Origin: Sphingobium aromaticiconvertens
Lineage (GTDB): Bacteria; Pseudomonadota; Alphaproteobacteria; Sphingomonadales; Sphingomonadaceae
Reading direction: 5' to 3'
Assembly (NCBI RefSeq): GCF_037154075.1
Contig: NZ_JBANRJ010000001.1
Span: 3,963,501 to 4,027,500 of the forward strand
Length of the DNA: 64,000 bases
In this document: one piece after another, positions 1-64,000 of the stretch
Layout: each line of letters opens with the position of its first letter
Numbering within the stretch: position 1 is the stretch's first letter
Notes under the pieces: model-generated
The model's input: only the letters and a program-made list of their open reading frames with translations
Told to the model about the DNA's origin: nothing
The model's database searches: none
Position numbers and translations under genes: made by a program

Positions 1-2
1 TG

Positions 3-497
3 CTGCTCAACAACCTTCTCTACGACCTTTCCGAGATCGGCATCCCGTTCGACACCGCGGACAGCGGCGATCTGGCGCGTCCGCAGGGATGGGACATAAG
101 GGGGCTCGTACGCTTCACCGCGATCATGGGACCGCTTTCCTCGCTCTTCGACTTCGCGACTTTCGCGCTTCTGCTCGGCGTCTTCCACGTCGGCATCCCG
201 GAGTTTCGCACGGCCTGGTTCATGGAATCGATGATGACGCAGATCCTCGTCGTGTTCGTGATCCGTACATCCCGCCCGGCCTGGTCGAGCCGGCCTCACA
301 TCGTGCTGACGGTCACCGCGCTGGCCGGCCTGGCGGCAGCGCTGCTGCTGCCGCTGCTGCCTTCGGCCGGTCTGCTCGGCTTCGCGATACCGGGTGCAAC
401 CATATTCGGCGCCATCGCGCTGTTGGTGGCCGGCTATCTGGCAAGCGCGGAGTTCCTCAAGCGGTTCGCATTGCGGCCAGCGAGGTCCGCGCGTTGA
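3..497 (+). CDS. mgtA: Magnesium-translocating P-type ATPase, C-terminal part (gene cut by window edge)
   Basis: The reading frame is open from the first bases of the window and stops at 495-497, so only the last ~164 codons are present. The visible part begins LLNNLLYDLSEIGIPFD and continues with a TSSIFD-like segment (PLSSLFDFATFALL), the WFMES and QILVVFVIRTS stretches and three hydrophobic helices. These match the last transmembrane helices of MgtA/MgtB Mg2+ import ATPases as remembered from the family. The phosphorylation and nucleotide-binding domains lie upstream of the window. No partner gene is visible downstream. The family call is firm; choice between MgtA and MgtB is not possible from this fragment. 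Confidence 0.85.
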   Translation: MLNNLLYDLSEIGIPFDTADSGDLARPQGWDIRGLVRFTAIMGPLSSLFDFATFALLLGVFHVGIPEFRTAWFMESMMTQILVVFVIRTSRPAWSSRPHIVLTVTALAGLAAALLLPLLPSAGLLGFAIPGATIFGAIALLVAGYLASAEFLKRFALRPARSAR

Positions 498-554
498 TGA
501 CGAGGCCGCCGTGGCTGCATGACCGCGACCCTCGATCTTATCGGGATGGTTTGA

Positions 555-2204
<1,650 letters not shown>

Positions 2205-2234
2205 GCCAGCGCGAGTCCCTCGGATCATCGTCTC

Positions 2235-3836
2235 TCAATGCCGCCGGGCGGCGCGCTTGTCCCGGACCTTCTTGTAGCTCTCCAGAACAGCCCGCATATC
2301 GTCGAGCGCCTGCTGACGGATCCTGGCATCCTGTATTTCCGCCAGTTCGCGTTTCAGGCCGGCGGCGAAATCAGCGTAGCTGTTCTGCCAGTCGCGACCC
2401 ACGGCCTGCTGAAGCTCCGGGTCTCCGGTCTTGATCCGGGCTGCGGGCGTGCCGACGGGCAACCGGAACACTTCGCCCATCTCCGGCACGACGATGGAAG
2501 CGCTCAATTCGCGGGCCTGGGTGATGCGACGCAACGTCTCGATCGCCGTCGCTTCCCCATGCGAGAGGAAGAGACTGCCCCCGACAGGACGCCGCGCCTC
2601 CATCCACGCCAGCAGATCGTCCTGATCGGCGTGCGCCGAATAGGTGTCGATGTGCCGAATCTGGGCGCGCACGACGATGTCCTCACCCGAAATGCGCACG
2701 CGCTCGGCGCCGTCGAGAATGATCCGGCCCAGCGAACCCTCCGCCTGGAAGCCGACGAACAGTAGCGTGGATTCGCGTCGGAAGAGATTGTGCTTGAGAT
2801 GGTGCCGGATGCGGCCGCCTTCACACATGCCCGATGCCGCCATGATAATGGCGCCCGACAAGCTGTTCAGCCGGATCGATTCCGCGACATCATCGACGAA
2901 ATGAAAAGCCGTGTGACCAAAGACATTCTCGCCCTCCATATCCTCGAGCGACCCGGCATATTTGGCGAACACGCTGGTCGCGCGATTGGCCAAAGGGGAA
3001 TCGACGAAGACGGGGGTGGATGGAATGCGGTTGGCGTCGATCAGCGCGGCGATATCCAGCAGCAGTTCCTGCGTGCGCTCGAGCGCAAACACCGGAATGA
3101 TGAGATTACCACCGCGCGCCAGCGCGCCCTTGATTTCGGCTTCCAGCAAGGTTCGGCGCTCGCCGATGGCGAGATGGTCGCGCTTGCGGTCGCCGTAGGT
3201 GGATTCGCAGATGACATGATCGAATCCCGAGGGACCCTCGGGATTGCGTTGAAACGCCTTATGCTCGGGACCAAGGTCACCGGAACACAGGACATGCGTC
3301 CCACCGACATCGAGCTCAACCGACGCCGAGCCCAGGATGTGCCCGGCGTTCCAAAGGCGCGCTCTGAACCCGGGGACGGGCTCAAACCATGTCTCGAGCT
3401 CAACGGGCCGGGTCTGCCGCCACGCGGCCATCGCGTCCTGCTCGGTGTAGATCGGCAGGATCTCTGGCTGGTCCGCACGATCCTTGCGTCGATTGCGTCG
3501 GGTTGCGTCGCTCTCCTGGATGCGCCCCGCGTCGGCCAGCATGAACTCGAGCAGATCCGCCGTTGGCGCCGTGCACCAGATCTCGCCCGTGAAGCCTTCG
3601 GCCACGAGCCTGGGCAATAGTCCGCTATGATCGATATGGGCGTGGGTCAGGATGACCGCGTCGACCTCCTCCGCGTCGAACGGGAAGGCACTCCGGTTGA
3701 GCGCTTCGAGCGTACGGGAACCCTGGAAGAGCCCGCAATCGACAAGCAACCGTTTCCCGTCACGGCAGAATTCCATGCATGAGCCAGTGACAGTACGGGC
3801 TGCTCCGTGGAAGGCGAGTGTGAGGTCGTCAGTCAT
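2235..3836 (-). CDS. MBL-fold metallo-hydrolase with beta-CASP / RNA-specificity domains
   Basis: A protein of 533 residues. The metallo-beta-lactamase core shows the zinc motif THAHIDHSG at residues 64-72, followed by a second metal-site histidine in WNAGHILGSASVEL and the aspartate in LCSGDLG. A beta-CASP insertion follows (VFALERTQELL, FVDSPLA, MAASGMCEGGRIRHHL) and a C-terminal RMMBL-like segment (IDTYSAHADQDDLLAW, LSHGEATA). Proteins of this architecture are related to CPSF-73 and archaeal RNA nucleases; bacterial members of this clade are presumed RNases but poorly characterised. The C-terminal 50 residues are charged and coiled-coil-like. It stands alone, convergent with the CoA-transferase gene. 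Confidence 0.9.
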   Translation of the reverse strand: MTDDLTLAFHGAARTVTGSCMEFCRDGKRLLVDCGLFQGSRTLEALNRSAFPFDAEEVDAVILTHAHIDHSGLLPRLVAEGFTGEIWCTAPTADLLEFMLADAGRIQESDATRRNRRKDRADQPEILPIYTEQDAMAAWRQTRPVELETWFEPVPGFRARLWNAGHILGSASVELDVGGTHVLCSGDLGPEHKAFQRNPEGPSGFDHVICESTYGDRKRDHLAIGERRTLLEAEIKGALARGGNLIIPVFALERTQELLLDIAALIDANRIPSTPVFVDSPLANRATSVFAKYAGSLEDMEGENVFGHTAFHFVDDVAESIRLNSLSGAIIMAASGMCEGGRIRHHLKHNLFRRESTLLFVGFQAEGSLGRIILDGAERVRISGEDIVVRAQIRHIDTYSAHADQDDLLAWMEARRPVGGSLFLSHGEATAIETLRRITQARELSASIVVPEMGEVFRLPVGTPAARIKTGDPELQQAVGRDWQNSYADFAAGLKRELAEIQDARIRQQALDDMRAVLESYKKVRDKRAARRH

Positions 3837-4141
3837 GAAGTATCAGATCATTGTCCTGGATCGGCTGGGGACAGGTCGTTTCTCCCACTCGAACTTGCCC
3901 ATGTCCATTGTTTCGGCGGAGAGTGTCCGACGCGTTGCAAGCGAAGCAACCCAAGCAGGACTTGCCGCCACGAAAACAGTATTTGGGACGATATTCTGGG
4001 CGGCATTCATCCGGACGTTGGCTGAGCAGCCTATCGGCGCGGATGGCGCCGCGATCAACGAAGCTTCAAATTCAGAAGAGATGGCGCGGATGCGGCCGCC
4101 GGAAATCGTCGGCAGCCGCTCCGCCATTCGCCAGACGAAGG
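3837..4141. other. Intergenic region between beta-CASP hydrolase and BON gene
   Basis: About 305 bases without a convincing gene. It must hold the minus-strand promoter of the beta-CASP gene. Short overlapping reading frames exist on both strands, but none has a ribosome binding site, recognisable motif or composition like the neighbours. I see no TACGTAG-type element here. Confidence 0.5.
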
Positions 4142-4792
4142 TCAGACGACGACGATATTATCCTCGACCTTGGTCACGCCGGGAGCGGCCCATGCAGCGC
4201 GCTCGGCGATCTGCCGCTCGTTCCACGCCCTGACCTTGCCGCCCAGCGTCACCTTGCCGCCATCGGTGAACACGGTGACCGAAGCGGCGTCGAGATCGGC
4301 GTTGCGCTTGATCGCCGCCACGATCCGATCCTTGACGTCGCCGGAGGTCGGCAGCGTGTGCAGTTCGATCAAGTTGCTGACGCCGATGACGCCGTTGACC
4401 TTGCCGGCGACCTTTCTGGCCTCATCACTCTGATAATACCAGTCGACCGTGCCGCTCAGCGTCACCCAGCCATGCTCGACCTTCACCGCGATCTTGTCGT
4501 CGGGGATCGAGACGTTCCAGGAGAACAAGTCGAGGATGCGCTTGGCGATTTCATGATCGGCCGTCTTCGGATCGGAGGCGAAGCGCACCTTGATCTCCTC
4601 GGCGAGCGCCTTGACCCCAGCAACGCGCCGGGTTGCCTTCTCCGCCGCCATCTTCTGCGGATAGCTTTTGACGAATCCGGAAAGTGTGACGACGCCGTCC
4701 GTCACGGCCACGCCGATATCGGCGTGGTCGATGCTCGGCTCCCACGCCAGCTCATCGAGAACGTCACGCTGTAATTGACTGTCGCTTTTCAT
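4142..4792 (-). CDS. Triple BON-domain stress protein (copy 1)
   Basis: A 216-residue soluble protein made of three BON repeats: about residues 5-70 (IGVAVTDGVVTLSGFV), 78-145 (IAVKVEHGWVTLSGTVDW) and 152-215 (VTVFTDGGKVTLGGKV). BON domains resemble those of OsmY and are thought to bind phospholipid or membrane surfaces. There is no signal peptide visible, so a cytoplasmic or peripheral location is likely. Start ATG at 4792 has a strong AAGGAGAT site. It overlaps the end of the upstream histidine kinase gene by 29 bases, so the two are translated together. It is about 89% identical to the protein at 34434-35087 and related to the decayed copy at 8034-8681. Confidence 0.9.
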   Translation of the reverse strand: MKSDSQLQRDVLDELAWEPSIDHADIGVAVTDGVVTLSGFVKSYPQKMAAEKATRRVAGVKALAEEIKVRFASDPKTADHEIAKRILDLFSWNVSIPDDKIAVKVEHGWVTLSGTVDWYYQSDEARKVAGKVNGVIGVSNLIELHTLPTSGDVKDRIVAAIKRNADLDAASVTVFTDGGKVTLGGKVRAWNERQIAERAAWAAPGVTKVEDNIVVV

Positions 4793-5519
4793 GTCTGATC
4801 TCCTTGCGGGTCATTCTATTCCACCGGGCGGGGGCCGTCGCGGCGGTCTCAGCGCCGGCGACCTTGAGGACCAGCGGCAAGTTCAGGGAAGCGACGGAGC
4901 CGCGGTTCTCGCTGCTCCGGAAACGCAGGCGGCCATGGGCGTTCTCGACGAAATGCCGGACGCGGTCGAGGCCGAAGCCGTTCACGGAGGGCTGTTCGAA
5001 TCGATGCAGCGCCGCGTGGAGTTCGGCGGCGCTCATGCCGCGGCCATTATCGGCGACGATGAGCCGGACGCGGCCTCCGAGCCGTCTGGTCCGGATCCGG
5101 ATGACGCCCGGTCTCACCAATGCCGCGCAGGCGTTGGAGACCAGCTCCAGGATCACGGCGTCCAGATCGGCGGGATCGAGCTTCACGGGCAGTGAGCCGA
5201 CGGCCGGTTCGAACCGGATTTCGACGTGCCGACCGGCGCGCGCGCGCATCAGCGACCCGAGACCGGCGAGATGCTCGTTGAGGTCGAAGCGCGTCGCGGC
5301 GCCTCCCGATCGGCCTTGCCCGAGCATCGCGCTGGTAAGTCGTCCCCCGCGCCACGCGGCGTCCTCGATCGCGTCGAGCAGCAATGTCCGCCGATCGCCC
5401 GTCGGCCTGTCGTCCAGCATGTGCCGCGCGGAGGCCACGACGCCGAAGAGGTTGCGCAGATCGTGAATAGTCTCACGCGTGGATATATCCGGATCCTGGT
5501 GAAGTGAGACACTGTGCAT
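4764..5519 (-). CDS. Small soluble sensor histidine kinase (HDLRN-type, HATPase_c)
   Basis: A 251-residue protein without membrane segments or a sensory domain. Residues 17-35 contain the H-box TIHDLRNLFGVVASARHML, with His19 the probable phospho-acceptor. A HATPase_c domain follows: N-box ELVSNACAALV, G1-box VADNGRGM, and G2-like GFGLDRVRHFVENAHG. It looks like a minimal kinase that would need a partner for signal input. No response regulator adjoins it; instead it overlaps the BON gene by 29 bases, so its products are co-expressed. GGAGGG lies close to the ATG, and a CCTAAGTA element sits about 62 bases upstream. Its partner regulator is unknown. Confidence 0.78.
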   Translation of the reverse strand: MHSVSLHQDPDISTRETIHDLRNLFGVVASARHMLDDRPTGDRRTLLLDAIEDAAWRGGRLTSAMLGQGRSGGAATRFDLNEHLAGLGSLMRARAGRHVEIRFEPAVGSLPVKLDPADLDAVILELVSNACAALVRPGVIRIRTRRLGGRVRLIVADNGRGMSAAELHAALHRFEQPSVNGFGLDRVRHFVENAHGRLRFRSSENRGSVASLNLPLVLKVAGAETAATAPARWNRMTRKEIRHEKRQSITA

Positions 5520-5580
5520 GGCGCCCTCCGTTGACGCAATTCTTGTCCCTCTCAGGAAGCGCCCGGAGAATCGGGAATGT

Positions 5581-5588
5581 TACTTAGG
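5581..5588 (-). promoter_or_regulatory. Putative FixJ-type site upstream of histidine kinase-BON operon
   Basis: TACTTAGG on the plus strand (CCTAAGTA toward the gene), 62 bases before the kinase start. It belongs to the recurring TACNTAG family described under findings. The assignment rests on recurrence and position only. Confidence 0.4.
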
Positions 5589-5666
5589 GGTCGATCCCCC
5601 GTGCTCGCGTCCTTCCATATTGATGTTTCACGCCGCGGGCTCTTGGCGACGGCTTCATCGTGGCCG

Positions 5667-6791
5667 TCAGCCGAGCGACACGCCGACCATTGCCCCGGCA
5701 CCGTAGGTGACTGCGGCAGCGGCAATCCCGATGACGAGTTGGCGCGCCGCCGAGAACAGCGCGGAACGGCCGGTGAAAAGGCTCGTGCCGGCGCCGATCA
5801 GCGCGAGGGCAAGGCCACTGGCGGCCAGGCTGGCGATCAGCGCCGGTCGCCCCGAGAGCAGCAGGAATGGCGCGACCGGGATGATCGCGCCGGTCGCAAA
5901 GAGCAGGAACGACCATGTCGCGGCCGTCCAGGCGGACCCGCCGAGCTGATCCGGATCGATCCCGAGCTCCTCGCGCGCCAGCGTGTCGAGCGCGGTTCCT
6001 TCATTGCTCAGCAGCCGCTCCGCCAGTGCGCGCGCCTGTGGTTCGGCGATGCCTTTGGCCTGATAGATCAGGACAAGCTCCTCCTTCTCTTCCCCGGGAA
6101 CCTCGCGCAACTCTTCGGCTTCGGTCGCGATCTGGCTCTGGTAGAGTTCGCGCGAGCTTGTGACCGACAGCCATTCGCCCATCGCCATCGAGCAAGCGCC
6201 CGCGACAAGACCGGCAAGCCCCGTGAGCAACAGCGTATTGTCCGCCGCGGCGGCGCCGGCCACACCCATCACCAGGCTGAGATTGGAGACGAGGCCGTCA
6301 TTGGCTCCGAGCACGGCGGCGCGCAATGTGTTGCCACCGCCGCGGTGGCGTCCCTCGAGGAGCGCGATCGTCGGTCCGGAAAGACCTCCTTTGCCGGCGG
6401 CGGCCCGCATCAGCGCGGCATGCGATCGCTCGTCGCCCGGAAGCCCGGCGGCCCTCGCCTCGGGCTGTGCGTCATAGGCCGTGCTGCCGCGCATCTCGCT
6501 GGCCGCGATCGCCGGCAGAACGAAAGCCGGTCCGAATCGCTTCGCCAGCCAGGAGAGGATGCGTGCGCTTGCGGAGGGAGCAGGCGAAAAATGGCCGCCG
6601 CCGGCTTCGATCCGCTTGCGCCAGAACTCGCCATGGGCCTGCTCGACCGCGGCGAGCCGGTGGAACACCTCGGCCAGCTTTGGATCGGTCTCGCTCTCGG
6701 CCAGCGCCGCATAGACCGCCGCGCCGTCGACCTCGCCCTGGAGATTGGAGCGATAGCGCGGCAGAGGGTCAGGGTCGGTCCCGGTCGTCAA
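5667..6791 (-). CDS. mbfA: Membrane-bound ferritin-like/VIT1 iron exporter (MbfA type)
   Basis: A 374-residue fusion. The N-terminal ~145 residues form a ferritin-like (erythrin) domain with diiron-type ligands Glu20, Glu50-x-x-His53 and a later ERSHAALM motif. The C-terminal part is a VIT1/CCC1 transporter domain beginning AVLGANDGLVSNLSLVMGV, with about five membrane helices. Such proteins export Fe2+ and protect against iron and peroxide stress in rhizobia and relatives. The only available start is a TTG at 6791 that overlaps the stop codon of the upstream alcohol dehydrogenase (TTGA), which implies translational coupling. The Shine-Dalgarno signal is weak. Function is inferred from domain architecture. 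Confidence 0.87.
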   Translation of the reverse strand: MTTGTDPDPLPRYRSNLQGEVDGAAVYAALAESETDPKLAEVFHRLAAVEQAHGEFWRKRIEAGGGHFSPAPSASARILSWLAKRFGPAFVLPAIAASEMRGSTAYDAQPEARAAGLPGDERSHAALMRAAAGKGGLSGPTIALLEGRHRGGGNTLRAAVLGANDGLVSNLSLVMGVAGAAAADNTLLLTGLAGLVAGACSMAMGEWLSVTSSRELYQSQIATEAEELREVPGEEKEELVLIYQAKGIAEPQARALAERLLSNEGTALDTLAREELGIDPDQLGGSAWTAATWSFLLFATGAIIPVAPFLLLSGRPALIASLAASGLALALIGAGTSLFTGRSALFSAARQLVIGIAAAAVTYGAGAMVGVSLG

Positions 6792-7825
6792 GCTTCTATG
6801 ATCACTTTCAGTGCCTGGGTCGTAGCGGCGCGGCCGAACGTATCATAGGCGTCGAGAATGTCCGCCAGCGCGAAACGGTGCGTGATCAGCAGCTTGGGAT
6901 CGATCTTCTTAGATTGAACCGTCTTGAGCAGCATCGGCGTCGTCGCGGTGTCGACCAGCCGCGTCGTGATCGAGATGTTGTGCGACCAGAGCCGCTCCAG
7001 ATGGAGGTCGACCTTGGAGCCGTGGACGCCGATATTGGCGATCACGCCGCCCGGGGCGACGATGTCCTGGCACAGCACGAAGGTGGCGGGAATGCCCACA
7101 GCCTCGATCGCGGCGTCGACGCCGCGTCCCTCGGTCAGCACCTTCACCGCGTCAGCCGCTTTCCCGTCGGCGCTGTTGACGACGTGCGTCGCGCCGAAAC
7201 GGCGGGCGACTTCCAGCCGGTTGTCGTCGAGATCGATCATAATGATCTGGGCAGGAGAATAGAATTGCGCGGTCAGCAACGTCGCGAGCCCGATCGGCCC
7301 CGCGCCGACGATGGCGACGCTGCTCCCGGGCGCGACCTTGCCGTTGAGCACGCCGCACTCGAAGCCGGTCGGCAAGATGTCGCTCAGCATCACCAGGGCC
7401 TCCTCGTCGGCGCCCTCGGGGATCGGGTAGAGGCTGGTGTCAGCATGGGGGATGCGGACATATTCGGCCTGGGTGCCGTCGATCTCATTGCCGAGGATCC
7501 AGCCTCCCGTCGTGCAATGCGAATACATGCCGCGACGGCAATAGTCGCACCGGCCGCAGGCAGTGACGCACGAGATGAGCACGCGGTCGCCCGGCTTGAA
7601 GACGGTGACGCCCGCGCCGATCGCCTCGACCACGCCCACGCCTTCATGACCGAGGATGCGGCCCGGGGCGCAGGTCGCGACGTCGCCCTTCAGGATATGC
7701 AAGTCCGTCCCGCAGATCGTCGTCCGCGTGATGCGAACGACCGCGTCGCCGGCGTCGCGGATTTCGGGCTTGGGCCGGTCCTCGAGCGCCTTGGCGCCTG
7801 GACCCTGATAAACGAGCGCTTTCAT
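6788..7825 (-). CDS. Zinc-dependent alcohol dehydrogenase (MDR family)
   Basis: A 345-residue medium-chain dehydrogenase. The catalytic zinc site is seen in TICGTDLHILKGD and GRILGHEGVG, the structural zinc site in CGRCDYCRRGMYSHC, and the NAD-binding Rossmann motif in VAIVGAGPIGLATLL with an acidic residue following (MIDLDDNRLE), which favours NAD(H). I chose the ATG at 7825, preceded by AAAGG; the frame extends 11 codons further upstream without support. The gene overlaps mbfA by 4 bases. A CCGTAGATTAACGG element lies about 106 bases upstream. It probably reoxidises NADH with aldehydes during oxygen limitation, but the substrate is not determined. Confidence 0.88.
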   Translation of the reverse strand: MKALVYQGPGAKALEDRPKPEIRDAGDAVVRITRTTICGTDLHILKGDVATCAPGRILGHEGVGVVEAIGAGVTVFKPGDRVLISCVTACGRCDYCRRGMYSHCTTGGWILGNEIDGTQAEYVRIPHADTSLYPIPEGADEEALVMLSDILPTGFECGVLNGKVAPGSSVAIVGAGPIGLATLLTAQFYSPAQIIMIDLDDNRLEVARRFGATHVVNSADGKAADAVKVLTEGRGVDAAIEAVGIPATFVLCQDIVAPGGVIANIGVHGSKVDLHLERLWSHNISITTRLVDTATTPMLLKTVQSKKIDPKLLITHRFALADILDAYDTFGRAATTQALKVIIEA

Positions 7826-7930
7826 GCACAAACCTTTCTGTAGCCGAATGTCGGACATGCGCCTTGGCGCGTCCCTTCAGGACCGGTGATGAAGACCAGC
7901 GATGTGAACCCGGACTCGCGCCGAACCTAT

Positions 7931-7944
7931 CCGTAGATTAACGG
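7931..7944. promoter_or_regulatory. CCGTAGATTAACGG inverted-repeat element
   Basis: A 14-base element with CCGT/ACGG arms, about 106 bases before the alcohol dehydrogenase start at 7825. It is almost identical to the element at 8938-8951 ahead of the hdeD-like gene (one central base differs). It may be a FixJ-family operator; this is inference. Confidence 0.45.
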
Positions 7945-8033
7945 AAGGATCGAATCCTGTCGGCGTCTTGTGACCTCTGACGGGTTTCAGCTGTCCCGTG
8001 GGGCTGGCTAGAGATAAGTCTCTGGCGCTGGAA

Positions 8034-8681
8034 TGTCCCGATAACGGAACGCGATATCCAGAAGCGCCGAGAGACTTGTGACGCTCAAACGAGCGTCACC
8101 GCCGCCCATATCGGTGTCACAGCGAACGCTGGCGTCGTGACGCTCACGGGTCATGTCGAAAGCTTTGCGGAAAAGCAGGCAGCCGAAACCGCGGCGCGCA
8201 GGGTGAAGGGCGTCAAGACAGTGGCCGAGGAGATCGAGATCCGGCTCCCTTTCGATGACCGACATTTCGGCTGCCGCGATCGGTCGTCTCGCCTGGGACG
8301 TTTCCGTTCCGCTCGACTCCATCAAGGTAAAGGTCGAAAAGGGGTGGATCACCCTGACCGGCGAGGTCGACTGGCACTATCAGAAGGACAGTGCCGAACA
8401 GGATGTCCGACGGCTGCTCGGCGTGATCGACGTGTCCAACCAGATCACGATCAAGCGCCGGGTCGACGTCTCGAATATCAGCGACGACATCATGCACGAT
8501 CATGCACGCGCTTCATCGTTCGTGGTTCTTCGACCCGAAGACTATCACGGTCAGCGCGCAGGAGGGGAATGTCGTGCTCTCCGGAACGGTTCACTCGCCG
8601 CACGACAGGCGGGTTGCCGCGGCAACGGCATGGGCCGCACCGGGGGTCACCGATGTGCGGAATGACATCATCATCTCGTGA
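8034..8681 (+). pseudogene. Decayed triple BON-domain gene
   Basis: Three BON repeats can be read only by switching frame. The first is IGVTANAGVVTLTGHVESF with AEKQAAETAARRVKGVKTV (about 8097-8245). The second, in a different frame, is SIKVKVEKGWITLTGEVDW (about 8255-8470). The third, again in another frame, ends KTITVSAQEGNVVLSG to NDIIIS with a stop at 8679-8681. The N-terminal start region is also degraded and no intact start is visible. The order and motifs match the intact copies at 4142-4792 and 34434-35087, but identity is clearly lower, so this is an old paralogue rather than a fresh duplicate. At least two frameshifts make a full-length product impossible. Confidence 0.75.
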
Positions 8682-9026
8682 ACGCGGTGACGGGCTCTGG
8701 TAAACGACGATATTGTTGCTGCGCTGGTTGATAAGGCGCGCGTCGCCGTTCATGATACCGGGACGGCCGAGGACGAGATCCCGCTGCCTGCCAGCTACGC
8801 TGTGGCTGGCCGCAAATGGCTGTAGGCCATGGGTCGGATATGCTTACCGGGTGTGACTTCTGGCGGCTCCTGCGACAGCACGAGAACGTTGTTTGAATGT
8901 TGCGCTGAACTGAACCGTTGGGGGGCGCGGCGCCAATCCGTAGATAAACGGAGTGTGCTGGAGATCGCCGGAGCCTAGCAAGCAGTCGTTGGGCGTTGGA
9001 CCGTAGAGGCATAGGAGGCGAACATC
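8682..9026. other. Intergenic region with promoter of hdeD-like gene
   Basis: About 345 bases. The right end contains the CCGTAGATAAACGG element and the promoter for the downstream gene. The left part may hold further debris of the BON pseudogene region; a short frame ending EDEIPLPASYAVAGRKWL can be read but I do not recognise it. Confidence 0.45.
8938..8951. promoter_or_regulatory. CCGTAGATAAACGG inverted-repeat element
   Basis: Near-duplicate of the element at 7931-7944, positioned 76-89 bases upstream of the hdeD-like start at 9027. It is a candidate binding site for the FixJ-type regulator or another LuxR-type activator. Confidence 0.45.
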
Positions 9027-9623
9027 ATGATCTACACGCAAGGATCGCGCTTCGGCGACGGCCCGGCTTCGCTCGAGCAGCGCGGCGCATGGCGCTGGTT
9101 CGCGGCGCTCGGCATCGCGCTTGTTCTGTTGGGGGCCATTGCGTCCGCAAACCTGTTCATCACGACCGTTGCAGCGACTTTTTACGTCGGGGCCGTCATG
9201 CTCGTCGCTGGCGCGTTCCAGATCATCCATGCCTTCGGCGTCAGAAAATGGACGCGGTTCACATTCTGGCTTCTCAGCGGATTACTTTATCTTGCGGCCG
9301 CTGCCGCGATGTTCCTCGATCCCCTGTTCGCGGCCACCCTGCTGACCCTGTTCCTCGGCGTCTCGCTCGGACTCTCCGGCGTTCTGCGTCTCTTCATCGC
9401 GCTTACAACGCGCACGCCGCCCCGTTGGGGATGGATGGCCGTCTCGGCCGTTGCGAGCATTGCCGTCGCGCTGGTGATTGCACTCGGCTGGCCGGTCAAT
9501 TCGATCTGGGTTCTCGGGCTGGTGCTGTCGATAGACCTGCTGTTCCAGGGGGTCGCCCTCCTCCTGATCGGTCTGTCCCTGCGTAACGCCACGTTCTGCA
9601 TGCGCGCTTCGGGCTGGCGCTAG
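9027..9623 (+). CDS. HdeD family (DUF308) membrane protein
   Basis: A 198-residue integral membrane protein with six predicted hydrophobic helices in three pairs, for example FAALGIALVLLGAIASANLF, FYVGAVMLVAGAFQIIHAF and FTFWLLSGLLYLAAAAAMFL. This internal repeat and the length match HdeD/DUF308 proteins, which are linked to acid or general stress tolerance but have no established mechanism. The ATG at 9027 follows GGAGGCGAACATC. The SulP gene begins 6 bases after its stop, so the two probably form one transcript. The CCGTAGATAAACGG element upstream suggests stress- or oxygen-linked control. Confidence 0.85.
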   Translation: MIYTQGSRFGDGPASLEQRGAWRWFAALGIALVLLGAIASANLFITTVAATFYVGAVMLVAGAFQIIHAFGVRKWTRFTFWLLSGLLYLAAAAAMFLDPLFAATLLTLFLGVSLGLSGVLRLFIALTTRTPPRWGWMAVSAVASIAVALVIALGWPVNSIWVLGLVLSIDLLFQGVALLLIGLSLRNATFCMRASGWR

Positions 9624-9629
9624 AGCGCA

Positions 9630-11405
9630 ATGGGCAATCGGCTCGATCCGAGGGCACGACCGCTCATGATGCGTGAGCCAGGCTTCGCAGAGCTGTTCAC
9701 GCCCAAGCTCTTCACGGTGCTGCGCGAAGGCTATGGTTTTTCCGCGCTCAAGGCCGACGCCGTGGCCGCGCTGACGGTCGCGGTCGTCGCCCTGCCGCTT
9801 TCGATGGCGATCGCGATCGCCTCGGGCGTGACGCCGGATCGGGGTCTTCATACCGCGATCGTCGGTGGCTTCCTCGTCTCGGCGCTGGGCGGCAGCCGGT
9901 TCCAGATCGGCGGGCCGGCCGGCGCGTTCATCGTGCTGGTGGCTGCGACGGTCACGCAGCACGGGTTTGACGGGCTGATCCTTGCCACGCTGCTGTCCGG
10001 CCTGATCCTGCTCGCCATGGGCCTTCTGCGGCTGGGCACTTTCATCAAATATATCCCGTACCCGGTCACCGTCGGCTTCACCGCAGGCATCGCCGTCATC
10101 ATCTTCGCCAGCCAGTTCAAGGAACTGCTGGGGCTGACCCTAATCGGCAAGGAGCCCGGAGCGATCATCCCCAAGGTCGCGGCGCTGGCGGGCGCATGGA
10201 CGACGATCAGCCTGCCCGCGGTCGCAATCTCGCTGCTGTCGATCATGATCATCGTCGCGGTCCGCCGGCTTCGTCCGCACTGGCCGGCGTTTCTGATCGC
10301 CGTCTGCGTGGGATCGATCACCACCTGGATGATCGGGCTCCCCATCGAGACGATCGGCACGCGCTTTGGCGGCATTCCCCAGCTGCTCCCGTCACCCCAG
10401 CTGCCGGCCCTCTCGCTCACCAAAATCGGCGCCGTATTGCCCGCCGCCCTCTCCTTCGCACTGCTCGGCGGCATCGAAAGCCTCCTGTCAGCCGTGGTTG
10501 CCGACAGCATGACCGGGCGGCGGCACCGCTCCAATTCGGAGCTCGTCGGCCAGGGCATCGCCAATATCGGCTCCGCGCTGTTCGGCGGCTTCTGCGTGAC
10601 CGGCACGATCGCGCGCACCGCGACCAACGTGCGCGCCGGCGCCCATGGCCCGGTAGCCGGTATGCTGCACGCCGCTTTCCTGCTGCTCTTCATCCTGCTC
10701 GCGGCGCCACTGCTGAGCTATGTCCCGCTCGCCACGCTTGCCGCGGTCCTCGTCGTAATCGCCTGGAACATGATCGAGAAACAGGAGATCGCCACGCTGT
10801 TTCGCGCTTCGCGCGGCGACGCTGTGGTGCTGCTCGCGACACTGCTGCTCGTCATCTTCCGCGATCTCACGGAAGGCATTCTGGTCGGCTTCGGCATCGG
10901 GACGCTGCTCTTCCTCCATCGCATGGCGCAGGCCGTGGAGATCGAGCGTCCCCAGCCCCTGATAGAGACGGACTTGGCCGACCGCGGTGAGGAGGGCCGG
11001 ACGCCCTATGATGTCGCCTTGGCGACAAATCCCGATGTCATCGTCTATCGGATCTCTGGCGCCTTCTTCTTTGGCGCTGCGGCGAGTGTCGCGGCGGCGC
11101 TTGATCGGATCGGCGAGCATCCGAAGGCCTATGTGATCGATTTTTCCGCTGTGCCGCTGCTCGACTCGACCGCCGCGGCGACGATCGAGGGTTTCGTGCG
11201 CAAGGCGCACCGCAAGGGCGCAATCGTCTATATCGCCGGCGCCCGGCCCGCCGTTCGCCGGACGCTTCTGACCCACGGCGCCCGCCCTCCCCACGCCCGG
11301 TACAGGAAGACACTCTCAGGAGCAGTGGAAGCGGCGCATGCCGATATCGAGGGTACTCGACTCCCGGAAGCCGGCGGGATGGGGTCCGAGCTGGCGGAGC
11401 CCTGA
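9630..11405 (+). CDS. SulP family anion transporter with STAS domain
   Basis: A 591-residue transporter. Residues ~30-420 contain the SLC26/SulP membrane core with about 12 helices, including the FQIGGPAGAFIVLVAATV stretch, the GGIESLLSAVVADSMTGRRH segment and the IANIGSALFGGFCVTGTIARTA region typical of the family. Residues ~470-560 form a cytoplasmic STAS domain with VIDFSAVPLLDSTAAATIEG. Members carry sulfate, bicarbonate or dicarboxylates by proton or sodium symport; the substrate here cannot be decided. It follows the hdeD-like gene by 6 bases. Its own Shine-Dalgarno is weak, and an ATG at 9666 is an alternative start. The end abuts a decayed USP gene on the opposite strand. Confidence 0.9.
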   Translation: MGNRLDPRARPLMMREPGFAELFTPKLFTVLREGYGFSALKADAVAALTVAVVALPLSMAIAIASGVTPDRGLHTAIVGGFLVSALGGSRFQIGGPAGAFIVLVAATVTQHGFDGLILATLLSGLILLAMGLLRLGTFIKYIPYPVTVGFTAGIAVIIFASQFKELLGLTLIGKEPGAIIPKVAALAGAWTTISLPAVAISLLSIMIIVAVRRLRPHWPAFLIAVCVGSITTWMIGLPIETIGTRFGGIPQLLPSPQLPALSLTKIGAVLPAALSFALLGGIESLLSAVVADSMTGRRHRSNSELVGQGIANIGSALFGGFCVTGTIARTATNVRAGAHGPVAGMLHAAFLLLFILLAAPLLSYVPLATLAAVLVVIAWNMIEKQEIATLFRASRGDAVVLLATLLLVIFRDLTEGILVGFGIGTLLFLHRMAQAVEIERPQPLIETDLADRGEEGRTPYDVALATNPDVIVYRISGAFFFGAAASVAAALDRIGEHPKAYVIDFSAVPLLDSTAAATIEGFVRKAHRKGAIVYIAGARPAVRRTLLTHGARPPHARYRKTLSGAVEAAHADIEGTRLPEAGGMGSELAEP

Positions 11406-12184
11406 TCGACGACCGCCGTCGGGTGTACCGGTAGGATCGGAACGCGCTTGGCCTCGATAAGGTCGCATGTGACGCCGCCGAGCAGAACTTCGCGGAAGCG
11501 CGAACGCGCATAGGCGCCGATCGCAAGCAGATCCGCCTTGGCCGTGACCGCGACACGTTGGAGCACGTCGGAAACGGACCGTCTCCGGGCATCCGGGCAT
11601 GAATCTCGACGACGAATCCATGATGCGCCAGGTGACCCGCGATATCAATCGATGGTGGTGCCCGGCTCGGCAAGCGCGATGAGCGTGCCCGGCTCGCGAC
11701 GCCTCCGGCGAAGCGTTTAAGCCGAGAATTGCGTGCCGCACCGGTGCCGGCATCCAGCCTGTCGGATGAAGGGCGTGGGTGCGCCCGAACCCCAGCAATG
11801 TCGCCATCGCGACGTGACGGCGCAACCTTTTGTCGGTCCATTAGGGACTGGGGCCGATCGACACGAGGTTAGCGTAGCGGCCCTGGATATTGGCCAGACT
11901 CGGAAGGGCCGCTGGTTCGTCACAGAGTCCCTGCACATCGACCGGAATGGTCGCCCTCACCGTCCGTTCTCGAACTTCGTCGAGATGGTGTACATGTCTG
12001 CTTCGCGCACCGGCTCAGGCCAGCAATATCCTACCGGATCGAAGGCGGCGATAAGCATTTGCCGCTTGGTGGGCATTGTCAGTCCGAGATGAGTGCCATG
12101 CAGTTCGGCAAGGGCAATTGCATCATGGATCGCGAGAACCGACTGCTCGCCGCCCTCGATGATCGCAAGCATATCCTTCCGCAT
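11402..12184 (-). pseudogene. Decayed universal stress protein gene
   Basis: The start is intact: MRKDMLAIIEGGEQSVLAIH can be read from 12184, followed by ALAELHGTHLGLTM. The C terminus is also recognisable as a USP ending (DLLAIGAYARSRFREVLLGG and KRVPILPVHP, about 11402-11540). The middle can be followed only through several frame changes and internal stops (an ANIQGRYANLVSIGP stretch near 11870, GHLAHHGFVVEIHARMPGDG near 11600). It resembles the two-domain USPs at 28261-29076 and 35979-36782. The gene is broken beyond simple sequencing error, and its 3' end touches the stop codon of the SulP gene. Confidence 0.72.
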
Positions 12185-12255
12185 ACCGGCCTCTCACGCA
12201 GGGTCGATATAGGCAGGGTATGCCGCGTCGAATGCGCGACCGAATTGGGTAAGTC

Positions 12256-12264
12256 TACTTAGGG
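12256..12264 (+). promoter_or_regulatory. TACTTAGGG element upstream of second alcohol dehydrogenase
   Basis: TACTTAGGG ends 56 bases before the ATG at 12320, the same sequence as the element ahead of the histidine kinase (5581-5589). The position suits an activator adjacent to the -35 region. Functional assignment is inferred. Confidence 0.42.
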
Positions 12265-12319
12265 CGGTACCCGGCAAAGTGTGCGAGACTGACCGTACTG
12301 CCAATGATAGGATCATGAC

Positions 12320-13321
12320 ATGGGCCAGATGCGCGCCATGCAACTCGACGGACCCGGCAAGCCGTTGCGCATGGTCGCGCGGCCGTTGCCCGTTGCCGGC
12401 CCGGCGGAGCTCCTGATCAAGGTGGCGGCCTGTGGTGTCTGCCGCACCGACCTCCATGTGCTCGACGGTGAAATTCCCGCCCATTACCCAATCATCCCGG
12501 GTCATGAGATTGTTGGCCGGGTGCTTGCCGTGGGCGAAGAAGCCGCAGGCTTCGCGATCGGGCAACGCGTTGGCGTTCCGTGGCTCGGCCACACCTGCGG
12601 CGTCTGCAGCTTTTGCAGGAGCGGTCACGAAAATCTCTGCGATCAGCCGGAGTTTACGGGCTGTACCCGCGACGGCGGCTATGCCAGCCATGTCGTGGCG
12701 GACGCACGCTATTGTTTTGCGCTACCCGATCGCTTCACCGATGCGGAAGCTGCCCCCCTGTTGTGTGCTGGCCTCATCGGCTGGCGCGGGCTGCGTCTCG
12801 CCGGCGACGGGCGGCGGATCGGGCTGTACGGTTTCGGCGCGGCCGCGCACATCCTCACCCAGGTCGCGACATGCCAGGGACGTGAGGTCTATGCCTTCAC
12901 CAAGCCAGGCGACGAAGACGGACAGGCCTTCGCGCGGTCGCTCGGCTGCGTCTGGGCCGGGTCATCCGAGGCGGCGCCTCCAGTTCAGCTCGATGCCGCG
13001 CTGATCTTTGCGCCCGTAGGCGCGCTGGTGCCAGCCGCGCTGAAGGTCGTTCGCAAGGGTGGACGTGTCGTCTGCGCGGGAATTCACATGAGCGACATCC
13101 CTGCCTTCCCCTATGCCGATCTCTGGGGTGAGCGTGCGATCCTTTCGGTCGCCAATCTGACGCGTCAGGACGGGATCTCCTTCTTTGAGATGATCGAAAA
13201 GACGGGGATCAGGACCGTGACCGAACGCTTTACGCTGGAGCATGCGAACGAGGCATTGCAACGGTTGCGCGAGGGTCAGTTGACTGGCGCCGCCGTGATC
13301 TGTCCCCATCCGGAGACATAG
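12320..13321 (+). CDS. Zinc-binding alcohol dehydrogenase (AdhA/propanol-preferring type)
   Basis: A 333-residue medium-chain dehydrogenase. Catalytic zinc ligands lie in AACGVCRTDLHVLDGE and IPGHEIVGRV; the structural zinc lobe is CGVCSFCRSGHENLC. The cofactor domain has the motif IGLYGFGAAAHILTQVA. The segments HYPIIPGHE, GWRGLRLAG and AVGALVPAALKVVRKGG are typical of propanol-preferring dehydrogenases often found in stress or anaerobic gene sets. It is monocistronic, with a TACTTAGGG element 56 bases upstream. It may work with the dehydrogenase at 6788-7825 as a fermentative electron outlet. Substrate range is not visible from sequence. Confidence 0.88.
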   Translation: MGQMRAMQLDGPGKPLRMVARPLPVAGPAELLIKVAACGVCRTDLHVLDGEIPAHYPIIPGHEIVGRVLAVGEEAAGFAIGQRVGVPWLGHTCGVCSFCRSGHENLCDQPEFTGCTRDGGYASHVVADARYCFALPDRFTDAEAAPLLCAGLIGWRGLRLAGDGRRIGLYGFGAAAHILTQVATCQGREVYAFTKPGDEDGQAFARSLGCVWAGSSEAAPPVQLDAALIFAPVGALVPAALKVVRKGGRVVCAGIHMSDIPAFPYADLWGERAILSVANLTRQDGISFFEMIEKTGIRTVTERFTLEHANEALQRLREGQLTGAAVICPHPET

Positions 13322-13780
13322 GCGGGCCATCAGAGACACCATGCTCCCCGTGAATGATGGCGGACGGGACGGGCGCGGGCCAGACAAGCATCTCGTTCGG
13401 CGGACTCCTGAACAACGACGTCTCCCGCGCCGTCGGTGAACCGTCGTGTCCCGATTAAGCCCGATAACTGAGCGTGAACCAGCGTCACTCAGCCCTTTCT
13501 GAGCTGAACCTTGTTGCGCGCCATCGTTCAAGCCTCCGGAATGGGTCATTTGTTCCCATTTCGTATCAACAAATCGGCTGACGATGGTGCCTAATCAGGA
13601 AAGTGAATGTTACAGCCAGCCCGGTCTTTCGGGTGCCTCAGGCACTCCGTTATTATACGGATTGGAACCGCTGCATTTCCGATCGACTCTGAACCGACCA
13701 AAAAGCCGCGGGGACGATTGCCCACCGGCGCCAGCGGCATCGGACGAAACCAAGCCTCGATCTATTGCGGAGTGCAGCAC
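13322..13780. other. Intergenic region upstream of nitroreductase
   Basis: About 459 bases. The nitroreductase frame remains open through 13607-13780, but the residues it would encode have no family similarity, so I treat this as leader. I see no recognisable RNA gene or repeat. Confidence 0.45.
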
Positions 13781-14338
13781 ATGGACCTGACTGAAGCGAT
13801 CTACGGACGCCGTGCAACACGCGCCTATACGGCGACTCCTGTTTCAAAAGATGTACTGGAAAGCTTGATCGACGCCGCCATTCAGGCCCCGAGCGCCGTC
13901 AACGAACAGCCTTGGGATTTCACCATTGTCCAGAACATCGCGCTGCTCGATCGGATTTCGGCAGCCGCCAAAGCGTATATGGTAGAGACGATGCCACGCG
14001 GATCTTTTCCGGAACATCTGCACAAGACTCTTGAAAGTCCAGATTTTCACATTTTTTATCATGCGCCGGTCCTCATCACTATCTCAGCACGCGCCGGAGG
14101 ATGGGCGATCGAAAATGCCACCCTGGCGGCCGAGAATCTGATGCTGGCGGCGCACGGACAGGGCCTGGGATCCTGCTGGATCGGCTTTGCCCAACGCTGG
14201 CTCGAGACTGCGGACGGCAAGCATGCGCTGGGCGTTCCTGACGATTTCGTGCCGGTTGCCCCGATAATCATCGGCCATTCCGCCGCGCCCGCCGGCCTCG
14301 TCCCCCGCCAACCACCGCAGTCGCGGTGGATCGATTGA
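13781..14338 (+). CDS. Nitroreductase family protein
   Basis: A 185-residue FMN-dependent oxidoreductase fold. Family marks are the N-terminal IYGRRATRAYTATPVSKD, the IQAPSAVNEQPWDFTIV flavin-binding stretch, the central NLMLAAHGQGLGSCWIGFA segment and the C-terminal VAPIIIGHSA. The frame is open 58 codons further upstream, but the ATG at 13781 has a GGAG site 8 bases before it and matches where homologues begin. Proteins of this type use NAD(P)H to reduce nitro compounds, quinones or other acceptors; the physiological substrate is unknown. It is followed by a strong hairpin. Confidence 0.88.
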   Translation: MDLTEAIYGRRATRAYTATPVSKDVLESLIDAAIQAPSAVNEQPWDFTIVQNIALLDRISAAAKAYMVETMPRGSFPEHLHKTLESPDFHIFYHAPVLITISARAGGWAIENATLAAENLMLAAHGQGLGSCWIGFAQRWLETADGKHALGVPDDFVPVAPIIIGHSAAPAGLVPRQPPQSRWID

Positions 14339-14340
14339 AC

Positions 14341-14357
14341 GCCCGCCTTCCGGCGGG
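14341..14357. terminator. Hairpin after nitroreductase gene
   Basis: Inverted repeat GCCCGCC-ttc-CGGCGGGC begins just after the stop codon. There is no clear T-tract, so it may be an intrinsic terminator of weak type or an mRNA-stabilising hairpin. Confidence 0.45.
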
Positions 14358-14410
14358 CGAACCGCCGCAAGGAAGCTGCGCCTGATACCTTTGGGGAAGA
14401 TTTGGCGGGT

Positions 14411-14704
14411 TCAACCGGTCGTCGCTCGAACGACCTGTCCATCCGCGTGCGTAATCGCCAGTCCTGTTGGCTCTCCAGTTCCAGGAAATGGTAAGGCGCA
14501 CGTCTGCGGGCGATTTCGATCTCCTTTGTCGAAAAACAGAGATCGCGTGCATTGGCGATGAACCGCTGCCGGTTCGCGTCGGCGTTGGATAGTCGCGGTA
14601 CCCGCTGTCCCGTCGCGGTGCAGCGGGTGCGAGCCGATCATCTCGTAATAGCGGATCATCCGCTGCGAGACCCCCCTCACCTTCCAGGCCTCGCCTATGT
14701 TCAT
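14411..14704 (-). pseudogene. Broken MerR-family (CueR-like) regulator
   Basis: The first 30 residues match the MerR winged helix: [20 protein letters not shown] followed by EMIGSHPL. Shortly afterwards the frame is lost. The continuation RLSNADANRQRFIANARDLC and FSTKEIEIARRRAP is found in another frame around 14480-14600, and then the dimerisation helix decays. The metal-binding C-terminal loop is not recoverable. The ATG overlaps the stop codon of the copper ATPase gene (ATGA), the arrangement expected for an ATPase-cueR operon. The module has therefore lost its local copper sensor, unless the short product retains DNA binding. Confidence 0.72.
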
Positions 14705-17037
14705 AGCCGCTGCCGGTTGAGCCGAAGCGCGTTGGTCACTACGCTGACCGACGAGAGCGCCATGGCGGCCGCCGCGATCATCGGCGACAGCAGGATACCG
14801 AAGAGCGGATAGAGCAGCCCCGCCGCGACCGGTATCCCCGCTGCATTGTAGATGAACGCGAAGACGAGATTCTGGCGGATATTGGACATGGTCGCCTGGC
14901 TGAGCCGACGCGCACGCACGATCCCCATCAGGTCGCCCTTGAGGAGCGTGATGCCCGCGCTCTCGATCGCCACGTCGGTGCCCGACGCCATCGCGATCCC
15001 CACCTCGGCGGCAGCGAGCGCGGGCGCATCGTTGACGCCATCGCCGGCCATCGCGACCGTGCGGCCTTCGTGCTTCAGGCGCGCCACCACCGCGCTCTTG
15101 CGGTCGGGGAGCACATCGGCCTCGACCTCGTCGATGCCGAGCGCCCGCGCCACGGCTTCGGCCGTCGTGCGATTGTCGCCGGTCAGCATGACGACGCGGA
15201 TCCCCTCGGCCCGCAAGGCGCTGAGCGCCTCGGGCGTCGTCGTCTTGATCGGGTCGGCAATCGCCAGCACACCGGCGACAATGCCGTCGAGACCCGCGAA
15301 GATGGCCGTAGCGCCTTCACGCCGCAAGGCGTCAGCCTGTGCGGCCAGCGGCGCGGTATCGACGCCATGTTCTTTCAGAAAGGCGGCATTGCCCAACAGC
15401 ACACGCCTGCCCTCGACGGTGCCGAGCGCGCCCTTGCCGGTTGGGGAGTCGAAGTCGGCCACCTCGGGAATGACGATCGGGCGACTGACTGCAGCCTCGA
15501 CGATGGCGCGCGCCAGCGGATGCTCGGACGCACGCTCCACACCAGCGGCCAGCCGCAGTAACTCGTCCTCCCCAACGCCCTCGGCAGCTATGACCTTCGT
15601 TACCGAGGGATGCCCCTCGGTTAGCGTTCCGGTCTTGTCGACGACCAGCGTGTCGACCTTTTCCATCCGTTCGAGCGCCTCGGCATTCTTGATCAGCACG
15701 CCGAGACCCGCGCCGCGACCGACGCCGACCATGATCGACATCGGCGTTGCGAGGCCCAGCGCGCATGGGCAGGCGATGATGAGCACCGCCACAGCCGCGA
15801 CCAGACCATAGGCAAAGCGCGGCTCCGGTCCCCAGATTGCCCAGCCGGCGAAGGCGAGCACCGCGATCGCCAGCACCGCAGGCACGAACCAGCCGGCAAC
15901 TTGATCGGCCATGCGCTGGATCGGCGCGCGCGAGCGCTGTGCCGCGGCGACCATCTGGACGATCCGCGCCAGCATCGTGTCGCGCCCTACCTTGTCGGCC
16001 CGGATGATGAGAGCCCCAGTCTGGTTGAGCGTGCCGCCGATCACCTTGTCACCAATGACCTTTGTTACGGGCATCGACTCACCGGTGACCATCGACTCGT
16101 CGAGCGAGGAACGACCATCCTCGACCACGCCATCTACCGGGACCTTTTCCCCAGGCCGCACGCGCAGCCGATCGCCAACGGAAATCTGGTCGACGCCGAC
16201 CTCTTCGTCACTGCCGTTTGCGGCGATGCGTCGCGCAGTCTTGGGCGTAAGATTGAGCAGAGCCTTGATCGCGCCTGATGTGCGCTCGCGAGCGCGCAGC
16301 TCGAGCACCTGCCCGAGCAGCACCAGCACGGTGATGACCGCGGCCGCCTCGAAATAGATGGCGACCGTCCCGTCCGGCGATCGAAACGCCGATGGAAAGG
16401 CGCCGGGCGCGAGCGTTGCGACAATGCTGTAGGTCCAGGCGATCCCCGTCCCCATCGCGATCAGGGTGAACATGTTGAGGTTGCAGGTCCGAAGCGACGC
16501 CCAGCCGCGCTCGAAGAACGGCCAGCCAGCCCACAGCACCACCGGGGTCGCCAGCACGAGCTGAATCCATGCCGAGATTCGCATCGGCACCAGATGATGC
16601 AGCGCCGGGAAGACATGGCCGCCCATCTCGAGGACGAACACCGGCGACGTCAGCGCAAGAGCGATCCAAAAACGCCGCGTCATGTTGGCGAGTTCAGGAC
16701 TTGGCCCAATATCCGCCGTTACCAAAGCTGGCTCGAGCGTCATCCCGCAGATCGGACAATTGCCAGGATGATCCTGCCGCATTTCCGGGTGCATCGGGCA
16801 TGTCCAGATCGTACTCGGCGCGGCATCGTGAGCGGTGGACGTTGCCTGGGCCGCATAATGGTCGGGATCGGCCACGAACTTGCTTCGGCAAGTCGCGCTA
16901 CAGAAGTGCCAGATCTTGCCAGCATGATCGGCGTGGTGGGCGATCTTTTCCGGATCGACCGTCATCCCGCAGATTGGGTCTTTAGGCAGTGCATGATCCG
17001 CCTGCGATTGCCCATGACTATGAAGGTCGTGCTGCAT
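14701..17037 (-). CDS. copA: Copper-translocating P1B-type ATPase with YHS and heavy-metal-binding N-terminal domains
   Basis: About 778 residues. The N terminus carries a YHS domain ([21 protein letters not shown]) and a heavy-metal-binding domain ([20 protein letters not shown]) instead of a classical HMA domain. The membrane part contains the CPC metal motif in [15 protein letters not shown] near residue 423, the phosphorylation site [12 protein letters not shown] near 467 and the hinge [19 protein letters not shown]. It should export Cu+ from the cytoplasm. I chose the ATG at 17037, which has AGGAG at a good spacing; the frame continues 10 codons upstream. The downstream overlapping regulator is broken, and divergent Met/His-rich genes follow at 17233. 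Confidence 0.92.
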
Positions 17038-17165
17038 CAATCTGCTCCTGTGGCAACGCCGCTGCATATGAGGTTTGATACTATGTCAGGGTCAAGAGCT
17101 GCTGGCGGTCGGCATCCGGTCGACGACAAGGCCATAACAAACGGAAGAGCCCACCGGTCTCCGTT

Positions 17166-17176
17166 ACATTACCTAT
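17166..17176. promoter_or_regulatory. ACATTACCTAT element in divergent copper-module promoter region
   Basis: Located between copA and the divergent Met/His-rich gene. It is a looser relative of the TACNTAG elements (CTCCGTTACATTACCTATAG context), 57 bases from the start at 17233 and about 129 from copA. A copper-regulator site could equally be present. Low confidence. Confidence 0.25.
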
Positions 17177-17232
17177 AGAAGTGGGCGGGGCGGCGGGAGA
17201 CCATGCGGACAACTCCTCGAAGGATTCGTTCC

Positions 17233-17553
17233 ATGCCATCCAACCTCAAGATCCTGTCTCTCTGTGCGGCATTGATCAGTATGCCGGCTCTCGCCCAGAC
17301 CGATCCCCATGCCGGACATCATCCTCCAGTCGTGCCGCCTGCAACGGCGCTGACCGCCGACCGGACCAAGACCGATCCGGACTGTCCGATGATGCGGGTG
17401 CAAGGGACATCCGGCGGCACGATGCCCTCGACTCCGCCGCAGGGAGGCTCCGAGAAGATGCACGGTGGCAGAATGATGATGGACAAGTGCATGGAGGGAG
17501 GACATCGACCCGCCAAGGGTACGGCAACACCTCCGACGCCTCCGTCCGAATAG
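17233..17553 (+). CDS. Small secreted Met/His-rich protein, probably copper-binding
   Basis: A 106-residue protein with a clear signal peptide (MPSNLKILSLCAALISMPAL, cleavage after ALA) and a low-complexity mature part rich in Met, His, Pro and Thr, such as DPHAGHHPPVVPP, DCPMMRV and MHGGRMMMDKCMEGGH. Such compositions suit periplasmic copper or silver chelation. AGGAT lies ahead of the ATG; the frame extends 10 codons further. It is divergent from copA and precedes the DUF2933-like gene by about 50 bases, so the three genes look like one copper-resistance module. No named family is recognised. Confidence 0.68.
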   Translation: MPSNLKILSLCAALISMPALAQTDPHAGHHPPVVPPATALTADRTKTDPDCPMMRVQGTSGGTMPSTPPQGGSEKMHGGRMMMDKCMEGGHRPAKGTATPPTPPSE

Positions 17554-17604
17554 CGATCCGAGCCAGAATGTATATTCGACCGCGCCAGCCAGGAGGTCCA
17601 CGAT

Positions 17605-17826
17605 ATGGGCGTTTACCGGCACTTCGGGCTAATGCTCCTGCTAACCATTGGTTCGGCAGTCCTCTTCTATTTCGGTCGGGAGCATTGGGGACACATCTTC
17701 GGCTTCCTGCCTTATGCGCTGTTCCTTGCCTGTCCGCTGATGCACCTGTTCATGCACCATAACCGTCATCACCGACACAGTGCAGGATCAGTAGCCGAGG
17801 CTGGGTTTCCTCCACACCGTCCATAG
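17605..17826 (+). CDS. DUF2933-like small membrane protein
   Basis: A 73-residue protein with two hydrophobic segments (HFGLMLLLTIGSAVLFYF and IFGFLPYALFLACPLMHLFM) followed by a histidine-rich tail HHNRHHRHS. The layout and CPLMHLFMHH motif match DUF2933 proteins, which commonly accompany copper ATPases. A strong AGGAGG site precedes the ATG. The histidine tail could bind metal on one face of the membrane. It is likely co-transcribed with the upstream Met/His-rich gene. Biochemical function is not established for the family. Confidence 0.75.
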   Translation: MGVYRHFGLMLLLTIGSAVLFYFGREHWGHIFGFLPYALFLACPLMHLFMHHNRHHRHSAGSVAEAGFPPHRP

Positions 17827-18333
17827 AAGATAGCCCGCTGTCAGCTGGATCCGTTAACTTGCATCTCTCCGGAGCGCTCGGCAGGCCGCGTGAAGGCATG
17901 TCTGCAGAGACTAGGATGCGATGTTGGGCCGGCCTTTGAAACACTTCCCCTGGAAATAGGCGCCTTCGGGCTGAACCCAAACGCCCGTCAGGCGATGACG
18001 AGGTCGAGGAGCGTTCGTACAGGGGATTTCCCGAAATGCTACGCGCGGAAGACCAGGCGGTCAGATATGTCTGATACGCCTTGCATTTCGAATATGACGC
18101 ACTGATAAGCAGCGCAATGGATTCCGGGAATGTCCTCCTGCTTGCGGCGGCGGACCATGATCACATAGCCAGTGTTGCGCTGATCTGCACTGCGTGAATG
18201 ATCGAATATCCCTCTCCAACATTCGATATGCAGGGAACTATGCTATTCCCGCGCTGGAAGAGCCGGGATTATTGCCTCATCTAGTGCTCAAGAGCTGCGC
18301 AGGGCGCGCCAGCAACCGTCGCCTCCTGTGGAA
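17827..18333. other. Intergenic region between copper module and glucan synthase gene
   Basis: About 507 bases between convergent genes. Short frames on both strands lack ribosome binding sites and similarity to known proteins. I see no RNA gene, repeat or clear terminator. Confidence 0.45.
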
Positions 18334-21300
18334 TTAGGACGCCAAGGCAATGCGGCGAGCCAGAAGACACCGGACTTCGCGCGTCTCGCCTTCAGAGGGA
18401 AAGGGGATTCCGTCCCCGGGGTGTTCTGCGCCATCGACCGTGATGCGCGCGTCGCCTGAAGCAAGCCCATCTGGGTTTTCGACCCGGATATGCAGACTTC
18501 CCGCCGCCCTGGTGATCGTTGCCTCGAAGAATTTCCACCCCGCAGGCAGGCACGGCGCGAGATGCAGTCTGCCTTCCACCAGCCGCAGCCCCAATATGTC
18601 CTCGACCGCCAGTCGCCATGTCCAGCCGGCCGCGCCCGTATACCAGCTCCAGCCGCCGCGGCCGACATGCGGCGGCGTCCCGGCCACATCCGCCGCCAGC
18701 ACATAAGGCTCGGTTCGATAACGCGCGATGTCTTCGGCCGAGCAGGTCTGGTTGATGGGGTTGATGCGCTCGAAGACCCGCATCGCGCCCTCGGCATCGC
18801 CAAGCCGGGCAAATGCGATGCCGAGCCAGGCGGCGGCATGCGTGTACTGACCGCCATTTTCCCGGATGCCGGGTGGATAGGCCTTGATATAGCCGGGGTC
18901 GCGTGGCGTGACGTCGAAGGGTGGCGAGAGAAGTCGGACCAGCCGATCATCGTCACGGACCAGATGCTGCTGGGCCGCAGCCATGGCGCGCGCGATCCGC
19001 TCTGGACTGCCGGCGCCCGACAGCACCGCCCAGGATTGAGCAATCGAATCGATCTGGCACTCGCTGTCCGAGGCCGAACCCCAGGTGCGGCCGTCGTCGT
19101 CGAAAGCCCGCAAGTACCATTCGCCATCCCAGGCGGATTCTTCGGCCGCCTTGGCGAGCGCCGTCGCACGGGGTTTCCAGTGTTGAATCAGATCGTTGCG
19201 CTGCAGCCGGCCGCAAAGGCCAACGAACCCGTCCATCGTGGCGATCAGGAACCATGCCAGCCAGACGCTTTCGCCCCGTCCCTGCTCGCCCACGCGGTTC
19301 ATGCCGTCATTCCAGTCGCCGGCCCCCATCAGCGGCAGCCCATGAGCCCCGAGCCGATGACCGCATTGGAGCGCACGCTCGCAATGCTCGAACAGGGATC
19401 GGCGTTCATCCGTGATATCAAATCGCGCATAGCGATCGGCCTCGTCCCCGGCCAGCGGGGGACCGCGCAGGAACGGCACCTCTTCCGCGAGAATGCCGAC
19501 GTCGCCCGTGGCCTCCACATAGGCGGCAGTGACAAAAGGCAGCCAGAGCAGGTCGTCCGAGCAATGCGTCCGGACACCCCGATCCAGCGGCGGATGCCAC
19601 CAGTGGAGGACGTCGCCCTCCTCGAACTGGTGGGCAGCGGCCGCGAGAATGTGCCGTCGCGCCAGATCGGGATCGGCATGAAGCAAGGCGAGCACGTCTT
19701 GTAGCTGGTCGCGATAGCCGAAGGCGCCGCCGGCCTGATAGAAACCCGCACGTGCCCGCAGACGCGCACTAATTGTCTGGTAGGGGAGCCATCTGTTGAC
19801 CAGCATGTCGAACGCAGGATCCGGCGTCTTCACCTTGACGGCGCCCAGACGCCTGTCCCAATCATCCTGGCATTGCTGGAAGGCACGCTCCACCTCAGCG
19901 TTATCCTGCCACCGCAGCGCCAGCTTTCGGGCGTGGGCACGGTGATCCCCCTGCCCCAGTACGAATACGACCTCGGTGGCTTGCCCGGCGGCGATATCGA
20001 GATGGACCTGCAAGGCGCTGCAGCAATCCACGCCGACTGACTGCTGGCGACCGCCCAGATCCCAGTTCAGCAGCGCTTCGGGCCGGCGTGAATCGCCATC
20101 GCCGCCTATAAAATCCCGTCGCGACGTCGTCAGGCTGTGCGGTGGATGGCTGCTTGTCAGGAAAGCCGTCCGCTCGCCGAATTCTTCGTTCCACGGGTTG
20201 TTTGCCATCAGTGCATGGACTTCGGCATCATAATGCGCGGTCCGCAGCGGGGCCGGTTCGCCGTGAACCGCGCCCAGCAGCCATTCGGCATAATAGGTCG
20301 CCGTGATCCGGCGGGCATGGGGCAACAGGTTGCGAAGCCTCAGCCGGACGATCTTGACCGGATCGTCGACGGGGACGAACACCTGAAGTTCCTGTTCGAG
20401 GCCTTCGCTGCTGCTCTCCCAGCTCGTATAGCCCGCGCCATGTCGGATTCGGCAGGCGGTTCCGGCCCCGGCGGGCTGCGGCGTCGGGGTCCACAGATGC
20501 GCGTTTTCCTCGTCACGCAGATACAGGATCTCGGTCTGCGGATCCCGAACGGGATCGTTGCTCCATGGGGTCAGACGGTTTTCGCCGCTGTTGATCGCCC
20601 AGGTGAAACCGAGACCGGCCTCGGTGACGATGGTGCCAAAGCCGTCATTGGCGAGGACGTTCGACCAGGGCGCGGGGGTGGTCTCACCCGGCGCGAGGTG
20701 GATCACATAGGTCTCGCCTTCCGGCGTGAACCCGCCGCGACCATTGTCGAACGCCAGCTCCTTGAGCGGGAGCAAGCCCAAACCGGCGCTTGGCGACGCC
20801 CCGGTGCTGCCCACCGGCTCGAAGCGCGGGCTCCGAAGCTGGGGAGATTCGGCGCGCGCGAGTTGGTCGCCGAGCGCACCCGCCGCTTCGTCGAGCACGA
20901 TCCGCGCGGCGCGTTCCAGAAATTGGGCGCGATCGGTGTCGCCGTGCCCGATCCCCACGAGGTGGATTCCGCCATTTTGCCCGAGCTGCTCCTGCACGCC
21001 CGCCTCGCGGAGGAGCTCGATCAACCGCTCGCGCACCGGCTCAAGATAGCCCGCTGCCCCTTCGTGCATCATCACGAGATCGATCGCGATGCCCCGCCTC
21101 CGCCACAGCTGCTGGGCTGCCGCGAGAAACCGTAGCAGGGCGGTTCGCTGGCCGTCGCCTGCGCGCACCAGCAGAATGGGATGATCGCCCGATATTCCAA
21201 GCGCCCAGAGATCGCCTCTGCCATGATGGTCGGCGACAAGCGCATTCTGCATGCCGGGAGATGACTGAACGGGCTGGAGCAACGCGGACAGCAACATCTG

Positions 21301-24300
21301 CGCGTCCCGCACGCGGTCGGGGCCAAGTCCGAGTTGATGCATCTCACGCGCCGCATCCGCCACGGCGTCATTCATGGCCCATTCGAGTGCCGTCAAAGTC
21401 GCATAGCGCTCGGCGATCTCCAGAGCGGATTCCCGTGAGCCCGCTACGATCGTGACGAAGGCGAGTTCGCGTCTACCGTGCGGCGGAAGCTCCAGCTCGG
21501 CGCGCATCGCCAGGATCGGATCGAGGGTCCAGCCGGTCGTGCCATTGAGTTCATCGGAGTGCATCGCGGCGGGGTTCGCCTGATCACCGTGGCGCTTCAA
21601 GAAGGCCGCGCGATCGGTTTCGACGCCCCGCGGCGTGAAGCCCTTGTCGTCGGCGATGATCCGGTGAAGCAGCACGGGGGGATGATCGCCCGCATCGCGT
21701 GGTCGGCGCGTGAACAGCAGGCCGTTCGCACCCGGAAGCAGTTCGCTGCCGACGAAGAGCTTGCTGAAGGCCGGGTGGCGCGCGCCGTCGAGCGGCGGCG
21801 CGAGCATGACCTCGGCATAGCTCGTGAAGTCGAGCGTTCGCGGCCGGTCGCTCTCGTTGACGACAGTGACCCGGCGGATCTCCAGATCGTCCCCGTGCGG
21901 GATGCCGACAGCCATAGTCAGAGCGATGTCGTGATCCCGACGATGATATTCGACCTGGTGCGCCTGAAAGAGTATGCGCGCCTCGGTCGCCGGCGCGCGC
22001 ACCGGCTCCGGCGTCGCCGACCAGAGCGCGCCGGTGTCCCGATCGCGGACATAGATCCAGAGCCCGGCGTCGCCAGGGATCCGATCGGGGCGGGTGAGCG
22101 CATAACGCTGCCAGTAGAGCCCCCCTCCCCCATTCGCCGCCAGTCGACTGGTCAGACGGCCATTGCCGATCGCATGCAGCGCAGTGGAACCGCCGATGGA
22201 GCCAGGGTTCCAAGGCTGGAGACGGGGGATCGCGCCTTCGGCGACCGGTTGCAGCTCGCGGAGTTCGATGCGCGAAATCTCGGGCGGGAGTTCCCAGGGA
22301 ATGCGTTCGTTGAGGAGGAGGTCGATCGTGCGGATATGGGGGTCGGCGTGGAACCAGCGGACGAACATATCGCCGCACAGCGCATTGCCGAGAGCGGCCA
22401 TACTCATTCCGTGATGGTGCGCCATATAGGATCGGACGATCGCGAAGCGCTCTCCTTCCGGCACGCGCTCGGTTGTGAAGTCGGCGGCCTCATAGAAGCC
22501 GTATCGCCCGAGCATGCCCAGCCCCGCGAGATCACGAAGGTTACGGACTGCCAAGACCGTTCGCGCAGCGAGTGCGAGCACAGTCGCATAGGGGGCCACC
22601 ACCAGATCGCGCGCAAGCCCACGGCGCAAGCCCAGCCCCGGGACGCCGAACGCATGGTAGCGATACACGCGATCGGAACCCATCGAGGCGAAGGAGGATT
22701 CGGATATGCCCCAGGGGATGCCATGCTTGGCCGCGTAGGCATGCTGAAGATCGACGGCGGTCCGGTCGCTTTGGCCGAGAAGTGTTGCGGGATCGCTGCG
22801 CAGGAACAGGTTTGGCATGAGATATTCGAACATCGAGCCGTTCCACGAGACCAGCGACAGGCCCGAGGCCTTCTTCGTGATCGGGCGACCGAGGAAGAAC
22901 CAATGCTCGGGAGGCACATCGCCCTTGGCGATGGCAAAGAAGCTCGCGAGCCTCGCCTCGCTCGCCAGCAGGTCATAATGGTGCTGATCGATGCGGTCGG
23001 CGGTGACATTGTAGCCGATATGGAACAGCCGGCTGCTCATATCGAACAGCAAGGCGAAATCCATGCCATGGGCCCAGGCGCCCGCTCGCCGGGCGATGCC
23101 ATCCAGCTGGTCGCGCATGGTCTTGTGGGCATCCGCAGCGCGGGCGAGAGCCGAACCGAGCTCTTCCGCCCAGCTCCTTGCTTCGGAAGGATCGAGGGAG
23201 CCGCCGAATGCGTCCAGCAGCGCGCTTGCCTCCTCGCACGCGGCCTTGACTTCGGCAGGCATGCGCTCGCCCGCGAGCATGGGGCCGATCCGGGCGGCGA
23301 TGTCGGCGCAATCGGCGGGCGGGCGCGTCAACAACGGCAGCCACGGGAGGAACATCTGCACGTCGCGGCGCATGCTGCGCAGATGATGATCGACCCGCTC
23401 GAGCCACAGCTGAACGTCGCGGATCACGTTCGTCGGGAGTGTCCCCGCGTTGGCGATGCCATTGCGGATCCTTTCCTGCAGCTCGGGGCAGTCCCGATCG
23501 CAGAGCGCGTCCAGCCGGTCGCCCCAGCAGGCGCTGTCGTCCCGCGCCGCAGTTGCGGCGTCCCGCATCGCCGCAACAAGAGTACGACAGGCATGATCCG
23601 GGTCGGCGCGATCGGCCGCAAGCGCGCCGACAAGCAGATCGAGGGTGTCGTCGAGACCGGACCATAATGCAGGGGAAAGCACGGGGGCTCGAACAGCATC
23701 GCGGCACGCCTCGTTCACGACGACAAGACTGACGGCCAGATTGCCGCTGTCGACCGTGGAGACGTAGCGCGGCTCGAGCGGCTGCAATGTACGGGTATCA
23801 TACCAGTTGAGCATATGTCCCCGGTAGCGATCGAGCCGGTCGAGCGCGTCCAGCGCATTACGCAGTCGCATCTCGAGATCGGTCACGCCGATATGCCCCA
23901 GCTTCCATGCCGTCAGCGTGGAGAGCAGCATCATGCCGACATTGGTCGGCGACGTCCGATGGGCGATCTCCTCCTCGGGCGGCTCCTGGTAATTGTCGGG
24001 CGGCAGCCAGTTGTCCTCCGGCCTCACGAAGGTTTCGAAGAACAACCATGTCCGCCGTGCGATGCTGCGCAGGAACAGACGGTCTTCGGCGCCCAGCGTC
24101 TCGACCGAGGAGCGGCGCGGACGGCTTATCCGGTACGCGATTTCAGGCGCCAGCACCCACAGCATCAGTAGCGGCGCGGCGGGCAGGAGGGCCGCAGCAT
24201 GTGCCAGCACCAGCCCCGAGCCGACTGCAAGCGCGAATGCGGGTGACACCCACATCTCGCGCCAGGCGGCCCGCCGCGGATCGAGCGCGGCAAAATGCGC

Positions 24301-26790
24301 TGTCGTGTGCGCTGCAGACGTCCACTCCAGCAGTCCACGCCCGGTGCCTAGCCGCCAGAGCGTGATCAGTATCGCATTGAGCGCGATGGCGGCATCGCTT
24401 ATCAGGAAGGCGATCGACAGCGCCCATCGTCCCAGTTCATCGCCCAGCCGTCGCAGGACACCCTGGAGAACGCCGCGCCGGCGGCCGCGCGCGAGACCGG
24501 TGACGACGTCGGTGAACAGATAGGCTGCCGGCGCGACGATGGCGAGCGATGTCCATATCCAGGGGTTGCCGCCCAGGATGAACCATCCGCCAAGCAGCAG
24601 GGCGACAAGGCTGGGCGGCACGAGGCTGCGGCGCAGATTGTCGAAGATCTTGAGCCGGTCGAACCAGGTGAGGCGGTTGTGAAGGCGCGTTCCCGCGCGG
24701 CCCGGCACCAGCGGAAGCAGCCAGGGCAGCAGCTGCCAATCGCCGCGCACCCAGCGGTGCCAGCGCCGGCGGTAATCGAGATAGCCGGAAGGAAAGCCCT
24801 CATAGACGATGATGTCGCTGGCGAGCGCCGCGCGACCATGCAGCCCTTCGAACAGGTCATGGCTGAGCAGGTTGTTTTCGGGTATCCGTCCCTCGACACT
24901 GCGCTCGAAGGCGGCGACTTCATAGATGCCTTTGCCGACGAATATGCCTGAGCCGAACAGGTCCTGGTAGACGTCGGATACGGCGCGTGAATAGATGTCG
25001 ATCGCGGTGTCGCCGCCGAAGTAGCGCGTGAACAGCGATCGTCCGCTGGTTTCAGGTGCGATCTCGACCCGCGGCTGGAGGATCGTGTAGCCGCTTGCCA
25101 CCCGCCCGGTGCGCGGATCGAAACGAGCCTTGTTGAGCGGATGGGCGAGCGTCGCCACCATCCGATTGACTACGCCCGTCGGCAGGCGGGTATCGGCGTC
25201 CGCGGTCACGACGAACCGAACCTCGCGAAGTGCTTCGATGCGGCCGGCGGTGCGTGAAAAAGGGCTGAGGTCGCCGCGCAGGATATAGCCGTTGAATTGC
25301 TCCAGCTTTCCGCGTTTGCGTTCCCATCCCATCCAGACCGACTGGGCGGGATTGTAGAGCCGCGGCCGGTGCAGCATATGGAAAGGGCCGCGGCCCGCGC
25401 CGCCATAGGTCTCGTTGAGGCGCTTCACGCCATTTTCCAGCGCGGCCTCGACATCCGCATCGCCAGGAAGGCTGTCGTTGTCGGCATCGGCATGGTCGCT
25501 CAGCAGAACGAACTGCAGCCTTGGATCGGGATTGCCGAGATAGTGACCTTCCAGCCGCTGGAGGAGCGCCGCCACGTCCGCCGGATGCGCGACAAGCACC
25601 GGCATCACGACCGCTGTCCGGCAATCGTCGGCGATACCCCTCTCGAAATCGAGCTTTGGAAGCACCCGGGGCGACACGAGCAGCGTCGCGATCCAGTTGA
25701 CGAACGTGACGCTCAGGATGGTCGCCGGCAGCGTGGTGAGCGCGATACCTAGGAGCCACCTCATGGCGGTCGCCTCGACCAGCGCCAGGTAAAGCGCCGG
25801 AACGACAAAGCTGACGAATCCGGCCAGAAACAGCGACGCCGTATAAAGCGCCGCGGGATAGCGCAGAAGCCTGCGGCCTATCGATTCCAGCGCCAGCGGC
25901 CGCACGTCGATCGCATCCTCGAACGCCGGCCGGCCCTCGCCGACCAGCCAGTAGCCGACATGATCGGCCGGCACGTCGTCATTGGCCCGGCATTGAACGA
26001 GCAGGCGTTCGGCGACATCCAACTCTGGCAGGCCGCCATGGTCCGACAGTTGCTCGATTGCATGCCGGTAACGGTCGCGCGTGTCGAAATCCATGTGCGG
26101 ATAGACCTTGGCAGGGTCGAGCCGCAGGATCGCCTCGACGCGGCTTGTCCGGTCGAAAAAGTCCTTCCACTGGATCGTCGAGATCACTGCGAGGTTAGCG
26201 ATCGCACGCGAAACGCATTCGGTATCGTCCGCTGCGGCGGATTTGGCGGCATCGGGCCCCACCTCGAACGGCGGCGCCACATCCGGGAATATGCGTCCGA
26301 AGCCGGTTACCAGAAGCTCGAGGCAGGCTAGGCGCAGCATGGCCGGAAACGCCCAGAGCTCGGCAATGCTCAGCGGCTCTTCATCCTGATAGCGTTCGAT
26401 GAACGGGATCGCGGTATTGAGCGATATCTGCAGATGCGACGCGTGGAGCAGCCCATGGGCCAGGGCATAGATGCGAGGCAGGCCCTTCGCCGCCTCACCC
26501 GCGAGGCCGGGCAGGCGCCGGTAGAACTGGGCCGGCATATCCTCCTTGATCTGGAGGATTGCGCGTTGAACGTGATAATCGTTGTCGAGCAGCCATTCGG
26601 CCGCCGAGCTGCTTTGCGGCTCCGCGGCGCCAGCGGCGATCCGGGCCATACTCAGCCATGCACGCAATGCCGGCAGCTGCGACCAGGTTGTCAGCGGCGC
26701 CGCTCTGCGGGCCAAGCCCACAAGACGGTGACGGCGCGCAAGCTCGTGCGCAGCGGCGACTATCGGGTCCGCATCCTCGACATCCGCCAT
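18334..26790 (-). CDS. ndvB: Cyclic beta-1,2-glucan synthase (NdvB/ChvB type)
   Basis: A very large inner-membrane enzyme of 2818 residues, the usual size of NdvB/ChvB. The N-terminal ~900 residues hold the membrane helices and a GT84 glycosyltransferase region with DADTRLP near residue 530, SGIFVGKGIYEV and the acceptor motif RRRWHRWVRGDWQ near 675. The central and C-terminal parts carry the glycoamylase/carbohydrate-binding and GH94-like phosphorylase modules, including GAGDWNDGMNRVG near residue 2490, expected to set ring size. The product, a periplasmic cyclic glucan, serves osmotic and envelope adaptation. The ATG at 26790 lies two bases after the stop of the upstream tandem USP, so the two are co-expressed. 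No ndvA exporter is visible here. Confidence 0.92.
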   Translation of the reverse strand: MADVEDADPIVAAAHELARRHRLVGLARRAAPLTTWSQLPALRAWLSMARIAAGAAEPQSSSAAEWLLDNDYHVQRAILQIKEDMPAQFYRRLPGLAGEAAKGLPRIYALAHGLLHASHLQISLNTAIPFIERYQDEEPLSIAELWAFPAMLRLACLELLVTGFGRIFPDVAPPFEVGPDAAKSAAADDTECVSRAIANLAVISTIQWKDFFDRTSRVEAILRLDPAKVYPHMDFDTRDRYRHAIEQLSDHGGLPELDVAERLLVQCRANDDVPADHVGYWLVGEGRPAFEDAIDVRPLALESIGRRLLRYPAALYTASLFLAGFVSFVVPALYLALVEATAMRWLLGIALTTLPATILSVTFVNWIATLLVSPRVLPKLDFERGIADDCRTAVVMPVLVAHPADVAALLQRLEGHYLGNPDPRLQFVLLSDHADADNDSLPGDADVEAALENGVKRLNETYGGAGRGPFHMLHRPRLYNPAQSVWMGWERKRGKLEQFNGYILRGDLSPFSRTAGRIEALREVRFVVTADADTRLPTGVVNRMVATLAHPLNKARFDPRTGRVASGYTILQPRVEIAPETSGRSLFTRYFGGDTAIDIYSRAVSDVYQDLFGSGIFVGKGIYEVAAFERSVEGRIPENNLLSHDLFEGLHGRAALASDIIVYEGFPSGYLDYRRRWHRWVRGDWQLLPWLLPLVPGRAGTRLHNRLTWFDRLKIFDNLRRSLVPPSLVALLLGGWFILGGNPWIWTSLAIVAPAAYLFTDVVTGLARGRRRGVLQGVLRRLGDELGRWALSIAFLISDAAIALNAILITLWRLGTGRGLLEWTSAAHTTAHFAALDPRRAAWREMWVSPAFALAVGSGLVLAHAAALLPAAPLLMLWVLAPEIAYRISRPRRSSVETLGAEDRLFLRSIARRTWLFFETFVRPEDNWLPPDNYQEPPEEEIAHRTSPTNVGMMLLSTLTAWKLGHIGVTDLEMRLRNALDALDRLDRYRGHMLNWYDTRTLQPLEPRYVSTVDSGNLAVSLVVVNEACRDAVRAPVLSPALWSGLDDTLDLLVGALAADRADPDHACRTLVAAMRDAATAARDDSACWGDRLDALCDRDCPELQERIRNGIANAGTLPTNVIRDVQLWLERVDHHLRSMRRDVQMFLPWLPLLTRPPADCADIAARIGPMLAGERMPAEVKAACEEASALLDAFGGSLDPSEARSWAEELGSALARAADAHKTMRDQLDGIARRAGAWAHGMDFALLFDMSSRLFHIGYNVTADRIDQHHYDLLASEARLASFFAIAKGDVPPEHWFFLGRPITKKASGLSLVSWNGSMFEYLMPNLFLRSDPATLLGQSDRTAVDLQHAYAAKHGIPWGISESSFASMGSDRVYRYHAFGVPGLGLRRGLARDLVVAPYATVLALAARTVLAVRNLRDLAGLGMLGRYGFYEAADFTTERVPEGERFAIVRSYMAHHHGMSMAALGNALCGDMFVRWFHADPHIRTIDLLLNERIPWELPPEISRIELRELQPVAEGAIPRLQPWNPGSIGGSTALHAIGNGRLTSRLAANGGGGLYWQRYALTRPDRIPGDAGLWIYVRDRDTGALWSATPEPVRAPATEARILFQAHQVEYHRRDHDIALTMAVGIPHGDDLEIRRVTVVNESDRPRTLDFTSYAEVMLAPPLDGARHPAFSKLFVGSELLPGANGLLFTRRPRDAGDHPPVLLHRIIADDKGFTPRGVETDRAAFLKRHGDQANPAAMHSDELNGTTGWTLDPILAMRAELELPPHGRRELAFVTIVAGSRESALEIAERYATLTALEWAMNDAVADAAREMHQLGLGPDRVRDAQMLLSALLQPVQSSPGMQNALVADHHGRGDLWALGISGDHPILLVRAGDGQRTALLRFLAAAQQLWRRRGIAIDLVMMHEGAAGYLEPVRERLIELLREAGVQEQLGQNGGIHLVGIGHGDTDRAQFLERAARIVLDEAAGALGDQLARAESPQLRSPRFEPVGSTGASPSAGLGLLPLKELAFDNGRGGFTPEGETYVIHLAPGETTPAPWSNVLANDGFGTIVTEAGLGFTWAINSGENRLTPWSNDPVRDPQTEILYLRDEENAHLWTPTPQPAGAGTACRIRHGAGYTSWESSSEGLEQELQVFVPVDDPVKIVRLRLRNLLPHARRITATYYAEWLLGAVHGEPAPLRTAHYDAEVHALMANNPWNEEFGERTAFLTSSHPPHSLTTSRRDFIGGDGDSRRPEALLNWDLGGRQQSVGVDCCSALQVHLDIAAGQATEVVFVLGQGDHRAHARKLALRWQDNAEVERAFQQCQDDWDRRLGAVKVKTPDPAFDMLVNRWLPYQTISARLRARAGFYQAGGAFGYRDQLQDVLALLHADPDLARRHILAAAAHQFEEGDVLHWWHPPLDRGVRTHCSDDLLWLPFVTAAYVEATGDVGILAEEVPFLRGPPLAGDEADRYARFDITDERRSLFEHCERALQCGHRLGAHGLPLMGAGDWNDGMNRVGEQGRGESVWLAWFLIATMDGFVGLCGRLQRNDLIQHWKPRATALAKAAEESAWDGEWYLRAFDDDGRTWGSASDSECQIDSIAQSWAVLSGAGSPERIARAMAAAQQHLVRDDDRLVRLLSPPFDVTPRDPGYIKAYPPGIRENGGQYTHAAAWLGIAFARLGDAEGAMRVFERINPINQTCSAEDIARYRTEPYVLAADVAGTPPHVGRGGWSWYTGAAGWTWRLAVEDILGLRLVEGRLHLAPCLPAGWKFFEATITRAAGSLHIRVENPDGLASGDARITVDGAEHPGDGIPFPSEGETREVRCLLARRIALAS

Positions 26791-26792
26791 TC

Positions 26793-27806
26793 TCAGACCG
26801 GACCTACGGCCGGGAGGCGCGCATTCTGGACATTCGCCAGCACCATCGGCTCCACTGCAGTCACGGATGGACGAACGATCAGCATCGGCACGGGCGAATG
26901 GGTCATGAGGTAGGCGGCGACGCTGCCATAGGGAACGTCCATGTGATGGCGGCCGCCATGGCCGCGCGCCGACAGCACGACGAGGTCGGCCGCTTCGGCG
27001 CGGATCAACCCGGCCAGAGCAGCGCGAACATCCTCGCTGCGCATCGAGATCGCCCGAACTGTCAGCCCCATGGCCGCCACATATGTCCGAACATGGTCGA
27101 GATAGGCGCGCGCCGTCGCTTCATTTCGTTCGACAACATGCCGTTGGAGTTCGAGATCGCGAGGCTCGAGCGGCCTGGTTTCAGTGAGTTCCGGCGTCGG
27201 GACGACGTGCGCGAGGATCAGTTCCGCTTGCGCCGATTTCGCAAGCCGGGCCGCGAGCGGGATGACGCTTTCGGCCCAGGTCGATCCATCCACGGGCACA
27301 AGGATGCGCCGATAGCTCGGCGCCGGCGCGACGGAGGCCGCGATCGGGACCAGCAGGATCGAACCGGGCGCCCGCTCGAGAACATTATGGGCCGTGCCGC
27401 CAATGCCTTTCTGGCTTGCGCCATTCTCGCCCTGAGTGCCAAGTACGAGAAGGCAATCGGGCTGTCCGCAGGTGAATCGGCAGATTTCCTCGGCAGTTGC
27501 ACCTTCTGCAAGTTTGATCTCGGCGATGGTAGTCGAGGGCTCGGGAGCGGCTGCCAGTTTCCCCAGAGTGCGTCTCGCCTCGTGCCGGCGAAGATCCCAT
27601 TCGATCGGGTCAGGCCGCATCTCCTTTGCCGGCTGGCCTTCCAGCACCTGCAGCAGCGTTACCGGAACCTCGAGCGCCTGGGCGATCGCAAATGCATGGG
27701 AAACGACGCCGGCCGCGTGCTCGGATCGATCCAGGCACGCGACGACGTGACAGGTTCCCGCTTGCGTGTCGGCGCGGCCTGGGAAGAGTGCGTTCGATGT
27801 CGACAT
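26793..27806 (-). CDS. Tandem universal stress protein (two Usp domains)
   Basis: A 337-residue protein with two Usp domains. The first (residues ~20-155) includes VVACLDRSEHAAGVV and ends GSILLVPIA; the second (~168-320) opens RRILVPVDGSTWAESV and closes with LSARGHGGRHHMDVPYGSVA and VPMLIVRP. The second domain has a GxxG-x9-G(S) type ATP-binding loop. I chose the ATG at 27806, preceded by AGGAGGCCGGAAT. It immediately precedes ndvB, so its stress signal is coupled to cyclic glucan synthesis. A CCGTAGAT element lies 165 bases upstream. Such USPs accumulate on growth arrest and oxygen limitation in other bacteria. Confidence 0.88.
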   Translation of the reverse strand: MSTSNALFPGRADTQAGTCHVVACLDRSEHAAGVVSHAFAIAQALEVPVTLLQVLEGQPAKEMRPDPIEWDLRRHEARRTLGKLAAAPEPSTTIAEIKLAEGATAEEICRFTCGQPDCLLVLGTQGENGASQKGIGGTAHNVLERAPGSILLVPIAASVAPAPSYRRILVPVDGSTWAESVIPLAARLAKSAQAELILAHVVPTPELTETRPLEPRDLELQRHVVERNEATARAYLDHVRTYVAAMGLTVRAISMRSEDVRAALAGLIRAEAADLVVLSARGHGGRHHMDVPYGSVAAYLMTHSPVPMLIVRPSVTAVEPMVLANVQNARLPAVGPV

Positions 27807-28260
27807 ATTCCGGCCTCCTGTTGTCTTACGCGGCATTTTTCCGTGCGCCCTAACACAGGGCCACCACGCCCAGCGCCAGGCGTTCGAGGACAAGCCCGAA
27901 GCTCGTTGCGACGCCGCAATTTCTGATGGCGGCCACGGTGACCGATCCGGAAGAGACTCGAAATAGGTGTATCTACGGAGTCATGGCGCGTGCCGTCCGC
28001 CTCGAACAGCACGACTCGCCAGTCCCGATGAGGCGTGAAAGCAATCTGTCCAACAGCCACTCCTGATCGAAGGACCCAAGGACGGCCAACGGCTCAATCC
28101 GCGCAAGCGGCTTTCCTGGATCGCGGGTCAACAATGCTGCCGAAAATCCGATTCTCAGTTCGTATGCCGCACACGTCCGCTCAGCATCCCGTCAATAGAA
28201 TTGGATCATGTGCGGAGCGCCTGCTGTGCTTGGGTGCCACCGGATATTCTCACGGCGCGG
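27807..28260. other. Intergenic region upstream of USP-ndvB operon
   Basis: About 454 bases between two minus-strand USP genes. It contains the promoter of the USP-ndvB operon and the ATCTACGG element at 27971. No convincing coding frame is visible; a possible minus-strand frame near 27960-28060 has no start signal or known motif. Confidence 0.45.
27971..27978 (-). promoter_or_regulatory. CCGTAGAT element upstream of USP-ndvB operon
   Basis: ATCTACGG on the plus strand, read CTCCGTAGATACACC toward the operon, sharing CCGTAGAT with the elements at 7931 and 8938. It lies 165 bases before the USP start, farther than the others. Confidence 0.35.
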
Positions 28261-29076
28261 CTAGTGCGCCAGCAGCAGCGGAACGGACGTGTCGGACAGG
28301 AGGTCGCGGGTCACCCCGCCGAGCACCGTCTCACGCAGCCGAGAGTGCCCGTAGGCTCCCATAACGAGAGAAGATGCCGCCAGTTCTCCCGCTGCGTCCA
28401 AAAGCGTCTGCGCGATCGTGCGCGCCTCTTGGGGCCATTCGTGCAACTGAGAACCTATGCCATGCCGGGCGAGATATCGGCTCGCGTCCATCGGTGGAAA
28501 ATCGTTGTTATCGCTTGAGATGTTGACGATGTGGACTTCGCTCGCCACCCGCAGGAAGGAAAGCGTCAGACGCAGGCTGTGCGCGGCTTCGATCGATCCG
28601 TTCCAGGCCATGACGACCGGCCCGCTGGCGTTGAAGCTGGTCGTGCCCGGGGGCACGACCAGCACCGGCGCGCGCGCGTGAAGGGCCACGTCGGCGACGA
28701 TCGGCAGAGGCTCCGGCGTGTCATCCTGCCCCTTGTACTGGCGGCTCAAGATCAGGACGTCGGCCAGGCGCCCGCGGCTCACCAGCGCATCGGCGGCATT
28801 TCCATCGGCATGCTCCCAATCCCAGGAGATATCCTCGCTTTTCAGTCGCTGCTCGATGCGTTCTCGCTCCTCATCGTCGCGCGCCTGAAGGGCCTCAAGC
28901 AGTTGCGAAGAGGCATAAAGGCCGCCGAAGGGGTCGCCGACGACATAGCTGTTGAACGGAGTGACCTGGACGCAGGTGATATGTGACTGGTGGGCGCGCG
29001 CAAGGTCCAGCGCCACGGCAAGCCGCTCCGTCTGTCCGTGATCGTCATGGATATGCAGAAGTATCGATTTCACCAC
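28261..29076 (-). CDS. Universal stress protein, two-domain
   Basis: A 271-residue USP. The N-terminal half opens KSILLHIHDDHGQTERLAVA and contains an EDISWDWEHADG segment; the C-terminal half ends with the classic SLVMGAYGHSRLRETVLGGVT and VPLLLAH, including the GxxGxxxxR...GG nucleotide loop. It is closely similar in layout to the protein at 35979-36782, which has the same SVEDITWDWADATG segment, so the two are paralogues. It appears monocistronic. A CTAGGGG/AACTAG element lies about 65 bases upstream. The role is inferred from the family: survival during growth arrest or low oxygen. Confidence 0.88.
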   Translation of the reverse strand: MVKSILLHIHDDHGQTERLAVALDLARAHQSHITCVQVTPFNSYVVGDPFGGLYASSQLLEALQARDDEERERIEQRLKSEDISWDWEHADGNAADALVSRGRLADVLILSRQYKGQDDTPEPLPIVADVALHARAPVLVVPPGTTSFNASGPVVMAWNGSIEAAHSLRLTLSFLRVASEVHIVNISSDNNDFPPMDASRYLARHGIGSQLHEWPQEARTIAQTLLDAAGELAASSLVMGAYGHSRLRETVLGGVTRDLLSDTSVPLLLAH

Positions 29077-29140
29077 GCCCTCCTCGTTTTCGCTACGATC
29101 CCGTTTGAAATCGCACGCTAGAGGTTAGGGCGGCGCGGAT

Positions 29141-29149
29141 AACTAGGGG
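29141..29149. promoter_or_regulatory. AACTAGGGG element upstream of USP gene
   Basis: Read CCCCTAGTT toward the USP start at 29076, 65 bases away. It is a weaker member of the TACNTAG family and may also serve the divergent L,D-transpeptidase gene. Confidence 0.3.
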
Positions 29150-29260
29150 ATAATACCAATCCCGGGACGGTGCCGATCACATCATTCTCGCGTGCGACGG
29201 GTCCAGATACGGATCGTTGTCCGCAGGATCGACATGACAGATTATCGAGGATCAAATGCG

Positions 29261-30334
29261 ATGCGTTCGGCCGGCACATACGCCTCAGCTACGCGAACCA
29301 TGCCGTGTTTGAGCTTGGCGATATATCCGATTTCGCGAAACTCGACGCGTTTGGGTCGCAGCATAGGGATGGCCATGATGTCGGCATTGCTCCTTGGCAT
29401 GCTGTCCGTGCCGCTGTCCGCGCAGCAACCGACGCTGGATACGAGTTCGGTCCTTGAGACGGTCGAGCGGCTAAAGCCGGGGGAATATATCTGGGCGCCT
29501 GATATTGCTCCCGCCGGCCCCGTGCTGATCATCATCAGCCTCGCCAACCAGCGGGCCGTCACCTACCGAAACGGCGTACCGATCGGCGTCTCCACGGTCT
29601 CGACTGGAAAGCCCGGACATGAGACACCAACGGGGCTGTTCACGATCCTGCAAAAGCATGTCGACCACAAGTCCAACCTCTACGACGATGCGCCGATGCC
29701 CTATATGCAGCGCCTGACTTGGGGCGGCGTAGCTCTGCACGGCGGCAATCTACCTGGCTATCCCGCGTCGCATGGCTGCATCCGCCTGCCGCTGGGCTTC
29801 GCCAGGCTTCTCTATGGCGTCACCCGCCTCGGCTTGACCGTCGTCATCACGAAAGAGGCGGCAGTGCCGCGTGTCGCGCCGGTACCCGATCCCATGCGGC
29901 CGACCGCCTCCGACATCGACGACGCTCCACCTTCCGGGCCGTTCACATGGCGTCCCGAACTGTCACCCTCGGGATCTGTATCCATCGTGATCAGCACCGC
30001 GGATCGACGAATGATCGTGCTCCGCAACGGCCGCCAGATCGGATCCGCACCCATAGCACCCGACACCGCCGTCGACCGAACGACGGCTTATACGCTGCGC
30101 GCTATCGATGAAACCGGGTTTCACTGGCTGCACATCCCGTTGTCCGGCGAGGCATCGCCGGCGCAGCAGACGGCGCCATCCGAGGATCGGAACCGATTGC
30201 GCGTCGCCGAGGAATTCCGGCGTTCCGTCGCAGCGATCCTGACCGAGGGCGCAACGGTGCTGGTTACCAACGACAGTCTCGCAAGGAGTGAAACCGGCCG
30301 GCGGCTCACAGTTATAACCGGCGAAGACGAATAG
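29261..30334 (+). CDS. L,D-transpeptidase (YkuD domain) with extra C-terminal domain
   Basis: A secreted peptidoglycan-remodelling enzyme. A hydrophobic export segment (MAMMSALLLGMLSVPLSAQQ) is followed by a YkuD domain with the catalytic signature HGGNLPGYPASHGCIRLP, in which His and Cys are expected to act in cross-linking or lipoprotein anchoring. The C-terminal ~150 residues form a repeat-like second domain (SVSIVISTADRRMIVLRNGR mirrors VLIIISLANQRAVTYRNGV in the first), which seems a degenerate YkuD copy without a catalytic Cys. Start choice is uncertain: the frame opens at 29192, an ATG at 29261 has GAGG upstream, and an ATG at 29369 would place the signal peptide at the very N terminus. 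Confidence 0.82.
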   Translation: MRSAGTYASATRTMPCLSLAIYPISRNSTRLGRSIGMAMMSALLLGMLSVPLSAQQPTLDTSSVLETVERLKPGEYIWAPDIAPAGPVLIIISLANQRAVTYRNGVPIGVSTVSTGKPGHETPTGLFTILQKHVDHKSNLYDDAPMPYMQRLTWGGVALHGGNLPGYPASHGCIRLPLGFARLLYGVTRLGLTVVITKEAAVPRVAPVPDPMRPTASDIDDAPPSGPFTWRPELSPSGSVSIVISTADRRMIVLRNGRQIGSAPIAPDTAVDRTTAYTLRAIDETGFHWLHIPLSGEASPAQQTAPSEDRNRLRVAEEFRRSVAAILTEGATVLVTNDSLARSETGRRLTVITGEDE

Positions 30335-30620
30335 CGGGCGCGGACAAAGGCTGCGGCCAACATGCCTACCGGCATGAGGTGAGGCGTTTCCGTCAGCAGA
30401 GTTGTCTAATTGATTTTCGCATTGCCGTTCCGTTTTTTCGTGCCCGTTTGCCAATGGTTGTCTTCGGGGTCATCGGACGGCTCTGTGAGCTGGCTGTCCG
30501 TGCCTCATGATCGCGGCCTAGCGGGTGTGGGTGGACGTCTCTGGGTCCCAAACGAGGTCGAAGCCTCCACTTTTTAGACGAGATCGTCCGGGCATGGCTG
30601 AGCGGGAACGGGGCGCTGGG
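30335..30620 (-). other. Non-coding flank of IS110-family element (possible guide RNA region)
   Basis: About 286 bases downstream of the transposase stop, without a coding frame. It contains a short hairpin CATGCCTACCGGCATG at 30361-30376 and T-rich stretches. In IS1111-type members of the IS110 family a structured bridge RNA is encoded on this side of the transposase gene. Whether one is encoded here is inference only. Confidence 0.35.
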
Positions 30621-31660
30621 TCAGGCCCAGCGGAACTCGGTTTCGTTCAGCCAAAGGGAATGGAGTAATGCGGCCAGCTTGCGGGCGACCGCGACTTTGG
30701 CGCGCTTGGGGCCTTTGGCTTCGGCCAGTTTTTTGCCCCAGGTCTGAAGGGCGCAAGGCCTTTTGAGGCGCGTGAGAAGGATGTTGGCCGCTTCATATAG
30801 CGAGCGTCGCAACATCGGATCGCCAGCCTTTGAAATATGCCCTTGCGTATCCCGCTCGCCTGACTGGCTTCGTCGCGGAACCAGACCAGCATAGGCGCCA
30901 ACATCATCGCCTCTGGCGAAACGGTGAGGGTCTTCGATGCTCATGGTGTAGGTGAGCGCCGTTATCGGACCAACGCCCGGAACTGTCATCAGTCGTGCGC
31001 AAACCGGGTCAGACGCAGCGCGCTTCTCCAAATTGCGGTTCGAGGTCCGCAACTGCTCTTCGATCGCTTCAATGGATGCCAGAAGTGGAGCGAACAACGC
31101 CTCGAGATCAGGACGCTGAGAATACAGCATGGCCAGGCGTTCGGTGCGTTTGCCGGGTGCCCTGGCCGAACCGAGCTGGAGACCAAACAGCTTCAGCAAG
31201 CCACGAAGCTGGTTGATCATGGCAGTCCGTGCCGTGATCAGCTGCGCCCGAATGCGGATTGCGGCACGGTCGAAATGCGTAGCCGACGCCTTCATGTGGA
31301 TGCGCTTGAACCAGCCTGTCCGCGCCATCTGGGCGAGCCCCTCGGCGTCATGAACATCGCTTTTGTTGACCCGCGCCGAAAGCACGCCCTTGGCGTGACG
31401 GGCGCAGATGCATTCGATCGGAACATCGCGGGCCACCATGCCATGATAGAGGAACGTCGAAAGCGGTCCCGTCTCCATCACGACCCGGACCAGATCCGGG
31501 CAATATCGGTCAAGCCATTTGGCGAGAATGGCAGGATCGCTGGCCATCACCTCGCGCCTGAGCACAGCGCCTTCGACGTCGACCACGCAAACATGCGTGG
31601 CCTTGTCACTCACATCCAGTCCTGCATAGATCGGCATCGGTCACCCTCCTGCATTGAAGC
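30380..31660 (-). mobile_element. IS110-family insertion sequence (limits approximate)
   Basis: Defined by the full-length transposase and the non-coding stretch after it. The family lacks terminal inverted repeats in many members, so exact ends cannot be fixed by eye. The right end lies at or just beyond the transposase start, where the kinase-like gene ends only 3 bases away. The left end lies somewhere between the L,D-transpeptidase stop and 30620. Confidence 0.5.
30621..31637 (-). CDS. IS110-family transposase
   Basis: A 338-residue DEDD recombinase. The N-terminal RuvC-like domain shows AGLDVSDKATHVCVVD (first Asp), VRVVMETGPLS (Glu) and NKSDVHDAEGLAQMA (last two Asp). The C-terminal Tnp_20 domain carries MTVPGVGPITALTY, YAGLVPRRSQSGERD with the probable catalytic serine and HISKAGDPMLRRSLYEAA. 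Length and motif order look complete, so the element may be active. The stop codon lies inside a perfect small hairpin (GCTGGGTCAGGCCCAGC, 30616-30632). It sits 3 bases downstream of the kinase-like gene end, suggesting that insertion replaced the natural end of that gene. Confidence 0.9.
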   Translation of the reverse strand: MPIYAGLDVSDKATHVCVVDVEGAVLRREVMASDPAILAKWLDRYCPDLVRVVMETGPLSTFLYHGMVARDVPIECICARHAKGVLSARVNKSDVHDAEGLAQMARTGWFKRIHMKASATHFDRAAIRIRAQLITARTAMINQLRGLLKLFGLQLGSARAPGKRTERLAMLYSQRPDLEALFAPLLASIEAIEEQLRTSNRNLEKRAASDPVCARLMTVPGVGPITALTYTMSIEDPHRFARGDDVGAYAGLVPRRSQSGERDTQGHISKAGDPMLRRSLYEAANILLTRLKRPCALQTWGKKLAEAKGPKRAKVAVARKLAALLHSLWLNETEFRWA

Positions 31661-33257
31661 GGTCTTCCGACTTCGTACCATCCAGGAGGGGGGCTACATC
31701 AATTACGCGGTGTCCCAGTTTGGCGCACGCCACCGCAGCCACCTCGTCCAGCGATCCGTCCGCATGGACCCTATGCCACGAGCCGAGATCGCCGATTTCC
31801 AGCTGGGATTGGGCCTGCGCGACTGCAACATCGGCATCCGACGCGTCGGCGCCGCGCGTCCCGACCCGGCTGAGCCGCGCGGTTGCCGCCGCTTCTAACC
31901 AGAGACCATCGAAGGGAACACCCGACTGCCGCCCGACCGCCTCGATCCTCTCGCGCTCGACACGCTGCGCGAACACCGCATCGGCCACGACGGATTGACC
32001 GAGCGCAAGCGCCGATGCGGCCATCCTGTCAGTTGTCTCATAGACCCGGGCGGCGGCCTGCGCCGAATAGCTGCCGCGGGGAAGCCTTGCCTCGGGAGAC
32101 AGCCCCGCGAGGCGCTTGCGCAGTACATCGTTCCGAAGGATCCTGGCACCGGGCGCGCGTCCGATCGCGCCGCCGAGCCGACGTGCGAGACTGGACTTGC
32201 CGGTTCCCGAGAGTCCGCCGATCGCTACCAGCCGCGGGGGAGCGGGCACCAGCATGGCGAGCGCAAGTTCGAGATAGGATCGCGCATTCTGCGCGAGCGC
32301 CCTGTCTTCAGGAGCACGCAGGCTCTGCGCTGCCAGCACATGCGCGCGGATCGCGGCGCGAACCGACAGGAACAAGGGCAGCAGCCCGATCCCGCTCTCA
32401 TCCGCCGGCGACAGATCGAGATAGCGGTTGAAGACGATGTTCGCCTCGGTGCGGAGGTTGCGATGCCAGAGATCCATCAGGAGAAAGGCGAGATCGTAGA
32501 GGACATCGATCGTGGCCAGTTCGACGCTGAATTCCAGGCAGTCGAACAAGGTCGGCTCGCCGTCGATCAGCGCGATGTTGGCGAGATGGAGATCGCCATG
32601 ACCATGTCTAACCCGGCCTTCCCGCGCTCGGGCATCGAGCAGCGGTGCCATATCATCGGTCATCTGGAGCAGGCTGTCGCCGAGATGCTTCGCTTTGTCC
32701 GGGTCGAGGATATCGGGAAAGGCCCCCATGCTGGCAATATTGCCGTCTATGACGCGGCGGAACGATATCGCACCCGCGTGAGCCCGATCAGCCTCCGCTG
32801 CCGAGTGAAAAGCGCCTATGTGGTCCGCCAGCCGCATCAGCAGGCGCTCATCGAGCTGGCCGTGATCGGCGATATGGATGAGCAGCGCATCATCGGGGAA
32901 GCGTCGCATCTCGAGCAGCCAGTCGACCACGTCACCGGCGCCGTCGATCGCCAGTCGACCGCCGGCTTCCCGCGTGATCGGATGAAGCGCGAGATATAGA
33001 TCGGGCGCGGTTCGGCGGTTGAGGCGAAGCTCCGCCTCGAGCGCGGCATGGCGCTTGTCGAAGGTCGAGAAATCAAGATAGCCGAACCGGACCGCGCGCT
33101 TGAGCTTCCAGGCGCGGTCGCCGACAAGGAAAATACTGGCGCAGTGGGTATCGATGCGCGTGGGGCGCGTTCGCTCGAAGGCGTGACCCTGGTCGAGGAA
33201 GGCGACGACATCGGCTTGGTCGTCCGGCGTGCCGGGGCCAGGCGATGTCGTCGCCAT
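31641..33257 (-). CDS. Bifunctional aminoglycoside phosphotransferase-like / P-loop ATPase protein
   Basis: About 538 residues. The N-terminal ~330 residues look like an APH/choline kinase fold with the catalytic loop VRHGHGDLHLANIALIDG and metal motif LFDCLEF. The C-terminal ~180 residues are a P-loop kinase domain with GGLSGTGKSSLARRLG. Such two-domain proteins are common in proteobacteria but their substrate is unknown; true antibiotic resistance is unlikely. I chose the ATG at 33257 (MATTSPGPGTP); the frame begins at 33305. The gene follows hsp20 by 4 bases and so belongs to that operon. Its last residues adjoin the IS element, so the native C terminus may be altered. Confidence 0.82.
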   Translation of the reverse strand: MATTSPGPGTPDDQADVVAFLDQGHAFERTRPTRIDTHCASIFLVGDRAWKLKRAVRFGYLDFSTFDKRHAALEAELRLNRRTAPDLYLALHPITREAGGRLAIDGAGDVVDWLLEMRRFPDDALLIHIADHGQLDERLLMRLADHIGAFHSAAEADRAHAGAISFRRVIDGNIASMGAFPDILDPDKAKHLGDSLLQMTDDMAPLLDARAREGRVRHGHGDLHLANIALIDGEPTLFDCLEFSVELATIDVLYDLAFLLMDLWHRNLRTEANIVFNRYLDLSPADESGIGLLPLFLSVRAAIRAHVLAAQSLRAPEDRALAQNARSYLELALAMLVPAPPRLVAIGGLSGTGKSSLARRLGGAIGRAPGARILRNDVLRKRLAGLSPEARLPRGSYSAQAAARVYETTDRMAASALALGQSVVADAVFAQRVERERIEAVGRQSGVPFDGLWLEAAATARLSRVGTRGADASDADVAVAQAQSQLEIGDLGSWHRVHADGSLDEVAAVACAKLGHRVIDVAPLLDGTKSEDRFNAGG

Positions 33258-33261
33258 TGGC

Positions 33262-33774
33262 TCAGACCTTCTCGATCGCGATCTTGCGCGTGCGTGCCGC
33301 CACATTCTCGTCCTTGGCCAGCGTCACTGTCAGGACTCCGTCCTTGAACTGCGCCTTGATACCCTCGGCATCGACATCGGCGGGAAGCGAAATCTGGCGC
33401 CGGAAGGAACCATAGCGGCGCTCGTTGAGCAGGAAGCCCTTCTCCTTGCGCTCTTCCTCTTCCTTCTTTTCGCCCGAGATGCTGAGCACGCCATCGGCGA
33501 CGTTGATCTCCACATCCTTTTCATCGAGCCCGGGAAGCTCCGCGGTAAGACGATAGGCCTTCTCGTCATCGACCAGCTCAAGCGCCGGCACGATTGCCAC
33601 GGCGCCGCGCGGAGCGAAGTGGAAAAGGCTGCGGCTGGAGCTGCCGAAATCGTCGAACAGGCGGTCGATCTCCGATCGCAGCCAGCCGACCGGCTCGCTG
33701 ATCTGGGTTGCGAGATCGCGCAACGATGACGCCGGACGCGTTTTGGTCACTGGAACATTGGTCACACCGTTCAT
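33262..33774 (-). CDS. Hsp20/alpha-crystallin small heat-shock protein
   Basis: A 170-residue chaperone. The alpha-crystallin domain spans about residues 65-165, with PALELVDDEKAYRLTAELPG, the NVADGVLSISGEK strand and the family motif FKDGVLTVTLAK near the C terminus. A charged EEEERKEKGF loop is inserted before the dimerisation strand. It should hold unfolding proteins in an ATP-independent way. AGGAG precedes the ATG at a good spacing. It is the middle gene of a three-gene minus-strand operon (small unknown protein, Hsp20, kinase-like protein). Low-oxygen regulons in other alphaproteobacteria also contain Hsp20 genes, consistent with the candidate regulatory element at 34136. Confidence 0.92.
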   Translation of the reverse strand: MNGVTNVPVTKTRPASSLRDLATQISEPVGWLRSEIDRLFDDFGSSSRSLFHFAPRGAVAIVPALELVDDEKAYRLTAELPGLDEKDVEINVADGVLSISGEKKEEEERKEKGFLLNERRYGSFRRQISLPADVDAEGIKAQFKDGVLTVTLAKDENVAARTRKIAIEKV

Positions 33775-33830
33775 CTTGCTTCTCCTAAGGTTAAAGATGG
33801 TCGATCCCGTGACGAGGGAAAGACCTTTCG

Positions 33831-34070
33831 TCAGGCGAACAGGGCATGTTCGCTTTCAGCCTCGATCGGTTCGGGAACCACGAGCTGGTCATGCTCGTCG
33901 TGATGGTGCGGATGCGGCATATGTGGCCAAAGTGTCTCCACGCCCACATTCCACCAACTCGTGTAGAGCGTCAGCGGCAACTGCCACAGGCGTTGGGCGG
34001 CAAGCATCGCCGCTGCTGCGTCTGGACCACCGGACGGCCAGCTCGCCCGGATGGTGCTCTTGTCACTCAT
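33831..34070 (-). CDS. Small hypothetical protein, Trp/His-rich, hsp20 operon leader gene
   Basis: A 79-residue protein with no family I recognise. It contains a mid-protein LWQLPLTLYTSWWNVGVETL stretch, amphipathic and phasin-like, then MPHPHHHDEHDQ and an acidic tail. The frame opens at 34115, but the ATG at 34070 has a perfect AAGGAGG site. It lies 56 bases ahead of hsp20 on the same strand. The alanine-rich AAAAMLAAQRLWQLP segment is reminiscent of proteins associated with PHA granules, but this is too short for a firm claim. It is probably real because of the ribosome binding site and operon position. Confidence 0.6.
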   Translation of the reverse strand: MSDKSTIRASWPSGGPDAAAAMLAAQRLWQLPLTLYTSWWNVGVETLWPHMPHPHHHDEHDQLVVPEPIEAESEHALFA

Positions 34071-34433
34071 GATGACCTCCTTCGCCGAGTCTTGTTGAGG
34101 ATAAAGGCGGTCCATCGGCGCCTATATTGGGGAGTTTACCTAGCCGACCATCTTCGGGCGCCGTCCTGCGGCCGCACTCGGCTGAAATTTGTCGCTTGGC
34201 CAAGGAGTCGAGCCCCGGCCTGCAGGGATGATGGCATACCCTGGTCCCTCCGGGACAATACGGATTCTGTGGCAGCGCCAGGCAACAGACAAGGGACGTT
34301 GCAGGGATTCCCCGATGCGCGGTCAATCCATTGGCGACCCTGCGATGAACTTGCCGATGGTCCCCGGCTTATGGCCGTCGATGAGCTGCCGACCCACCTG
34401 GGACGGTTATTTTACGAGCCAAGGAGAGCTGAG
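34071..34433. other. Divergent intergenic region between hsp20 operon and BON gene
   Basis: About 363 bases containing promoters for the minus-strand hsp20 operon and the plus-strand BON gene, and the TTACCTAG element at 34136. No other coding frame is convincing. Confidence 0.45.
34136..34143 (-). promoter_or_regulatory. CTAGGTAA element upstream of hsp20 operon
   Basis: TTACCTAG on the plus strand, 66 bases before the small-protein start at 34070. It is a member of the recurring TACNTAG family of candidate FixJ-type sites. Confidence 0.4.
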
Positions 34434-35087
34434 ATGAAGAGCGACAGTCAATTGCAGCGTGACGTGATGGCGGAGCTGGAGTGGGAGCCGAGCGTCGATC
34501 ATGCGGATATCGGGGTGGCGGTGACCGACGGCGTGGTGACGCTGTCGGGTTTCGTGAAGAGCTATGCCGAGAAGCTGGCGGCGGAAAAGGCGGCACGGCG
34601 CGTGGCTGGCGTGAAGGCGCTCGCCGAGGAGATCAAGGTGCGCTTCGCCTCCGATCCGAAGACGGCCGATCATGAAATCGCCAAGCGCATCCTCGACATG
34701 TTCTCCTGGAACGTCTCGATCCCCGACGACAAGATCGCGGTGAAGGTCGAGCATGGCTGGGTGACGCTGAGCGGCACGGTCGACTGGCACTACCAGAGCG
34801 ACGAGGCCCGGAAGGTCGCGGGCAAGGTCAACGGCGTCGTCGGCGTCGGCAATCTGATCGAGGTGCGCAAGCTGCCGACGTCGGGCGATATCAAGGACCG
34901 GATCATGGCGGCGTTCAAGCGCAATGCCGATCTCGATGCGGCATCGGTGACGGTGTTCACCGATGGCGGCAAGGTCACGCTGGGCGGCAAGGTCAAGGCG
35001 TGGAACGAGCGCCAGATCGCCGAGCGTGCGGCTTGGGCCGCTCCCGGCGTCACCACGGTCGACGACAATATCATCGTCGCTTTCTGA
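34434..35087 (+). CDS. Triple BON-domain stress protein (copy 2)
   Basis: A 217-residue protein with three BON repeats: IGVAVTDGVVTLSGFV, IAVKVEHGWVTLSGTVDW and VTVFTDGGKVTLGGKV. It differs from the protein at 4142-4792 at roughly 23 positions, mostly conservative changes, so the pair is a recent duplication or kept alike by gene conversion. AAGGAGAG precedes the ATG at 34434; the longer open frame upstream has no family similarity. The likely role is membrane or osmotic stress tolerance, by analogy with OsmY. It appears monocistronic and is followed by a strong inverted repeat. Confidence 0.9.
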   Translation: MKSDSQLQRDVMAELEWEPSVDHADIGVAVTDGVVTLSGFVKSYAEKLAAEKAARRVAGVKALAEEIKVRFASDPKTADHEIAKRILDMFSWNVSIPDDKIAVKVEHGWVTLSGTVDWHYQSDEARKVAGKVNGVVGVGNLIEVRKLPTSGDIKDRIMAAFKRNADLDAASVTVFTDGGKVTLGGKVKAWNERQIAERAAWAAPGVTTVDDNIIVAF

Positions 35088-35113
35088 CCTTCGCAGCGAG
35101 CACACGAGCAGAC

Positions 35114-35137
35114 GGCCGTCGGGATATCCCGGCGGCC
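35114..35137. terminator. Inverted repeat after BON gene copy 2
   Basis: A 24-base inverted repeat with arms GGCCG-CGGGAT and ATCCCG-CGGCC (one mismatched pair), 27 bases after the stop codon. It would form a stable hairpin, but there is no T-tract. Confidence 0.45.
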
Positions 35138-35898
35138 AGCTTCGATAATCGCTCAAGATGAACGTGAAGTCCGCGCCTGTCCGTTCCTGGCGATCCTTCC
35201 TCTTTGCATTTTATGCAGGAAGCCCGGCCGGCGAGCACATCGACCCGGTTACATTATCTGTGGGTTGGCATTCGATTTCTATGTCGCCTACCGGCGACCG
35301 ACGCATGTGGGCTAGACTTTGAGGTGCCCGCCGTCGAGGACGCTCGCGTGGCTATCGATACCAACGGCTCGCCTCAGACGGTATGAACAAAACCGGCGTG
35401 GAACTGGCCAAGATCCACAGGCCAGAAGTAGCCACTCCGAGCGCGCGCCACCAGGACTGCGGACAATCAAGCGAGAAGCTCCTTGGGCATCACGCGCCGA
35501 TTCGACAGCGATTAGAGCCGCTGACTGGCTATTCGGTCTGGGAGTTCTATTACCGGGAATGCGCCATGATCGTGGATGCCCGCGCATCGATTTGGGGATG
35601 GACTTGCCGTGTGCTGAAGACCGCCGACAAATGAGGTAGGGGGTCAGCCCCAGTCGCCATCGACACCATGATCTGGCTCGCAACCACGCCGCACAGCATG
35701 ATTATACCAATCCGCAAACGGTTGGCGCCGTCGGGCAGGTTTCGGCGTGTTTGGATGGACCGGTTCATCAGGGACTCCTGGGTTTAATCTTTGTCCGGGG
35801 TCTGGCCGGAGAACGTCGGAGTCGTACGCAACGAACGACCTGTTCGGCATCCGGAAGTCTACGCAGTGGCGCACCGCGAACTCTTCCTCCGTATCCTC

Positions 35899-35906
35899 AC
35901 GTAATG
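35899..35906 (+). promoter_or_regulatory. ACGTAATG element upstream of USP operon
   Basis: ACGTAATG, identical to the 8-mer ahead of the PHA synthase-like gene (44782-44789), lies 73 bases before the USP start at 35979. It is a candidate FixJ-type half site. Confidence 0.32.
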
Positions 35907-35978
35907 ATTGTCGCGAACGTGACCGCCATTGTTCGGCTACGACTCCGCCTCGATGGCGGGCATGCGCTGGAGATTCAT

Positions 35979-36782
35979 ATGAAGAATGTTCTGCTGTTGA
36001 TTCACGATGACGCCGGTGAAGAGGCTCGCTTCCAGGCCGCGCTCGATCTTGTCCGCGCGACCAACGGGCATCTCACATGTCTCGACATTGTCCAGGCGCC
36101 AATCCTGGTCGGCGCAGACTATATGATGGCCGATGCCGAAGTCGCCCTGCTCGCCGACGCGCGCAACCGGGAAGCGGTTAATCGCGACCGGATCGAGGCG
36201 CGCCTTTCAGTCGAGGACATCACATGGGACTGGGCTGACGCGACCGGCGACATTGCCGGTCTGCTGGAAGCCGAGACGGGGCTCGCCGACATCATCGTGC
36301 TCAACACTATGTTCGCCGATCATGAGCCTCCCGACATGCGGGCGATCGTTTCCGACGTCGTTATGCGCGCCGGAAAGCCAATCCTCGCGGTTCCACAACA
36401 GTTTCGCAGCCTCGATGCCAATGGACAGGCGCTGGTCGCCTGGAACGGTGCTCCCGCTGTCGCCGAGACGCTTCGCGCGGTCACGCCGCTCCTCGCCCTC
36501 ACGAAAGGCGTGACGATCGTGGAGATCGGCAAGACCGATGGACCGCCTGCGGAAGAGGCCGCCGCCTATCTCTCACGCCATGGCATCCATGCCCGCATCG
36601 ACCGTGATGTTCCGCTGGAATGGACGGTGGCGGATGCGCTTCTCACCGCCTGTCGGGACCGGCAACCAGCCTACTGCATTATCGGCGCCTATGGCCATTC
36701 ACGCCTGCGCGAGCGGCTGATCGGCGGCGTGACCCGGCGGATGCTCGCCGAGAGTCCGGTGCCGCTCCTTCTTGGGCATTGA
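35979..36782 (+). CDS. Universal stress protein, two-domain
   Basis: A 267-residue USP opening KNVLLLIHDDAGEEARFQAA and ending CIIGAYGHSRLRERLIGGVT and VPLLLGH, with the family nucleotide-binding loop. It is a paralogue of the protein at 28261-29076, with the same VEDITWDWADATG segment. The ATG at 35979 is preceded by GGAG; 76 further open codons upstream have no family similarity. It is the first gene of a plus-strand operon with the erythromycin-esterase-like gene 30 bases downstream, then a hydrolase, a phosphoribosyltransferase and a host-attachment-family gene. Confidence 0.88.
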   Translation: MKNVLLLIHDDAGEEARFQAALDLVRATNGHLTCLDIVQAPILVGADYMMADAEVALLADARNREAVNRDRIEARLSVEDITWDWADATGDIAGLLEAETGLADIIVLNTMFADHEPPDMRAIVSDVVMRAGKPILAVPQQFRSLDANGQALVAWNGAPAVAETLRAVTPLLALTKGVTIVEIGKTDGPPAEEAAAYLSRHGIHARIDRDVPLEWTVADALLTACRDRQPAYCIIGAYGHSRLRERLIGGVTRRMLAESPVPLLLGH

Positions 36783-36812
36783 CAGTGGGCCAGACCTGAC
36801 AAGGAGATCCGC

Positions 36813-38150
36813 ATGCCGAACGCAGCGCTACACGACCGTATCGGCCGGGAGGCACCGGCGGCGCTGATCGAAGCGCTGCGCCGCCACGCCGAACCGCTGC
36901 CGTCGCCCGAGCGGATCGACGAGTTCGGCAGCTTCTTCGATCGCTTCGGCGATGCGCGGATCGTCCTGTTGGGCGAGGCGACCCACGGCACGTCGGAATT
37001 CTATCGTGCGCGAGCAGCAATCACCCGCCGCCTGGTCGAGCGTCACGGATTTACCGTCGTGGCAGTCGAAGCCGACTGGCCGGACGCCGCGCAGATCGAC
37101 GATTATGTCCGGCATCAAGCACCGCGCCCCCTACGCGGCGACAGCGTCGTGCGCTTTCCGACCTGGATGTGGCGCAATGTCGAGGTGCTGGAATTTGCCG
37201 ACTGGATGCGGGGGCATAATGCATCGCTTGACGAAGATTGCCGCGCGTCATTCCATGGTCTGGATGTCTACAGCCTCAGCGAGTCGATCCACGCAGTGCT
37301 CGCCTATCTCGACACGGTCGATCCAGAGGCCGCCGGGAATGCGCGCCGGCGCTATGGGTGCCTGACACCATGGCAGGATGAACCGGCGCATTATGGCCGC
37401 GCCGTCGTTCATGGCGGCCGCGCGAGTTGCGAAGATCGCGCGGTCGCACAGCTTCATGAACTGCTGACCCATCGGCTCGCATATCTGCACGGAGACGGCG
37501 AAGCCTGGTTCGACGCCGTCCAGAACGCGCGCATCGTGCGCGCCGCCGAGCGCTATTATCGCGCCATGTACCGCAGTTCGACCGAGAGCTGGAACCTGCG
37601 TGACCGGCATATGTTCGAAACGTTGCAGGCGCTGCTCGCCCATCGCGGCGATGGTGCCAAGGCTGTCGTCTGGGCGCATAACAGCCATGTCGGCAACGCC
37701 GCCGCGACCGCGATGGGCTGGCAGGGCGAATTAAACATCGGCGAGCTGTGCCGCATGGCCTATGGCGAGGAAGCGGTGTCGATCGGCTTTGGCACCGATA
37801 CCGGTACGGTCGCCGCCGCCAGCGACTGGGGCGCCGACATGCAGATAAAGACCGTGCGGCCGGCACGTGCCGACAGCTACGAGCATGCGTTTCGGTCCAC
37901 GGGACTGGCGCGGGCGCTGACCGATTGGCGGAGGAAGCCCAATCTCGCCGGGCTGCTGCGCGAGCCCCTGCTCGAGCGCGCCATAGGCGTCGTGTACCGC
38001 CCGGAAACCGAGCGCCTCAGCCATTATTTCGAGGCGGTCCTGGCTGAGCAGTTCGATGCCTGGGTCTGGTTTGAGCAAACGACCGCGGTGACCCCGCTGG
38101 GACATGAGCATCCCCATGGCGCGCCCGAAACCTGGCCCTTCGGACTGTGA
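36813..38150 (+). CDS. Erythromycin esterase family protein
   Basis: A 445-residue hydrolase of the EreA/succinoglycan-biosynthesis-like family. Motifs are VLLGEATHGTSEFYRARAAI, VAVEADWPDAAQIDDYV, and AVVWAHNSHVGNA with the central histidine, the residues expected to form the metal-free active site. AAGGAGAT precedes the ATG. In this genomic context, between a USP and a phosphoribosyltransferase, macrolide resistance is unlikely; homologues in many soil bacteria form the same cluster and have unknown substrates. The stop overlaps the start of the next gene by 4 bases, so the operon is tightly coupled. Confidence 0.88.
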   Translation: MPNAALHDRIGREAPAALIEALRRHAEPLPSPERIDEFGSFFDRFGDARIVLLGEATHGTSEFYRARAAITRRLVERHGFTVVAVEADWPDAAQIDDYVRHQAPRPLRGDSVVRFPTWMWRNVEVLEFADWMRGHNASLDEDCRASFHGLDVYSLSESIHAVLAYLDTVDPEAAGNARRRYGCLTPWQDEPAHYGRAVVHGGRASCEDRAVAQLHELLTHRLAYLHGDGEAWFDAVQNARIVRAAERYYRAMYRSSTESWNLRDRHMFETLQALLAHRGDGAKAVVWAHNSHVGNAAATAMGWQGELNIGELCRMAYGEEAVSIGFGTDTGTVAAASDWGADMQIKTVRPARADSYEHAFRSTGLARALTDWRRKPNLAGLLREPLLERAIGVVYRPETERLSHYFEAVLAEQFDAWVWFEQTTAVTPLGHEHPHGAPETWPFGL

Positions 38151-38805
38151 CGATGATCGCCCTCGCCGCCCACGATCCGGTTCCCGTCACCGTTCAGCCC
38201 GATGGGCTCAAGGGGCTGCTGGGCGTGCCCGTCGCTGCCAAGGGGATCGTCATCTTCGCCCATGGCAGCGGCAGCGGACGGCTCAGCCCGCGTAACACTC
38301 ATGTCGCGCAAGGCTTACGCGACGCGGGGCTTGGGACATTGCTGATTGATCTGCTGACTCCGGCCGAGGAGCAGGACCGCGTCAATGTGTTCGACATTCC
38401 GTTATTGGCGTCCCGGCTGAAGGCCGCCACCGGGTGGGTGAGATTGCTGCCAGGAATGGCGCCGCTGCCGGTGGGCTATTTCGGCGCGAGCACGGGCGCG
38501 GGCGCGGCTCTGCTGGGCGCGTCCGGCCCCGACGCACGCATTGCGGCCATTGTCTCGCGCGTGGCCGGCCGGATCTGGCGGGTTCGGCCGCGCTCGCGCA
38601 TGTCCGCGCGCCAACGCTGCTGATCGTGGGCAGCCGGGACCTGCCGGTGATCGAGCTGAACCGGATCGCGCAACGCCATCTTCATGCCGAGAACGAGCTG
38701 CTGATCGTACCGGGAGCGACGCACCTGTTCGAAGAGCCAGGCACGCTCGACGCAGTGATCGACCACGCCGCGCGATGGTTCCGGCAACATTTCCAGGAGG
38801 CTTGA
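38147..38805 (+). pseudogene. Alpha/beta hydrolase (dienelactone hydrolase-like), frameshifted
   Basis: The first 140 residues read well from the ATG at 38147: GIVIFAHGSGSGRLSPRN, LLIDLLTPAEEQ and the nucleophile elbow YFGASTGAGAALL. Near 38565 the frame is lost. In the next frame the protein continues GRPDLAGSAALAHVRAPTLL and IVGSRDLPVIELN to the catalytic histidine in VPGATHLFEEPG, stopping at 38805. One missing G in the run around 38563-38570 explains the shift. It may be a real mutation or a sequencing error, because everything else is well conserved. It overlaps the esterase gene start-to-stop and is followed 2 bases later by the phosphoribosyltransferase gene. Confidence 0.75.
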
Positions 38806-38807
38806 CC

Positions 38808-39533
38808 ATGGCCGGCCATAAACCTGAGTTTCACGACAGGCGCGAGGCCGGCCGGAGACTGGCGATCGTGCTCGCCCCCTTGGCGGGGGCGCATCCACTG
38901 GTGCTGGCGCTGCCCCGCGGCGGCGTGCCGGTCGCGTTCGAGGTGGCCAAGGCGCTTGATGCGGAACTGGACCTACTGTTCGTCCGCAAGATCGGCGCGC
39001 CGGGCTATGAGGAGTTGGGCATCGGCGCGGTCGTCGATGGTGCCGAACCGCAGCTCGTGCTCAACGAGGACATCGTCCGCCAGCTGGCGCCCAGCCCCGA
39101 CTATATCAGGGCCGAGATGCGGCGGCAGCTCGCGGAAATCGAGCGACGGCGCTCATCCTATGTCGGCGGTCGCGTCCCGGTGGAGGTGACGAGCCGCACG
39201 GTCATCGTGATCGACGATGGGATCGCGACCGGGGGCACGGTGAAGGCTGCCCTCAAAGGACTGCGCAAGAATCGGCCGGCACGCCTTGTCCTTGGCATAC
39301 CGGTCGCGCCTAGCGACAGCATCGCCGAGATTTCGCCAGAGTGCGATGACATCGTCTGTCTGGCACAGCCCGATCCTTTCTACGCCGTTGGAACACACTA
39401 TGCCGTGTTCGATCAGACGACGGACGAGGAGGTGGTCCGGCTGGTTCGAGAGGCGACACCTTTCGGTCACTCGCACGGCTCGCCCGGGCGTCCGACCGCC
39501 ATGCGAGGCGCACGGGGTCCGGCCCCAGGATAA
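38808..39533 (+). CDS. Phosphoribosyltransferase family protein
   Basis: A 241-residue protein with the PRPP-binding signature TVIVIDDGIATGGTVKAAL near residues 130-148 and an N-terminal VLALPRGGVPVAFEVAKAL segment. This clade of stand-alone phosphoribosyltransferases commonly sits beside dienelactone hydrolase and erythromycin-esterase-like genes, as it does here, but its substrate base is not known. AGGAGG precedes the ATG at 38808. The C-terminal extension, after TPFGHSHGS, is proline/arginine-rich and probably disordered. The gene is in the middle of the USP-led operon. Confidence 0.87.
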   Translation: MAGHKPEFHDRREAGRRLAIVLAPLAGAHPLVLALPRGGVPVAFEVAKALDAELDLLFVRKIGAPGYEELGIGAVVDGAEPQLVLNEDIVRQLAPSPDYIRAEMRRQLAEIERRRSSYVGGRVPVEVTSRTVIVIDDGIATGGTVKAALKGLRKNRPARLVLGIPVAPSDSIAEISPECDDIVCLAQPDPFYAVGTHYAVFDQTTDEEVVRLVREATPFGHSHGSPGRPTAMRGARGPAPG

Positions 39534-39543
39534 GGAAGAGACG

Positions 39544-39984
39544 ATGCTTATTCCCCACGATACGACGATTCTGGTTGTCGATGGCGGCCATGTGCAGGTG
39601 CTTCGCAATCGCGGCACCGACGCCGCGCCCGAACTGGAGCTTCTGCACGAGCGGGCGATGAAGAATCCGCCGAGCCGCGCGATGGCCACGGACGCTCCGG
39701 GGCGCAGCTTCGGCAGCGCGGTGCCGACGCGCAGCGCCTATGCCGATGCCGACTATCACCAGCGCCGGGAAGACCGTTTCGGACAGGAGGCGTTGCAGGC
39801 GGTGGCATCGCTGGGCAGGCAGGGCAGGCCGCTGATCCTCATCGCGCCGCCGCGCATGCTGGGCGTGCTTCGCAGCGACCTCGACCCGACTATGCAGGGT
39901 CATATTCTGGCGGAAATTGCCAAGGACTTCGCCCAGCGTCACGCCACCGACATCCTGAAACTGCTCCGATCGCATCAGATCTGA
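39544..39984 (+). CDS. Host attachment family protein (Host_attach/AtsE-like)
   Basis: A 146-residue protein opening with TTILVVDGGHVQVLRNRGTD and containing FGQEALQAVASL, LILIAPPRMLGVLRSDL and a C-terminal EIAKDFAQRHATDILKLL segment. This fold is related to the eRF1 domain 2-like baeRF families. The name comes from a plant-attachment study in Agrobacterium; in sphingomonads the gene is usually in stress clusters, so a translation- or stress-linked role is as likely. AAGGAAGAG precedes the ATG. It ends the operon begun by the USP at 35979. Confidence 0.8.
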   Translation: MLIPHDTTILVVDGGHVQVLRNRGTDAAPELELLHERAMKNPPSRAMATDAPGRSFGSAVPTRSAYADADYHQRREDRFGQEALQAVASLGRQGRPLILIAPPRMLGVLRSDLDPTMQGHILAEIAKDFAQRHATDILKLLRSHQI

Positions 39985-40694
39985 AAGGCTGCCACCAGAC
40001 CTTATGGCGGCCACAGCGTCCAGGGTCGATGCAGCGGCTTGATACGGAAGGTTTTAACGATGCGCCGGCGATCATCTTCGTTGCCAATATCGGTTCTGCG
40101 GACGGACAGTCATTCGGGAAACGACACGGTCGTATCTTGTGGACAAGCAGGGGCGATCGGCATAGCCTTTCCTCGCCCGTCCGATCTTGATCGTGAAGAG
40201 GGGTCCGCATCGCGCGGCAAACATGGGTTCTCGGCTTCGGTCGGGCGGCCTGCGGAATACAAAACCTTCGGGAAATACGCCGGGCGCGTTTTCCTATGTT
40301 TGCGCGCGATCAACCGTCCCGACTGGCGGGACGCGCGGCAGGCACGGGACGGCCAATGACGTATGCCTCATGACCCGCGATGCCTCTTGGCTTGCTCACG
40401 CATCGACCGATGCGTTGGCGCCCACTGTTGGCAGGATTGCACTCGGCTGCGAACCCGAACGATGCCTGGCATCGCGGATGTTTTGATGCTTTTCCAAGGC
40501 AAGGTTGCCAGATAAAGGTCTCAAAGTGAGACGGAACCTGCGAGGGTCTTGGGCCGATTCGAGGCTTTTAGAAGGACGGCAGTGGAGTTGCGAAGACGGG
40601 CTACGATCTCATTCCAAAAAGTCCTTCTGTTCTATCGAGTAGCATTTTCTGATGTAGTCAACTGACGAGTTCCGACGCTCGGAATATAATCAAG
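39985..40694. other. Long intergenic region upstream of fixL
   Basis: About 710 bases. Frames of up to 106 codons occur but have no ribosome binding site or recognised motif. The final 100 bases are AT-richer than their surroundings and should contain the fixLJ promoter. No TACGTAG-type element is evident just upstream of fixL. Confidence 0.45.
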
Positions 40695-42611
40695 GTGCAA
40701 CCAGAGAGGATGGATCAAAGCCAGACGGGATTCCATATGGAAAGTGACGCGCAGGATAGCTCAACACGGCAGGCCCGCTGGGGCTATGCGATTGGTATCG
40801 TGGCCGTTCTCCTCGCCGTACCCGCCGATCTTGCTCTCCGCGCGTGGGGCGTCAACCACAGCCCCTATCTGCTGCTCATCCTTTCGATCATCGTTGCAGC
40901 CGCGCTGGGTGGAACGGGCGCCGCAACGGGCGCGGCTATTCTCGCTATTCTGGTCGGGGCCTTGTTTGCCCTATTGCGCCCATTGCCTGGTCTTGAACCC
41001 TTCGATCTGCTGCTTTCGCTGCTGGTGGCCGCAGGCATCGCCCTGCTCGACGCTCGCAACGCGTCCTTGCGACGGCGGCGTGCAGCCTGGGACAGGAGAC
41101 GCCAGAACCAGCTCTCGGAGATCGCCGACGAACTTAACCTGCTGATCGACGGAGCACAGGGTTATGCAATCTACATGCTCGATCCCGAAGGCCGCGTCAC
41201 GATCTGGAACGACGGCGCCGAGCGGCTGAAGGGCTGGAGAGAGCAAGAGGTCGTCGGCCAATATTGCTCGATCTTCTACCCGGCGGACGCCGTCCAGGCC
41301 GGCAAGCCCGAAGCCGACCTCAAACGCGCGCGCGACGAGGGCAAATTCGAGGAGGAAGACTGGCGGCTCAGGAAGGATGGTTCCGAGTTCCTCGCGCATG
41401 TTTCGATCACTGCGCTGCGTGATGAAAGCGGAGCCTTGCGCGGCTTCGGCAAGGTGGTCCGCGATGCAACGGGGGAGCGCGCCGCCGAGAGTGCGCACAA
41501 AGCCAGCGCCAGCCATCTCCGCTCGATCCTCTCGACGGTCCCCGATGCGATGATCGTGATCGACGAACACGGCATCATCCTCTCGTTCAGCGCCGCGGCC
41601 GAACGGCTGTTCGGCTTTTCAGAGGCTGAGATTCGCGGATCGAACCTGAGCCTGCTCATGCCGTCGCCCGATCGTGAACGCCATGACAGCTATCTCGAAC
41701 GCTATCTTGCAACCGGCGAGCGAAGGATCATCGGGATCGGGCGCGTCGTCATCGGCGCGCGGCGTGATGGTTCGACCTTCCCGATGGAACTATCTGTGGG
41801 CGAAGCCATTGGCGAGACCCAGCGCGTCTTCACCGGCTTCATCCGGGACCTGACCGAACGCCAGGAGACCCAGGAGCGCCTCGATGAACTGCAGTCCAAG
41901 CTGATTCATGTCGCCCGGGTGAGCGCGATGGGCACGATGGCCTCGACGCTCGCCCACGAGCTCAACCAGCCGATCACCGCCGTCGCCAACTATGTGGAGG
42001 CGGTGCGCGACCTGCTCGCCGAAGCCAATCCCGAGGATCTGCCGATGATCCGCGAAGCCCTGGATGATTCGGTTCGAGAGGCTCTGCGCGCCGGACAGAT
42101 CGTACGGCGGCTGCGCGACTTCGTTGCGCGCGGGGAGGTTGAGAAGACCGTCGAGAATCTTCCCACCCTCATTGGCGAGGCGGCGGCGCTCGGGCTGATG
42201 GGCGCTAGGGAGAAGGGTATCGACGCCCAGTTCGATCTCGCTCCCGACGCTTCGAAAGTGCTTCTCGACAAGGTGCAGATCCAGCAGGTGCTAATCAATC
42301 TCCTTCGCAATGCGGTGGAGGCCATGGCGGAATCGTCCGAACGGCATCTGTGGATTGCATCCCGCCGTGACAAAGCTGGCTTCATTCGGCTAACTATTGC
42401 TGATTCTGGCCCGGGCGTTTCGCCTGAAGTCGCGGAACAGCTCTTCACCGCCTTCGTCAGCACGAAGAGCGAGGGCATGGGTCTGGGGCTCTCGATCTGC
42501 CGCACCATCGTCGAGGCGAACGGCGGTCGGATATGGCTGGAGCCACGTCCCGGCGGCGGGGCTCAGTTTCATTTCACGCTCGTCGAAGCCGAGCCGGAGA
42601 CTATCGAATGA
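40695..42611 (+). CDS. fixL: Oxygen-sensing histidine kinase, FixL type (membrane-anchored, two PAS domains)
   Basis: A 638-residue kinase. Four hydrophobic helices at the N terminus (about residues 30-120) anchor it. PAS 1 follows at ~145-265. PAS 2 (~270-390) is FixL-like: [18 protein letters not shown] contains the probable proximal heme ligand His330, followed by [20 protein letters not shown] with the conserved arginines. The kinase core has the H-box [20 protein letters not shown] (His421), an N-box [13 protein letters not shown] and [24 protein letters not shown] motifs. It should phosphorylate the FixJ encoded next when oxygen is low. The GTG at 40695 is one of three plausible starts (40710, 40737). 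Confidence 0.9.
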
Positions 42612-43231
42612 CCGAAAGACGTATGATCCATATCGTCGATGATGAGGAGGCGATCCGGCGATCAGCCGGATTCATGTTGAAAACATCGGGTTTCACGGTG
42701 GCGAGCTACGCGTCCGGAGTCGCCTTCCTGCGCGAGGTGCGGCACGCCGAGCCCGGCTGCATCCTTCTCGATGTCCGCATGCCCGAGATGGACGGACTGG
42801 AGGTGCAGCAGGCGCTTCTCGAGCGCGGCGTCGCCATGCCCGTCATCATCTTGACCGGGCACGGCGATATCTCGATTGCGGTGCGGGCCATGAAGGCAGG
42901 CGCAGTCGAGTTCATCGAGAAGCCTTTCGAAAAGGCCGTGCTACTGGATGCTATCGCCGCCGCCTTCGAACGGCTCGACGACAGCGACAAACGGGCGACA
43001 AGGGCGGCCGACGCGGCCGTGATGATCTCCGCGCTGACCGGACGCGAACAGGACGTGCTCAAGGGACTGGCCGAAGGTTTACCCAACAAGACAATCGCCT
43101 ATGATCTCGGCATATCGCCCCGGACCGTCGAGGTGCATCGCGCCAATCTGATGACGAAACTGGGGGTCCGTAGCCTGTCCGATGCGCTGCGTATCGCATT
43201 CGCCGCCAATCTCGGCGACGACCGCTCATAG
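42608..43231 (+). CDS. fixJ: Response regulator, FixJ type
   Basis: A 207-residue transcription factor. The receiver domain (residues 1-120) has [20 protein letters not shown], phospho-acceptor Asp55 in [13 protein letters not shown], the ILTGHGDI switch threonine and EFIEKPF lysine. The C-terminal LuxR-type helix-turn-helix is [20 protein letters not shown] followed by [20 protein letters not shown]. The ATG overlaps the fixL stop (ATGA), so the two are translationally coupled. No fixK gene is visible in the window, so this regulator may act directly on the surrounding stress and PHB genes. Recurrent TACGTAG-like elements are candidate targets. Confidence 0.9.
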
Positions 43232-43237
43232 GACCTC

Positions 43238-43244
43238 TACGTAG
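43238..43244. promoter_or_regulatory. TACGTAG element upstream of single-domain receiver gene
   Basis: CTCTACGTAGCG, 73 bases before the start at 43317 and directly after fixJ. It is one of the two best matches to the TACGTAG core; the other is at 44279. Confidence 0.45.
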
Positions 43245-43316
43245 CGACTTGCCGCGATTTTCCTGCGATTCCTTGCATCCGGTCGACGTTAGGAACCGGA
43301 TCAATGCGAGACGATC

Positions 43317-43736
43317 ATGAATGGCACTGTTGCACCTCTCCCGGTGGAGCGCCCTAAGATTTTACTGGTGGAGGACGAGCCGGCCGTCCGCCGCTCTCTC
43401 CAGCTTCTCCTTCACGCCCGAGGCTATGACATCCGCTCTTACGCATCGAGCACGGCCATGTTTGCCGATCCGCTTGTGAACGACGCGATCTGCCTGGTGA
43501 CCGACTATCGCATGCCCGAAATGGACGGTCTGGAGGTCTTGCAATCGCTTCGTGCGCGCGGATGGCGGGGACCGGCCATCCTCGTCACCGCCTATGGCTC
43601 GCCAGATCTTGTCGAGCGGGCGATGAAGGAGGGCTTCAGCATCGTCATCGAGAAACCGTTGCGCGAGCATGCGCTCGCTGACGCTGTCGCGCGATTGACG
43701 GCCCCGCCCCGCGCCTCCCCTGCCCCATCTTCGTGA
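43317..43736 (+). CDS. Single-domain response regulator (receiver only)
   Basis: A 139-residue receiver without an output domain. It shows PKILLVEDEPAVRRSLQLLL with the acidic pocket, phospho-acceptor Asp63 in CLVTDYRMPEMDG, ILVTAYGSPDL with the switch threonine and IVIEKPLREHA with the conserved lysine. Downstream of fixLJ with its own upstream TACGTAG element, it could feed back on FixL by competing for phosphate, as stand-alone receivers do in other systems. That role is inferred. It is convergent with a second, atypical receiver gene at 43803-44222, 66 bases away. Confidence 0.87.
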   Translation: MNGTVAPLPVERPKILLVEDEPAVRRSLQLLLHARGYDIRSYASSTAMFADPLVNDAICLVTDYRMPEMDGLEVLQSLRARGWRGPAILVTAYGSPDLVERAMKEGFSIVIEKPLREHALADAVARLTAPPRASPAPSS

Positions 43737-43802
43737 GCGGCGAAGCGGCGTTGGCCGCTGCAGCGCGTGCATGGGAGCGCGTACCCCTGCCTATTGCTGC
43801 GT

Positions 43803-44222
43803 CTAACCGAGACCCAGAGGCAGGACTCCATCGACAAGGCCAAGCAGCACATGGTGCGCGAACGGCTTGTGGAGAATATGCGCGTAGCCCGCACCGCGTG
43901 CGCAGAGTTCGGTCTCCGCGGAATGATCGGCTGTGGTTAGAATGGCCGGGCGCTGCCAGCCCGCCGCCCGGAGCTGACGCAGAAGGTCGATTCCATCCAC
44001 ATGAACGGGCCGATGCTCGGCGATCAGGCAAGCTGCCTCCTCTCTCATCGGATCTGCCAGGAGGCGGGTCTCCTCTGCATAGGCTTTCACGCTATAGCCG
44101 CGAGCCATAAACAACAGGTGCAACGCGCGCCTCAATCCGGTGTCGCTCTCGACAAGGAGGATCACAGCGTGAGGAATCTGCGGGTCGGTGGGCCTATGTG
44201 TCACTCGTGCCAAACAAACCAA
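43803..44222 (-). CDS. Atypical single-domain receiver protein with Asp-to-Glu at the phospho-site
   Basis: A 139-residue receiver-fold protein closely related to the neighbour at 43317. The core reads VILLVESDTGLRRALHLLFM, then CLIAEHRPVHVDGIDLL. The position of the phospho-acceptor Asp is Glu69, and one residue of the acidic pocket is serine (Ser26). The switch threonine (ILTTADHS) and lysine (ILHKPF) remain. Such a protein may be locked in an active-like state or be phosphorylation-independent. Its promoter has a perfect CTACGTAG element 57 bases upstream of the ATG at 44222. The start is not certain; a GTG near the first strand is possible. Confidence 0.8.
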   Translation of the reverse strand: MVCLARVTHRPTDPQIPHAVILLVESDTGLRRALHLLFMARGYSVKAYAEETRLLADPMREEAACLIAEHRPVHVDGIDLLRQLRAAGWQRPAILTTADHSAETELCARGAGYAHILHKPFAHHVLLGLVDGVLPLGLG

Positions 44223-44278
44223 GGACTGCCGGAATCGTCCGGTCGATTCGGTCTAACGGCAACGTCGCCGCTCTGAAC

Positions 44279-44285
44279 TACGTAG
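44279..44285. promoter_or_regulatory. CTACGTAG palindrome upstream of atypical receiver gene
   Basis: CTACGTAGATTTCCC (44278-44292), with a perfect 8-base palindrome, 57 bases before the start at 44222. The TAGATTTCCC continuation resembles FixJ sites as I remember them from rhizobial fixK promoters. Confidence 0.5.
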
Positions 44286-44780
44286 ATTTCCCAAGTGACG
44301 GATAGCGCCACTGCTGATTTCCCCTCCGAGGGGAGCGATCTCAATCCATCCGCGACCGATCCTGCGAACCCCCTGGCGACAGCGGCAAGAAGCGCGCTCT
44401 GGATGACCGTACGGAGAGCATTTGTCCGGTCGCGATCTGGTGCCGCACTATAGGGTCACAATGTAAGGACGGCTGGGCAAGACCGTCTGCTTCTGCTCGA
44501 TCATTGGGTTTACCAAGATCAATTCCGCCGTGTCGCACCTATGTCATCCATGAAGGCAAGCTGCTTTTCAGGGGACGCGCGCGGCGATGGATCGCTGACG
44601 AAAATGTTCGGGAGCAACCGACGGACTTGCGCTGTATCTAACCTTTGCAGTACCGTTTATTGCCGTTGCGAAGGTGCGATTCTTTTCCAAGGCACGGATC
44701 AAGCCTTGGCCCAAAATACCTGAGAATACAGGCGAAAGTGATAGCAATGGAATGCCGTGGGACATGCGGCATGGGGCATT

Positions 44781-44786
44781 TACGTA
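44781..44786 (+). promoter_or_regulatory. TACGTA element upstream of PHA synthase-like operon
   Basis: TTTACGTAATGC, 57 bases before the ATG at 44843. It shares ACGTAATG with the element at 35899 and has the position expected for an activator site. Confidence 0.42.
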
Positions 44787-44842
44787 ATGCGCTTGCGCGT
44801 GTTCAGCCGCAGTAGAGACAGGATTTTTTCAGGAGCTCCAAG

Positions 44843-46603
44843 ATGGCAGCAGCGCATTCACGTCAGGACGCGTCCGATCCGCTCGACGGCATTGCCGAAA
44901 CCCTGGACCGGGCCGCGATCGCGGGCATCGCACAGATCACCCACGGCCTGTCGCCCGCAACGATCTTCCAAGCCTTTTCGGACTGGGGCATGCATCTTGC
45001 CGGCTCGCCGGGCAAGCAGTTGCAGCTGGCGGCCAAGACGACACGCAAATTCATGCGGCTCGGCGAATATGCGGTGCGCAGCATCGGTGACCACGACGCC
45101 GCTCCCGCAATCGAGCCGCTGCCGCAGGATCGTCGCTTCGTCGATCCGGCCTGGAAGGAAGCGCCTTTCAGTCTGATCGCGCAGGCTTTCCTTCTCAACC
45201 AGCAATGGTGGCACGCGGCCACGACCGGCGTGGTGGGCGTCACGAGGCATCATGAAGACATGGTCGCCTTCGGGACGCGGCAGATCCTCGACACGATGGC
45301 GCCGACCAATTTCGTCGCGACCAATCCCGTCCTCCAGAAGCGGATATTCGAGACCGGCGGGCAATGCCTTGTCGAGGGTGCCAGGCTGCTGCTGGAGGAC
45401 ATGCAGCGCACGATGCGCGGCGAGCCGCCGGCGGGGACCGAAGCGTTCGAGGTCGGGAAGGACGTCGCCGCCACGCCCGGCAAGGTCGTCTACCGAAACG
45501 AGCTGATCGAGCTGATCCAATATGCGCCGACCACGGACACCGTGCGGCCGGAACCCATTCTGATCGTGCCGGCCTGGATCATGAAATATTATATTCTCGA
45601 CCTGTCGCCGGAGAACTCGCTGGTCCGCTGGCTGACCGGGCAGGGCTATACGGTCTTCATCATCTCCTGGCACAATCCCGTCAGCGCGGACCGCGACCTC
45701 GACATGGAGGCCTATCGGCGCCTGGGCCCGATGGCGGCGCTCGACGCGGTGACAGCGATCACCGGGGCGCCGGCCGTTCACGCCGTCGGCTATTGCATCG
45801 GCGGCACGCTGCTGTCCATCGCGGCGGCGGCGATGGCGCGCGACGGGGATGAACGGCTCGCCACCATCACCCTGTTCGCCGCGCAGACCGAGTTCAGCGA
45901 GCCGGGCGAGCTCGGCCTGTTCATCGACGAGGCGCAGCTCAACGTGCTAGAGAACATGATGTGGAGCCGCGGCTATCTTGACGGGGCTCAGATGGGCGGC
46001 GCCTTCCAGATCCTGCGCTCCAACGACCTTGTCTGGTCGCGGATCCTTAACACCTACCTGATGGGCGAGCGCGAACCCATGTCGGACCTGATGGCCTGGA
46101 ACGCCGACGGGACGCGGATGCCCTATGCCATGCACAGCCAGTATCTGCGCCGCCTGTTCCTGGACGATGATCTTGCCGAGGGGCGCTACAAGGTCGATGG
46201 CCGCACGATCAGCTTGGGCGCGCTGCGCAAGCCGATGTTCGTAGTGGGCACCGAGCGCGACCATGTCGCGCCCTGGCGGTCGGTCCACAAAATCCACATG
46301 CTCAGCAATGCCGAAATCTGCTTCGTTCTGACCAGCGGCGGGCACAATGCGGGGATCGTTTCCGAGCCCGGGCACAAGGGGCGGCGCTATCATATCCTGA
46401 CCCGCGAGACGGACGGCGCCGCGCTCGATCCGGACGACTGGATGGCGCATGCGCCCGTGCGCGACGGGTCCTGGTGGGTCGCCTGGGAAGAGTGGCTGCG
46501 CGCGCGTTCGGGCGAGCCGGCCGCCCCGCCGCCGCTGGGCGCGCCGGACAAGGACTATCCGGTGATCGAGAACGCCCCCGGCCGCTATGTGCTGGAGCAT
46601 TGA
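44843..46603 (+). CDS. phaC: PHA synthase-like alpha/beta hydrolase (class I PhaC type)
   Basis: A 586-residue protein of the poly-hydroxyalkanoate synthase family. The lipase-like box GYCIGGT carries the nucleophile Cys318; Asp473 (GTERDHVAPW) and His501 (TSGGHNAGIV) complete the triad. The N-terminal domain with PLPQDRRFVDPAWKEAPFSL is typical of PhaC. It should polymerise (R)-3-hydroxyacyl-CoA to storage polyester. As the first gene of an operon with MaoC-phosphotransacetylase, acetate kinase and FabI, it may be a specialised low-oxygen paralogue rather than the housekeeping enzyme. AGGAG precedes the ATG. A phasin and acetoacetyl-CoA reductase pair lies at 62.6-63.9 kb. Confidence 0.87.
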   Translation: MAAAHSRQDASDPLDGIAETLDRAAIAGIAQITHGLSPATIFQAFSDWGMHLAGSPGKQLQLAAKTTRKFMRLGEYAVRSIGDHDAAPAIEPLPQDRRFVDPAWKEAPFSLIAQAFLLNQQWWHAATTGVVGVTRHHEDMVAFGTRQILDTMAPTNFVATNPVLQKRIFETGGQCLVEGARLLLEDMQRTMRGEPPAGTEAFEVGKDVAATPGKVVYRNELIELIQYAPTTDTVRPEPILIVPAWIMKYYILDLSPENSLVRWLTGQGYTVFIISWHNPVSADRDLDMEAYRRLGPMAALDAVTAITGAPAVHAVGYCIGGTLLSIAAAAMARDGDERLATITLFAAQTEFSEPGELGLFIDEAQLNVLENMMWSRGYLDGAQMGGAFQILRSNDLVWSRILNTYLMGEREPMSDLMAWNADGTRMPYAMHSQYLRRLFLDDDLAEGRYKVDGRTISLGALRKPMFVVGTERDHVAPWRSVHKIHMLSNAEICFVLTSGGHNAGIVSEPGHKGRRYHILTRETDGAALDPDDWMAHAPVRDGSWWVAWEEWLRARSGEPAAPPPLGAPDKDYPVIENAPGRYVLEH

Positions 46604-46606
46604 GGG

Positions 46607-48034
46607 ATGGCCGTCCCGGAAATGATCGAAAACCGCACCTTCGACGAGATCGCCGTCGGCGATACGGCGAGCGTCACGCGCACGCTGCGGGAAGAGGATA
46701 TCCAGCTCTTCGCGCTCGTCTCGGGCGACGTTAACCCGGCCCATCTCGACGCCGATTATGCGGCGACCGACCTGTTCCACCGCGTGATCGCCCACGGCAT
46801 GTGGGGCGGCGGCCTGATTTCGGCCGTGCTCGGCACCGAGCTGCCGGGACCGGGCGCAATCTACCTCAGCCAGTCTTTGCGCTTCACCCGGCCGGTGGGC
46901 CTGGGCGACGCCATCACAACCTCGGTGACCGTGACCGAAAAACGATCCGAGCATCATGTGCTTTTGCTCGATTGTCGCTGCGTCAACCAGAATGGCGACG
47001 AGGTCATTACGGGCCAGGCCGAGGTCAGGGCGCCGACCGAGAAGATCCGCCTTCCACGGATAGCGCTTCCCGACGTTCGCATCTCCGACCATGACGGCTA
47101 TCGCAAGCTGATCGAACGGACGAGGGCGGACGCAGCGCCGCCGACCGCTGTCGCCCACCCCTGCAGCGCCGCGGCGATCACCGCGGCGGTCGACGCCGCC
47201 GAAGCCGGTCTGATCCTGCCGATTCTGGTCGGGCCGGAAGCGCGAATCCGCGCGGCGGCGGAAGAAGCGGGGAAGGATATCTCCGCTTATCGCATCGTCC
47301 CCGCCGCGCACAGCCATGCCGCGGCGACAGCCGCGGTGGCGCTTGTCCGTTCGGGCGAAGCGAAGCTGCTCATGAAGGGATCGCTTCACACCGACGAACT
47401 GATGAGCGCGGTGGTCTCCTCCTCGACTGGCCTGCGGACGGAGCGGCGCATCAGCCACGCCTATTTGATGGACGTGCCCGACCACCCGACGCCGCTCATC
47501 ATCACCGACGCCGCGATCAACATCGAGCCGAGCCTTGAGGAAAAGGCGGACATCATCCGCAATGCGATCGACCTCGCCCATGTGATCGGGATCGAAAGTC
47601 CCAAGGTCGCGATCCTGTCGGCGGTGGAGACGGTCAATCCGTCGATGCGATCGACGCTCGACGCCGCCGCGCTCTGCAAGATGGCCGATCGCGGTCAGAT
47701 TTCAGGCGGCGTGCTCGATGGCCCGCTGGCGTTCGACAATGCGATCAGCGAGGCGGCGGCCAAGGAAAAGGGGATCGTCTCGCCCGTGGCGGGCAAGGCC
47801 GAGATCCTGGTCGTCCCGAATCTGGAGGCCGGAAACATGCTCGCCAAGCAGCTCACCTTTCTGGGCGGTGCGGACGCGGCGGGCGTCGTCCTGGGCGCCC
47901 GGGTACCGATCGTGCTCACCAGCCGCGCCGACTCCGCGCGAACACGCCTGGCTTCCTGCGCCGTGGCCGTGCTGCTGGCGCGCGCCGCCACCAAGGCTTC
48001 GCCGGGCCTGCCCGAAGGCAAGGCTCTGACATGA
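46607..48034 (+). CDS. Fused MaoC-like hydratase / phosphate acetyl(butyryl)transferase
   Basis: A 475-residue two-domain enzyme. Residues 1-150 form a MaoC/hydratase-2 domain with the catalytic motif VSGDVNPAHLDADYA and GMWGGGLISAVL. Residues ~165-470 form a phosphotransacetylase domain (ILPILVGPEARIRAAAEEAG, AKLLMKGSLHTDELM, DGPLAFDNAISEAAA). The first domain interconverts (R)-3-hydroxyacyl-CoA and enoyl-CoA; the second turns acyl-CoA plus phosphate into acyl-phosphate. Fused proteins of this kind are known from alphaproteobacteria. The gene starts 3 bases after the PHA synthase-like stop and overlaps acetate kinase by 4 bases, so the three form one metabolic unit for ATP from acyl-CoA. Confidence 0.9.
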   Translation: MAVPEMIENRTFDEIAVGDTASVTRTLREEDIQLFALVSGDVNPAHLDADYAATDLFHRVIAHGMWGGGLISAVLGTELPGPGAIYLSQSLRFTRPVGLGDAITTSVTVTEKRSEHHVLLLDCRCVNQNGDEVITGQAEVRAPTEKIRLPRIALPDVRISDHDGYRKLIERTRADAAPPTAVAHPCSAAAITAAVDAAEAGLILPILVGPEARIRAAAEEAGKDISAYRIVPAAHSHAAATAAVALVRSGEAKLLMKGSLHTDELMSAVVSSSTGLRTERRISHAYLMDVPDHPTPLIITDAAINIEPSLEEKADIIRNAIDLAHVIGIESPKVAILSAVETVNPSMRSTLDAAALCKMADRGQISGGVLDGPLAFDNAISEAAAKEKGIVSPVAGKAEILVVPNLEAGNMLAKQLTFLGGADAAGVVLGARVPIVLTSRADSARTRLASCAVAVLLARAATKASPGLPEGKALT

Positions 48035-49227
48035 GCCGCGCCGTCGTCAGCCTCAATTCCGGCTCGTCGAGCATCAAGTTCGCGCTGTTCACGCTGGGGC
48101 CGGACGGCCCTCAGCATGCCGCCGCCGGCAAGTTGGAGGGGATCGGCACCGCGCCGCACCTCGTCGCGCGCGATAAGGACGGAACTATCCTGATCGACCG
48201 GAACTGGGACGATGGCAGCGGGCTCGGCCACGAGACCCTGCTGCATGACCTGTTCGCGTGGGCGGGGGATCATCTGCCAGATCACGACATCGTTGCTGTC
48301 GGGCATCGCGTTGTCCATGGCGGGACAAAGTTCTTCCACCCTCTGGTCGTCGACGACGCCCTGCTTGCCGGGCTGGAAGCGCTATGTCCGCTCGCGCCGC
48401 TCCATCAGCCCCACAATCTCGCCGCGATCCGGGCCATTCGCTCGCTCGCGCCCGATCTGCCGCAGGTCGCCTGCTTCGACACCGCCTTCCATCATGAGCT
48501 GCCCGAGGTCGCCACCCGCTTCGGGCTGCCGCGCGCGCTGCACGACAAGGGTATCCGGCGCTACGGGTTTCATGGCCTGTCCTATGAATATATCGCCCGC
48601 GCGCTCGGGGAGGCCGATCCGGGGCTCGCCTCGGGTCGCGTGATCGCCGCCCATCTCGGCAATGGTGCCAGTCTCTGCGCGATGCAGAACGGCCGCAGTG
48701 TCGATACCACGATGGGCTTCACCGCGCTGGATGGGCTGATCATGGGCACACGGTGCGGCGCGATCGACCCCGGAGTTGTGATTCATCTACAGACCCAGGA
48801 GGGCATGAGCGCGGCTGAGGTAGAGACGCTGCTCTACAAGCAGGCCGGACTGCTCGGCGTATCCGGCATCTCCAGCGATATGCGCGCACTCCATGACAGC
48901 GACGATCCGCGCGCTGCCGAGGCGATCGATCTCTTCATCTGGCGGGCAGCGCGCGAGGCGTCGGCCCTCATATCGTCGCTCGGCGGCGTCGATGCGCTGA
49001 TTTTCACCGCGGGTATCGGCGAAAATGATCCCGTCATCCGCGCAGCGATCTGCGCGCGACTGGCCTGGCTGGGCATCGTCATCGACCCATTCGCCAATGC
49101 GCGCAACGCCCCCATCATCAGCGCGGAGGACAGCCGAGTTGCCGTTCGTGTCATTCCCACGGACGAGGAGCGTATGATCGCCATTCACACACTCGCCGCG
49201 CTGACCCCGGCAGGAGGACAATCATGA
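48031..49227 (+). CDS. ackA: Acetate/propionate family kinase
   Basis: A 398-residue acetokinase. Family signatures are VVSLNSGSSSIKFALF at the N terminus, VGHRVVHGGTKFF, ACFDTAFHHELPEVA, RYGFHGLSYEYIA, and TAGIGENDPVIRAAI near the C terminus. It makes ATP and acetate (or a short acid) from acyl-phosphate supplied by the upstream phosphotransacetylase domain. The ATG overlaps the preceding stop (ATGA), and its own stop overlaps the FabI start. With the acetyl-CoA hydrolase/transferase at 690-2204 this gives two routes to acetate. Specificity for acetate over butyrate is not proven. Confidence 0.92.
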   Translation: MSRAVVSLNSGSSSIKFALFTLGPDGPQHAAAGKLEGIGTAPHLVARDKDGTILIDRNWDDGSGLGHETLLHDLFAWAGDHLPDHDIVAVGHRVVHGGTKFFHPLVVDDALLAGLEALCPLAPLHQPHNLAAIRAIRSLAPDLPQVACFDTAFHHELPEVATRFGLPRALHDKGIRRYGFHGLSYEYIARALGEADPGLASGRVIAAHLGNGASLCAMQNGRSVDTTMGFTALDGLIMGTRCGAIDPGVVIHLQTQEGMSAAEVETLLYKQAGLLGVSGISSDMRALHDSDDPRAAEAIDLFIWRAAREASALISSLGGVDALIFTAGIGENDPVIRAAICARLAWLGIVIDPFANARNAPIISAEDSRVAVRVIPTDEERMIAIHTLAALTPAGGQS

Positions 49228-49997
49228 AACCGCTGGTCGATCTTGCCGGCAAGCGCGGGCTCGTCGTTGGCATTGCGAATGAACACAGCATCGCGGCCGG
49301 CTGTGCCGAGGCGTTCGCGCGTTGCGGGGCACGGCTCGCCGCCACCTATCTCAACGCCAAGACGGAACAGTATGTGGCGCCGGTCGCGGAACGGCTGGGG
49401 GTCGAATGGACCGCGCCTTGCGATGTCCGCGTTCCCGGCGAGCTGGAGGCGCTGTTCAACGAGGTGAACACGAAATGGGGCGGCCTCGATTTCCTGCTCC
49501 ATTCGATCGCCTTCGCGCCGCGGGAGGATCTTCATGGCCGCGTCGTCGATTCCTCTGCGGAAGGCTTCGCAATCGCCATGGATGTTTCCTGCCACAGCTT
49601 CCTACGCATGGCGCGACTGGCCGAACCGCTGATGCCCGACGGAGGCTGCCTGCTGTGCGTAACCTTCTACGGATCGGACCGGGTGGTCGAGCACTATAAT
49701 CTGATGGGGCCGGTAAAAGCGGCTCTGGAAAGCGCGACCCGTTATGTCGCCGCCGAACTGGGGTCCAAGGGCATCCGCGCCCATGCGATTTCCCCGGGTC
49801 CGATCGCGACGCGGGCGGCGAGCGGCATCGAACGCTTCGATGAACTGATCGAGCGCGCCGCGGCGGCCGTCCCGGAAGGCCGGCTCGTCGATGTCGACGA
49901 TGTCGGCGCGCTGGCGGCGTTCCTGGTCAGCGATGCTGCCGAGCGGATCACCGGCACGGTCATCCCGGTCGATAGCGGCCTGCACCTGCTCGCATGA
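49224..49997 (+). CDS. fabI: Enoyl-ACP reductase, FabI type
   Basis: A 257-residue short-chain dehydrogenase of the FabI group. Evidence is GLVVGIANEHSIAAGCAEAF with the FabI-style Gly-x5-Ser-Ile-Ala cofactor loop, ALFNEVNTKWGGLDFLLHSI, and the catalytic YNLMGPVKAALES (Tyr-x6-Lys). It reduces enoyl thioesters with NADH. Because it is embedded in an acyl-phosphate operon, it may be an alternative reductase that dumps electrons into enoyl-CoA/ACP under low oxygen rather than the main fatty-acid enzyme. Both ends overlap neighbours by 4 bases (ATGA), so translation is coupled to acetate kinase and to the 62-residue ORF. Confidence 0.9.
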   Translation: MKPLVDLAGKRGLVVGIANEHSIAAGCAEAFARCGARLAATYLNAKTEQYVAPVAERLGVEWTAPCDVRVPGELEALFNEVNTKWGGLDFLLHSIAFAPREDLHGRVVDSSAEGFAIAMDVSCHSFLRMARLAEPLMPDGGCLLCVTFYGSDRVVEHYNLMGPVKAALESATRYVAAELGSKGIRAHAISPGPIATRAASGIERFDELIERAAAAVPEGRLVDVDDVGALAAFLVSDAAERITGTVIPVDSGLHLLA

Positions 49998-50182
49998 CGG
50001 GTTTCAACCGGCAGCACGCGGATTCCCTTGCCGACGCGGCGGCCGTCTGCTTGAATTGCATGCTCGGCGACGGACCGGAAGTCTATCCCTTCGGCCAGAG
50101 CTTCGCCGGCTATGGCGAGAACCTGCTCGACCATAACCGGCGAACGACGCGCCTGCGCATCGGTGTGGCGCTCGTCCGGTGA
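49994..50182 (+). CDS. Small unknown protein between fabI and mlaE-like gene
   Basis: A 62-residue frame beginning MTGFNRQHADSLADAAAVCL, followed by NCMLGDGPEVYP and GENLLDHNRRTTRLRIGVAL. I recognise no family. The CLNCM cysteine pair could bind metal, but there is no other support. The case for a real gene is structural: its ATG overlaps the fabI stop and its stop overlaps the GTG of the permease gene, keeping an unbroken chain of overlapping genes. It could also be only a translational relay. No membrane segment or signal peptide is seen. Confidence 0.5.
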   Translation: MTGFNRQHADSLADAAAVCLNCMLGDGPEVYPFGQSFAGYGENLLDHNRRTTRLRIGVALVR

Positions 50183-51279
50183 CCGAGGCCGACTGGCGCC
50201 TCGACGACACCGATGTCCCGACGCTTCACCCCAGCGGTGACTGGACGGCGCTTGATCTGGGCGACGCTGCCGATCGCCTGGCCACGAAATTCGGGAGCGC
50301 GCAGCGCCTCGACGTCTCCGAACTGGGGCGAGTGGATACCGCCGGTGCGCTGGCGCTGCTCCGGTCCATGACAAACGGCGGCGATGTCGACTGCGGCCCG
50401 AGAGAGGATCTGCGGCGGTTGATCGACCTCGTGCGACCTGCCCTCGAGAAGGAAGCCCCGACGAAACAGGGCCTCAAGGGGTGGACAGGCTTTTTCGACC
50501 GGTTCGGCCGCCAGGTCGTCCAGTTCGGCGGCGACGCCTACGACATGCTCGAATTCGCCGGCCGGCTGGTTGTGGCGCTCGGCCGGACGGTCGTGCACCC
50601 GCGCCGTCTGCGTCTGACGCCGCTGGTTGCGATGATGCAGGACGCGGGGGTCAACGCGCTCCCGATCGTGTTCGTGATGACCTTTTTCATCGGGGCGGTG
50701 ATCGCGCTCGTCGGCACCAACCTGCTGACGACGCTTGGTGTCGAGGTGTTCACGGTTCAGCTTGTCGGCGTGGCAATCCTGCGCGAGTTCGGCGTGGTCA
50801 TCGCCGCGATCCTGCTGTCGGGCCGCTCCGCATCATCTTTCGCCGCGCAGATCGGCTCGATGCGGATGAACCAGGAAACCGATGCGATGCAGGTGATGGG
50901 CGTCGACCGCTTCGACGCCCTTGTCATTCCACGGGTTCTGGCAGCGCTGCTGATGATGCCGCTGATGACCTTTTGCGCGGATATCGGTGGCATCGCCGGC
51001 GGCCTGCTGGTCAGCTGGGCCACGATCGACATCAGCCCGGTCTTCTTCATCCAGCGCACGCTCGAGACGGTGAGCATAACGCATTTCTGGATCGGGATGA
51101 GCAAGGCGCCGTTCCTGGCGCTGGTGATCGCCTCGGCGGGTTGTCGGCATGGCCTGATGGTCGGCGGCGATGTCCAGAGCCTCGGGCGCAACGTCACCTC
51201 GGCGGTGGTCCAGTCGGTCTTCATGGTCATCATGTTCGATGCGATCTTCGCGGTGCTCTTCATGGTGTTGGACCTGTGA
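50179..51279 (+). CDS. mlaE: MlaE-type ABC lipid transporter permease with N-terminal STAS-like domain
   Basis: A 366-residue membrane protein. The first ~95 residues are soluble and STAS-like (LGRVDTAGALALLRSM). The rest is the MlaE/YrbE permease fold with about five helices, including VFVMTFFIGAVIALVGTNLL, LVGVAILREFGVVIAAILLS and GSMRMNQETDAMQVMGVDRF. It should pair with the ATPase and the MCE protein downstream to move phospholipids or other lipids between membranes. The GTG start overlaps the preceding ORF, and the stop overlaps the ATPase start. The STAS domain is fused here whereas E. coli has a separate MlaB. Confidence 0.9.
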   Translation: MTEADWRLDDTDVPTLHPSGDWTALDLGDAADRLATKFGSAQRLDVSELGRVDTAGALALLRSMTNGGDVDCGPREDLRRLIDLVRPALEKEAPTKQGLKGWTGFFDRFGRQVVQFGGDAYDMLEFAGRLVVALGRTVVHPRRLRLTPLVAMMQDAGVNALPIVFVMTFFIGAVIALVGTNLLTTLGVEVFTVQLVGVAILREFGVVIAAILLSGRSASSFAAQIGSMRMNQETDAMQVMGVDRFDALVIPRVLAALLMMPLMTFCADIGGIAGGLLVSWATIDISPVFFIQRTLETVSITHFWIGMSKAPFLALVIASAGCRHGLMVGGDVQSLGRNVTSAVVQSVFMVIMFDAIFAVLFMVLDL

Positions 51280-52064
51280 GCGCTCCATCGACCACCGACG
51301 CCGTCGATGCTCCGATCCGTGTCCGCGGCCTCAGGACCGCATTTGGCGAAAAGGTCATTCACGACGATCTCGATCTCGAGGTCCGGCACGGCGAAATACT
51401 CGGCGTCGTAGGGGGATCGGGCTCCGGCAAGTCAGTCCTGCTCAACACCATACTCGGATTGAAACGGCCCGATGGCGGGACCGTCGAAATCTTCGGACGG
51501 AACATCGACGATGCGGACGCGCAGGCCGATATCGAACGGCGGATCGGCGTGATGTTCCAGCAGGGCGCTTTGTTCTCCTTCCTGACCGTGCAGGAAAATG
51601 TCGAGACGCCGCTCCTCGAGCATGCGCATCTTTCCAAGGGCTTCGTGCGTGATCTCGCGCGATTGAAGATCAAGCTTGCCGGCCTGCCCGATAATGCCGG
51701 CATCCTGAAACCGTCTGAACTTTCAGGAGGCATGCGCAAACGCGCGGGCGTCGCGCGTGCGATCGCGCTCGACCCCGACATATTGTTCCTCGACGAGCCG
51801 ACAGCCGGTCTCGATCCGATCGCGGCGGGAGAGTTCGACGACCTCGTCAAGACACTGCGCGATGCGCTCGGTCTCACAGTCTTTATGATCACCCACGATC
51901 TCGACACGCTCTATGCCATCTGCGACCGGGTCGCCGTCGTCGCCGACAGGAAGATCGTCGCGGTCGCGCCGGTCGCCGAGCTCGAGCAATCGGACCATCC
52001 CTGGATCAAAAGCTATTTCCTGGGGCCGCGCGGCCGTGCCGCCAAGAAGCAGAAAGAAGGCTGA
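51276..52064 (+). CDS. mlaF: MlaF-type ABC transporter ATP-binding protein
   Basis: A 262-residue ATPase with Walker A VVGGSGSGKSVLLNTI, Q-loop VMFQQGALFS, signature LSGGMRKRAGVARAIALDPD, Walker B ILFLDEPTAGLDPIAAGEFD and H-loop MITHDLDTLYAI. GGMRKR in the signature is typical of the MlaF/Ttg2A group. It powers the MlaE-like permease. The start is GTG overlapping the permease stop (GTGA), and its stop shares one base with the MCE gene start. The C-terminal tail RGRAAKKQKEG is basic. Substrate is inferred to be lipid from the neighbours. Confidence 0.92.
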   Translation: MSAPSTTDAVDAPIRVRGLRTAFGEKVIHDDLDLEVRHGEILGVVGGSGSGKSVLLNTILGLKRPDGGTVEIFGRNIDDADAQADIERRIGVMFQQGALFSFLTVQENVETPLLEHAHLSKGFVRDLARLKIKLAGLPDNAGILKPSELSGGMRKRAGVARAIALDPDILFLDEPTAGLDPIAAGEFDDLVKTLRDALGLTVFMITHDLDTLYAICDRVAVVADRKIVAVAPVAELEQSDHPWIKSYFLGPRGRAAKKQKEG

Positions 52065-52999
52065 TGGAACGCCACGCCAATTATGCCCTGGTGGGCGCCG
52101 TCTCGATCGTGCTGCTCATCGCGACGCTCGTGTTCGTGGTGTGGCTGGGCGGCTCGCAGTTCAGACGGGAGCACGATCCCTATCAGATCGTCTTTCATGG
52201 TCCCGTGCGGGGGCTGAGCGTGGGGGCGGAGGTCCAGTTCAACGGCATCAAGGTCGGTCAGATCCAGCGGATCAGGCTCGACGAGCGCGATCCCAACCGT
52301 GTGGTCACCGATATCGAGGTCAACCGCGGGACGCCCGTGCGCGTGGATTCGATGGCGTCGACCGAAACGCAGGGCATTTCGGGGGTCAGCATCGTCCAGA
52401 TCAGCGCCGGGACCGCGATCAAGCCGCTTCTACGGAAGGTCGATCATAGCAAGCGCCCGGTCATTCCGAGCAAGCCCAATGCGCTCTCGTCGCTGCTGCA
52501 GGGAGGAGGGCAGATGGTCGCGAGCGCGACCGAAGCCCTGACCCGCGTGAACAAGCTGCTCTCCGATCGCAACATTGCCGATGTCGGCGCGGCCATCCAC
52601 GACATCAGGACGACGACTGGGGAGCTTGCGGCGAACCGGACCATGATCGCCAACGCCGCCTCGGCGCTGACCAAGCTCGACCGCGCCGCCACCGATATTC
52701 AGGGAGCGGCGGCATCCGTCCGTCACATCGCCGATGGCGACGGCAAACGCGCTTTTGCAGACATCTCCGGGGCGGCTGGCGAACTCAAGGTCGCGGTTCA
52801 CGAGGCCCGCGGCGTCATCGCGAAGCTCGATACCCAGAGCGGCGACATCGGCACGACCACTCTCCCCAACATCAACGCCACGATGCGCAGCCTGCAGGAG
52901 ACGGCCGAATCCCTGGACGGGCTCATCCGTCAGATCCGGCAAAATCCCCGTCAGGCATTGGGCAAGGACAGTGGCAAGGAACTGGAGCTACCGCGATGA
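52064..52999 (+). CDS. mlaD: MCE/MlaD family lipid-binding protein
   Basis: A 311-residue periplasmic protein anchored by one N-terminal helix (ALVGAVSIVLLIATLVFVVW). The MCE domain spans about residues 40-115 (FHGPVRGLSVGAEVQFNGIK, STETQGISGVSIVQIS). The C-terminal ~190 residues are alpha-helical and coiled-coil-like, with ALTRVNKLLSDRNIADVGAA and IRSLQETAESLDGLIRQIR-like repeats, longer than E. coli MlaD and similar to PqiB/YebT or mammalian-cell-entry relatives that make a tube. It should collect or deliver lipid to the MlaE/F core. It overlaps both neighbours. Confidence 0.9.
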   Translation: MERHANYALVGAVSIVLLIATLVFVVWLGGSQFRREHDPYQIVFHGPVRGLSVGAEVQFNGIKVGQIQRIRLDERDPNRVVTDIEVNRGTPVRVDSMASTETQGISGVSIVQISAGTAIKPLLRKVDHSKRPVIPSKPNALSSLLQGGGQMVASATEALTRVNKLLSDRNIADVGAAIHDIRTTTGELAANRTMIANAASALTKLDRAATDIQGAAASVRHIADGDGKRAFADISGAAGELKVAVHEARGVIAKLDTQSGDIGTTTLPNINATMRSLQETAESLDGLIRQIRQNPRQALGKDSGKELELPR

Positions 53000-53673
53000 G
53001 GCATTCCCCTGGATATCGGACATCCGCGACCCTGATGGGAGCGCTGTTGCTGGCCGGCTGCGGGAGCCTGTTGGGGGGTGGCAAGCGTGATGATCTCTTC
53101 CGTTTCGGCGTGATCGAGCGGACGAACGACACCGCCCCGCAGGCGGCGGTCGCCCGCCGGCCGCTTTCGCTGTTGCGGCTTCGCTTCGCACCGGAAATCG
53201 AGGGCGATCGCATCCTCACCACGCGCGGCGCGCAGGCGCTCTATATCAAGGACGCCCGCTGGGTCGCATCGGTCCCCGATCTTTTCACGCAGGCGCTGAC
53301 GCGGCAGTTCGGTGCGCGCGCGCCCGACCTCCGCCTCGCTTCGCCCCGAAGCGCGACGGGAGCCTCGCAGGCCCTGCAGGTCACCATCGACAGGTTTGAG
53401 GCGCGCTACACGCCGGAAGCCGATGGCAAGACCCCGCCCACCGTCGTCATCGCCGGGGAGGTGACCCTGTTTGGTGCCGATGACAGACAGCCGGTCGCGT
53501 CGCGCCGTTTCTCGGTCGAGGAACCAGCGCTTGCGAACAGCACGAGCGGGATCGTGCCGGCTTTCGACCGGGCGGTGACCCGTTATGCGGCACAACTCGT
53601 CGACTGGACGGCGCAAACCAGCCGCAGCGCGTCCTCCAATCCACCATCCGGAAAAGGCCAGAAAGATGAATGA
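52996..53673 (+). CDS. ABC-type transport auxiliary lipoprotein (PqiC-like)
   Basis: A 225-residue lipoprotein: the signal sequence ends in the lipobox LLLAGCGSLLGG, so Cys22 should be lipidated. The body, with LLRLRFAPEIEGDRILTTRG, ALYIKDARWVASVPDLFTQA and LQVTIDRFEARY, matches the ABC transport auxiliary component family (PqiC/YmbA-like), which links MCE proteins to the outer membrane. It starts inside the MCE gene end by 4 bases, completing a four-gene lipid transport set. The last ~30 residues are polar and probably flexible. Overlap with the acetyltransferase gene is 8 bases. Confidence 0.87.
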   Translation: MRHSPGYRTSATLMGALLLAGCGSLLGGGKRDDLFRFGVIERTNDTAPQAAVARRPLSLLRLRFAPEIEGDRILTTRGAQALYIKDARWVASVPDLFTQALTRQFGARAPDLRLASPRSATGASQALQVTIDRFEARYTPEADGKTPPTVVIAGEVTLFGADDRQPVASRRFSVEEPALANSTSGIVPAFDRAVTRYAAQLVDWTAQTSRSASSNPPSGKGQKDE

Positions 53674-54184
53674 CAAGACCGTGGAACTCGTGACGCGGAG
53701 CGGGCTTCGCCTTTGCGTGCGGCAGGCGGGCTCGACGGACGGGCCGATCCTGACGCACTTGTTCCACCATGTGAGCCATGAGGATCTGCGCTTCCGGTTC
53801 CTGTCGGGATTGAACGAAATCGGTCCAGAGCAACTGCGCGCGCTGACCCCGATAGATGACGGCAACGCGGTAAGCTTCCTCGCATTCGATGCCGAGAGCG
53901 GTGTCGCCGTCGCAAGCGCGATGCTCGTCTCCGATGCAGCGGGCGAGCGGGGCGAGGTGGCGATCTCCGTTGACGCCGACTATCGGCACCGAGGCGTCGG
54001 ATGGACTCTCCTCTCCTTCGTGGCCGATCGGGCCGAAGCCCGGGGTCTTTCGAAAATCGAGTCGATCGAGAGCCGCGCCAATGTCGCCGCGATCGAACTC
54101 GAACGCGACATGGGCTTCTCGGTCGAGGAATATCCTGGAGACTCGACCCTGGTGCTGGTCAGCAAAACTCTACGCGCCGGTTGA
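53666..54184 (+). CDS. GNAT family N-acetyltransferase
   Basis: A 172-residue acetyltransferase with the acetyl-CoA loop DADYRHRGVGWTLLSFVADR, the helix RAEARGLSKIESIESRANV and AAIELERDMGFSVEEYPGDS. This resembles the GNAT domain attached to protein acyl-CoA synthetases (Pat type), which tune acetyl-CoA metabolism by lysine acetylation. A role in modifying enzymes of the acyl-phosphate operon is therefore possible but unproven. I chose the ATG at 53666 (MNDKTVELV), giving an 8-base overlap with the lipoprotein gene; the open frame continues upstream but would overlap more. It ends the long operon and is convergent with qorB. Confidence 0.85.
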   Translation: MNDKTVELVTRSGLRLCVRQAGSTDGPILTHLFHHVSHEDLRFRFLSGLNEIGPEQLRALTPIDDGNAVSFLAFDAESGVAVASAMLVSDAAGERGEVAISVDADYRHRGVGWTLLSFVADRAEARGLSKIESIESRANVAAIELERDMGFSVEEYPGDSTLVLVSKTLRAG

Positions 54185-54199
54185 ACCCGGTGTCGGCGC

Positions 54200-55057
54200 T
54201 CAACCCTTCAGCGCTGCGGCGATCGCGTCCTTCAGGGGCGTGGTCGGCCGGCCGATCAGCCTGCCAAGGTCATGGCTGTCGTCGAACAGGGCGCCCTGGC
54301 CCGCCGCCGCGTCCGATTGGGCGAGCATCGCAGCGACCGCCTCCGGCAGTCCGGCTCCGACCAGCGCCGCCTTGTAGTCAGCTTCGCTCAGGTTCTGGAA
54401 GGTGATCGTCTTGCCTGTCTGACGAGAGAGTTCGTCCGCGAATTCGGCGAGCGTATAGGCCTCATCGCCCGCCAGTTCGTAGACGCGTCCAGCCTGATCC
54501 TCCGGCGCGACGAGCACGGCCGCGGTTGCGTTGGCGAAGTCAGCGCGGGTCGCCGAGGCGATGCGGGCGACTCCGGCGGAGCCTATCATGACGCCATGCT
54601 GGAGAGCGGCGGGTATCGAGGCGGTGTAGTTCTCGGTGTACCAGCTATTTCGCAGCAACACGGTCGGCAGTGCGCTTTCGCGGAGGAGCGCCTCGGTCTG
54701 GCGATGCTCCTCGGCAAGGCCGAGCGGTGACGTATCCGCGTGCAGCGCGCTGGTATAGGCGATGAGCTTCACGCCGGCCGTCTTCGCGGCATCGATCACC
54801 GCCTTATGTTGCGGTACGCGGTGCCCGACCTCGTTTCCCGAAATGAGCAGCAGCTTGTCTACGCCCGCGAGAGCCGGGCCGAGGGTCTCCGGCCGGTTAT
54901 AATCGGCTTCGCGCACGACGACCCCCTTCGCAGCGAGGTCGGACGCCTTGTCGACGTCACGCACCAGGGCCGCGATCTCGCCAGCCGGCACCGTCCTGAG
55001 CAGTGCTGCGATGACGAGCCGTCCGAGTTGTCCTGTCGCTCCGGTGATTGCGAGCAT
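54200..55057 (-). CDS. qorB: NAD(P)H:quinone oxidoreductase, QorB/NmrA-like
   Basis: A 285-residue atypical short-chain dehydrogenase. The N terminus LAITGATGQLGRLVIAALL is the NADP-binding loop; VGHRVPQHKAVIDAAKTAGV, YTSALHADTSPLGLAEEHRQ, WYTENYTASIPAALQHGV and TFQNLSEADYKAALVGAGLP closely match E. coli QorB (YtfG) as I recall it. It should reduce quinones with NADPH. I chose the ATG at 55057, preceded by AAGAGG; the frame runs 43 codons further upstream without similarity. It is monocistronic and convergent with the GNAT gene. A LysR or HxlR regulator often seen next to qorB is absent. Confidence 0.9.
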   Translation of the reverse strand: MLAITGATGQLGRLVIAALLRTVPAGEIAALVRDVDKASDLAAKGVVVREADYNRPETLGPALAGVDKLLLISGNEVGHRVPQHKAVIDAAKTAGVKLIAYTSALHADTSPLGLAEEHRQTEALLRESALPTVLLRNSWYTENYTASIPAALQHGVMIGSAGVARIASATRADFANATAAVLVAPEDQAGRVYELAGDEAYTLAEFADELSRQTGKTITFQNLSEADYKAALVGAGLPEAVAAMLAQSDAAAGQGALFDDSHDLGRLIGRPTTPLKDAIAAALKG

Positions 55058-55264
55058 GGTTCTTCCTCTTCTTTGCTTGGAGGGCGTTCCGATCGTCTCG
55101 CCTTTGGCGTCCATCGAGTCGTTGGGCTCGGGCAATGTCAGCGAGTGGATCGTCGGCATACATAATATGCGATCGAATCGATCCAATCTAATCTCTGATC
55201 GCGCGACGGCGTTTTCTGCCCCAGCCCTGGGAGCTGGGCGGCAACGCCTCCGATGAGATCGACT

Positions 55265-55888
55265 CTACTTGCGCTGTGCGGACGGCGCCAACGCCCGCAA
55301 CCCACTGATCAGCGTGTCGAGCCGCTGTTCGGCTTCGCCTTGATCAGCCTCGGGATAGGCCGTCGCGACGCGAGCGCCCCAACAGCCTAAATCGACCGTC
55401 GTGAGGCTGAATTCAAAGGGAACGCCTTCGCGGCTGCCGCGGAACCGTCCGCGCCAGACGGCATCCTTTGGCATGTCGGGAAGAACGACCGGCCTCTCGG
55501 ACAGCGGCGTGCTTTCATCGAAATAGCTGCGCGCAAGCCACTTCATGATCGTATAATGCTCCTTCGCCGACATTTGCTCGATATGAACCAGCGAGATGCG
55601 GGCAACGATCGTCGAACCGTGCACTGGCGAACGATATTCGACGGAAACATACTGGCCGCTGGGATCATATCCCTGCTCGGCTACGCGGGTGAATCCGGCG
55701 AGCATATGGGGAAAGCGCGCACCGCTTCCCACATGCACCAAGGTCCCGTCGGAATCGAGGCGGAAGCCCGCCGGGGCGGTCGCTTCGGCGGCAGCGGGCG
55801 CCGACTGGGCGGCGGTGTGAATAGAAAGCCCAAGAAGAACACTCAGAACGAGCGGCGCAAGACGCCTGAGACGCGTCTTCCTTTTCAT
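55265..55888 (-). CDS. Secreted protein of unknown function
   Basis: A 207-residue protein starting MKRKTRLRRLAPLVLSVLLG with a twin-arginine-less Sec signal peptide (cleavage near AQSAPA). The mature part contains LVHVGSGARFPHMLAGFTRV, YVSVEYRSPVHGSTIVARIS and VDLGCWGARVATAY. I do not recognise a named family. The start overlaps the stop of a 37-residue membrane peptide gene by 4 bases (ATGA), so the pair is an operon. A periplasmic location is expected. The 55 open codons upstream of 55888 belong to another frame of the small gene and are ignored. Confidence 0.72.
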   Translation of the reverse strand: MKRKTRLRRLAPLVLSVLLGLSIHTAAQSAPAAAEATAPAGFRLDSDGTLVHVGSGARFPHMLAGFTRVAEQGYDPSGQYVSVEYRSPVHGSTIVARISLVHIEQMSAKEHYTIMKWLARSYFDESTPLSERPVVLPDMPKDAVWRGRFRGSREGVPFEFSLTTVDLGCWGARVATAYPEADQGEAEQRLDTLISGLRALAPSAQRK

Positions 55889-55998
55889 TCGGGAAGCTTC
55901 GCCATGATGATGGAGGCGATCGCCATCACCAGACCGGCCGTCAATCCATACAGGAAAATGACGTCGATCGACTGACGAATTCTGTCCAGGGCGTGCAT
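55885..55998 (-). CDS. 37-residue single-pass membrane peptide
   Basis: MHALDRIRQSIDVIFLYGLT and AGLVMAIASIIMAKLPE form one amphipathic start and one membrane helix. GGGGAGA precedes the ATG at 55998 at ideal spacing. The stop overlaps the start of the secreted protein gene by 4 bases. Small single-helix proteins like this often regulate or stabilise a membrane partner. No homologue is recognised. A loose CCTCAGTAA element lies about 66 bases upstream. The gene is too short for standard calling and could be missed. Confidence 0.62.
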   Translation of the reverse strand: MHALDRIRQSIDVIFLYGLTAGLVMAIASIIMAKLPE

Positions 55999-56063
55999 GG
56001 AGATTCTCCCCTTTGTGGTGAGAAAAGTTTCGCGCAGCCGCGCTGTTGGGCATATTGGTAGTG

Positions 56064-56072
56064 TTACTGAGG
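56064..56072 (-). promoter_or_regulatory. CCTCAGTAA element upstream of small membrane peptide gene
   Basis: Loose relative of CCTAAGTA, 66 bases before the ATG at 55998. Included because the spacing fits the other elements; individually weak. Confidence 0.22.
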
Positions 56073-56093
56073 CGGCCATCACCATGTGCCTGC

Positions 56094-57218
56094 TTATGCC
56101 ATCGTTCCGATCGTCCGGCGGAACCGCGCGAGCGCGATCAGGAAAAACACTGCACCGATCACGGCGATGGCAAGGAACTGGGGCCAGACCACGTCGAAGC
56201 TCGCTCCCCGGTAGAGAATCGCCTGCGCCATTCTCACAAAATGGGTGGTGGGCGCGGCGAGCATCACCGTTTGCACGAACTCGGGCATGCTCTCGCGCGG
56301 GGTCATACCGCCGGACAACAGCTGGAGCGGCAGCAGCACGAGCATCAGCAACAGACCGAACTGCGGCATCGAGCGCGCGATCGTGCCCATGAAGATGCCG
56401 ATCGACGTGGTGGCGAACAAATGCAGCGCCGCACCCGTCAGGAACAGCGGGATCGATCCCTCGATCGGCACCTTCAATATTCCTTCGACCACCACCAGCA
56501 GCGCGAAGGCGCAGGCGAGCAGGACGACCAGCCCCATCGCCCAGACCTTGCTCGCCATGATCTCGAACGGCGTGATCGGCATCACCAGCAGATGCTCGAT
56601 CGTGCCATGCTCGCGCTCGCGGATCAGCGCGGCGCCGGTCAACACGATCGAGAGCATGGTGACGTTGTTGATGATCTCCATCACCGACCCGAACCAGCTT
56701 TGCGCGAGCGTCGGGTTGAAGCGGGCCCGCAGGGCGAGATCGGCGGGCGGCGCGGCCGTGGCCCGCGTTCCCTTCATGAACTCCGACACCTCGCCCTGGA
56801 CGATCTGCTGGATATAGCCGCCGCCGGTGAACGCCTGGCTCATCCGCGTGGCGTCGATGTTGAGCTGGACGGTCGGCTGGCGGCCGGCGAGGACGTCGCG
56901 CTGGAAATCGGGCGGCAGGTCGAGCGCGAAGGTGTAGCGCCCGGCGTCCATGGCAGGATCGACCTCACCTAGGGAGATCAAAGCCGGCTGCGTGAAATGC
57001 GGCGGATAAAAGGCTCCGGTGATCCGGCTGGACAGCGGCGACTGATCCTCGTCGACAACCGCAATCGGCGCCTTGTTCAGTGTCTCGGGCATGGCGGAGG
57101 CCGCCACATAGATGCCGAGCGAGAAAGCGTAGACGATCAGGACCAGCATCATCGGATCGCGCCACAGGCTGCGCAGTTCTTTGACGCCCAGACGTCCGAT
57201 ATTGGCGATATGCCGCAT
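56094..57218 (-). CDS. ABC-2 type transporter permease (YhhJ-like)
   Basis: A 374-residue membrane protein of the ABC-2 family. One N-terminal helix (DPMMLVLIVYAFSLGIYVAA), a large periplasmic loop (~residues 40-175) and five further helices at the C terminus, such as TMLSIVLTGAALIREREHGT, VWAMGLVVLLACAFALLVVV and FGLLLMLVLLPLQLLSGGMT. The IREREHGTIEHLLVMPITPF segment is diagnostic. It starts one base after the stop of the RbbA-like gene and ends the efflux operon. It should form the membrane channel together with the permease part of that protein. Confidence 0.88.
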   Translation of the reverse strand: MRHIANIGRLGVKELRSLWRDPMMLVLIVYAFSLGIYVAASAMPETLNKAPIAVVDEDQSPLSSRITGAFYPPHFTQPALISLGEVDPAMDAGRYTFALDLPPDFQRDVLAGRQPTVQLNIDATRMSQAFTGGGYIQQIVQGEVSEFMKGTRATAAPPADLALRARFNPTLAQSWFGSVMEIINNVTMLSIVLTGAALIREREHGTIEHLLVMPITPFEIMASKVWAMGLVVLLACAFALLVVVEGILKVPIEGSIPLFLTGAALHLFATTSIGIFMGTIARSMPQFGLLLMLVLLPLQLLSGGMTPRESMPEFVQTVMLAAPTTHFVRMAQAILYRGASFDVVWPQFLAIAVIGAVFFLIALARFRRTIGTMA

Positions 57219-57219
57219 C

Positions 57220-59991
57220 TCAGCCCTCCTGCTTTTTCAAAAGCGCGACGGACAGTGCGAGCAGCACCGGTACTGCCACGGCCAGCGCCAGAAGCGGCTG
57301 ACCCAGATCGCCGAAGCCCAGCCCCTTGGAGAAGACGCCCCGACAGACGGTGACGAAATGGGTGGTCGGGAAGATGCGCCCGACGAACGCGCCGACGCCC
57401 TCCAGCGACGAGACCGGATTGATCAGCCCGGAAAACTGCACCGCCGGCAGGATGGTGCCGATCGCGGTGGCGAACAGCGCCGCGATCTGGCTGCGCATGA
57501 AGATCGAGAAGAGCAGCCCGATCGCGGTCGCGGACAGCGTGTATAGCAAGGCCGCCACCGTCATCGCCAGCACATTGCCGGTGATCGGCACGCGAAAGAC
57601 GAGCAGCGCCAGCAGCACCAGCAGCACATAGTTGAGCATGGCGAGCGCGACATAGGGAAGCTGCTTGCCGAGCAGGAACTCGATCCGCGTGATCGGCGTG
57701 ACATAGAAGTTGATGATCGAGCCCAGCTCCTTCTCGCGCACGACGCTGAGCGCCGTCAGCATCGCCGGGAACAACAGCAGCAGGACGGGGATGACCGCCG
57801 GCGCGATCGCGACCAGGCTCTTGACGTCGGGATTGTAGCGGTAGCGCGTCTCGATATTGATGAGGCCCACCGAGGGCCGAGCGCCAAGCTCTTGCACGGC
57901 CATCTCTCCCAGCCATTGCGCGTGCAGTGCCTGGATATATCCCTGCACGGTCTCCGCCCGCATCGGCATGGCGCCATCGATCCACACGCCGATCTGGACC
58001 GGATCGCCGCGGCGCAGGTCGCGCGCGAAACCCGGTGGAATCTCGATCGCAACGCTGAGCTCGCCATCGCGCATGCGCCGGTCGAGCTGCGCATAATCGG
58101 TGATCGGCGGGCGTTCGATGAAGTAGCGGGATCCCGCAAGATTCAGAGCATAATTCTGGCTGGTGGTCGTCCCGTCGCGATCGAGCACCGCGAACGGCAG
58201 GTTCTCGACATCCAGGCTGATGCCATAGCCCATGATGAACATGAGCAGCACGCTTCCCAGAAGGGCGAGCGTGGCGCGGATCGGATCGCGACGAAGCTCC
58301 AGCGCCTCGCGCCGGGAATAGCTCAGCATCCGTCGGCGGCTGAAGGTGCGGGAAAAGGACGAAGCAGGCTCAGCCTTTGTCTCGGTGGCCGGCGCCGCGG
58401 CCGCCACTCCCGCCTCCGCCCTTTCATCTCCGCCCGCCGCGTCCTCCAGATAGCTGATGAACGCATCCTCGAGGTTCGTGCTGCCGCGCTTCTCGACGAT
58501 CGCCGCCGGCGTATCGCTGACCAGCACCTTGCCGGCATGCATCAGCGAAATCCGGTCGCAACGCTCGGCCTCGTTCATGAAATGGGTCGAGATGAAGATC
58601 GTCACCTTGTCGCCCCGCGACAGGTCGATCATCATCTGCCAGAACTGATCCCGCGCGATCGGATCGACGCCCGAGGTCGGCTCGTCGAGGATCAGCATTT
58701 CAGGCTTGTGGATCATCGCGACCGCGAGGCTGAGGCGCTGGCGCTGGCCGAGCGGGAGCGCGTCCGGCAGCGCGTCCATGATGTCGGTCAGGTCGAAGCG
58801 TCCGGCCATCTCCTCGACCCGGGCGGGAATCTCTTCCGCCGGCACATGGAAGAGCTGTGCATGCAGCTCGAGATTCTGCCGGACCGTCAGCTCGGAATAG
58901 AGCGAGAAGGCCTGGGACATGTAGCCCACGCGCCGACGCGTCGCCACGTCGTCATTCTCGACTTCGCGCCCGAACAGCCACGCTTGGCCCTCGCTCGCCT
59001 TGAGCAGGCCGGTCAGCATCTTCATCGTCGTCGACTTGCCGCAGCCGTTCGAACCCAGGAAGCCGAAGATTTCGCCGCGCTCGATGCGGAAATCGACATG
59101 ATCGACCGCAGTGAAGTCGCCGAACCGCATGGTCAGCCCCTTGGCCTCGATGGCGATCTCGGTCTCGCTCCCGTCGCTGCGCGGAGGGATGGTCACGGGC
59201 TTGTGACCACGCCGGCGCTCTTCGGGCAGCAGGGCGATGAACGCCTGCTCCAGGCCGTCGGTGCCGGTGCGTTCATAGAAATCCACCGGAGTGCCGGTTG
59301 CGAGGATCTGCCCCGCATCCATCGCCACCAACCAATCGAACCGCGCAGCCTCCTCCATATAGGCGGTGGCGACCAGCACGCTCATCCCAGGCCGGTCGGC
59401 GCGGATGCGGTCGATCAGGTCCCAGAACTGCGCGCGCGACAGCGGGTCGACGCCCGTGGTCGGCTCGTCGAGCAGCAGGAAATCGGGGTCGTGGATGAGG
59501 GCGCAGCACAGCCCGAGCTTCTGCTTCATGCCACCGGAGAGCTTGCCGGCCGGACGTTTGCGGAACGGCGCAAGGCCGGTGCTCTCGGTGAGCTGGGCGA
59601 TCCGCCGCTCGCGTTCCTGTGCATCCTGCCCGAACAGGCGCGCGAAAAATTCCAGATTCTCGTCGATGGACAAGGTCGGATAGAGATTCTTGCCCAGGCC
59701 CTGCGGCATATAGGCGATGCGCGGACAGACCGCTTCGCGGTGGCGCCGGTCCGCCATATCGCCGCTAAGAACCTCGACACTGCCCTCCTGGATCACGCGC
59801 GCGCCGGCGAGCAGCGAGAACAGGGTGGACTTGCCGACGCCGTCGGGGCCGATCAGCGCGACCATGCGTCCGGCCGGAATTTCCAGATCGATGCTGTCGA
59901 GCGCCCGCGTCCTGCCATAGTGCAGGCTGACGCCCGAAAGGCGTGCCGCCAATTCCGGCGAGGCGCCCTCCGACATGCCGGGCGCGGTCAT
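57220..59991 (-). CDS. rbbA: RbbA-like fusion: two ABC ATPases plus ABC-2 permease
   Basis: A 923-residue protein. ABC domain 1 (~20-235) has [36 protein letters not shown] and [23 protein letters not shown] domain 2 (~290-500) has [16 protein letters not shown], a signature [19 protein letters not shown] with the unusual Leu-Gly for Ser-Gly, and [20 protein letters not shown]. Residues ~560-920 are an ABC-2 permease with six helices. The architecture equals E. coli RbbA/YhiH, annotated ribosome-associated; the HlyD and outer membrane neighbours argue for drug or lipid efflux here. ATG at 59991 overlaps the HlyD stop; the frame begins earlier at 60024. Confidence 0.88.
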
Positions 59992-61061
59992 CGCGACACG
60001 TTGACGGTCAGCTTCGCCGGCCATTCGGCATCGCGGCTGGTCCGCACATAGGCCATGCCGGGCAGCCCGGTCTTGACCTGGGTGATGTGGCGATCGAGCA
60101 GGGCGGGATCGATCCGCGCCTTCACCCGGAACATCAGCTTCTGCCGTTCGCTTGCCGTCTCGACGGTCTTGGGCGTGAACTGCGCGACATCGGCGACGAA
60201 CGACACCTTGGCCGGGATCACATAGTCGGGCGCGGCATCGAGCACGATCCGCACGTCGCTCCCCAGGGCCACGCGTCCCGCCACGGTCTCGGGCAGGAAG
60301 AAGGTCATGTAGACGTCGCCGAGATTGACGAGGTTGAGTACCCGCCCGCCGCCGGCGACGACCTCGCCCGGCTGGGCCACGCGATACTGGACCCTTCCGG
60401 CCACCGGAGCGCGCAGGTCGCTGTCGCGGATATCGGCCTCGATCCGCTCGATCGTAGCGCGGGCCGCATCGACGTTCGAGCGCGCGCCGATCACCTGGCT
60501 GCGCGCGGTGCCGATGGCCGAATCGACCGCCGCCATCTGCGCGCGCGCCGCCTCGACGGCGGCCGTCGCGCCTTCGACCTGCGCCTGATCGTCGTCGCGC
60601 TCCTGCACGGCAGTGGCGCCCTCGCGCGCCAGCGTCTCCGAACGCGCCAGCCGCTTGCGCGCGGCGTTCAGCTCCGCCTCACGCTGCCGGACGGCGGCAA
60701 AGGCGGCCGCGCGCTCGCTCTGGCGCTGCGACACCTGGCTTTGCGCGATCAGGATGGCGTTGAGCGCCTGGGCGAGCTGCGCCTGTGCCTCGGAGCGCTG
60801 GGCGTTGAGGACATCGATGTCCATATGCGCGACAACCTGTCCCGCCTTCACGAAGTCGCCCTCGTCGGCGACGATGTCGCGTATCCGCCCAGGGGTTTTG
60901 GCGGAGATGTCGATCTCGATCGCCTCGATCCGGCCGTTGCCGCCAATGATGCCGTCTGGAAGGTCAGCGGGCTTGAGCAGCAGCCAGAGGATGATGGCCA
61001 CGGCAACAATGGCCATGGCGATGCCGCCCCTGATGATCCACGTCTTCTGGGGCATCGTCAT
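59988..61061 (-). CDS. HlyD/MFP family periplasmic adaptor
   Basis: A 357-residue membrane fusion protein: one N-terminal helix ([20 protein letters not shown]), a biotinyl-lipoyl domain half ([20 protein letters not shown]), a long alpha-helical hairpin (~85-215, with [20 protein letters not shown]), the second lipoyl half ([20 protein letters not shown]) and a C-terminal beta-barrel. It bridges the ABC core to the outer membrane factor. It overlaps both neighbours by 4 bases (outer membrane factor upstream, RbbA-like gene downstream). Homologues are often called YhiI/YbhG. Confidence 0.9.
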
Positions 61062-62539
61062 TGCACTGGATTCCTGGTTTCAGCCGTGTTGATGTCGAAG
61101 GCTGGATTCTGGATGAAGCCCCCGCCCAGAGCCGCATAGAGGGCGACGGCGCTCCCGAGATGGGCGCGGCGAAGCTGGACAAGCGTCTGCTCGGTGTCGA
61201 ACAGGTCGCGCTGCGCGTCGAGGACTTCGAGATAGGCCGAGCGCCCGTTGTCGAAACGCAATTGGGCAAGGCGCGCGCGTTCCTGAAGCGCCGCGAGCAT
61301 CGTGCGCGTCATTTCGATCTGGAGGCCGAGTTGCCGGCGCCGGACCAGGGCATCCGAAACATCGCGGAACGCGGCCTGCACCGTCCCTTCATAGTCCGCG
61401 ACGGCAATCACCTGCCGGGCCTTCGCGACGTCGAGATTGCCCTTGAGGCGTCCGGCGTTGAACAGCGGCAGGCTGATGGTCGGCGTGAAGTTCCAGGAGA
61501 GGCTTCCATCCCTGAACAGACCGTCCAGCTCGCTGCTCGCCGTGCCGAAGGCGCCGGTCAGGCTGATATTGGGAAAGAAGGCGGCGCGCGCGGCGCCGAT
61601 ATTCGCATTGGCGGCGCGCAGGGAATATTCCGCCGCCACGATATCGGGCCGGTTGGCCAGAAGCTCCGACGGCAGGCCAGCGGGAAGCGCCATCTCCGGG
61701 GCCGATTCGGCAAGACCGAGCGGCCCGGGCGGGATGTCGACCGGACGCCCGACCAGCAGCGCCAGGGCGTTGCGATTGACGTCGCGATCCTGGTCGAGCG
61801 CCTGCAGCGCCGTCTGCGCCTGCGCCAGCAGGGTCTGTGCCTGGGTCATCTCGAGCTTCGAGCCCGATCCCACCTCATACCGCCGGCGTAGGATGCGCAA
61901 CGACTCCTCGCGCGTCGTGATCGTCCGGCTCGCTAATTCCGCGCGCTCTTCATATTCGCGCTCGAGCAGATAGCCGTTGGCGACCTGGGCGATGAGGTCG
62001 GTCGCGATCGCGCGCCGCGCTTCCTCCGTCGCCAGATATTGCGCCCGCGCCGCCTCGTTGAGGTTGCGCAGCCGGCCCCAGAAGTCGATCTCCCAGCCGG
62101 CGCTCAGCTGGGCGTAGATCTGGTTGCCGGTGACCGCCTGGCCCGTCACCGACAGATCGGCGGGGGTTCGTCCCCGCGTTCCGGTCGCCACGGCATCGAG
62201 TTGGGGGTAGAGCGCCGATCCCTGGATCCGCCACGCCGCCCGCGCCTCCGCGACGCGCCCTGACGCGATCCGGATATCGCGGTTGTTCTCCAGCGCAGCA
62301 GCGATCAGCGTGCGAAGCTGCGCCTCGCGGAAGAAATCATACCAGCCGATCCGGGCGATGGACGGCGAGCCGGAGGCCGATGCGGCATAGGTTTGCGGAA
62401 CGGGCTGCGGCGGACGGACATGCGCCGGCGCGAACGAGCAGCCGGCCAGAAGCATGGACGCAGCGAGACAGGCTGCGCTTATCGCTGGCCGTCGGTATCT
62501 GGCCCCTGTGATCTCTGGAACGGCCATATCGTCGCGCAC
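61058..62539 (-). CDS. NodT/OprM family outer membrane efflux lipoprotein
   Basis: A 493-residue outer membrane factor. The signal ends with the lipobox SMLLAGCSFAPAHVRPP. Two OEP repeats follow: helices around residues 60-250 (LIAAALENNRDIRIASGRVA, GWEIDFWGRLRNLNEAARAQ) and 260-460 (LPSELLANRPDIVAAEYSLR, YLEVLDAQRDLFDTEQTLVQ). It forms the outer duct for the HlyD/ABC efflux system; the start of HlyD overlaps its stop. The listed start is GTG at 62539; an ATG at 62527 is equally possible, since neither has ideal Shine-Dalgarno spacing. It leads the operon. Confidence 0.9.
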   Translation of the reverse strand: MRDDMAVPEITGARYRRPAISAACLAASMLLAGCSFAPAHVRPPQPVPQTYAASASGSPSIARIGWYDFFREAQLRTLIAAALENNRDIRIASGRVAEARAAWRIQGSALYPQLDAVATGTRGRTPADLSVTGQAVTGNQIYAQLSAGWEIDFWGRLRNLNEAARAQYLATEEARRAIATDLIAQVANGYLLEREYEERAELASRTITTREESLRILRRRYEVGSGSKLEMTQAQTLLAQAQTALQALDQDRDVNRNALALLVGRPVDIPPGPLGLAESAPEMALPAGLPSELLANRPDIVAAEYSLRAANANIGAARAAFFPNISLTGAFGTASSELDGLFRDGSLSWNFTPTISLPLFNAGRLKGNLDVAKARQVIAVADYEGTVQAAFRDVSDALVRRRQLGLQIEMTRTMLAALQERARLAQLRFDNGRSAYLEVLDAQRDLFDTEQTLVQLRRAHLGSAVALYAALGGGFIQNPAFDINTAETRNPVQ

Positions 62540-62568
62540 TGCCCCCTGGTTCGGTCTTCAAATAGGCA

Positions 62569-62596
62569 GCTCCCGCCCGGGGGACCGGGCGGGAGC
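62569..62596 (-). terminator. Strong hairpin after phasin gene
   Basis: A perfect 12-bp stem (GCTCCCGCCCGG / CCGGGCGGGAGC) with a GGGA loop, 25 bases beyond the phasin stop. It separates phasin transcription from the efflux operon. The following T content is low. Confidence 0.65.
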
Positions 62597-62621
62597 CGTT
62601 GTTCGCCGTGAGTTGCGACCC

Positions 62622-63041
62622 TCAGGCTGTCGCGGAAACTTTTGCAGGCGCCTTCGCCTTCTCGGGCTCGGCCACAGATATCTGCTTGGCCAGGGGCTGG
62701 AACCACGTCCGGAACGTATCGGACAGTTCCTGCTGGTTGGTCGTCTGCGAGAGCAGATCTTTCCAGCTACCCTGCCATTCGTCGACGGCCGCCTTGATCT
62801 TGCTCACCGAGGCCTCCCGGCTCTTTTCGACCTCGCCGAGCAGGCTCGTGACCGCGTCGCTTCTGAAGCTCGGGACAGTCCCCGGCTTCAGTTCCTTGAA
62901 CTGATCGACGAAGAGGGTCGCCGCCTTGCTGCCGATCTGTGCATACTCCTCGCCACCGCTCCGGGCGATCTCGGCGAATTTGAGGACAAGCTCGCCATTG
63001 GCCTTGGCAAGGGCGGTAATCTGATCGAGGGGATAGCTCAT
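62622..63041 (-). CDS. Phasin family protein (PHA granule-associated)
   Basis: A 139-residue helical protein beginning with PLDQITALAKANGELVLKFA and EIARSGGEEYAQIGSKAAT, with continuous amphipathic helices and the SQTTNQQELSDTFRTW segment. Composition and length match phasins that coat poly-hydroxybutyrate granules. It lies about 100 bases downstream of the acetoacetyl-CoA reductase gene on the same strand, which supports a PHB role. AAGGACCTGACCC precedes the ATG. The C-terminal tail EPEKAKAPAKVSATA is Ala/Lys/Pro-rich, as in other phasins. A strong hairpin follows. Confidence 0.87.
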   Translation of the reverse strand: MSYPLDQITALAKANGELVLKFAEIARSGGEEYAQIGSKAATLFVDQFKELKPGTVPSFRSDAVTSLLGEVEKSREASVSKIKAAVDEWQGSWKDLLSQTTNQQELSDTFRTWFQPLAKQISVAEPEKAKAPAKVSATA

Positions 63042-63145
63042 GGGTCAGGTCCTTTCGAGAATCGAGGCGGGAGGAAAAACAGTTTCCGTTGCGATGCTGC
63101 GCTGCGATATGAGGGATTGTCCTTACGCACGATGGCAGACGAGGC

Positions 63146-63874
63146 TCAGCCATTGGCGATATATTGCCCTCCGTTGATGGTAAGCACCGAGCCCGTGCAG
63201 AAAGCCGCCTTTGGCGAGGCGAGATAGGAGACCGCTTGCGCGACCTCGTCGGGGTCGCCGAGACGGCCGACAGGGATGCCGGCGATGATCCCGGCGCGCA
63301 CCTCCTCCTTGACGGCGGCGACCATGTCGGTGTCGACATAACCGGGACAGACCGCGTTGACGGTTATGCCGCGCGCGGCATTTTCCTGAGCCAGCGCCTT
63401 GGTGAAGCCGATCACGCCCGCCTTCGCCGCGGAATAGTTGACCTGCCCTATCTGGCCCTTCTGCCCATTGATCGACGAGATGTTGATGATCCGGCCGAAG
63501 CGCCGCTCGCGCATGCCCTCGATGATTGCGCGGGTCATGGTGAACATCGAGTCGAGGTTGTTCGCCAGCACGGACCGCCAATTGTCCCAGCTCATCTTGT
63601 GGAAGACCCCGTCGCGGGTGATGCCCGCATTGTTGATGAGGATGGACACCGGCCCAAGCCGTTCTTCGACCTGGGCCACGCCGTCCCGGCAGGCCGCCTC
63701 GTCCGCAACGTCCCATTTGAACACCGATATGCCGGTGTCCTGCTTGAACCGGGCGGCGGCGGCGTCATTGCCATGATAGACGGCCGCCACCTCATGGCCT
63801 TCGGCCTTCAGCGATCGGGCGATGGCCGCGCCGATCCCGCGCGTGCCACCGGTTACGAGTGCGATATCCGTCAT
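63146..63874 (-). CDS. phaB: Acetoacetyl-CoA reductase (PhaB/PhbB)
   Basis: A 242-residue short-chain dehydrogenase: IALVTGGTRGIGAAIARSLK is the NADPH loop, ILINNAGITRDGVFHKMSWD the NNAG motif, IINISSINGQKGQIGQVNYS and YSAAKAGVIGFTKALAQENA hold the catalytic Ser-Tyr-Lys. The GQIGQVNYSAAKAG signature and WDNW segment are typical of PhaB. It supplies (R)-3-hydroxybutyryl-CoA to the PHA synthase. I chose the ATG at 63874; the open frame extends 40 codons upstream without similarity. A TATACTTAGCG element is 78 bases upstream, suggesting common control with the PHA synthase-like operon. Confidence 0.92.
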   Translation of the reverse strand: MTDIALVTGGTRGIGAAIARSLKAEGHEVAAVYHGNDAAAARFKQDTGISVFKWDVADEAACRDGVAQVEERLGPVSILINNAGITRDGVFHKMSWDNWRSVLANNLDSMFTMTRAIIEGMRERRFGRIINISSINGQKGQIGQVNYSAAKAGVIGFTKALAQENAARGITVNAVCPGYVDTDMVAAVKEEVRAGIIAGIPVGRLGDPDEVAQAVSYLASPKAAFCTGSVLTINGGQYIANG

Positions 63875-63951
63875 GATCGTCCGGGTCCGTTCCTGTTTCA
63901 GATGCGCCGCGAGGTTTCCCCCACAGCTCCTCCCCGGACAATGCGTATGTA

Positions 63952-63958
63952 TACTTAG
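63952..63958 (-). promoter_or_regulatory. CTAAGTA element upstream of phaB
   Basis: TACTTAG on the plus strand, 78 bases before the phaB start, within GTATACTTAGCG. It matches the cores at 5581 and 12256. Confidence 0.4.
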
Positions 63959-64000
63959 CGGTTTTGTTATCGCCTCCTGGCGATACCGGATCAAGTCAAA

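Follow-up and report, generated by a model that had tools for sequence, protein, structure and literature searches.

One of the closest described counterparts of the locus considered here is the FixLJ-FixK cascade of rhizobia and Caulobacter, which it resembles in its kinase and regulator families and in its DNA site. A second point of comparison is the DosR dormancy regulon of mycobacteria, in which USPs, alpha-crystallin and nitroreductases are under the direct control of a haem-sensor kinase (of a different sensor type from FixL) paired with a LuxR-type regulator. The available part of a survey of 50 genomes reports FixLJ in Rhizobiales and Caulobacterales, finds fixK in every genome with fixLJ, and calls fixK the only conserved FixJ target known (PMC4999443). 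The accessible portion of the microoxic and FixK2 gene set of Bradyrhizobium diazoefficiens resembles our locus in its microoxia-induced genes for USPs, a host-attachment protein, an MlaE/MCE transporter, a GNAT protein and an alcohol dehydrogenase; its USPs and host-attachment protein are marked like fixO and fixP, which we read, from a table excerpt lacking its header, as denoting direct FixK2 targets (PMC6515984). Among sphingomonads, the FnrN/FixK regulon of Sphingopyxis granuli TFA serves an anaerobic response through Fnr boxes, and many anaerobically regulated genes are left unexplained by these boxes in the part of the report available (PMC7713065).

A FixLJ pair and the search for FixK

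The window, the whole 64-kb stretch of Sphingobium aromaticiconvertens DNA analysed here, encodes a kinase and a regulator of the FixLJ type:

40695..42611, plus strand: FixL, membrane histidine kinase with a haem-type PAS (Pfam PAS, HisKA and HATPase)
42623..43231, plus strand: FixJ, receiver plus LuxR-type DNA-binding domain (Pfam Response_reg and GerE)

The best solved-structure matches of the kinase are FixL or FixL fusions, and it has the conserved RHDSY stretch of the haem PAS. Its score against the rhizobial NCBIfam FixL equivalog is 548 bits, below the cut-off of 850, and the predicted combination of haem-type PAS, HisKA and HATPase is that of a FixL. The regulator best matches a solved FixJ (5xso, 2.6e-47), and its DNA-binding domain aligns to that of S. 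meliloti FixJ (1x3u) with a 23-residue stretch common to both, in keeping with the LuxR-type FixJ named in the initial annotation. DosR is a weak match to this domain (1zlj, 6.6e-4), and a DosR-type regulator was rejected because FixJ matches far better.

The same annotation had seen no FixK in the window, and indeed no Crp/FixK-type protein was found among the window genes scanned. Nor was an intact FixK orthologue present among the Crp-family matches of the genome, where the best match to FixK is an FnrN-like gene broken across two frames. The locus thus differs from the FixLJ-FixK cascade in that no intact, FixJ-controlled fixK was found, and predicted boxes instead lie directly on about 15 window promoters.

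A palindromic element in intergenic DNA

The initial annotation listed 14 short elements with TACGTAG-like cores in non-coding gaps. Its letters are present at all 14 coordinates, and all 14 sites are matched by a matrix whose training excluded the closest relatives of the window. The literal words do not carry the signal: the 7-mers alone show no enrichment, and 8-mers are not over-represented in the window, where CTACGTAG with up to one mismatch occurs 5 times and chance alone would give 5.6. The signal is a longer element, a 16-bp imperfect palindrome with a consensus of about TWSGGRANWTTACGTA, together with its placement. Unseeded word counts in the intergenic DNA of 79 FixJ loci give the same core, with the nine top-ranked 8-mers all bearing TACGTA and CTACGTAA observed 32 times against 1.7 expected.

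Two matrices were built by hard selection of top sites; expectation-maximisation without a fixed site number drifted to AT-rich DNA and was abandoned. The training set of the 16-column matrix was intergenic DNA flanking the FixJ genes of other species, with two near relatives of the window (L009 and L010) excluded, while thirteen further loci outside sphingomonads were kept out of the training of the 20-column, sphingomonad-only matrix. One locus with unusable gene calling, L051, was held outside motif training and counts and used in the FixK search. Intergenic DNA, defined as lying outside genes called by our own codon model rather than by annotation, makes up 10.2 of the 64 kb. All 14 window matches of at least 11 bits to the 16-column matrix are intergenic (binomial p 7e-12). 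The 20-column matrix gives 18 such matches, 17 of them intergenic, including all 14 of the original list and three sites absent from it (13646, 34249 and 35850); the sole coding match is at 22532 (11.3 bits). Six sites compared with Sphingobium sp. TCM1 are 96% identical within the sites and 86% in their flanks.

The boxes are concentrated around fixJ. The window has 13 intergenic matches of at least 12 bits to the 16-column matrix in 10.2 kb, whereas 20 control stretches from its own genome (400 kb, of which 59.5 kb intergenic) have 1. Across 20 genomes, the DNA around fixJ has 61 intergenic sites of at least 12 bits, compared with 4 in control stretches taken from those contigs. The boxes are thus local, as originally proposed, with the refinement that the cluster is larger than the window: 25 of the 81 genomic matches to GKRNNNHTACBKAK, some of them in called genes, fall within about 170 kb, or 3.1% of the genome. 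The ends of this island were set after the matches had been seen, so a p-value for the clustering is too small, and since the backward control has more genomic matches than the pattern itself (157 vs 81), only the clustering of this pattern counts. Another pattern, TNNGRNNNHTACKNAK, was of little use, with 5 of its 46 genomic matches in the island. The stress, fermentation and carbon-storage genes among which the boxes cluster include those for USPs, Hsp20, alcohol dehydrogenase, Pta-AckA, PHB and cytochrome bd.

FixJ as the predicted reader of the element

The S. meliloti fixK site, which was defined by experiment, reaches 20.5 bits on the sphingomonad-only matrix, a value that none of 200,000 random 16-mers attains. 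A site of at least 16.8 bits lies upstream of fixK in 10/10 fixK-bearing loci outside sphingomonads, none of which entered the matrix training (at L085 the site falls inside a called gene). Because of these two results and the DNA-reading stretch common to both FixJ proteins, we identify the element as the FixJ box; it is very probably read by an oxygen-responsive FixJ. In the available part of a study of R. palustris, the fixK promoter contains GTACGTAG and is bound by FixJ (PMC13327599). Motif identity, the failure to find an intact FixK and the local boxes together support, from sequence, the earlier suggestion that FixJ acts directly on a local low-oxygen regulon, and we consider it highly likely that the element is a FixJ binding site through which the island regulon would be directly switched on at low oxygen, bypassing FixK.

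Comparisons between genomes with and without FixJ are less clear-cut. Judged by eye, the number of GRNNWHTACGTAK matches in each of 199 genomes does not set those with FixJ apart from those lacking it, and G081, which has no FixJ match, has 12 matches. A weak test at MaoC-Pta loci, using five of seven FixJ-negative genomes with a match (G026 and G164, weak or partial, were left out) and 11 chosen FixJ-positive loci, gave 0 vs 9 sites of at least 14 bits with the 20-column matrix (p 0.03) and 1 vs 7 with the 16-column matrix. Away from fixJ, MaoC-Pta loci of FixJ-positive genomes have a site in only 5/11 cases.

Might the boxes be read not by FixJ but by a different LuxR-type response regulator encoded in the island? 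A FixJ paralogue lies 32 kb downstream in the same island (C1:4038311; 39% identity across query residues 21-194), and this LuxR-type DNA-binding family reads similar sites. The motif, however, emerged by centring on FixJ orthologues at 79 loci and marks fixK at all ten loci outside sphingomonads, and the window FixJ has solved FixJ as its nearest match and retains the DNA-reading stretch; we regard a reader other than FixJ as improbable. Control of the island by FNR/FixK-type proteins, with the palindrome incidental, would fit the low-oxygen induction of the similar Bradyrhizobium set, part of which is marked as direct FixK2 targets in the portion of the table available (PMC6515984), and the genome does have Crp-family genes, one of them behind a receiver gene bearing a FixJ box. 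Against this, the FNR/FixK box TTGA-N6-TCAA is absent from the window, so that it fails as a common element, and occurs twice in 224 kb (window, island and surroundings) against 12 times in a 400-kb control, which makes such control very improbable. FixJ boxes would here take the place that FixK2 has in B. diazoefficiens.

Promoter layout and targets

In a set of 255 oriented promoters, not independent of one another and with related species among them, a -10-like element recurs at a single distance from the box centre, which puts the centre near -43.5, where a class II activator would sit. TANNNT occurs at this offset in 24/255 promoters, the mean for the other offsets being 1.06, and 161/255 have an A at -11. 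A fixed distance to a -10-like element is also what would be seen if the element were part of a promoter for an alternative (ECF-type) sigma factor. The element is palindromic, however, and occurs in both orientations (143 and 112 promoters) with the same centre-to--10 distance, so it is not a directional -35 element. The EcfG promoter GGAAC-N16/17-CGTT was likewise rejected as a common element of a general stress regulon: it is absent from the window, while L113 has one such box in coding DNA and L109 has one in intergenic DNA. A sigma-factor element is, in our judgement, extremely improbable.

The layout of these FixJ boxes differs from that of rhizobial fixK promoters. Only 3/10 fixK promoters have the -43.5 arrangement, and in the 7 non-Caulobacter ones the likely -10, read by eye, is about 13 bp further off. 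In the window, the A at -11 of a -10-like element is present at 16/17 sites. The predicted boxes are listed below with targets assigned by gene layout, with the direction results (A at -11) in view, and with the fraction of homologues that are boxed:

5571..5590, plus strand: 18.4 bits; histidine kinase 4764-5519 (minus) and BON gene; A at -11 in the gene's direction
7926..7945, minus strand: 15.2 bits; alcohol dehydrogenase 6788-7858 (minus) and VIT1 gene; A at -11
8933..8952, minus strand: 12.5 bits; HdeD-like 9027-9623 (plus) and SulP; A at -11
12246..12265, plus strand: 16.3 bits; alcohol dehydrogenase 12320-13321 (plus); A at -11; homologues 2/9
13646..13665, plus strand: 13.7 bits, new; nitroreductase, true start probably after 13697; A at -11
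17160..17179, plus strand: 18.4 bits; Cu-type P-ATPase 14701-17067 (minus); A at -11 in both directions; homologues 6/15
27964..27983, plus strand: 18.9 bits; USP 26793-27893 (minus), then 2818-aa GH94 protein; A at -11
29144..29163, plus strand: 15.2 bits; USP 28261-29076 (minus), perhaps also a divergent L,D-transpeptidase; A at -11 in both directions; USP homologues 18/32
34127..34146, plus strand: 17.4 bits; hsp20 33262-33774 (minus), with a long predicted leader of about 317 bases, and AAA_33 gene; -10 TATCCT; homologues 10/15
34249..34268, plus strand: 16.4 bits, new; BON gene 34434-35087 (plus); A at -11
35850..35869, plus strand: 13.4 bits; upstream of USP 35904-36782 (plus); no A at -11, the sole exception
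35888..35907, plus strand: second weak box, 13.6 bits; same USP, predicted transcription start 35939 within the ORF as called; A at -11
43228..43247, plus strand: 17.6 bits; stand-alone receiver 43317-43736 (plus); homologues 33/47
44275..44294, minus strand: 22.5 bits, the best in the window; second receiver 43803-44222 (minus); -10 TAGACC
44771..44790, plus strand: 17.0 bits; PhaC / MaoC-Pta / AckA / FabI operon from 44843 (plus); PhaC homologues 8/9
56055..56074, plus strand: 12.4 bits; ORF 55265-56053 (minus), called start 55888; A at -11
63938..63957, minus strand: 13.9 bits; acetoacetyl-CoA-reductase-type SDR 63146-63874 (minus); A at -11; homologues 2/7

The divergent genes at 34127-34268 also allow another target assignment. 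Several window targets, some of them originally listed, are seldom or never boxed in homologues: HdeD (0/3), VIT1 (0/3) and SulP (0/2) are not conserved as targets, and the second alcohol dehydrogenase (2/9) and PhaB (2/7) are rarely so.

By analogy with the family, a fall in oxygen would lead the haem-PAS FixL to phosphorylate FixJ, whose dimer would bind the palindrome just upstream of the would-be -35 and recruit RNA polymerase to a promoter otherwise possessing only a weak -10 (class II activation). The low-oxygen survival island of about 170 kb would thereby be switched on, with USPs, Hsp20, BON proteins, PHB synthesis, alcohol and D-2-hydroxyacid dehydrogenases, Pta-AckA and the Cu-type ATPase as targets, cytochrome bd as a probable further one, and the FixK step bypassed. 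The two stand-alone receivers beside fixLJ would be targets themselves and may feed back on FixL. In the available part of the R. palustris study, unphosphorylated FixJ also binds DNA and represses nifHDK (PMC13327599), so activation rather than repression is not certain here.

More broadly, we think it fairly probable that sphingomonads have a largely FixK-free FixLJ network, with thirty to forty direct predicted sites, one low-oxygen-survival island of ~170 kb, and a compact class II promoter (-43.5) about one helical turn off the rhizobial fixK promoter, in which a FixK2-type gene set has been rewired to the upstream regulator to give a DosR-like one-step response. Earlier work describes FixJ as having very few targets, fixK above all, as far as the available part of the survey goes (PMC4999443), and the usual route runs via FixK, whereas the boxes here suggest that FixJ controls its regulon directly and bypasses FixK. 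Now that a binding model and predicted transcription starts exist for so large a predicted regulon, the low-oxygen response of sphingomonads, a large group of environmental bacteria, becomes testable. The fixLJ locus of S. granuli NBRC 100800 has six intergenic boxes of at least 16 bits, and FixJ is a candidate regulator for the anaerobically induced Sphingopyxis genes that the available part of that report leaves unexplained by Fnr (PMC7713065). If true, this would be an example of a regulatory cascade from which the middle step has been lost.

Identity of the element as a probable FixJ site

The initial annotation had listed 14 short elements by eye, and the letters at every position it gave are correct. 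As literal 8-mers they show no enrichment in the window (5 matches against 5.6 expected), so the case rests on a longer motif together with position and conservation. Motif discovery was run without those elements as seed on the best 80 loci matched by a FixJ scan (up to 10 kb per side, mostly sphingomonads), with gene calls from our own codon model; one locus (L051) was left out, giving 79. In their 241 kb of intergenic DNA, against a third-order background, the top nine over-represented 8-mers each contain TACGTA, with CTACGTAA observed 32 times for 1.7 expected, ATTACGTA 28 for 1.6 and TACGTAGA 26 for 1.4. As to whether the core is as common in coding DNA, a question raised by the annotation, TACGTA density in the 79 loci is 33-fold higher between genes than within them (0.96 versus 0.03 per kb, palindromes double-counted). 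The extended core is a 16-bp imperfect palindrome, about TWSGGRANWTTACGTA, hereafter the box. Genes of the window referred to below include:

6788-7858 (-), ADH1, alcohol dehydrogenase
12320-13321 (+), ADH2, alcohol dehydrogenase
14701-17067 (-), Cu-ATPase
18334-26790 (-), GH94 cyclic-glucan-synthase-like protein, 2818 aa
26793-27893 (-), USP1
28261-29076 (-), USP2
30621-31637 (-), IS110-type transposase
40695-42611 (+), FixL kinase
42623-43231 (+), FixJ
43317-43736 (+), receiver after fixJ
43803-44222 (-), second stand-alone receiver

Identity was tested with a 20-column matrix trained on sphingomonad loci only. The suggested likeness to rhizobial FixJ sites is borne out: TAAGTAATTTCCCTTA, the site before fixK of S. 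meliloti (Kurashima-Ito 2005, as quoted in PMC4999443), scores 20.5 bits on the reverse strand, a value that no 16-mer among 200,000 drawn at random from control DNA reaches (best 15.1). Within the stretches examined, ten of 13 loci outside the sphingomonads (Caulobacter, Rhodopila, Aurantimonas and others) carry a Crp/Fnr gene of fixK type, the Crp family being confirmed by Pfam for four of the ten; all ten genes have a site of at least 16.8 bits 57-193 bp upstream, that of L085 falling inside a called gene. No fixK was seen in the stretches examined of L079, L083 and L087. The motif also agrees with the SELEX consensus sites GTAMGTAG and GTAGTTTCCC (passages of PMC4999443) and with R. palustris GTACGTAG (passages of PMC13327599). 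A 23-residue stretch is common to the host and S. meliloti FixJ proteins and is kept with few changes in those of Caulobacter, Aurantimonas, Rhodopila and Sphingopyxis. Judged by sequence, the element is very probably a FixJ site.

Clustering and conservation of the boxes

The weight-matrix scan that the annotation had proposed was carried out with a 16-column matrix trained without two near relatives of the window. This held-out matrix found 14 matches of at least 11 bits in the window, all 14 intergenic, and 3 intergenic and 12 coding matches in 20 control stretches (400 kb) elsewhere in the genome. At a threshold of at least 12 bits the same control retained 1 intergenic (in 59.5 kb of intergenic DNA) and 6 coding matches, and the window with 40 kb on either side held 26 intergenic (in 29.6 kb) and no coding matches, a 52-fold higher intergenic rate. 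Across the 5.45-Mb host genome, in the genome scan also proposed there, a simple pattern gave 81 matches, 25 of which lie in C1:3882625-4054085 on the main contig (C1), which carries the window; this island of 171 kb is 3.1% of the genome (clustering p 3e-18, with ends chosen after seeing the matches), starting as drawn ~81 kb before the window and ending ~27 kb after it. Scanned with the 20-column matrix, the window plus seven surrounding 20-kb stretches (L109-L115; L116 left out; 204 kb) contain 39 intergenic and 4 coding matches of at least 11 bits. Also within the island are the IS110-type transposase gene, which adjoins the hsp20 operon (its second gene encoding an AAA_33 protein that weakly matches zeta toxin), and a FixJ paralogue of 39% identity (L111 ~10811-11317; C1:4038311-4038817) with a 13.4-bit box upstream (L111:10663).

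The host and Sphingobium faniae (L009) have identical FixJ proteins, and their aligned coding DNA is 99.2% identical, which makes the host a Sphingobium. Across 20 genomes from the family, 61 intergenic sites of at least 12 bits lie in the 20 kb surrounding fixJ, versus 4 in an equally long stretch far away on the same contig; the test partly overlaps the training set through same or near species (for example L117 with L010, L124 with L032), as do its controls. Every fixJ stretch had at least one site and 16 of the 20 controls had none; coding matches numbered 8 versus 5. Six sites aligned to Sphingobium sp. TCM1 are 96% identical, against 86% in the intergenic flanks; L117, probably of that strain too, yields identical figures, so the two count as one comparison. 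In Sphingobium sp. SYK-6 (L032, L036) relatives of fixJ are found both on the chromosome (72%) and on plasmid pSLPG (67%). Passages of PMC6783567 describe FixLJ in just one genome among 19 others of Sphingobium.

Around MaoC-Pta, five genomes with no FixJ match at 1e-40 had no intergenic site of at least 14 bits in 15.1 kb (7 loci), against 9 in 32.5 kb (11 loci, five with a site) in FixJ-positive genomes, whose stretches lie at least 44 kb from fixJ (p 0.03). The 16-column matrix gave 1 versus 7. This comparison weakly backs a dependence of the box on FixJ.

Promoter layout

The layout was read from 255 site-gene pairs (sites of at least 14 bits, no more than 200 bp from the predicted gene start), each turned to the direction of transcription and superimposed at the centre of the palindrome. 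An A occurred at one fixed distance in 63% (161/255), compared with 9-30% at the other offsets listed, and there TANNNT occurred 24 times against a mean of 1.06 elsewhere. The distance from A to centre is 32.5 bp in both matrix orientations; should this A be position -11 of a -10 element, the centre of the box would fall at -43.5, where class II activators bind. On the opposite side of the site an A stands at the same distance in 99/255, above chance, a pattern that sites shared by divergent genes would produce. In the window the A lies toward the assigned gene in 16 of 17 intergenic sites (mean 3.6 of 17 over all offsets tried), and the predicted transcription starts favour the longer reading frames of Cu-ATPase (17067) and USP1 (27893).

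Outside the sphingomonads the A is at the 32.5-bp place in three of ten fixK promoters, including two of three from Caulobacter. In the seven non-Caulobacter promoters the likely -10 lies, by eye, ~13 bp further downstream, which would fit the site placement at -64 reported for S. meliloti (passages of PMC4999443). With their likely -10 nearer the box, sphingomonad promoters therefore look like a distinct, compact layout.

Predicted targets and the place of FixK

Homologues of window genes, collected from 99 loci (some of the same species) and counted only where no less than 60 bp of upstream DNA was theirs alone, were scored for a site of at least 11 bits within 300 bp upstream; genes without a homologue in the window had such a site in 118/689.

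Homologues of window genes with an upstream site
Receiver after fixJ: 33/47
USP2: 18/32
USP3: 11/20
Hsp20: 10/15
PhaC: 8/9
Protein at 62622: 5/5
FixL: 24/78
Cu-ATPase: 6/15
BON_a: 4/8
ADH1: 3/6
ADH2: 2/9
PhaB: 2/7
HdeD: 0/3
VIT1: 0/3
SulP: 0/2

By these counts the conserved predicted targets are the receiver, the USPs, Hsp20 and PHB synthase, all on the target list of the annotation; HdeD, also on that list, is boxed in none of three homologues, and the other targets look local. Elsewhere in the island, boxes lie upstream of CydAB (cytochrome bd; L115, ~216 bp before the called start). In L114 they precede a divergent D-2-hydroxyacid dehydrogenase/PEP-utilising dikinase-type pair and a receiver gene with a Crp-family gene behind it; in L111, an Rrf2 regulator, the box lying between it and a globin gene, and an SDR gene with further genes behind it, a thiolase gene among them; and in L112, a USP and a flavodoxin-fold reductase. 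The second stand-alone receiver carries the window's strongest box and, by eye, seemingly has Glu at the usual phospho-accepting Asp (LIAEHRPVHVDG). In Caulobacter sp. 602-1 a 19.8-bit box (L013:11097) overlaps the end of a receiver gene and precedes an alcohol-dehydrogenase-like gene, so boxes can sit inside a preceding reading frame.

No Crp/Fnr protein was found among the window genes scanned, in agreement with the earlier remark that the window has no FixK. The host genome has seven Crp-family matches above the Pfam cut-off, and the best match to fixK is at C1:4050398 (39% over 119 residues). The coding sequence of this gene (L112:2892-3620; C1 ~4050390-4051120, -) is split over two frames, and the first portion holds what we take to be an FNR-type cysteine cluster, features which rule it out as FixK and suggest an FnrN-like gene, broken, misassembled or affected by a sequencing error; a 17.6-bit box lies, by eye, ~200 bp upstream of its likely start. 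Relatives of FixK in the Crp/Fnr family, 29-37% identical to it, occur in 10 of 87 sphingomonad loci searched, five with a site within 350 bp upstream, so that a mixed network exists in some species.

In a set of 50 genomes, passages of PMC4999443 place fixLJ in Rhizobiales and Caulobacterales and state that each genome with fixLJ also has fixK; those of PMC6783567 mention FixLJ in Sphingobium hydrophobicum and name no targets. No report of FixJ targets in sphingomonads was found among the papers listed by the literature searches, mostly from open-access journals. The regulator and its site are already known, and the direct multi-promoter island and its predicted promoter layout appear, as far as searched, new. 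By analogy with the FixLJ family, FixJ would activate the boxed promoters in an oxygen-dependent manner, with feedback through the stand-alone receivers, a model for which all the evidence is sequence. By predicted function, the boxed genes of island and window together serve microoxic respiration, fermentation, carbon storage and protein protection, and they resemble the microoxia-induced set of B. diazoefficiens (passages of PMC6515984). Since the GH94 gene follows 2 bp behind the boxed USP1, cell-envelope glucan may also be part of the low-oxygen response.
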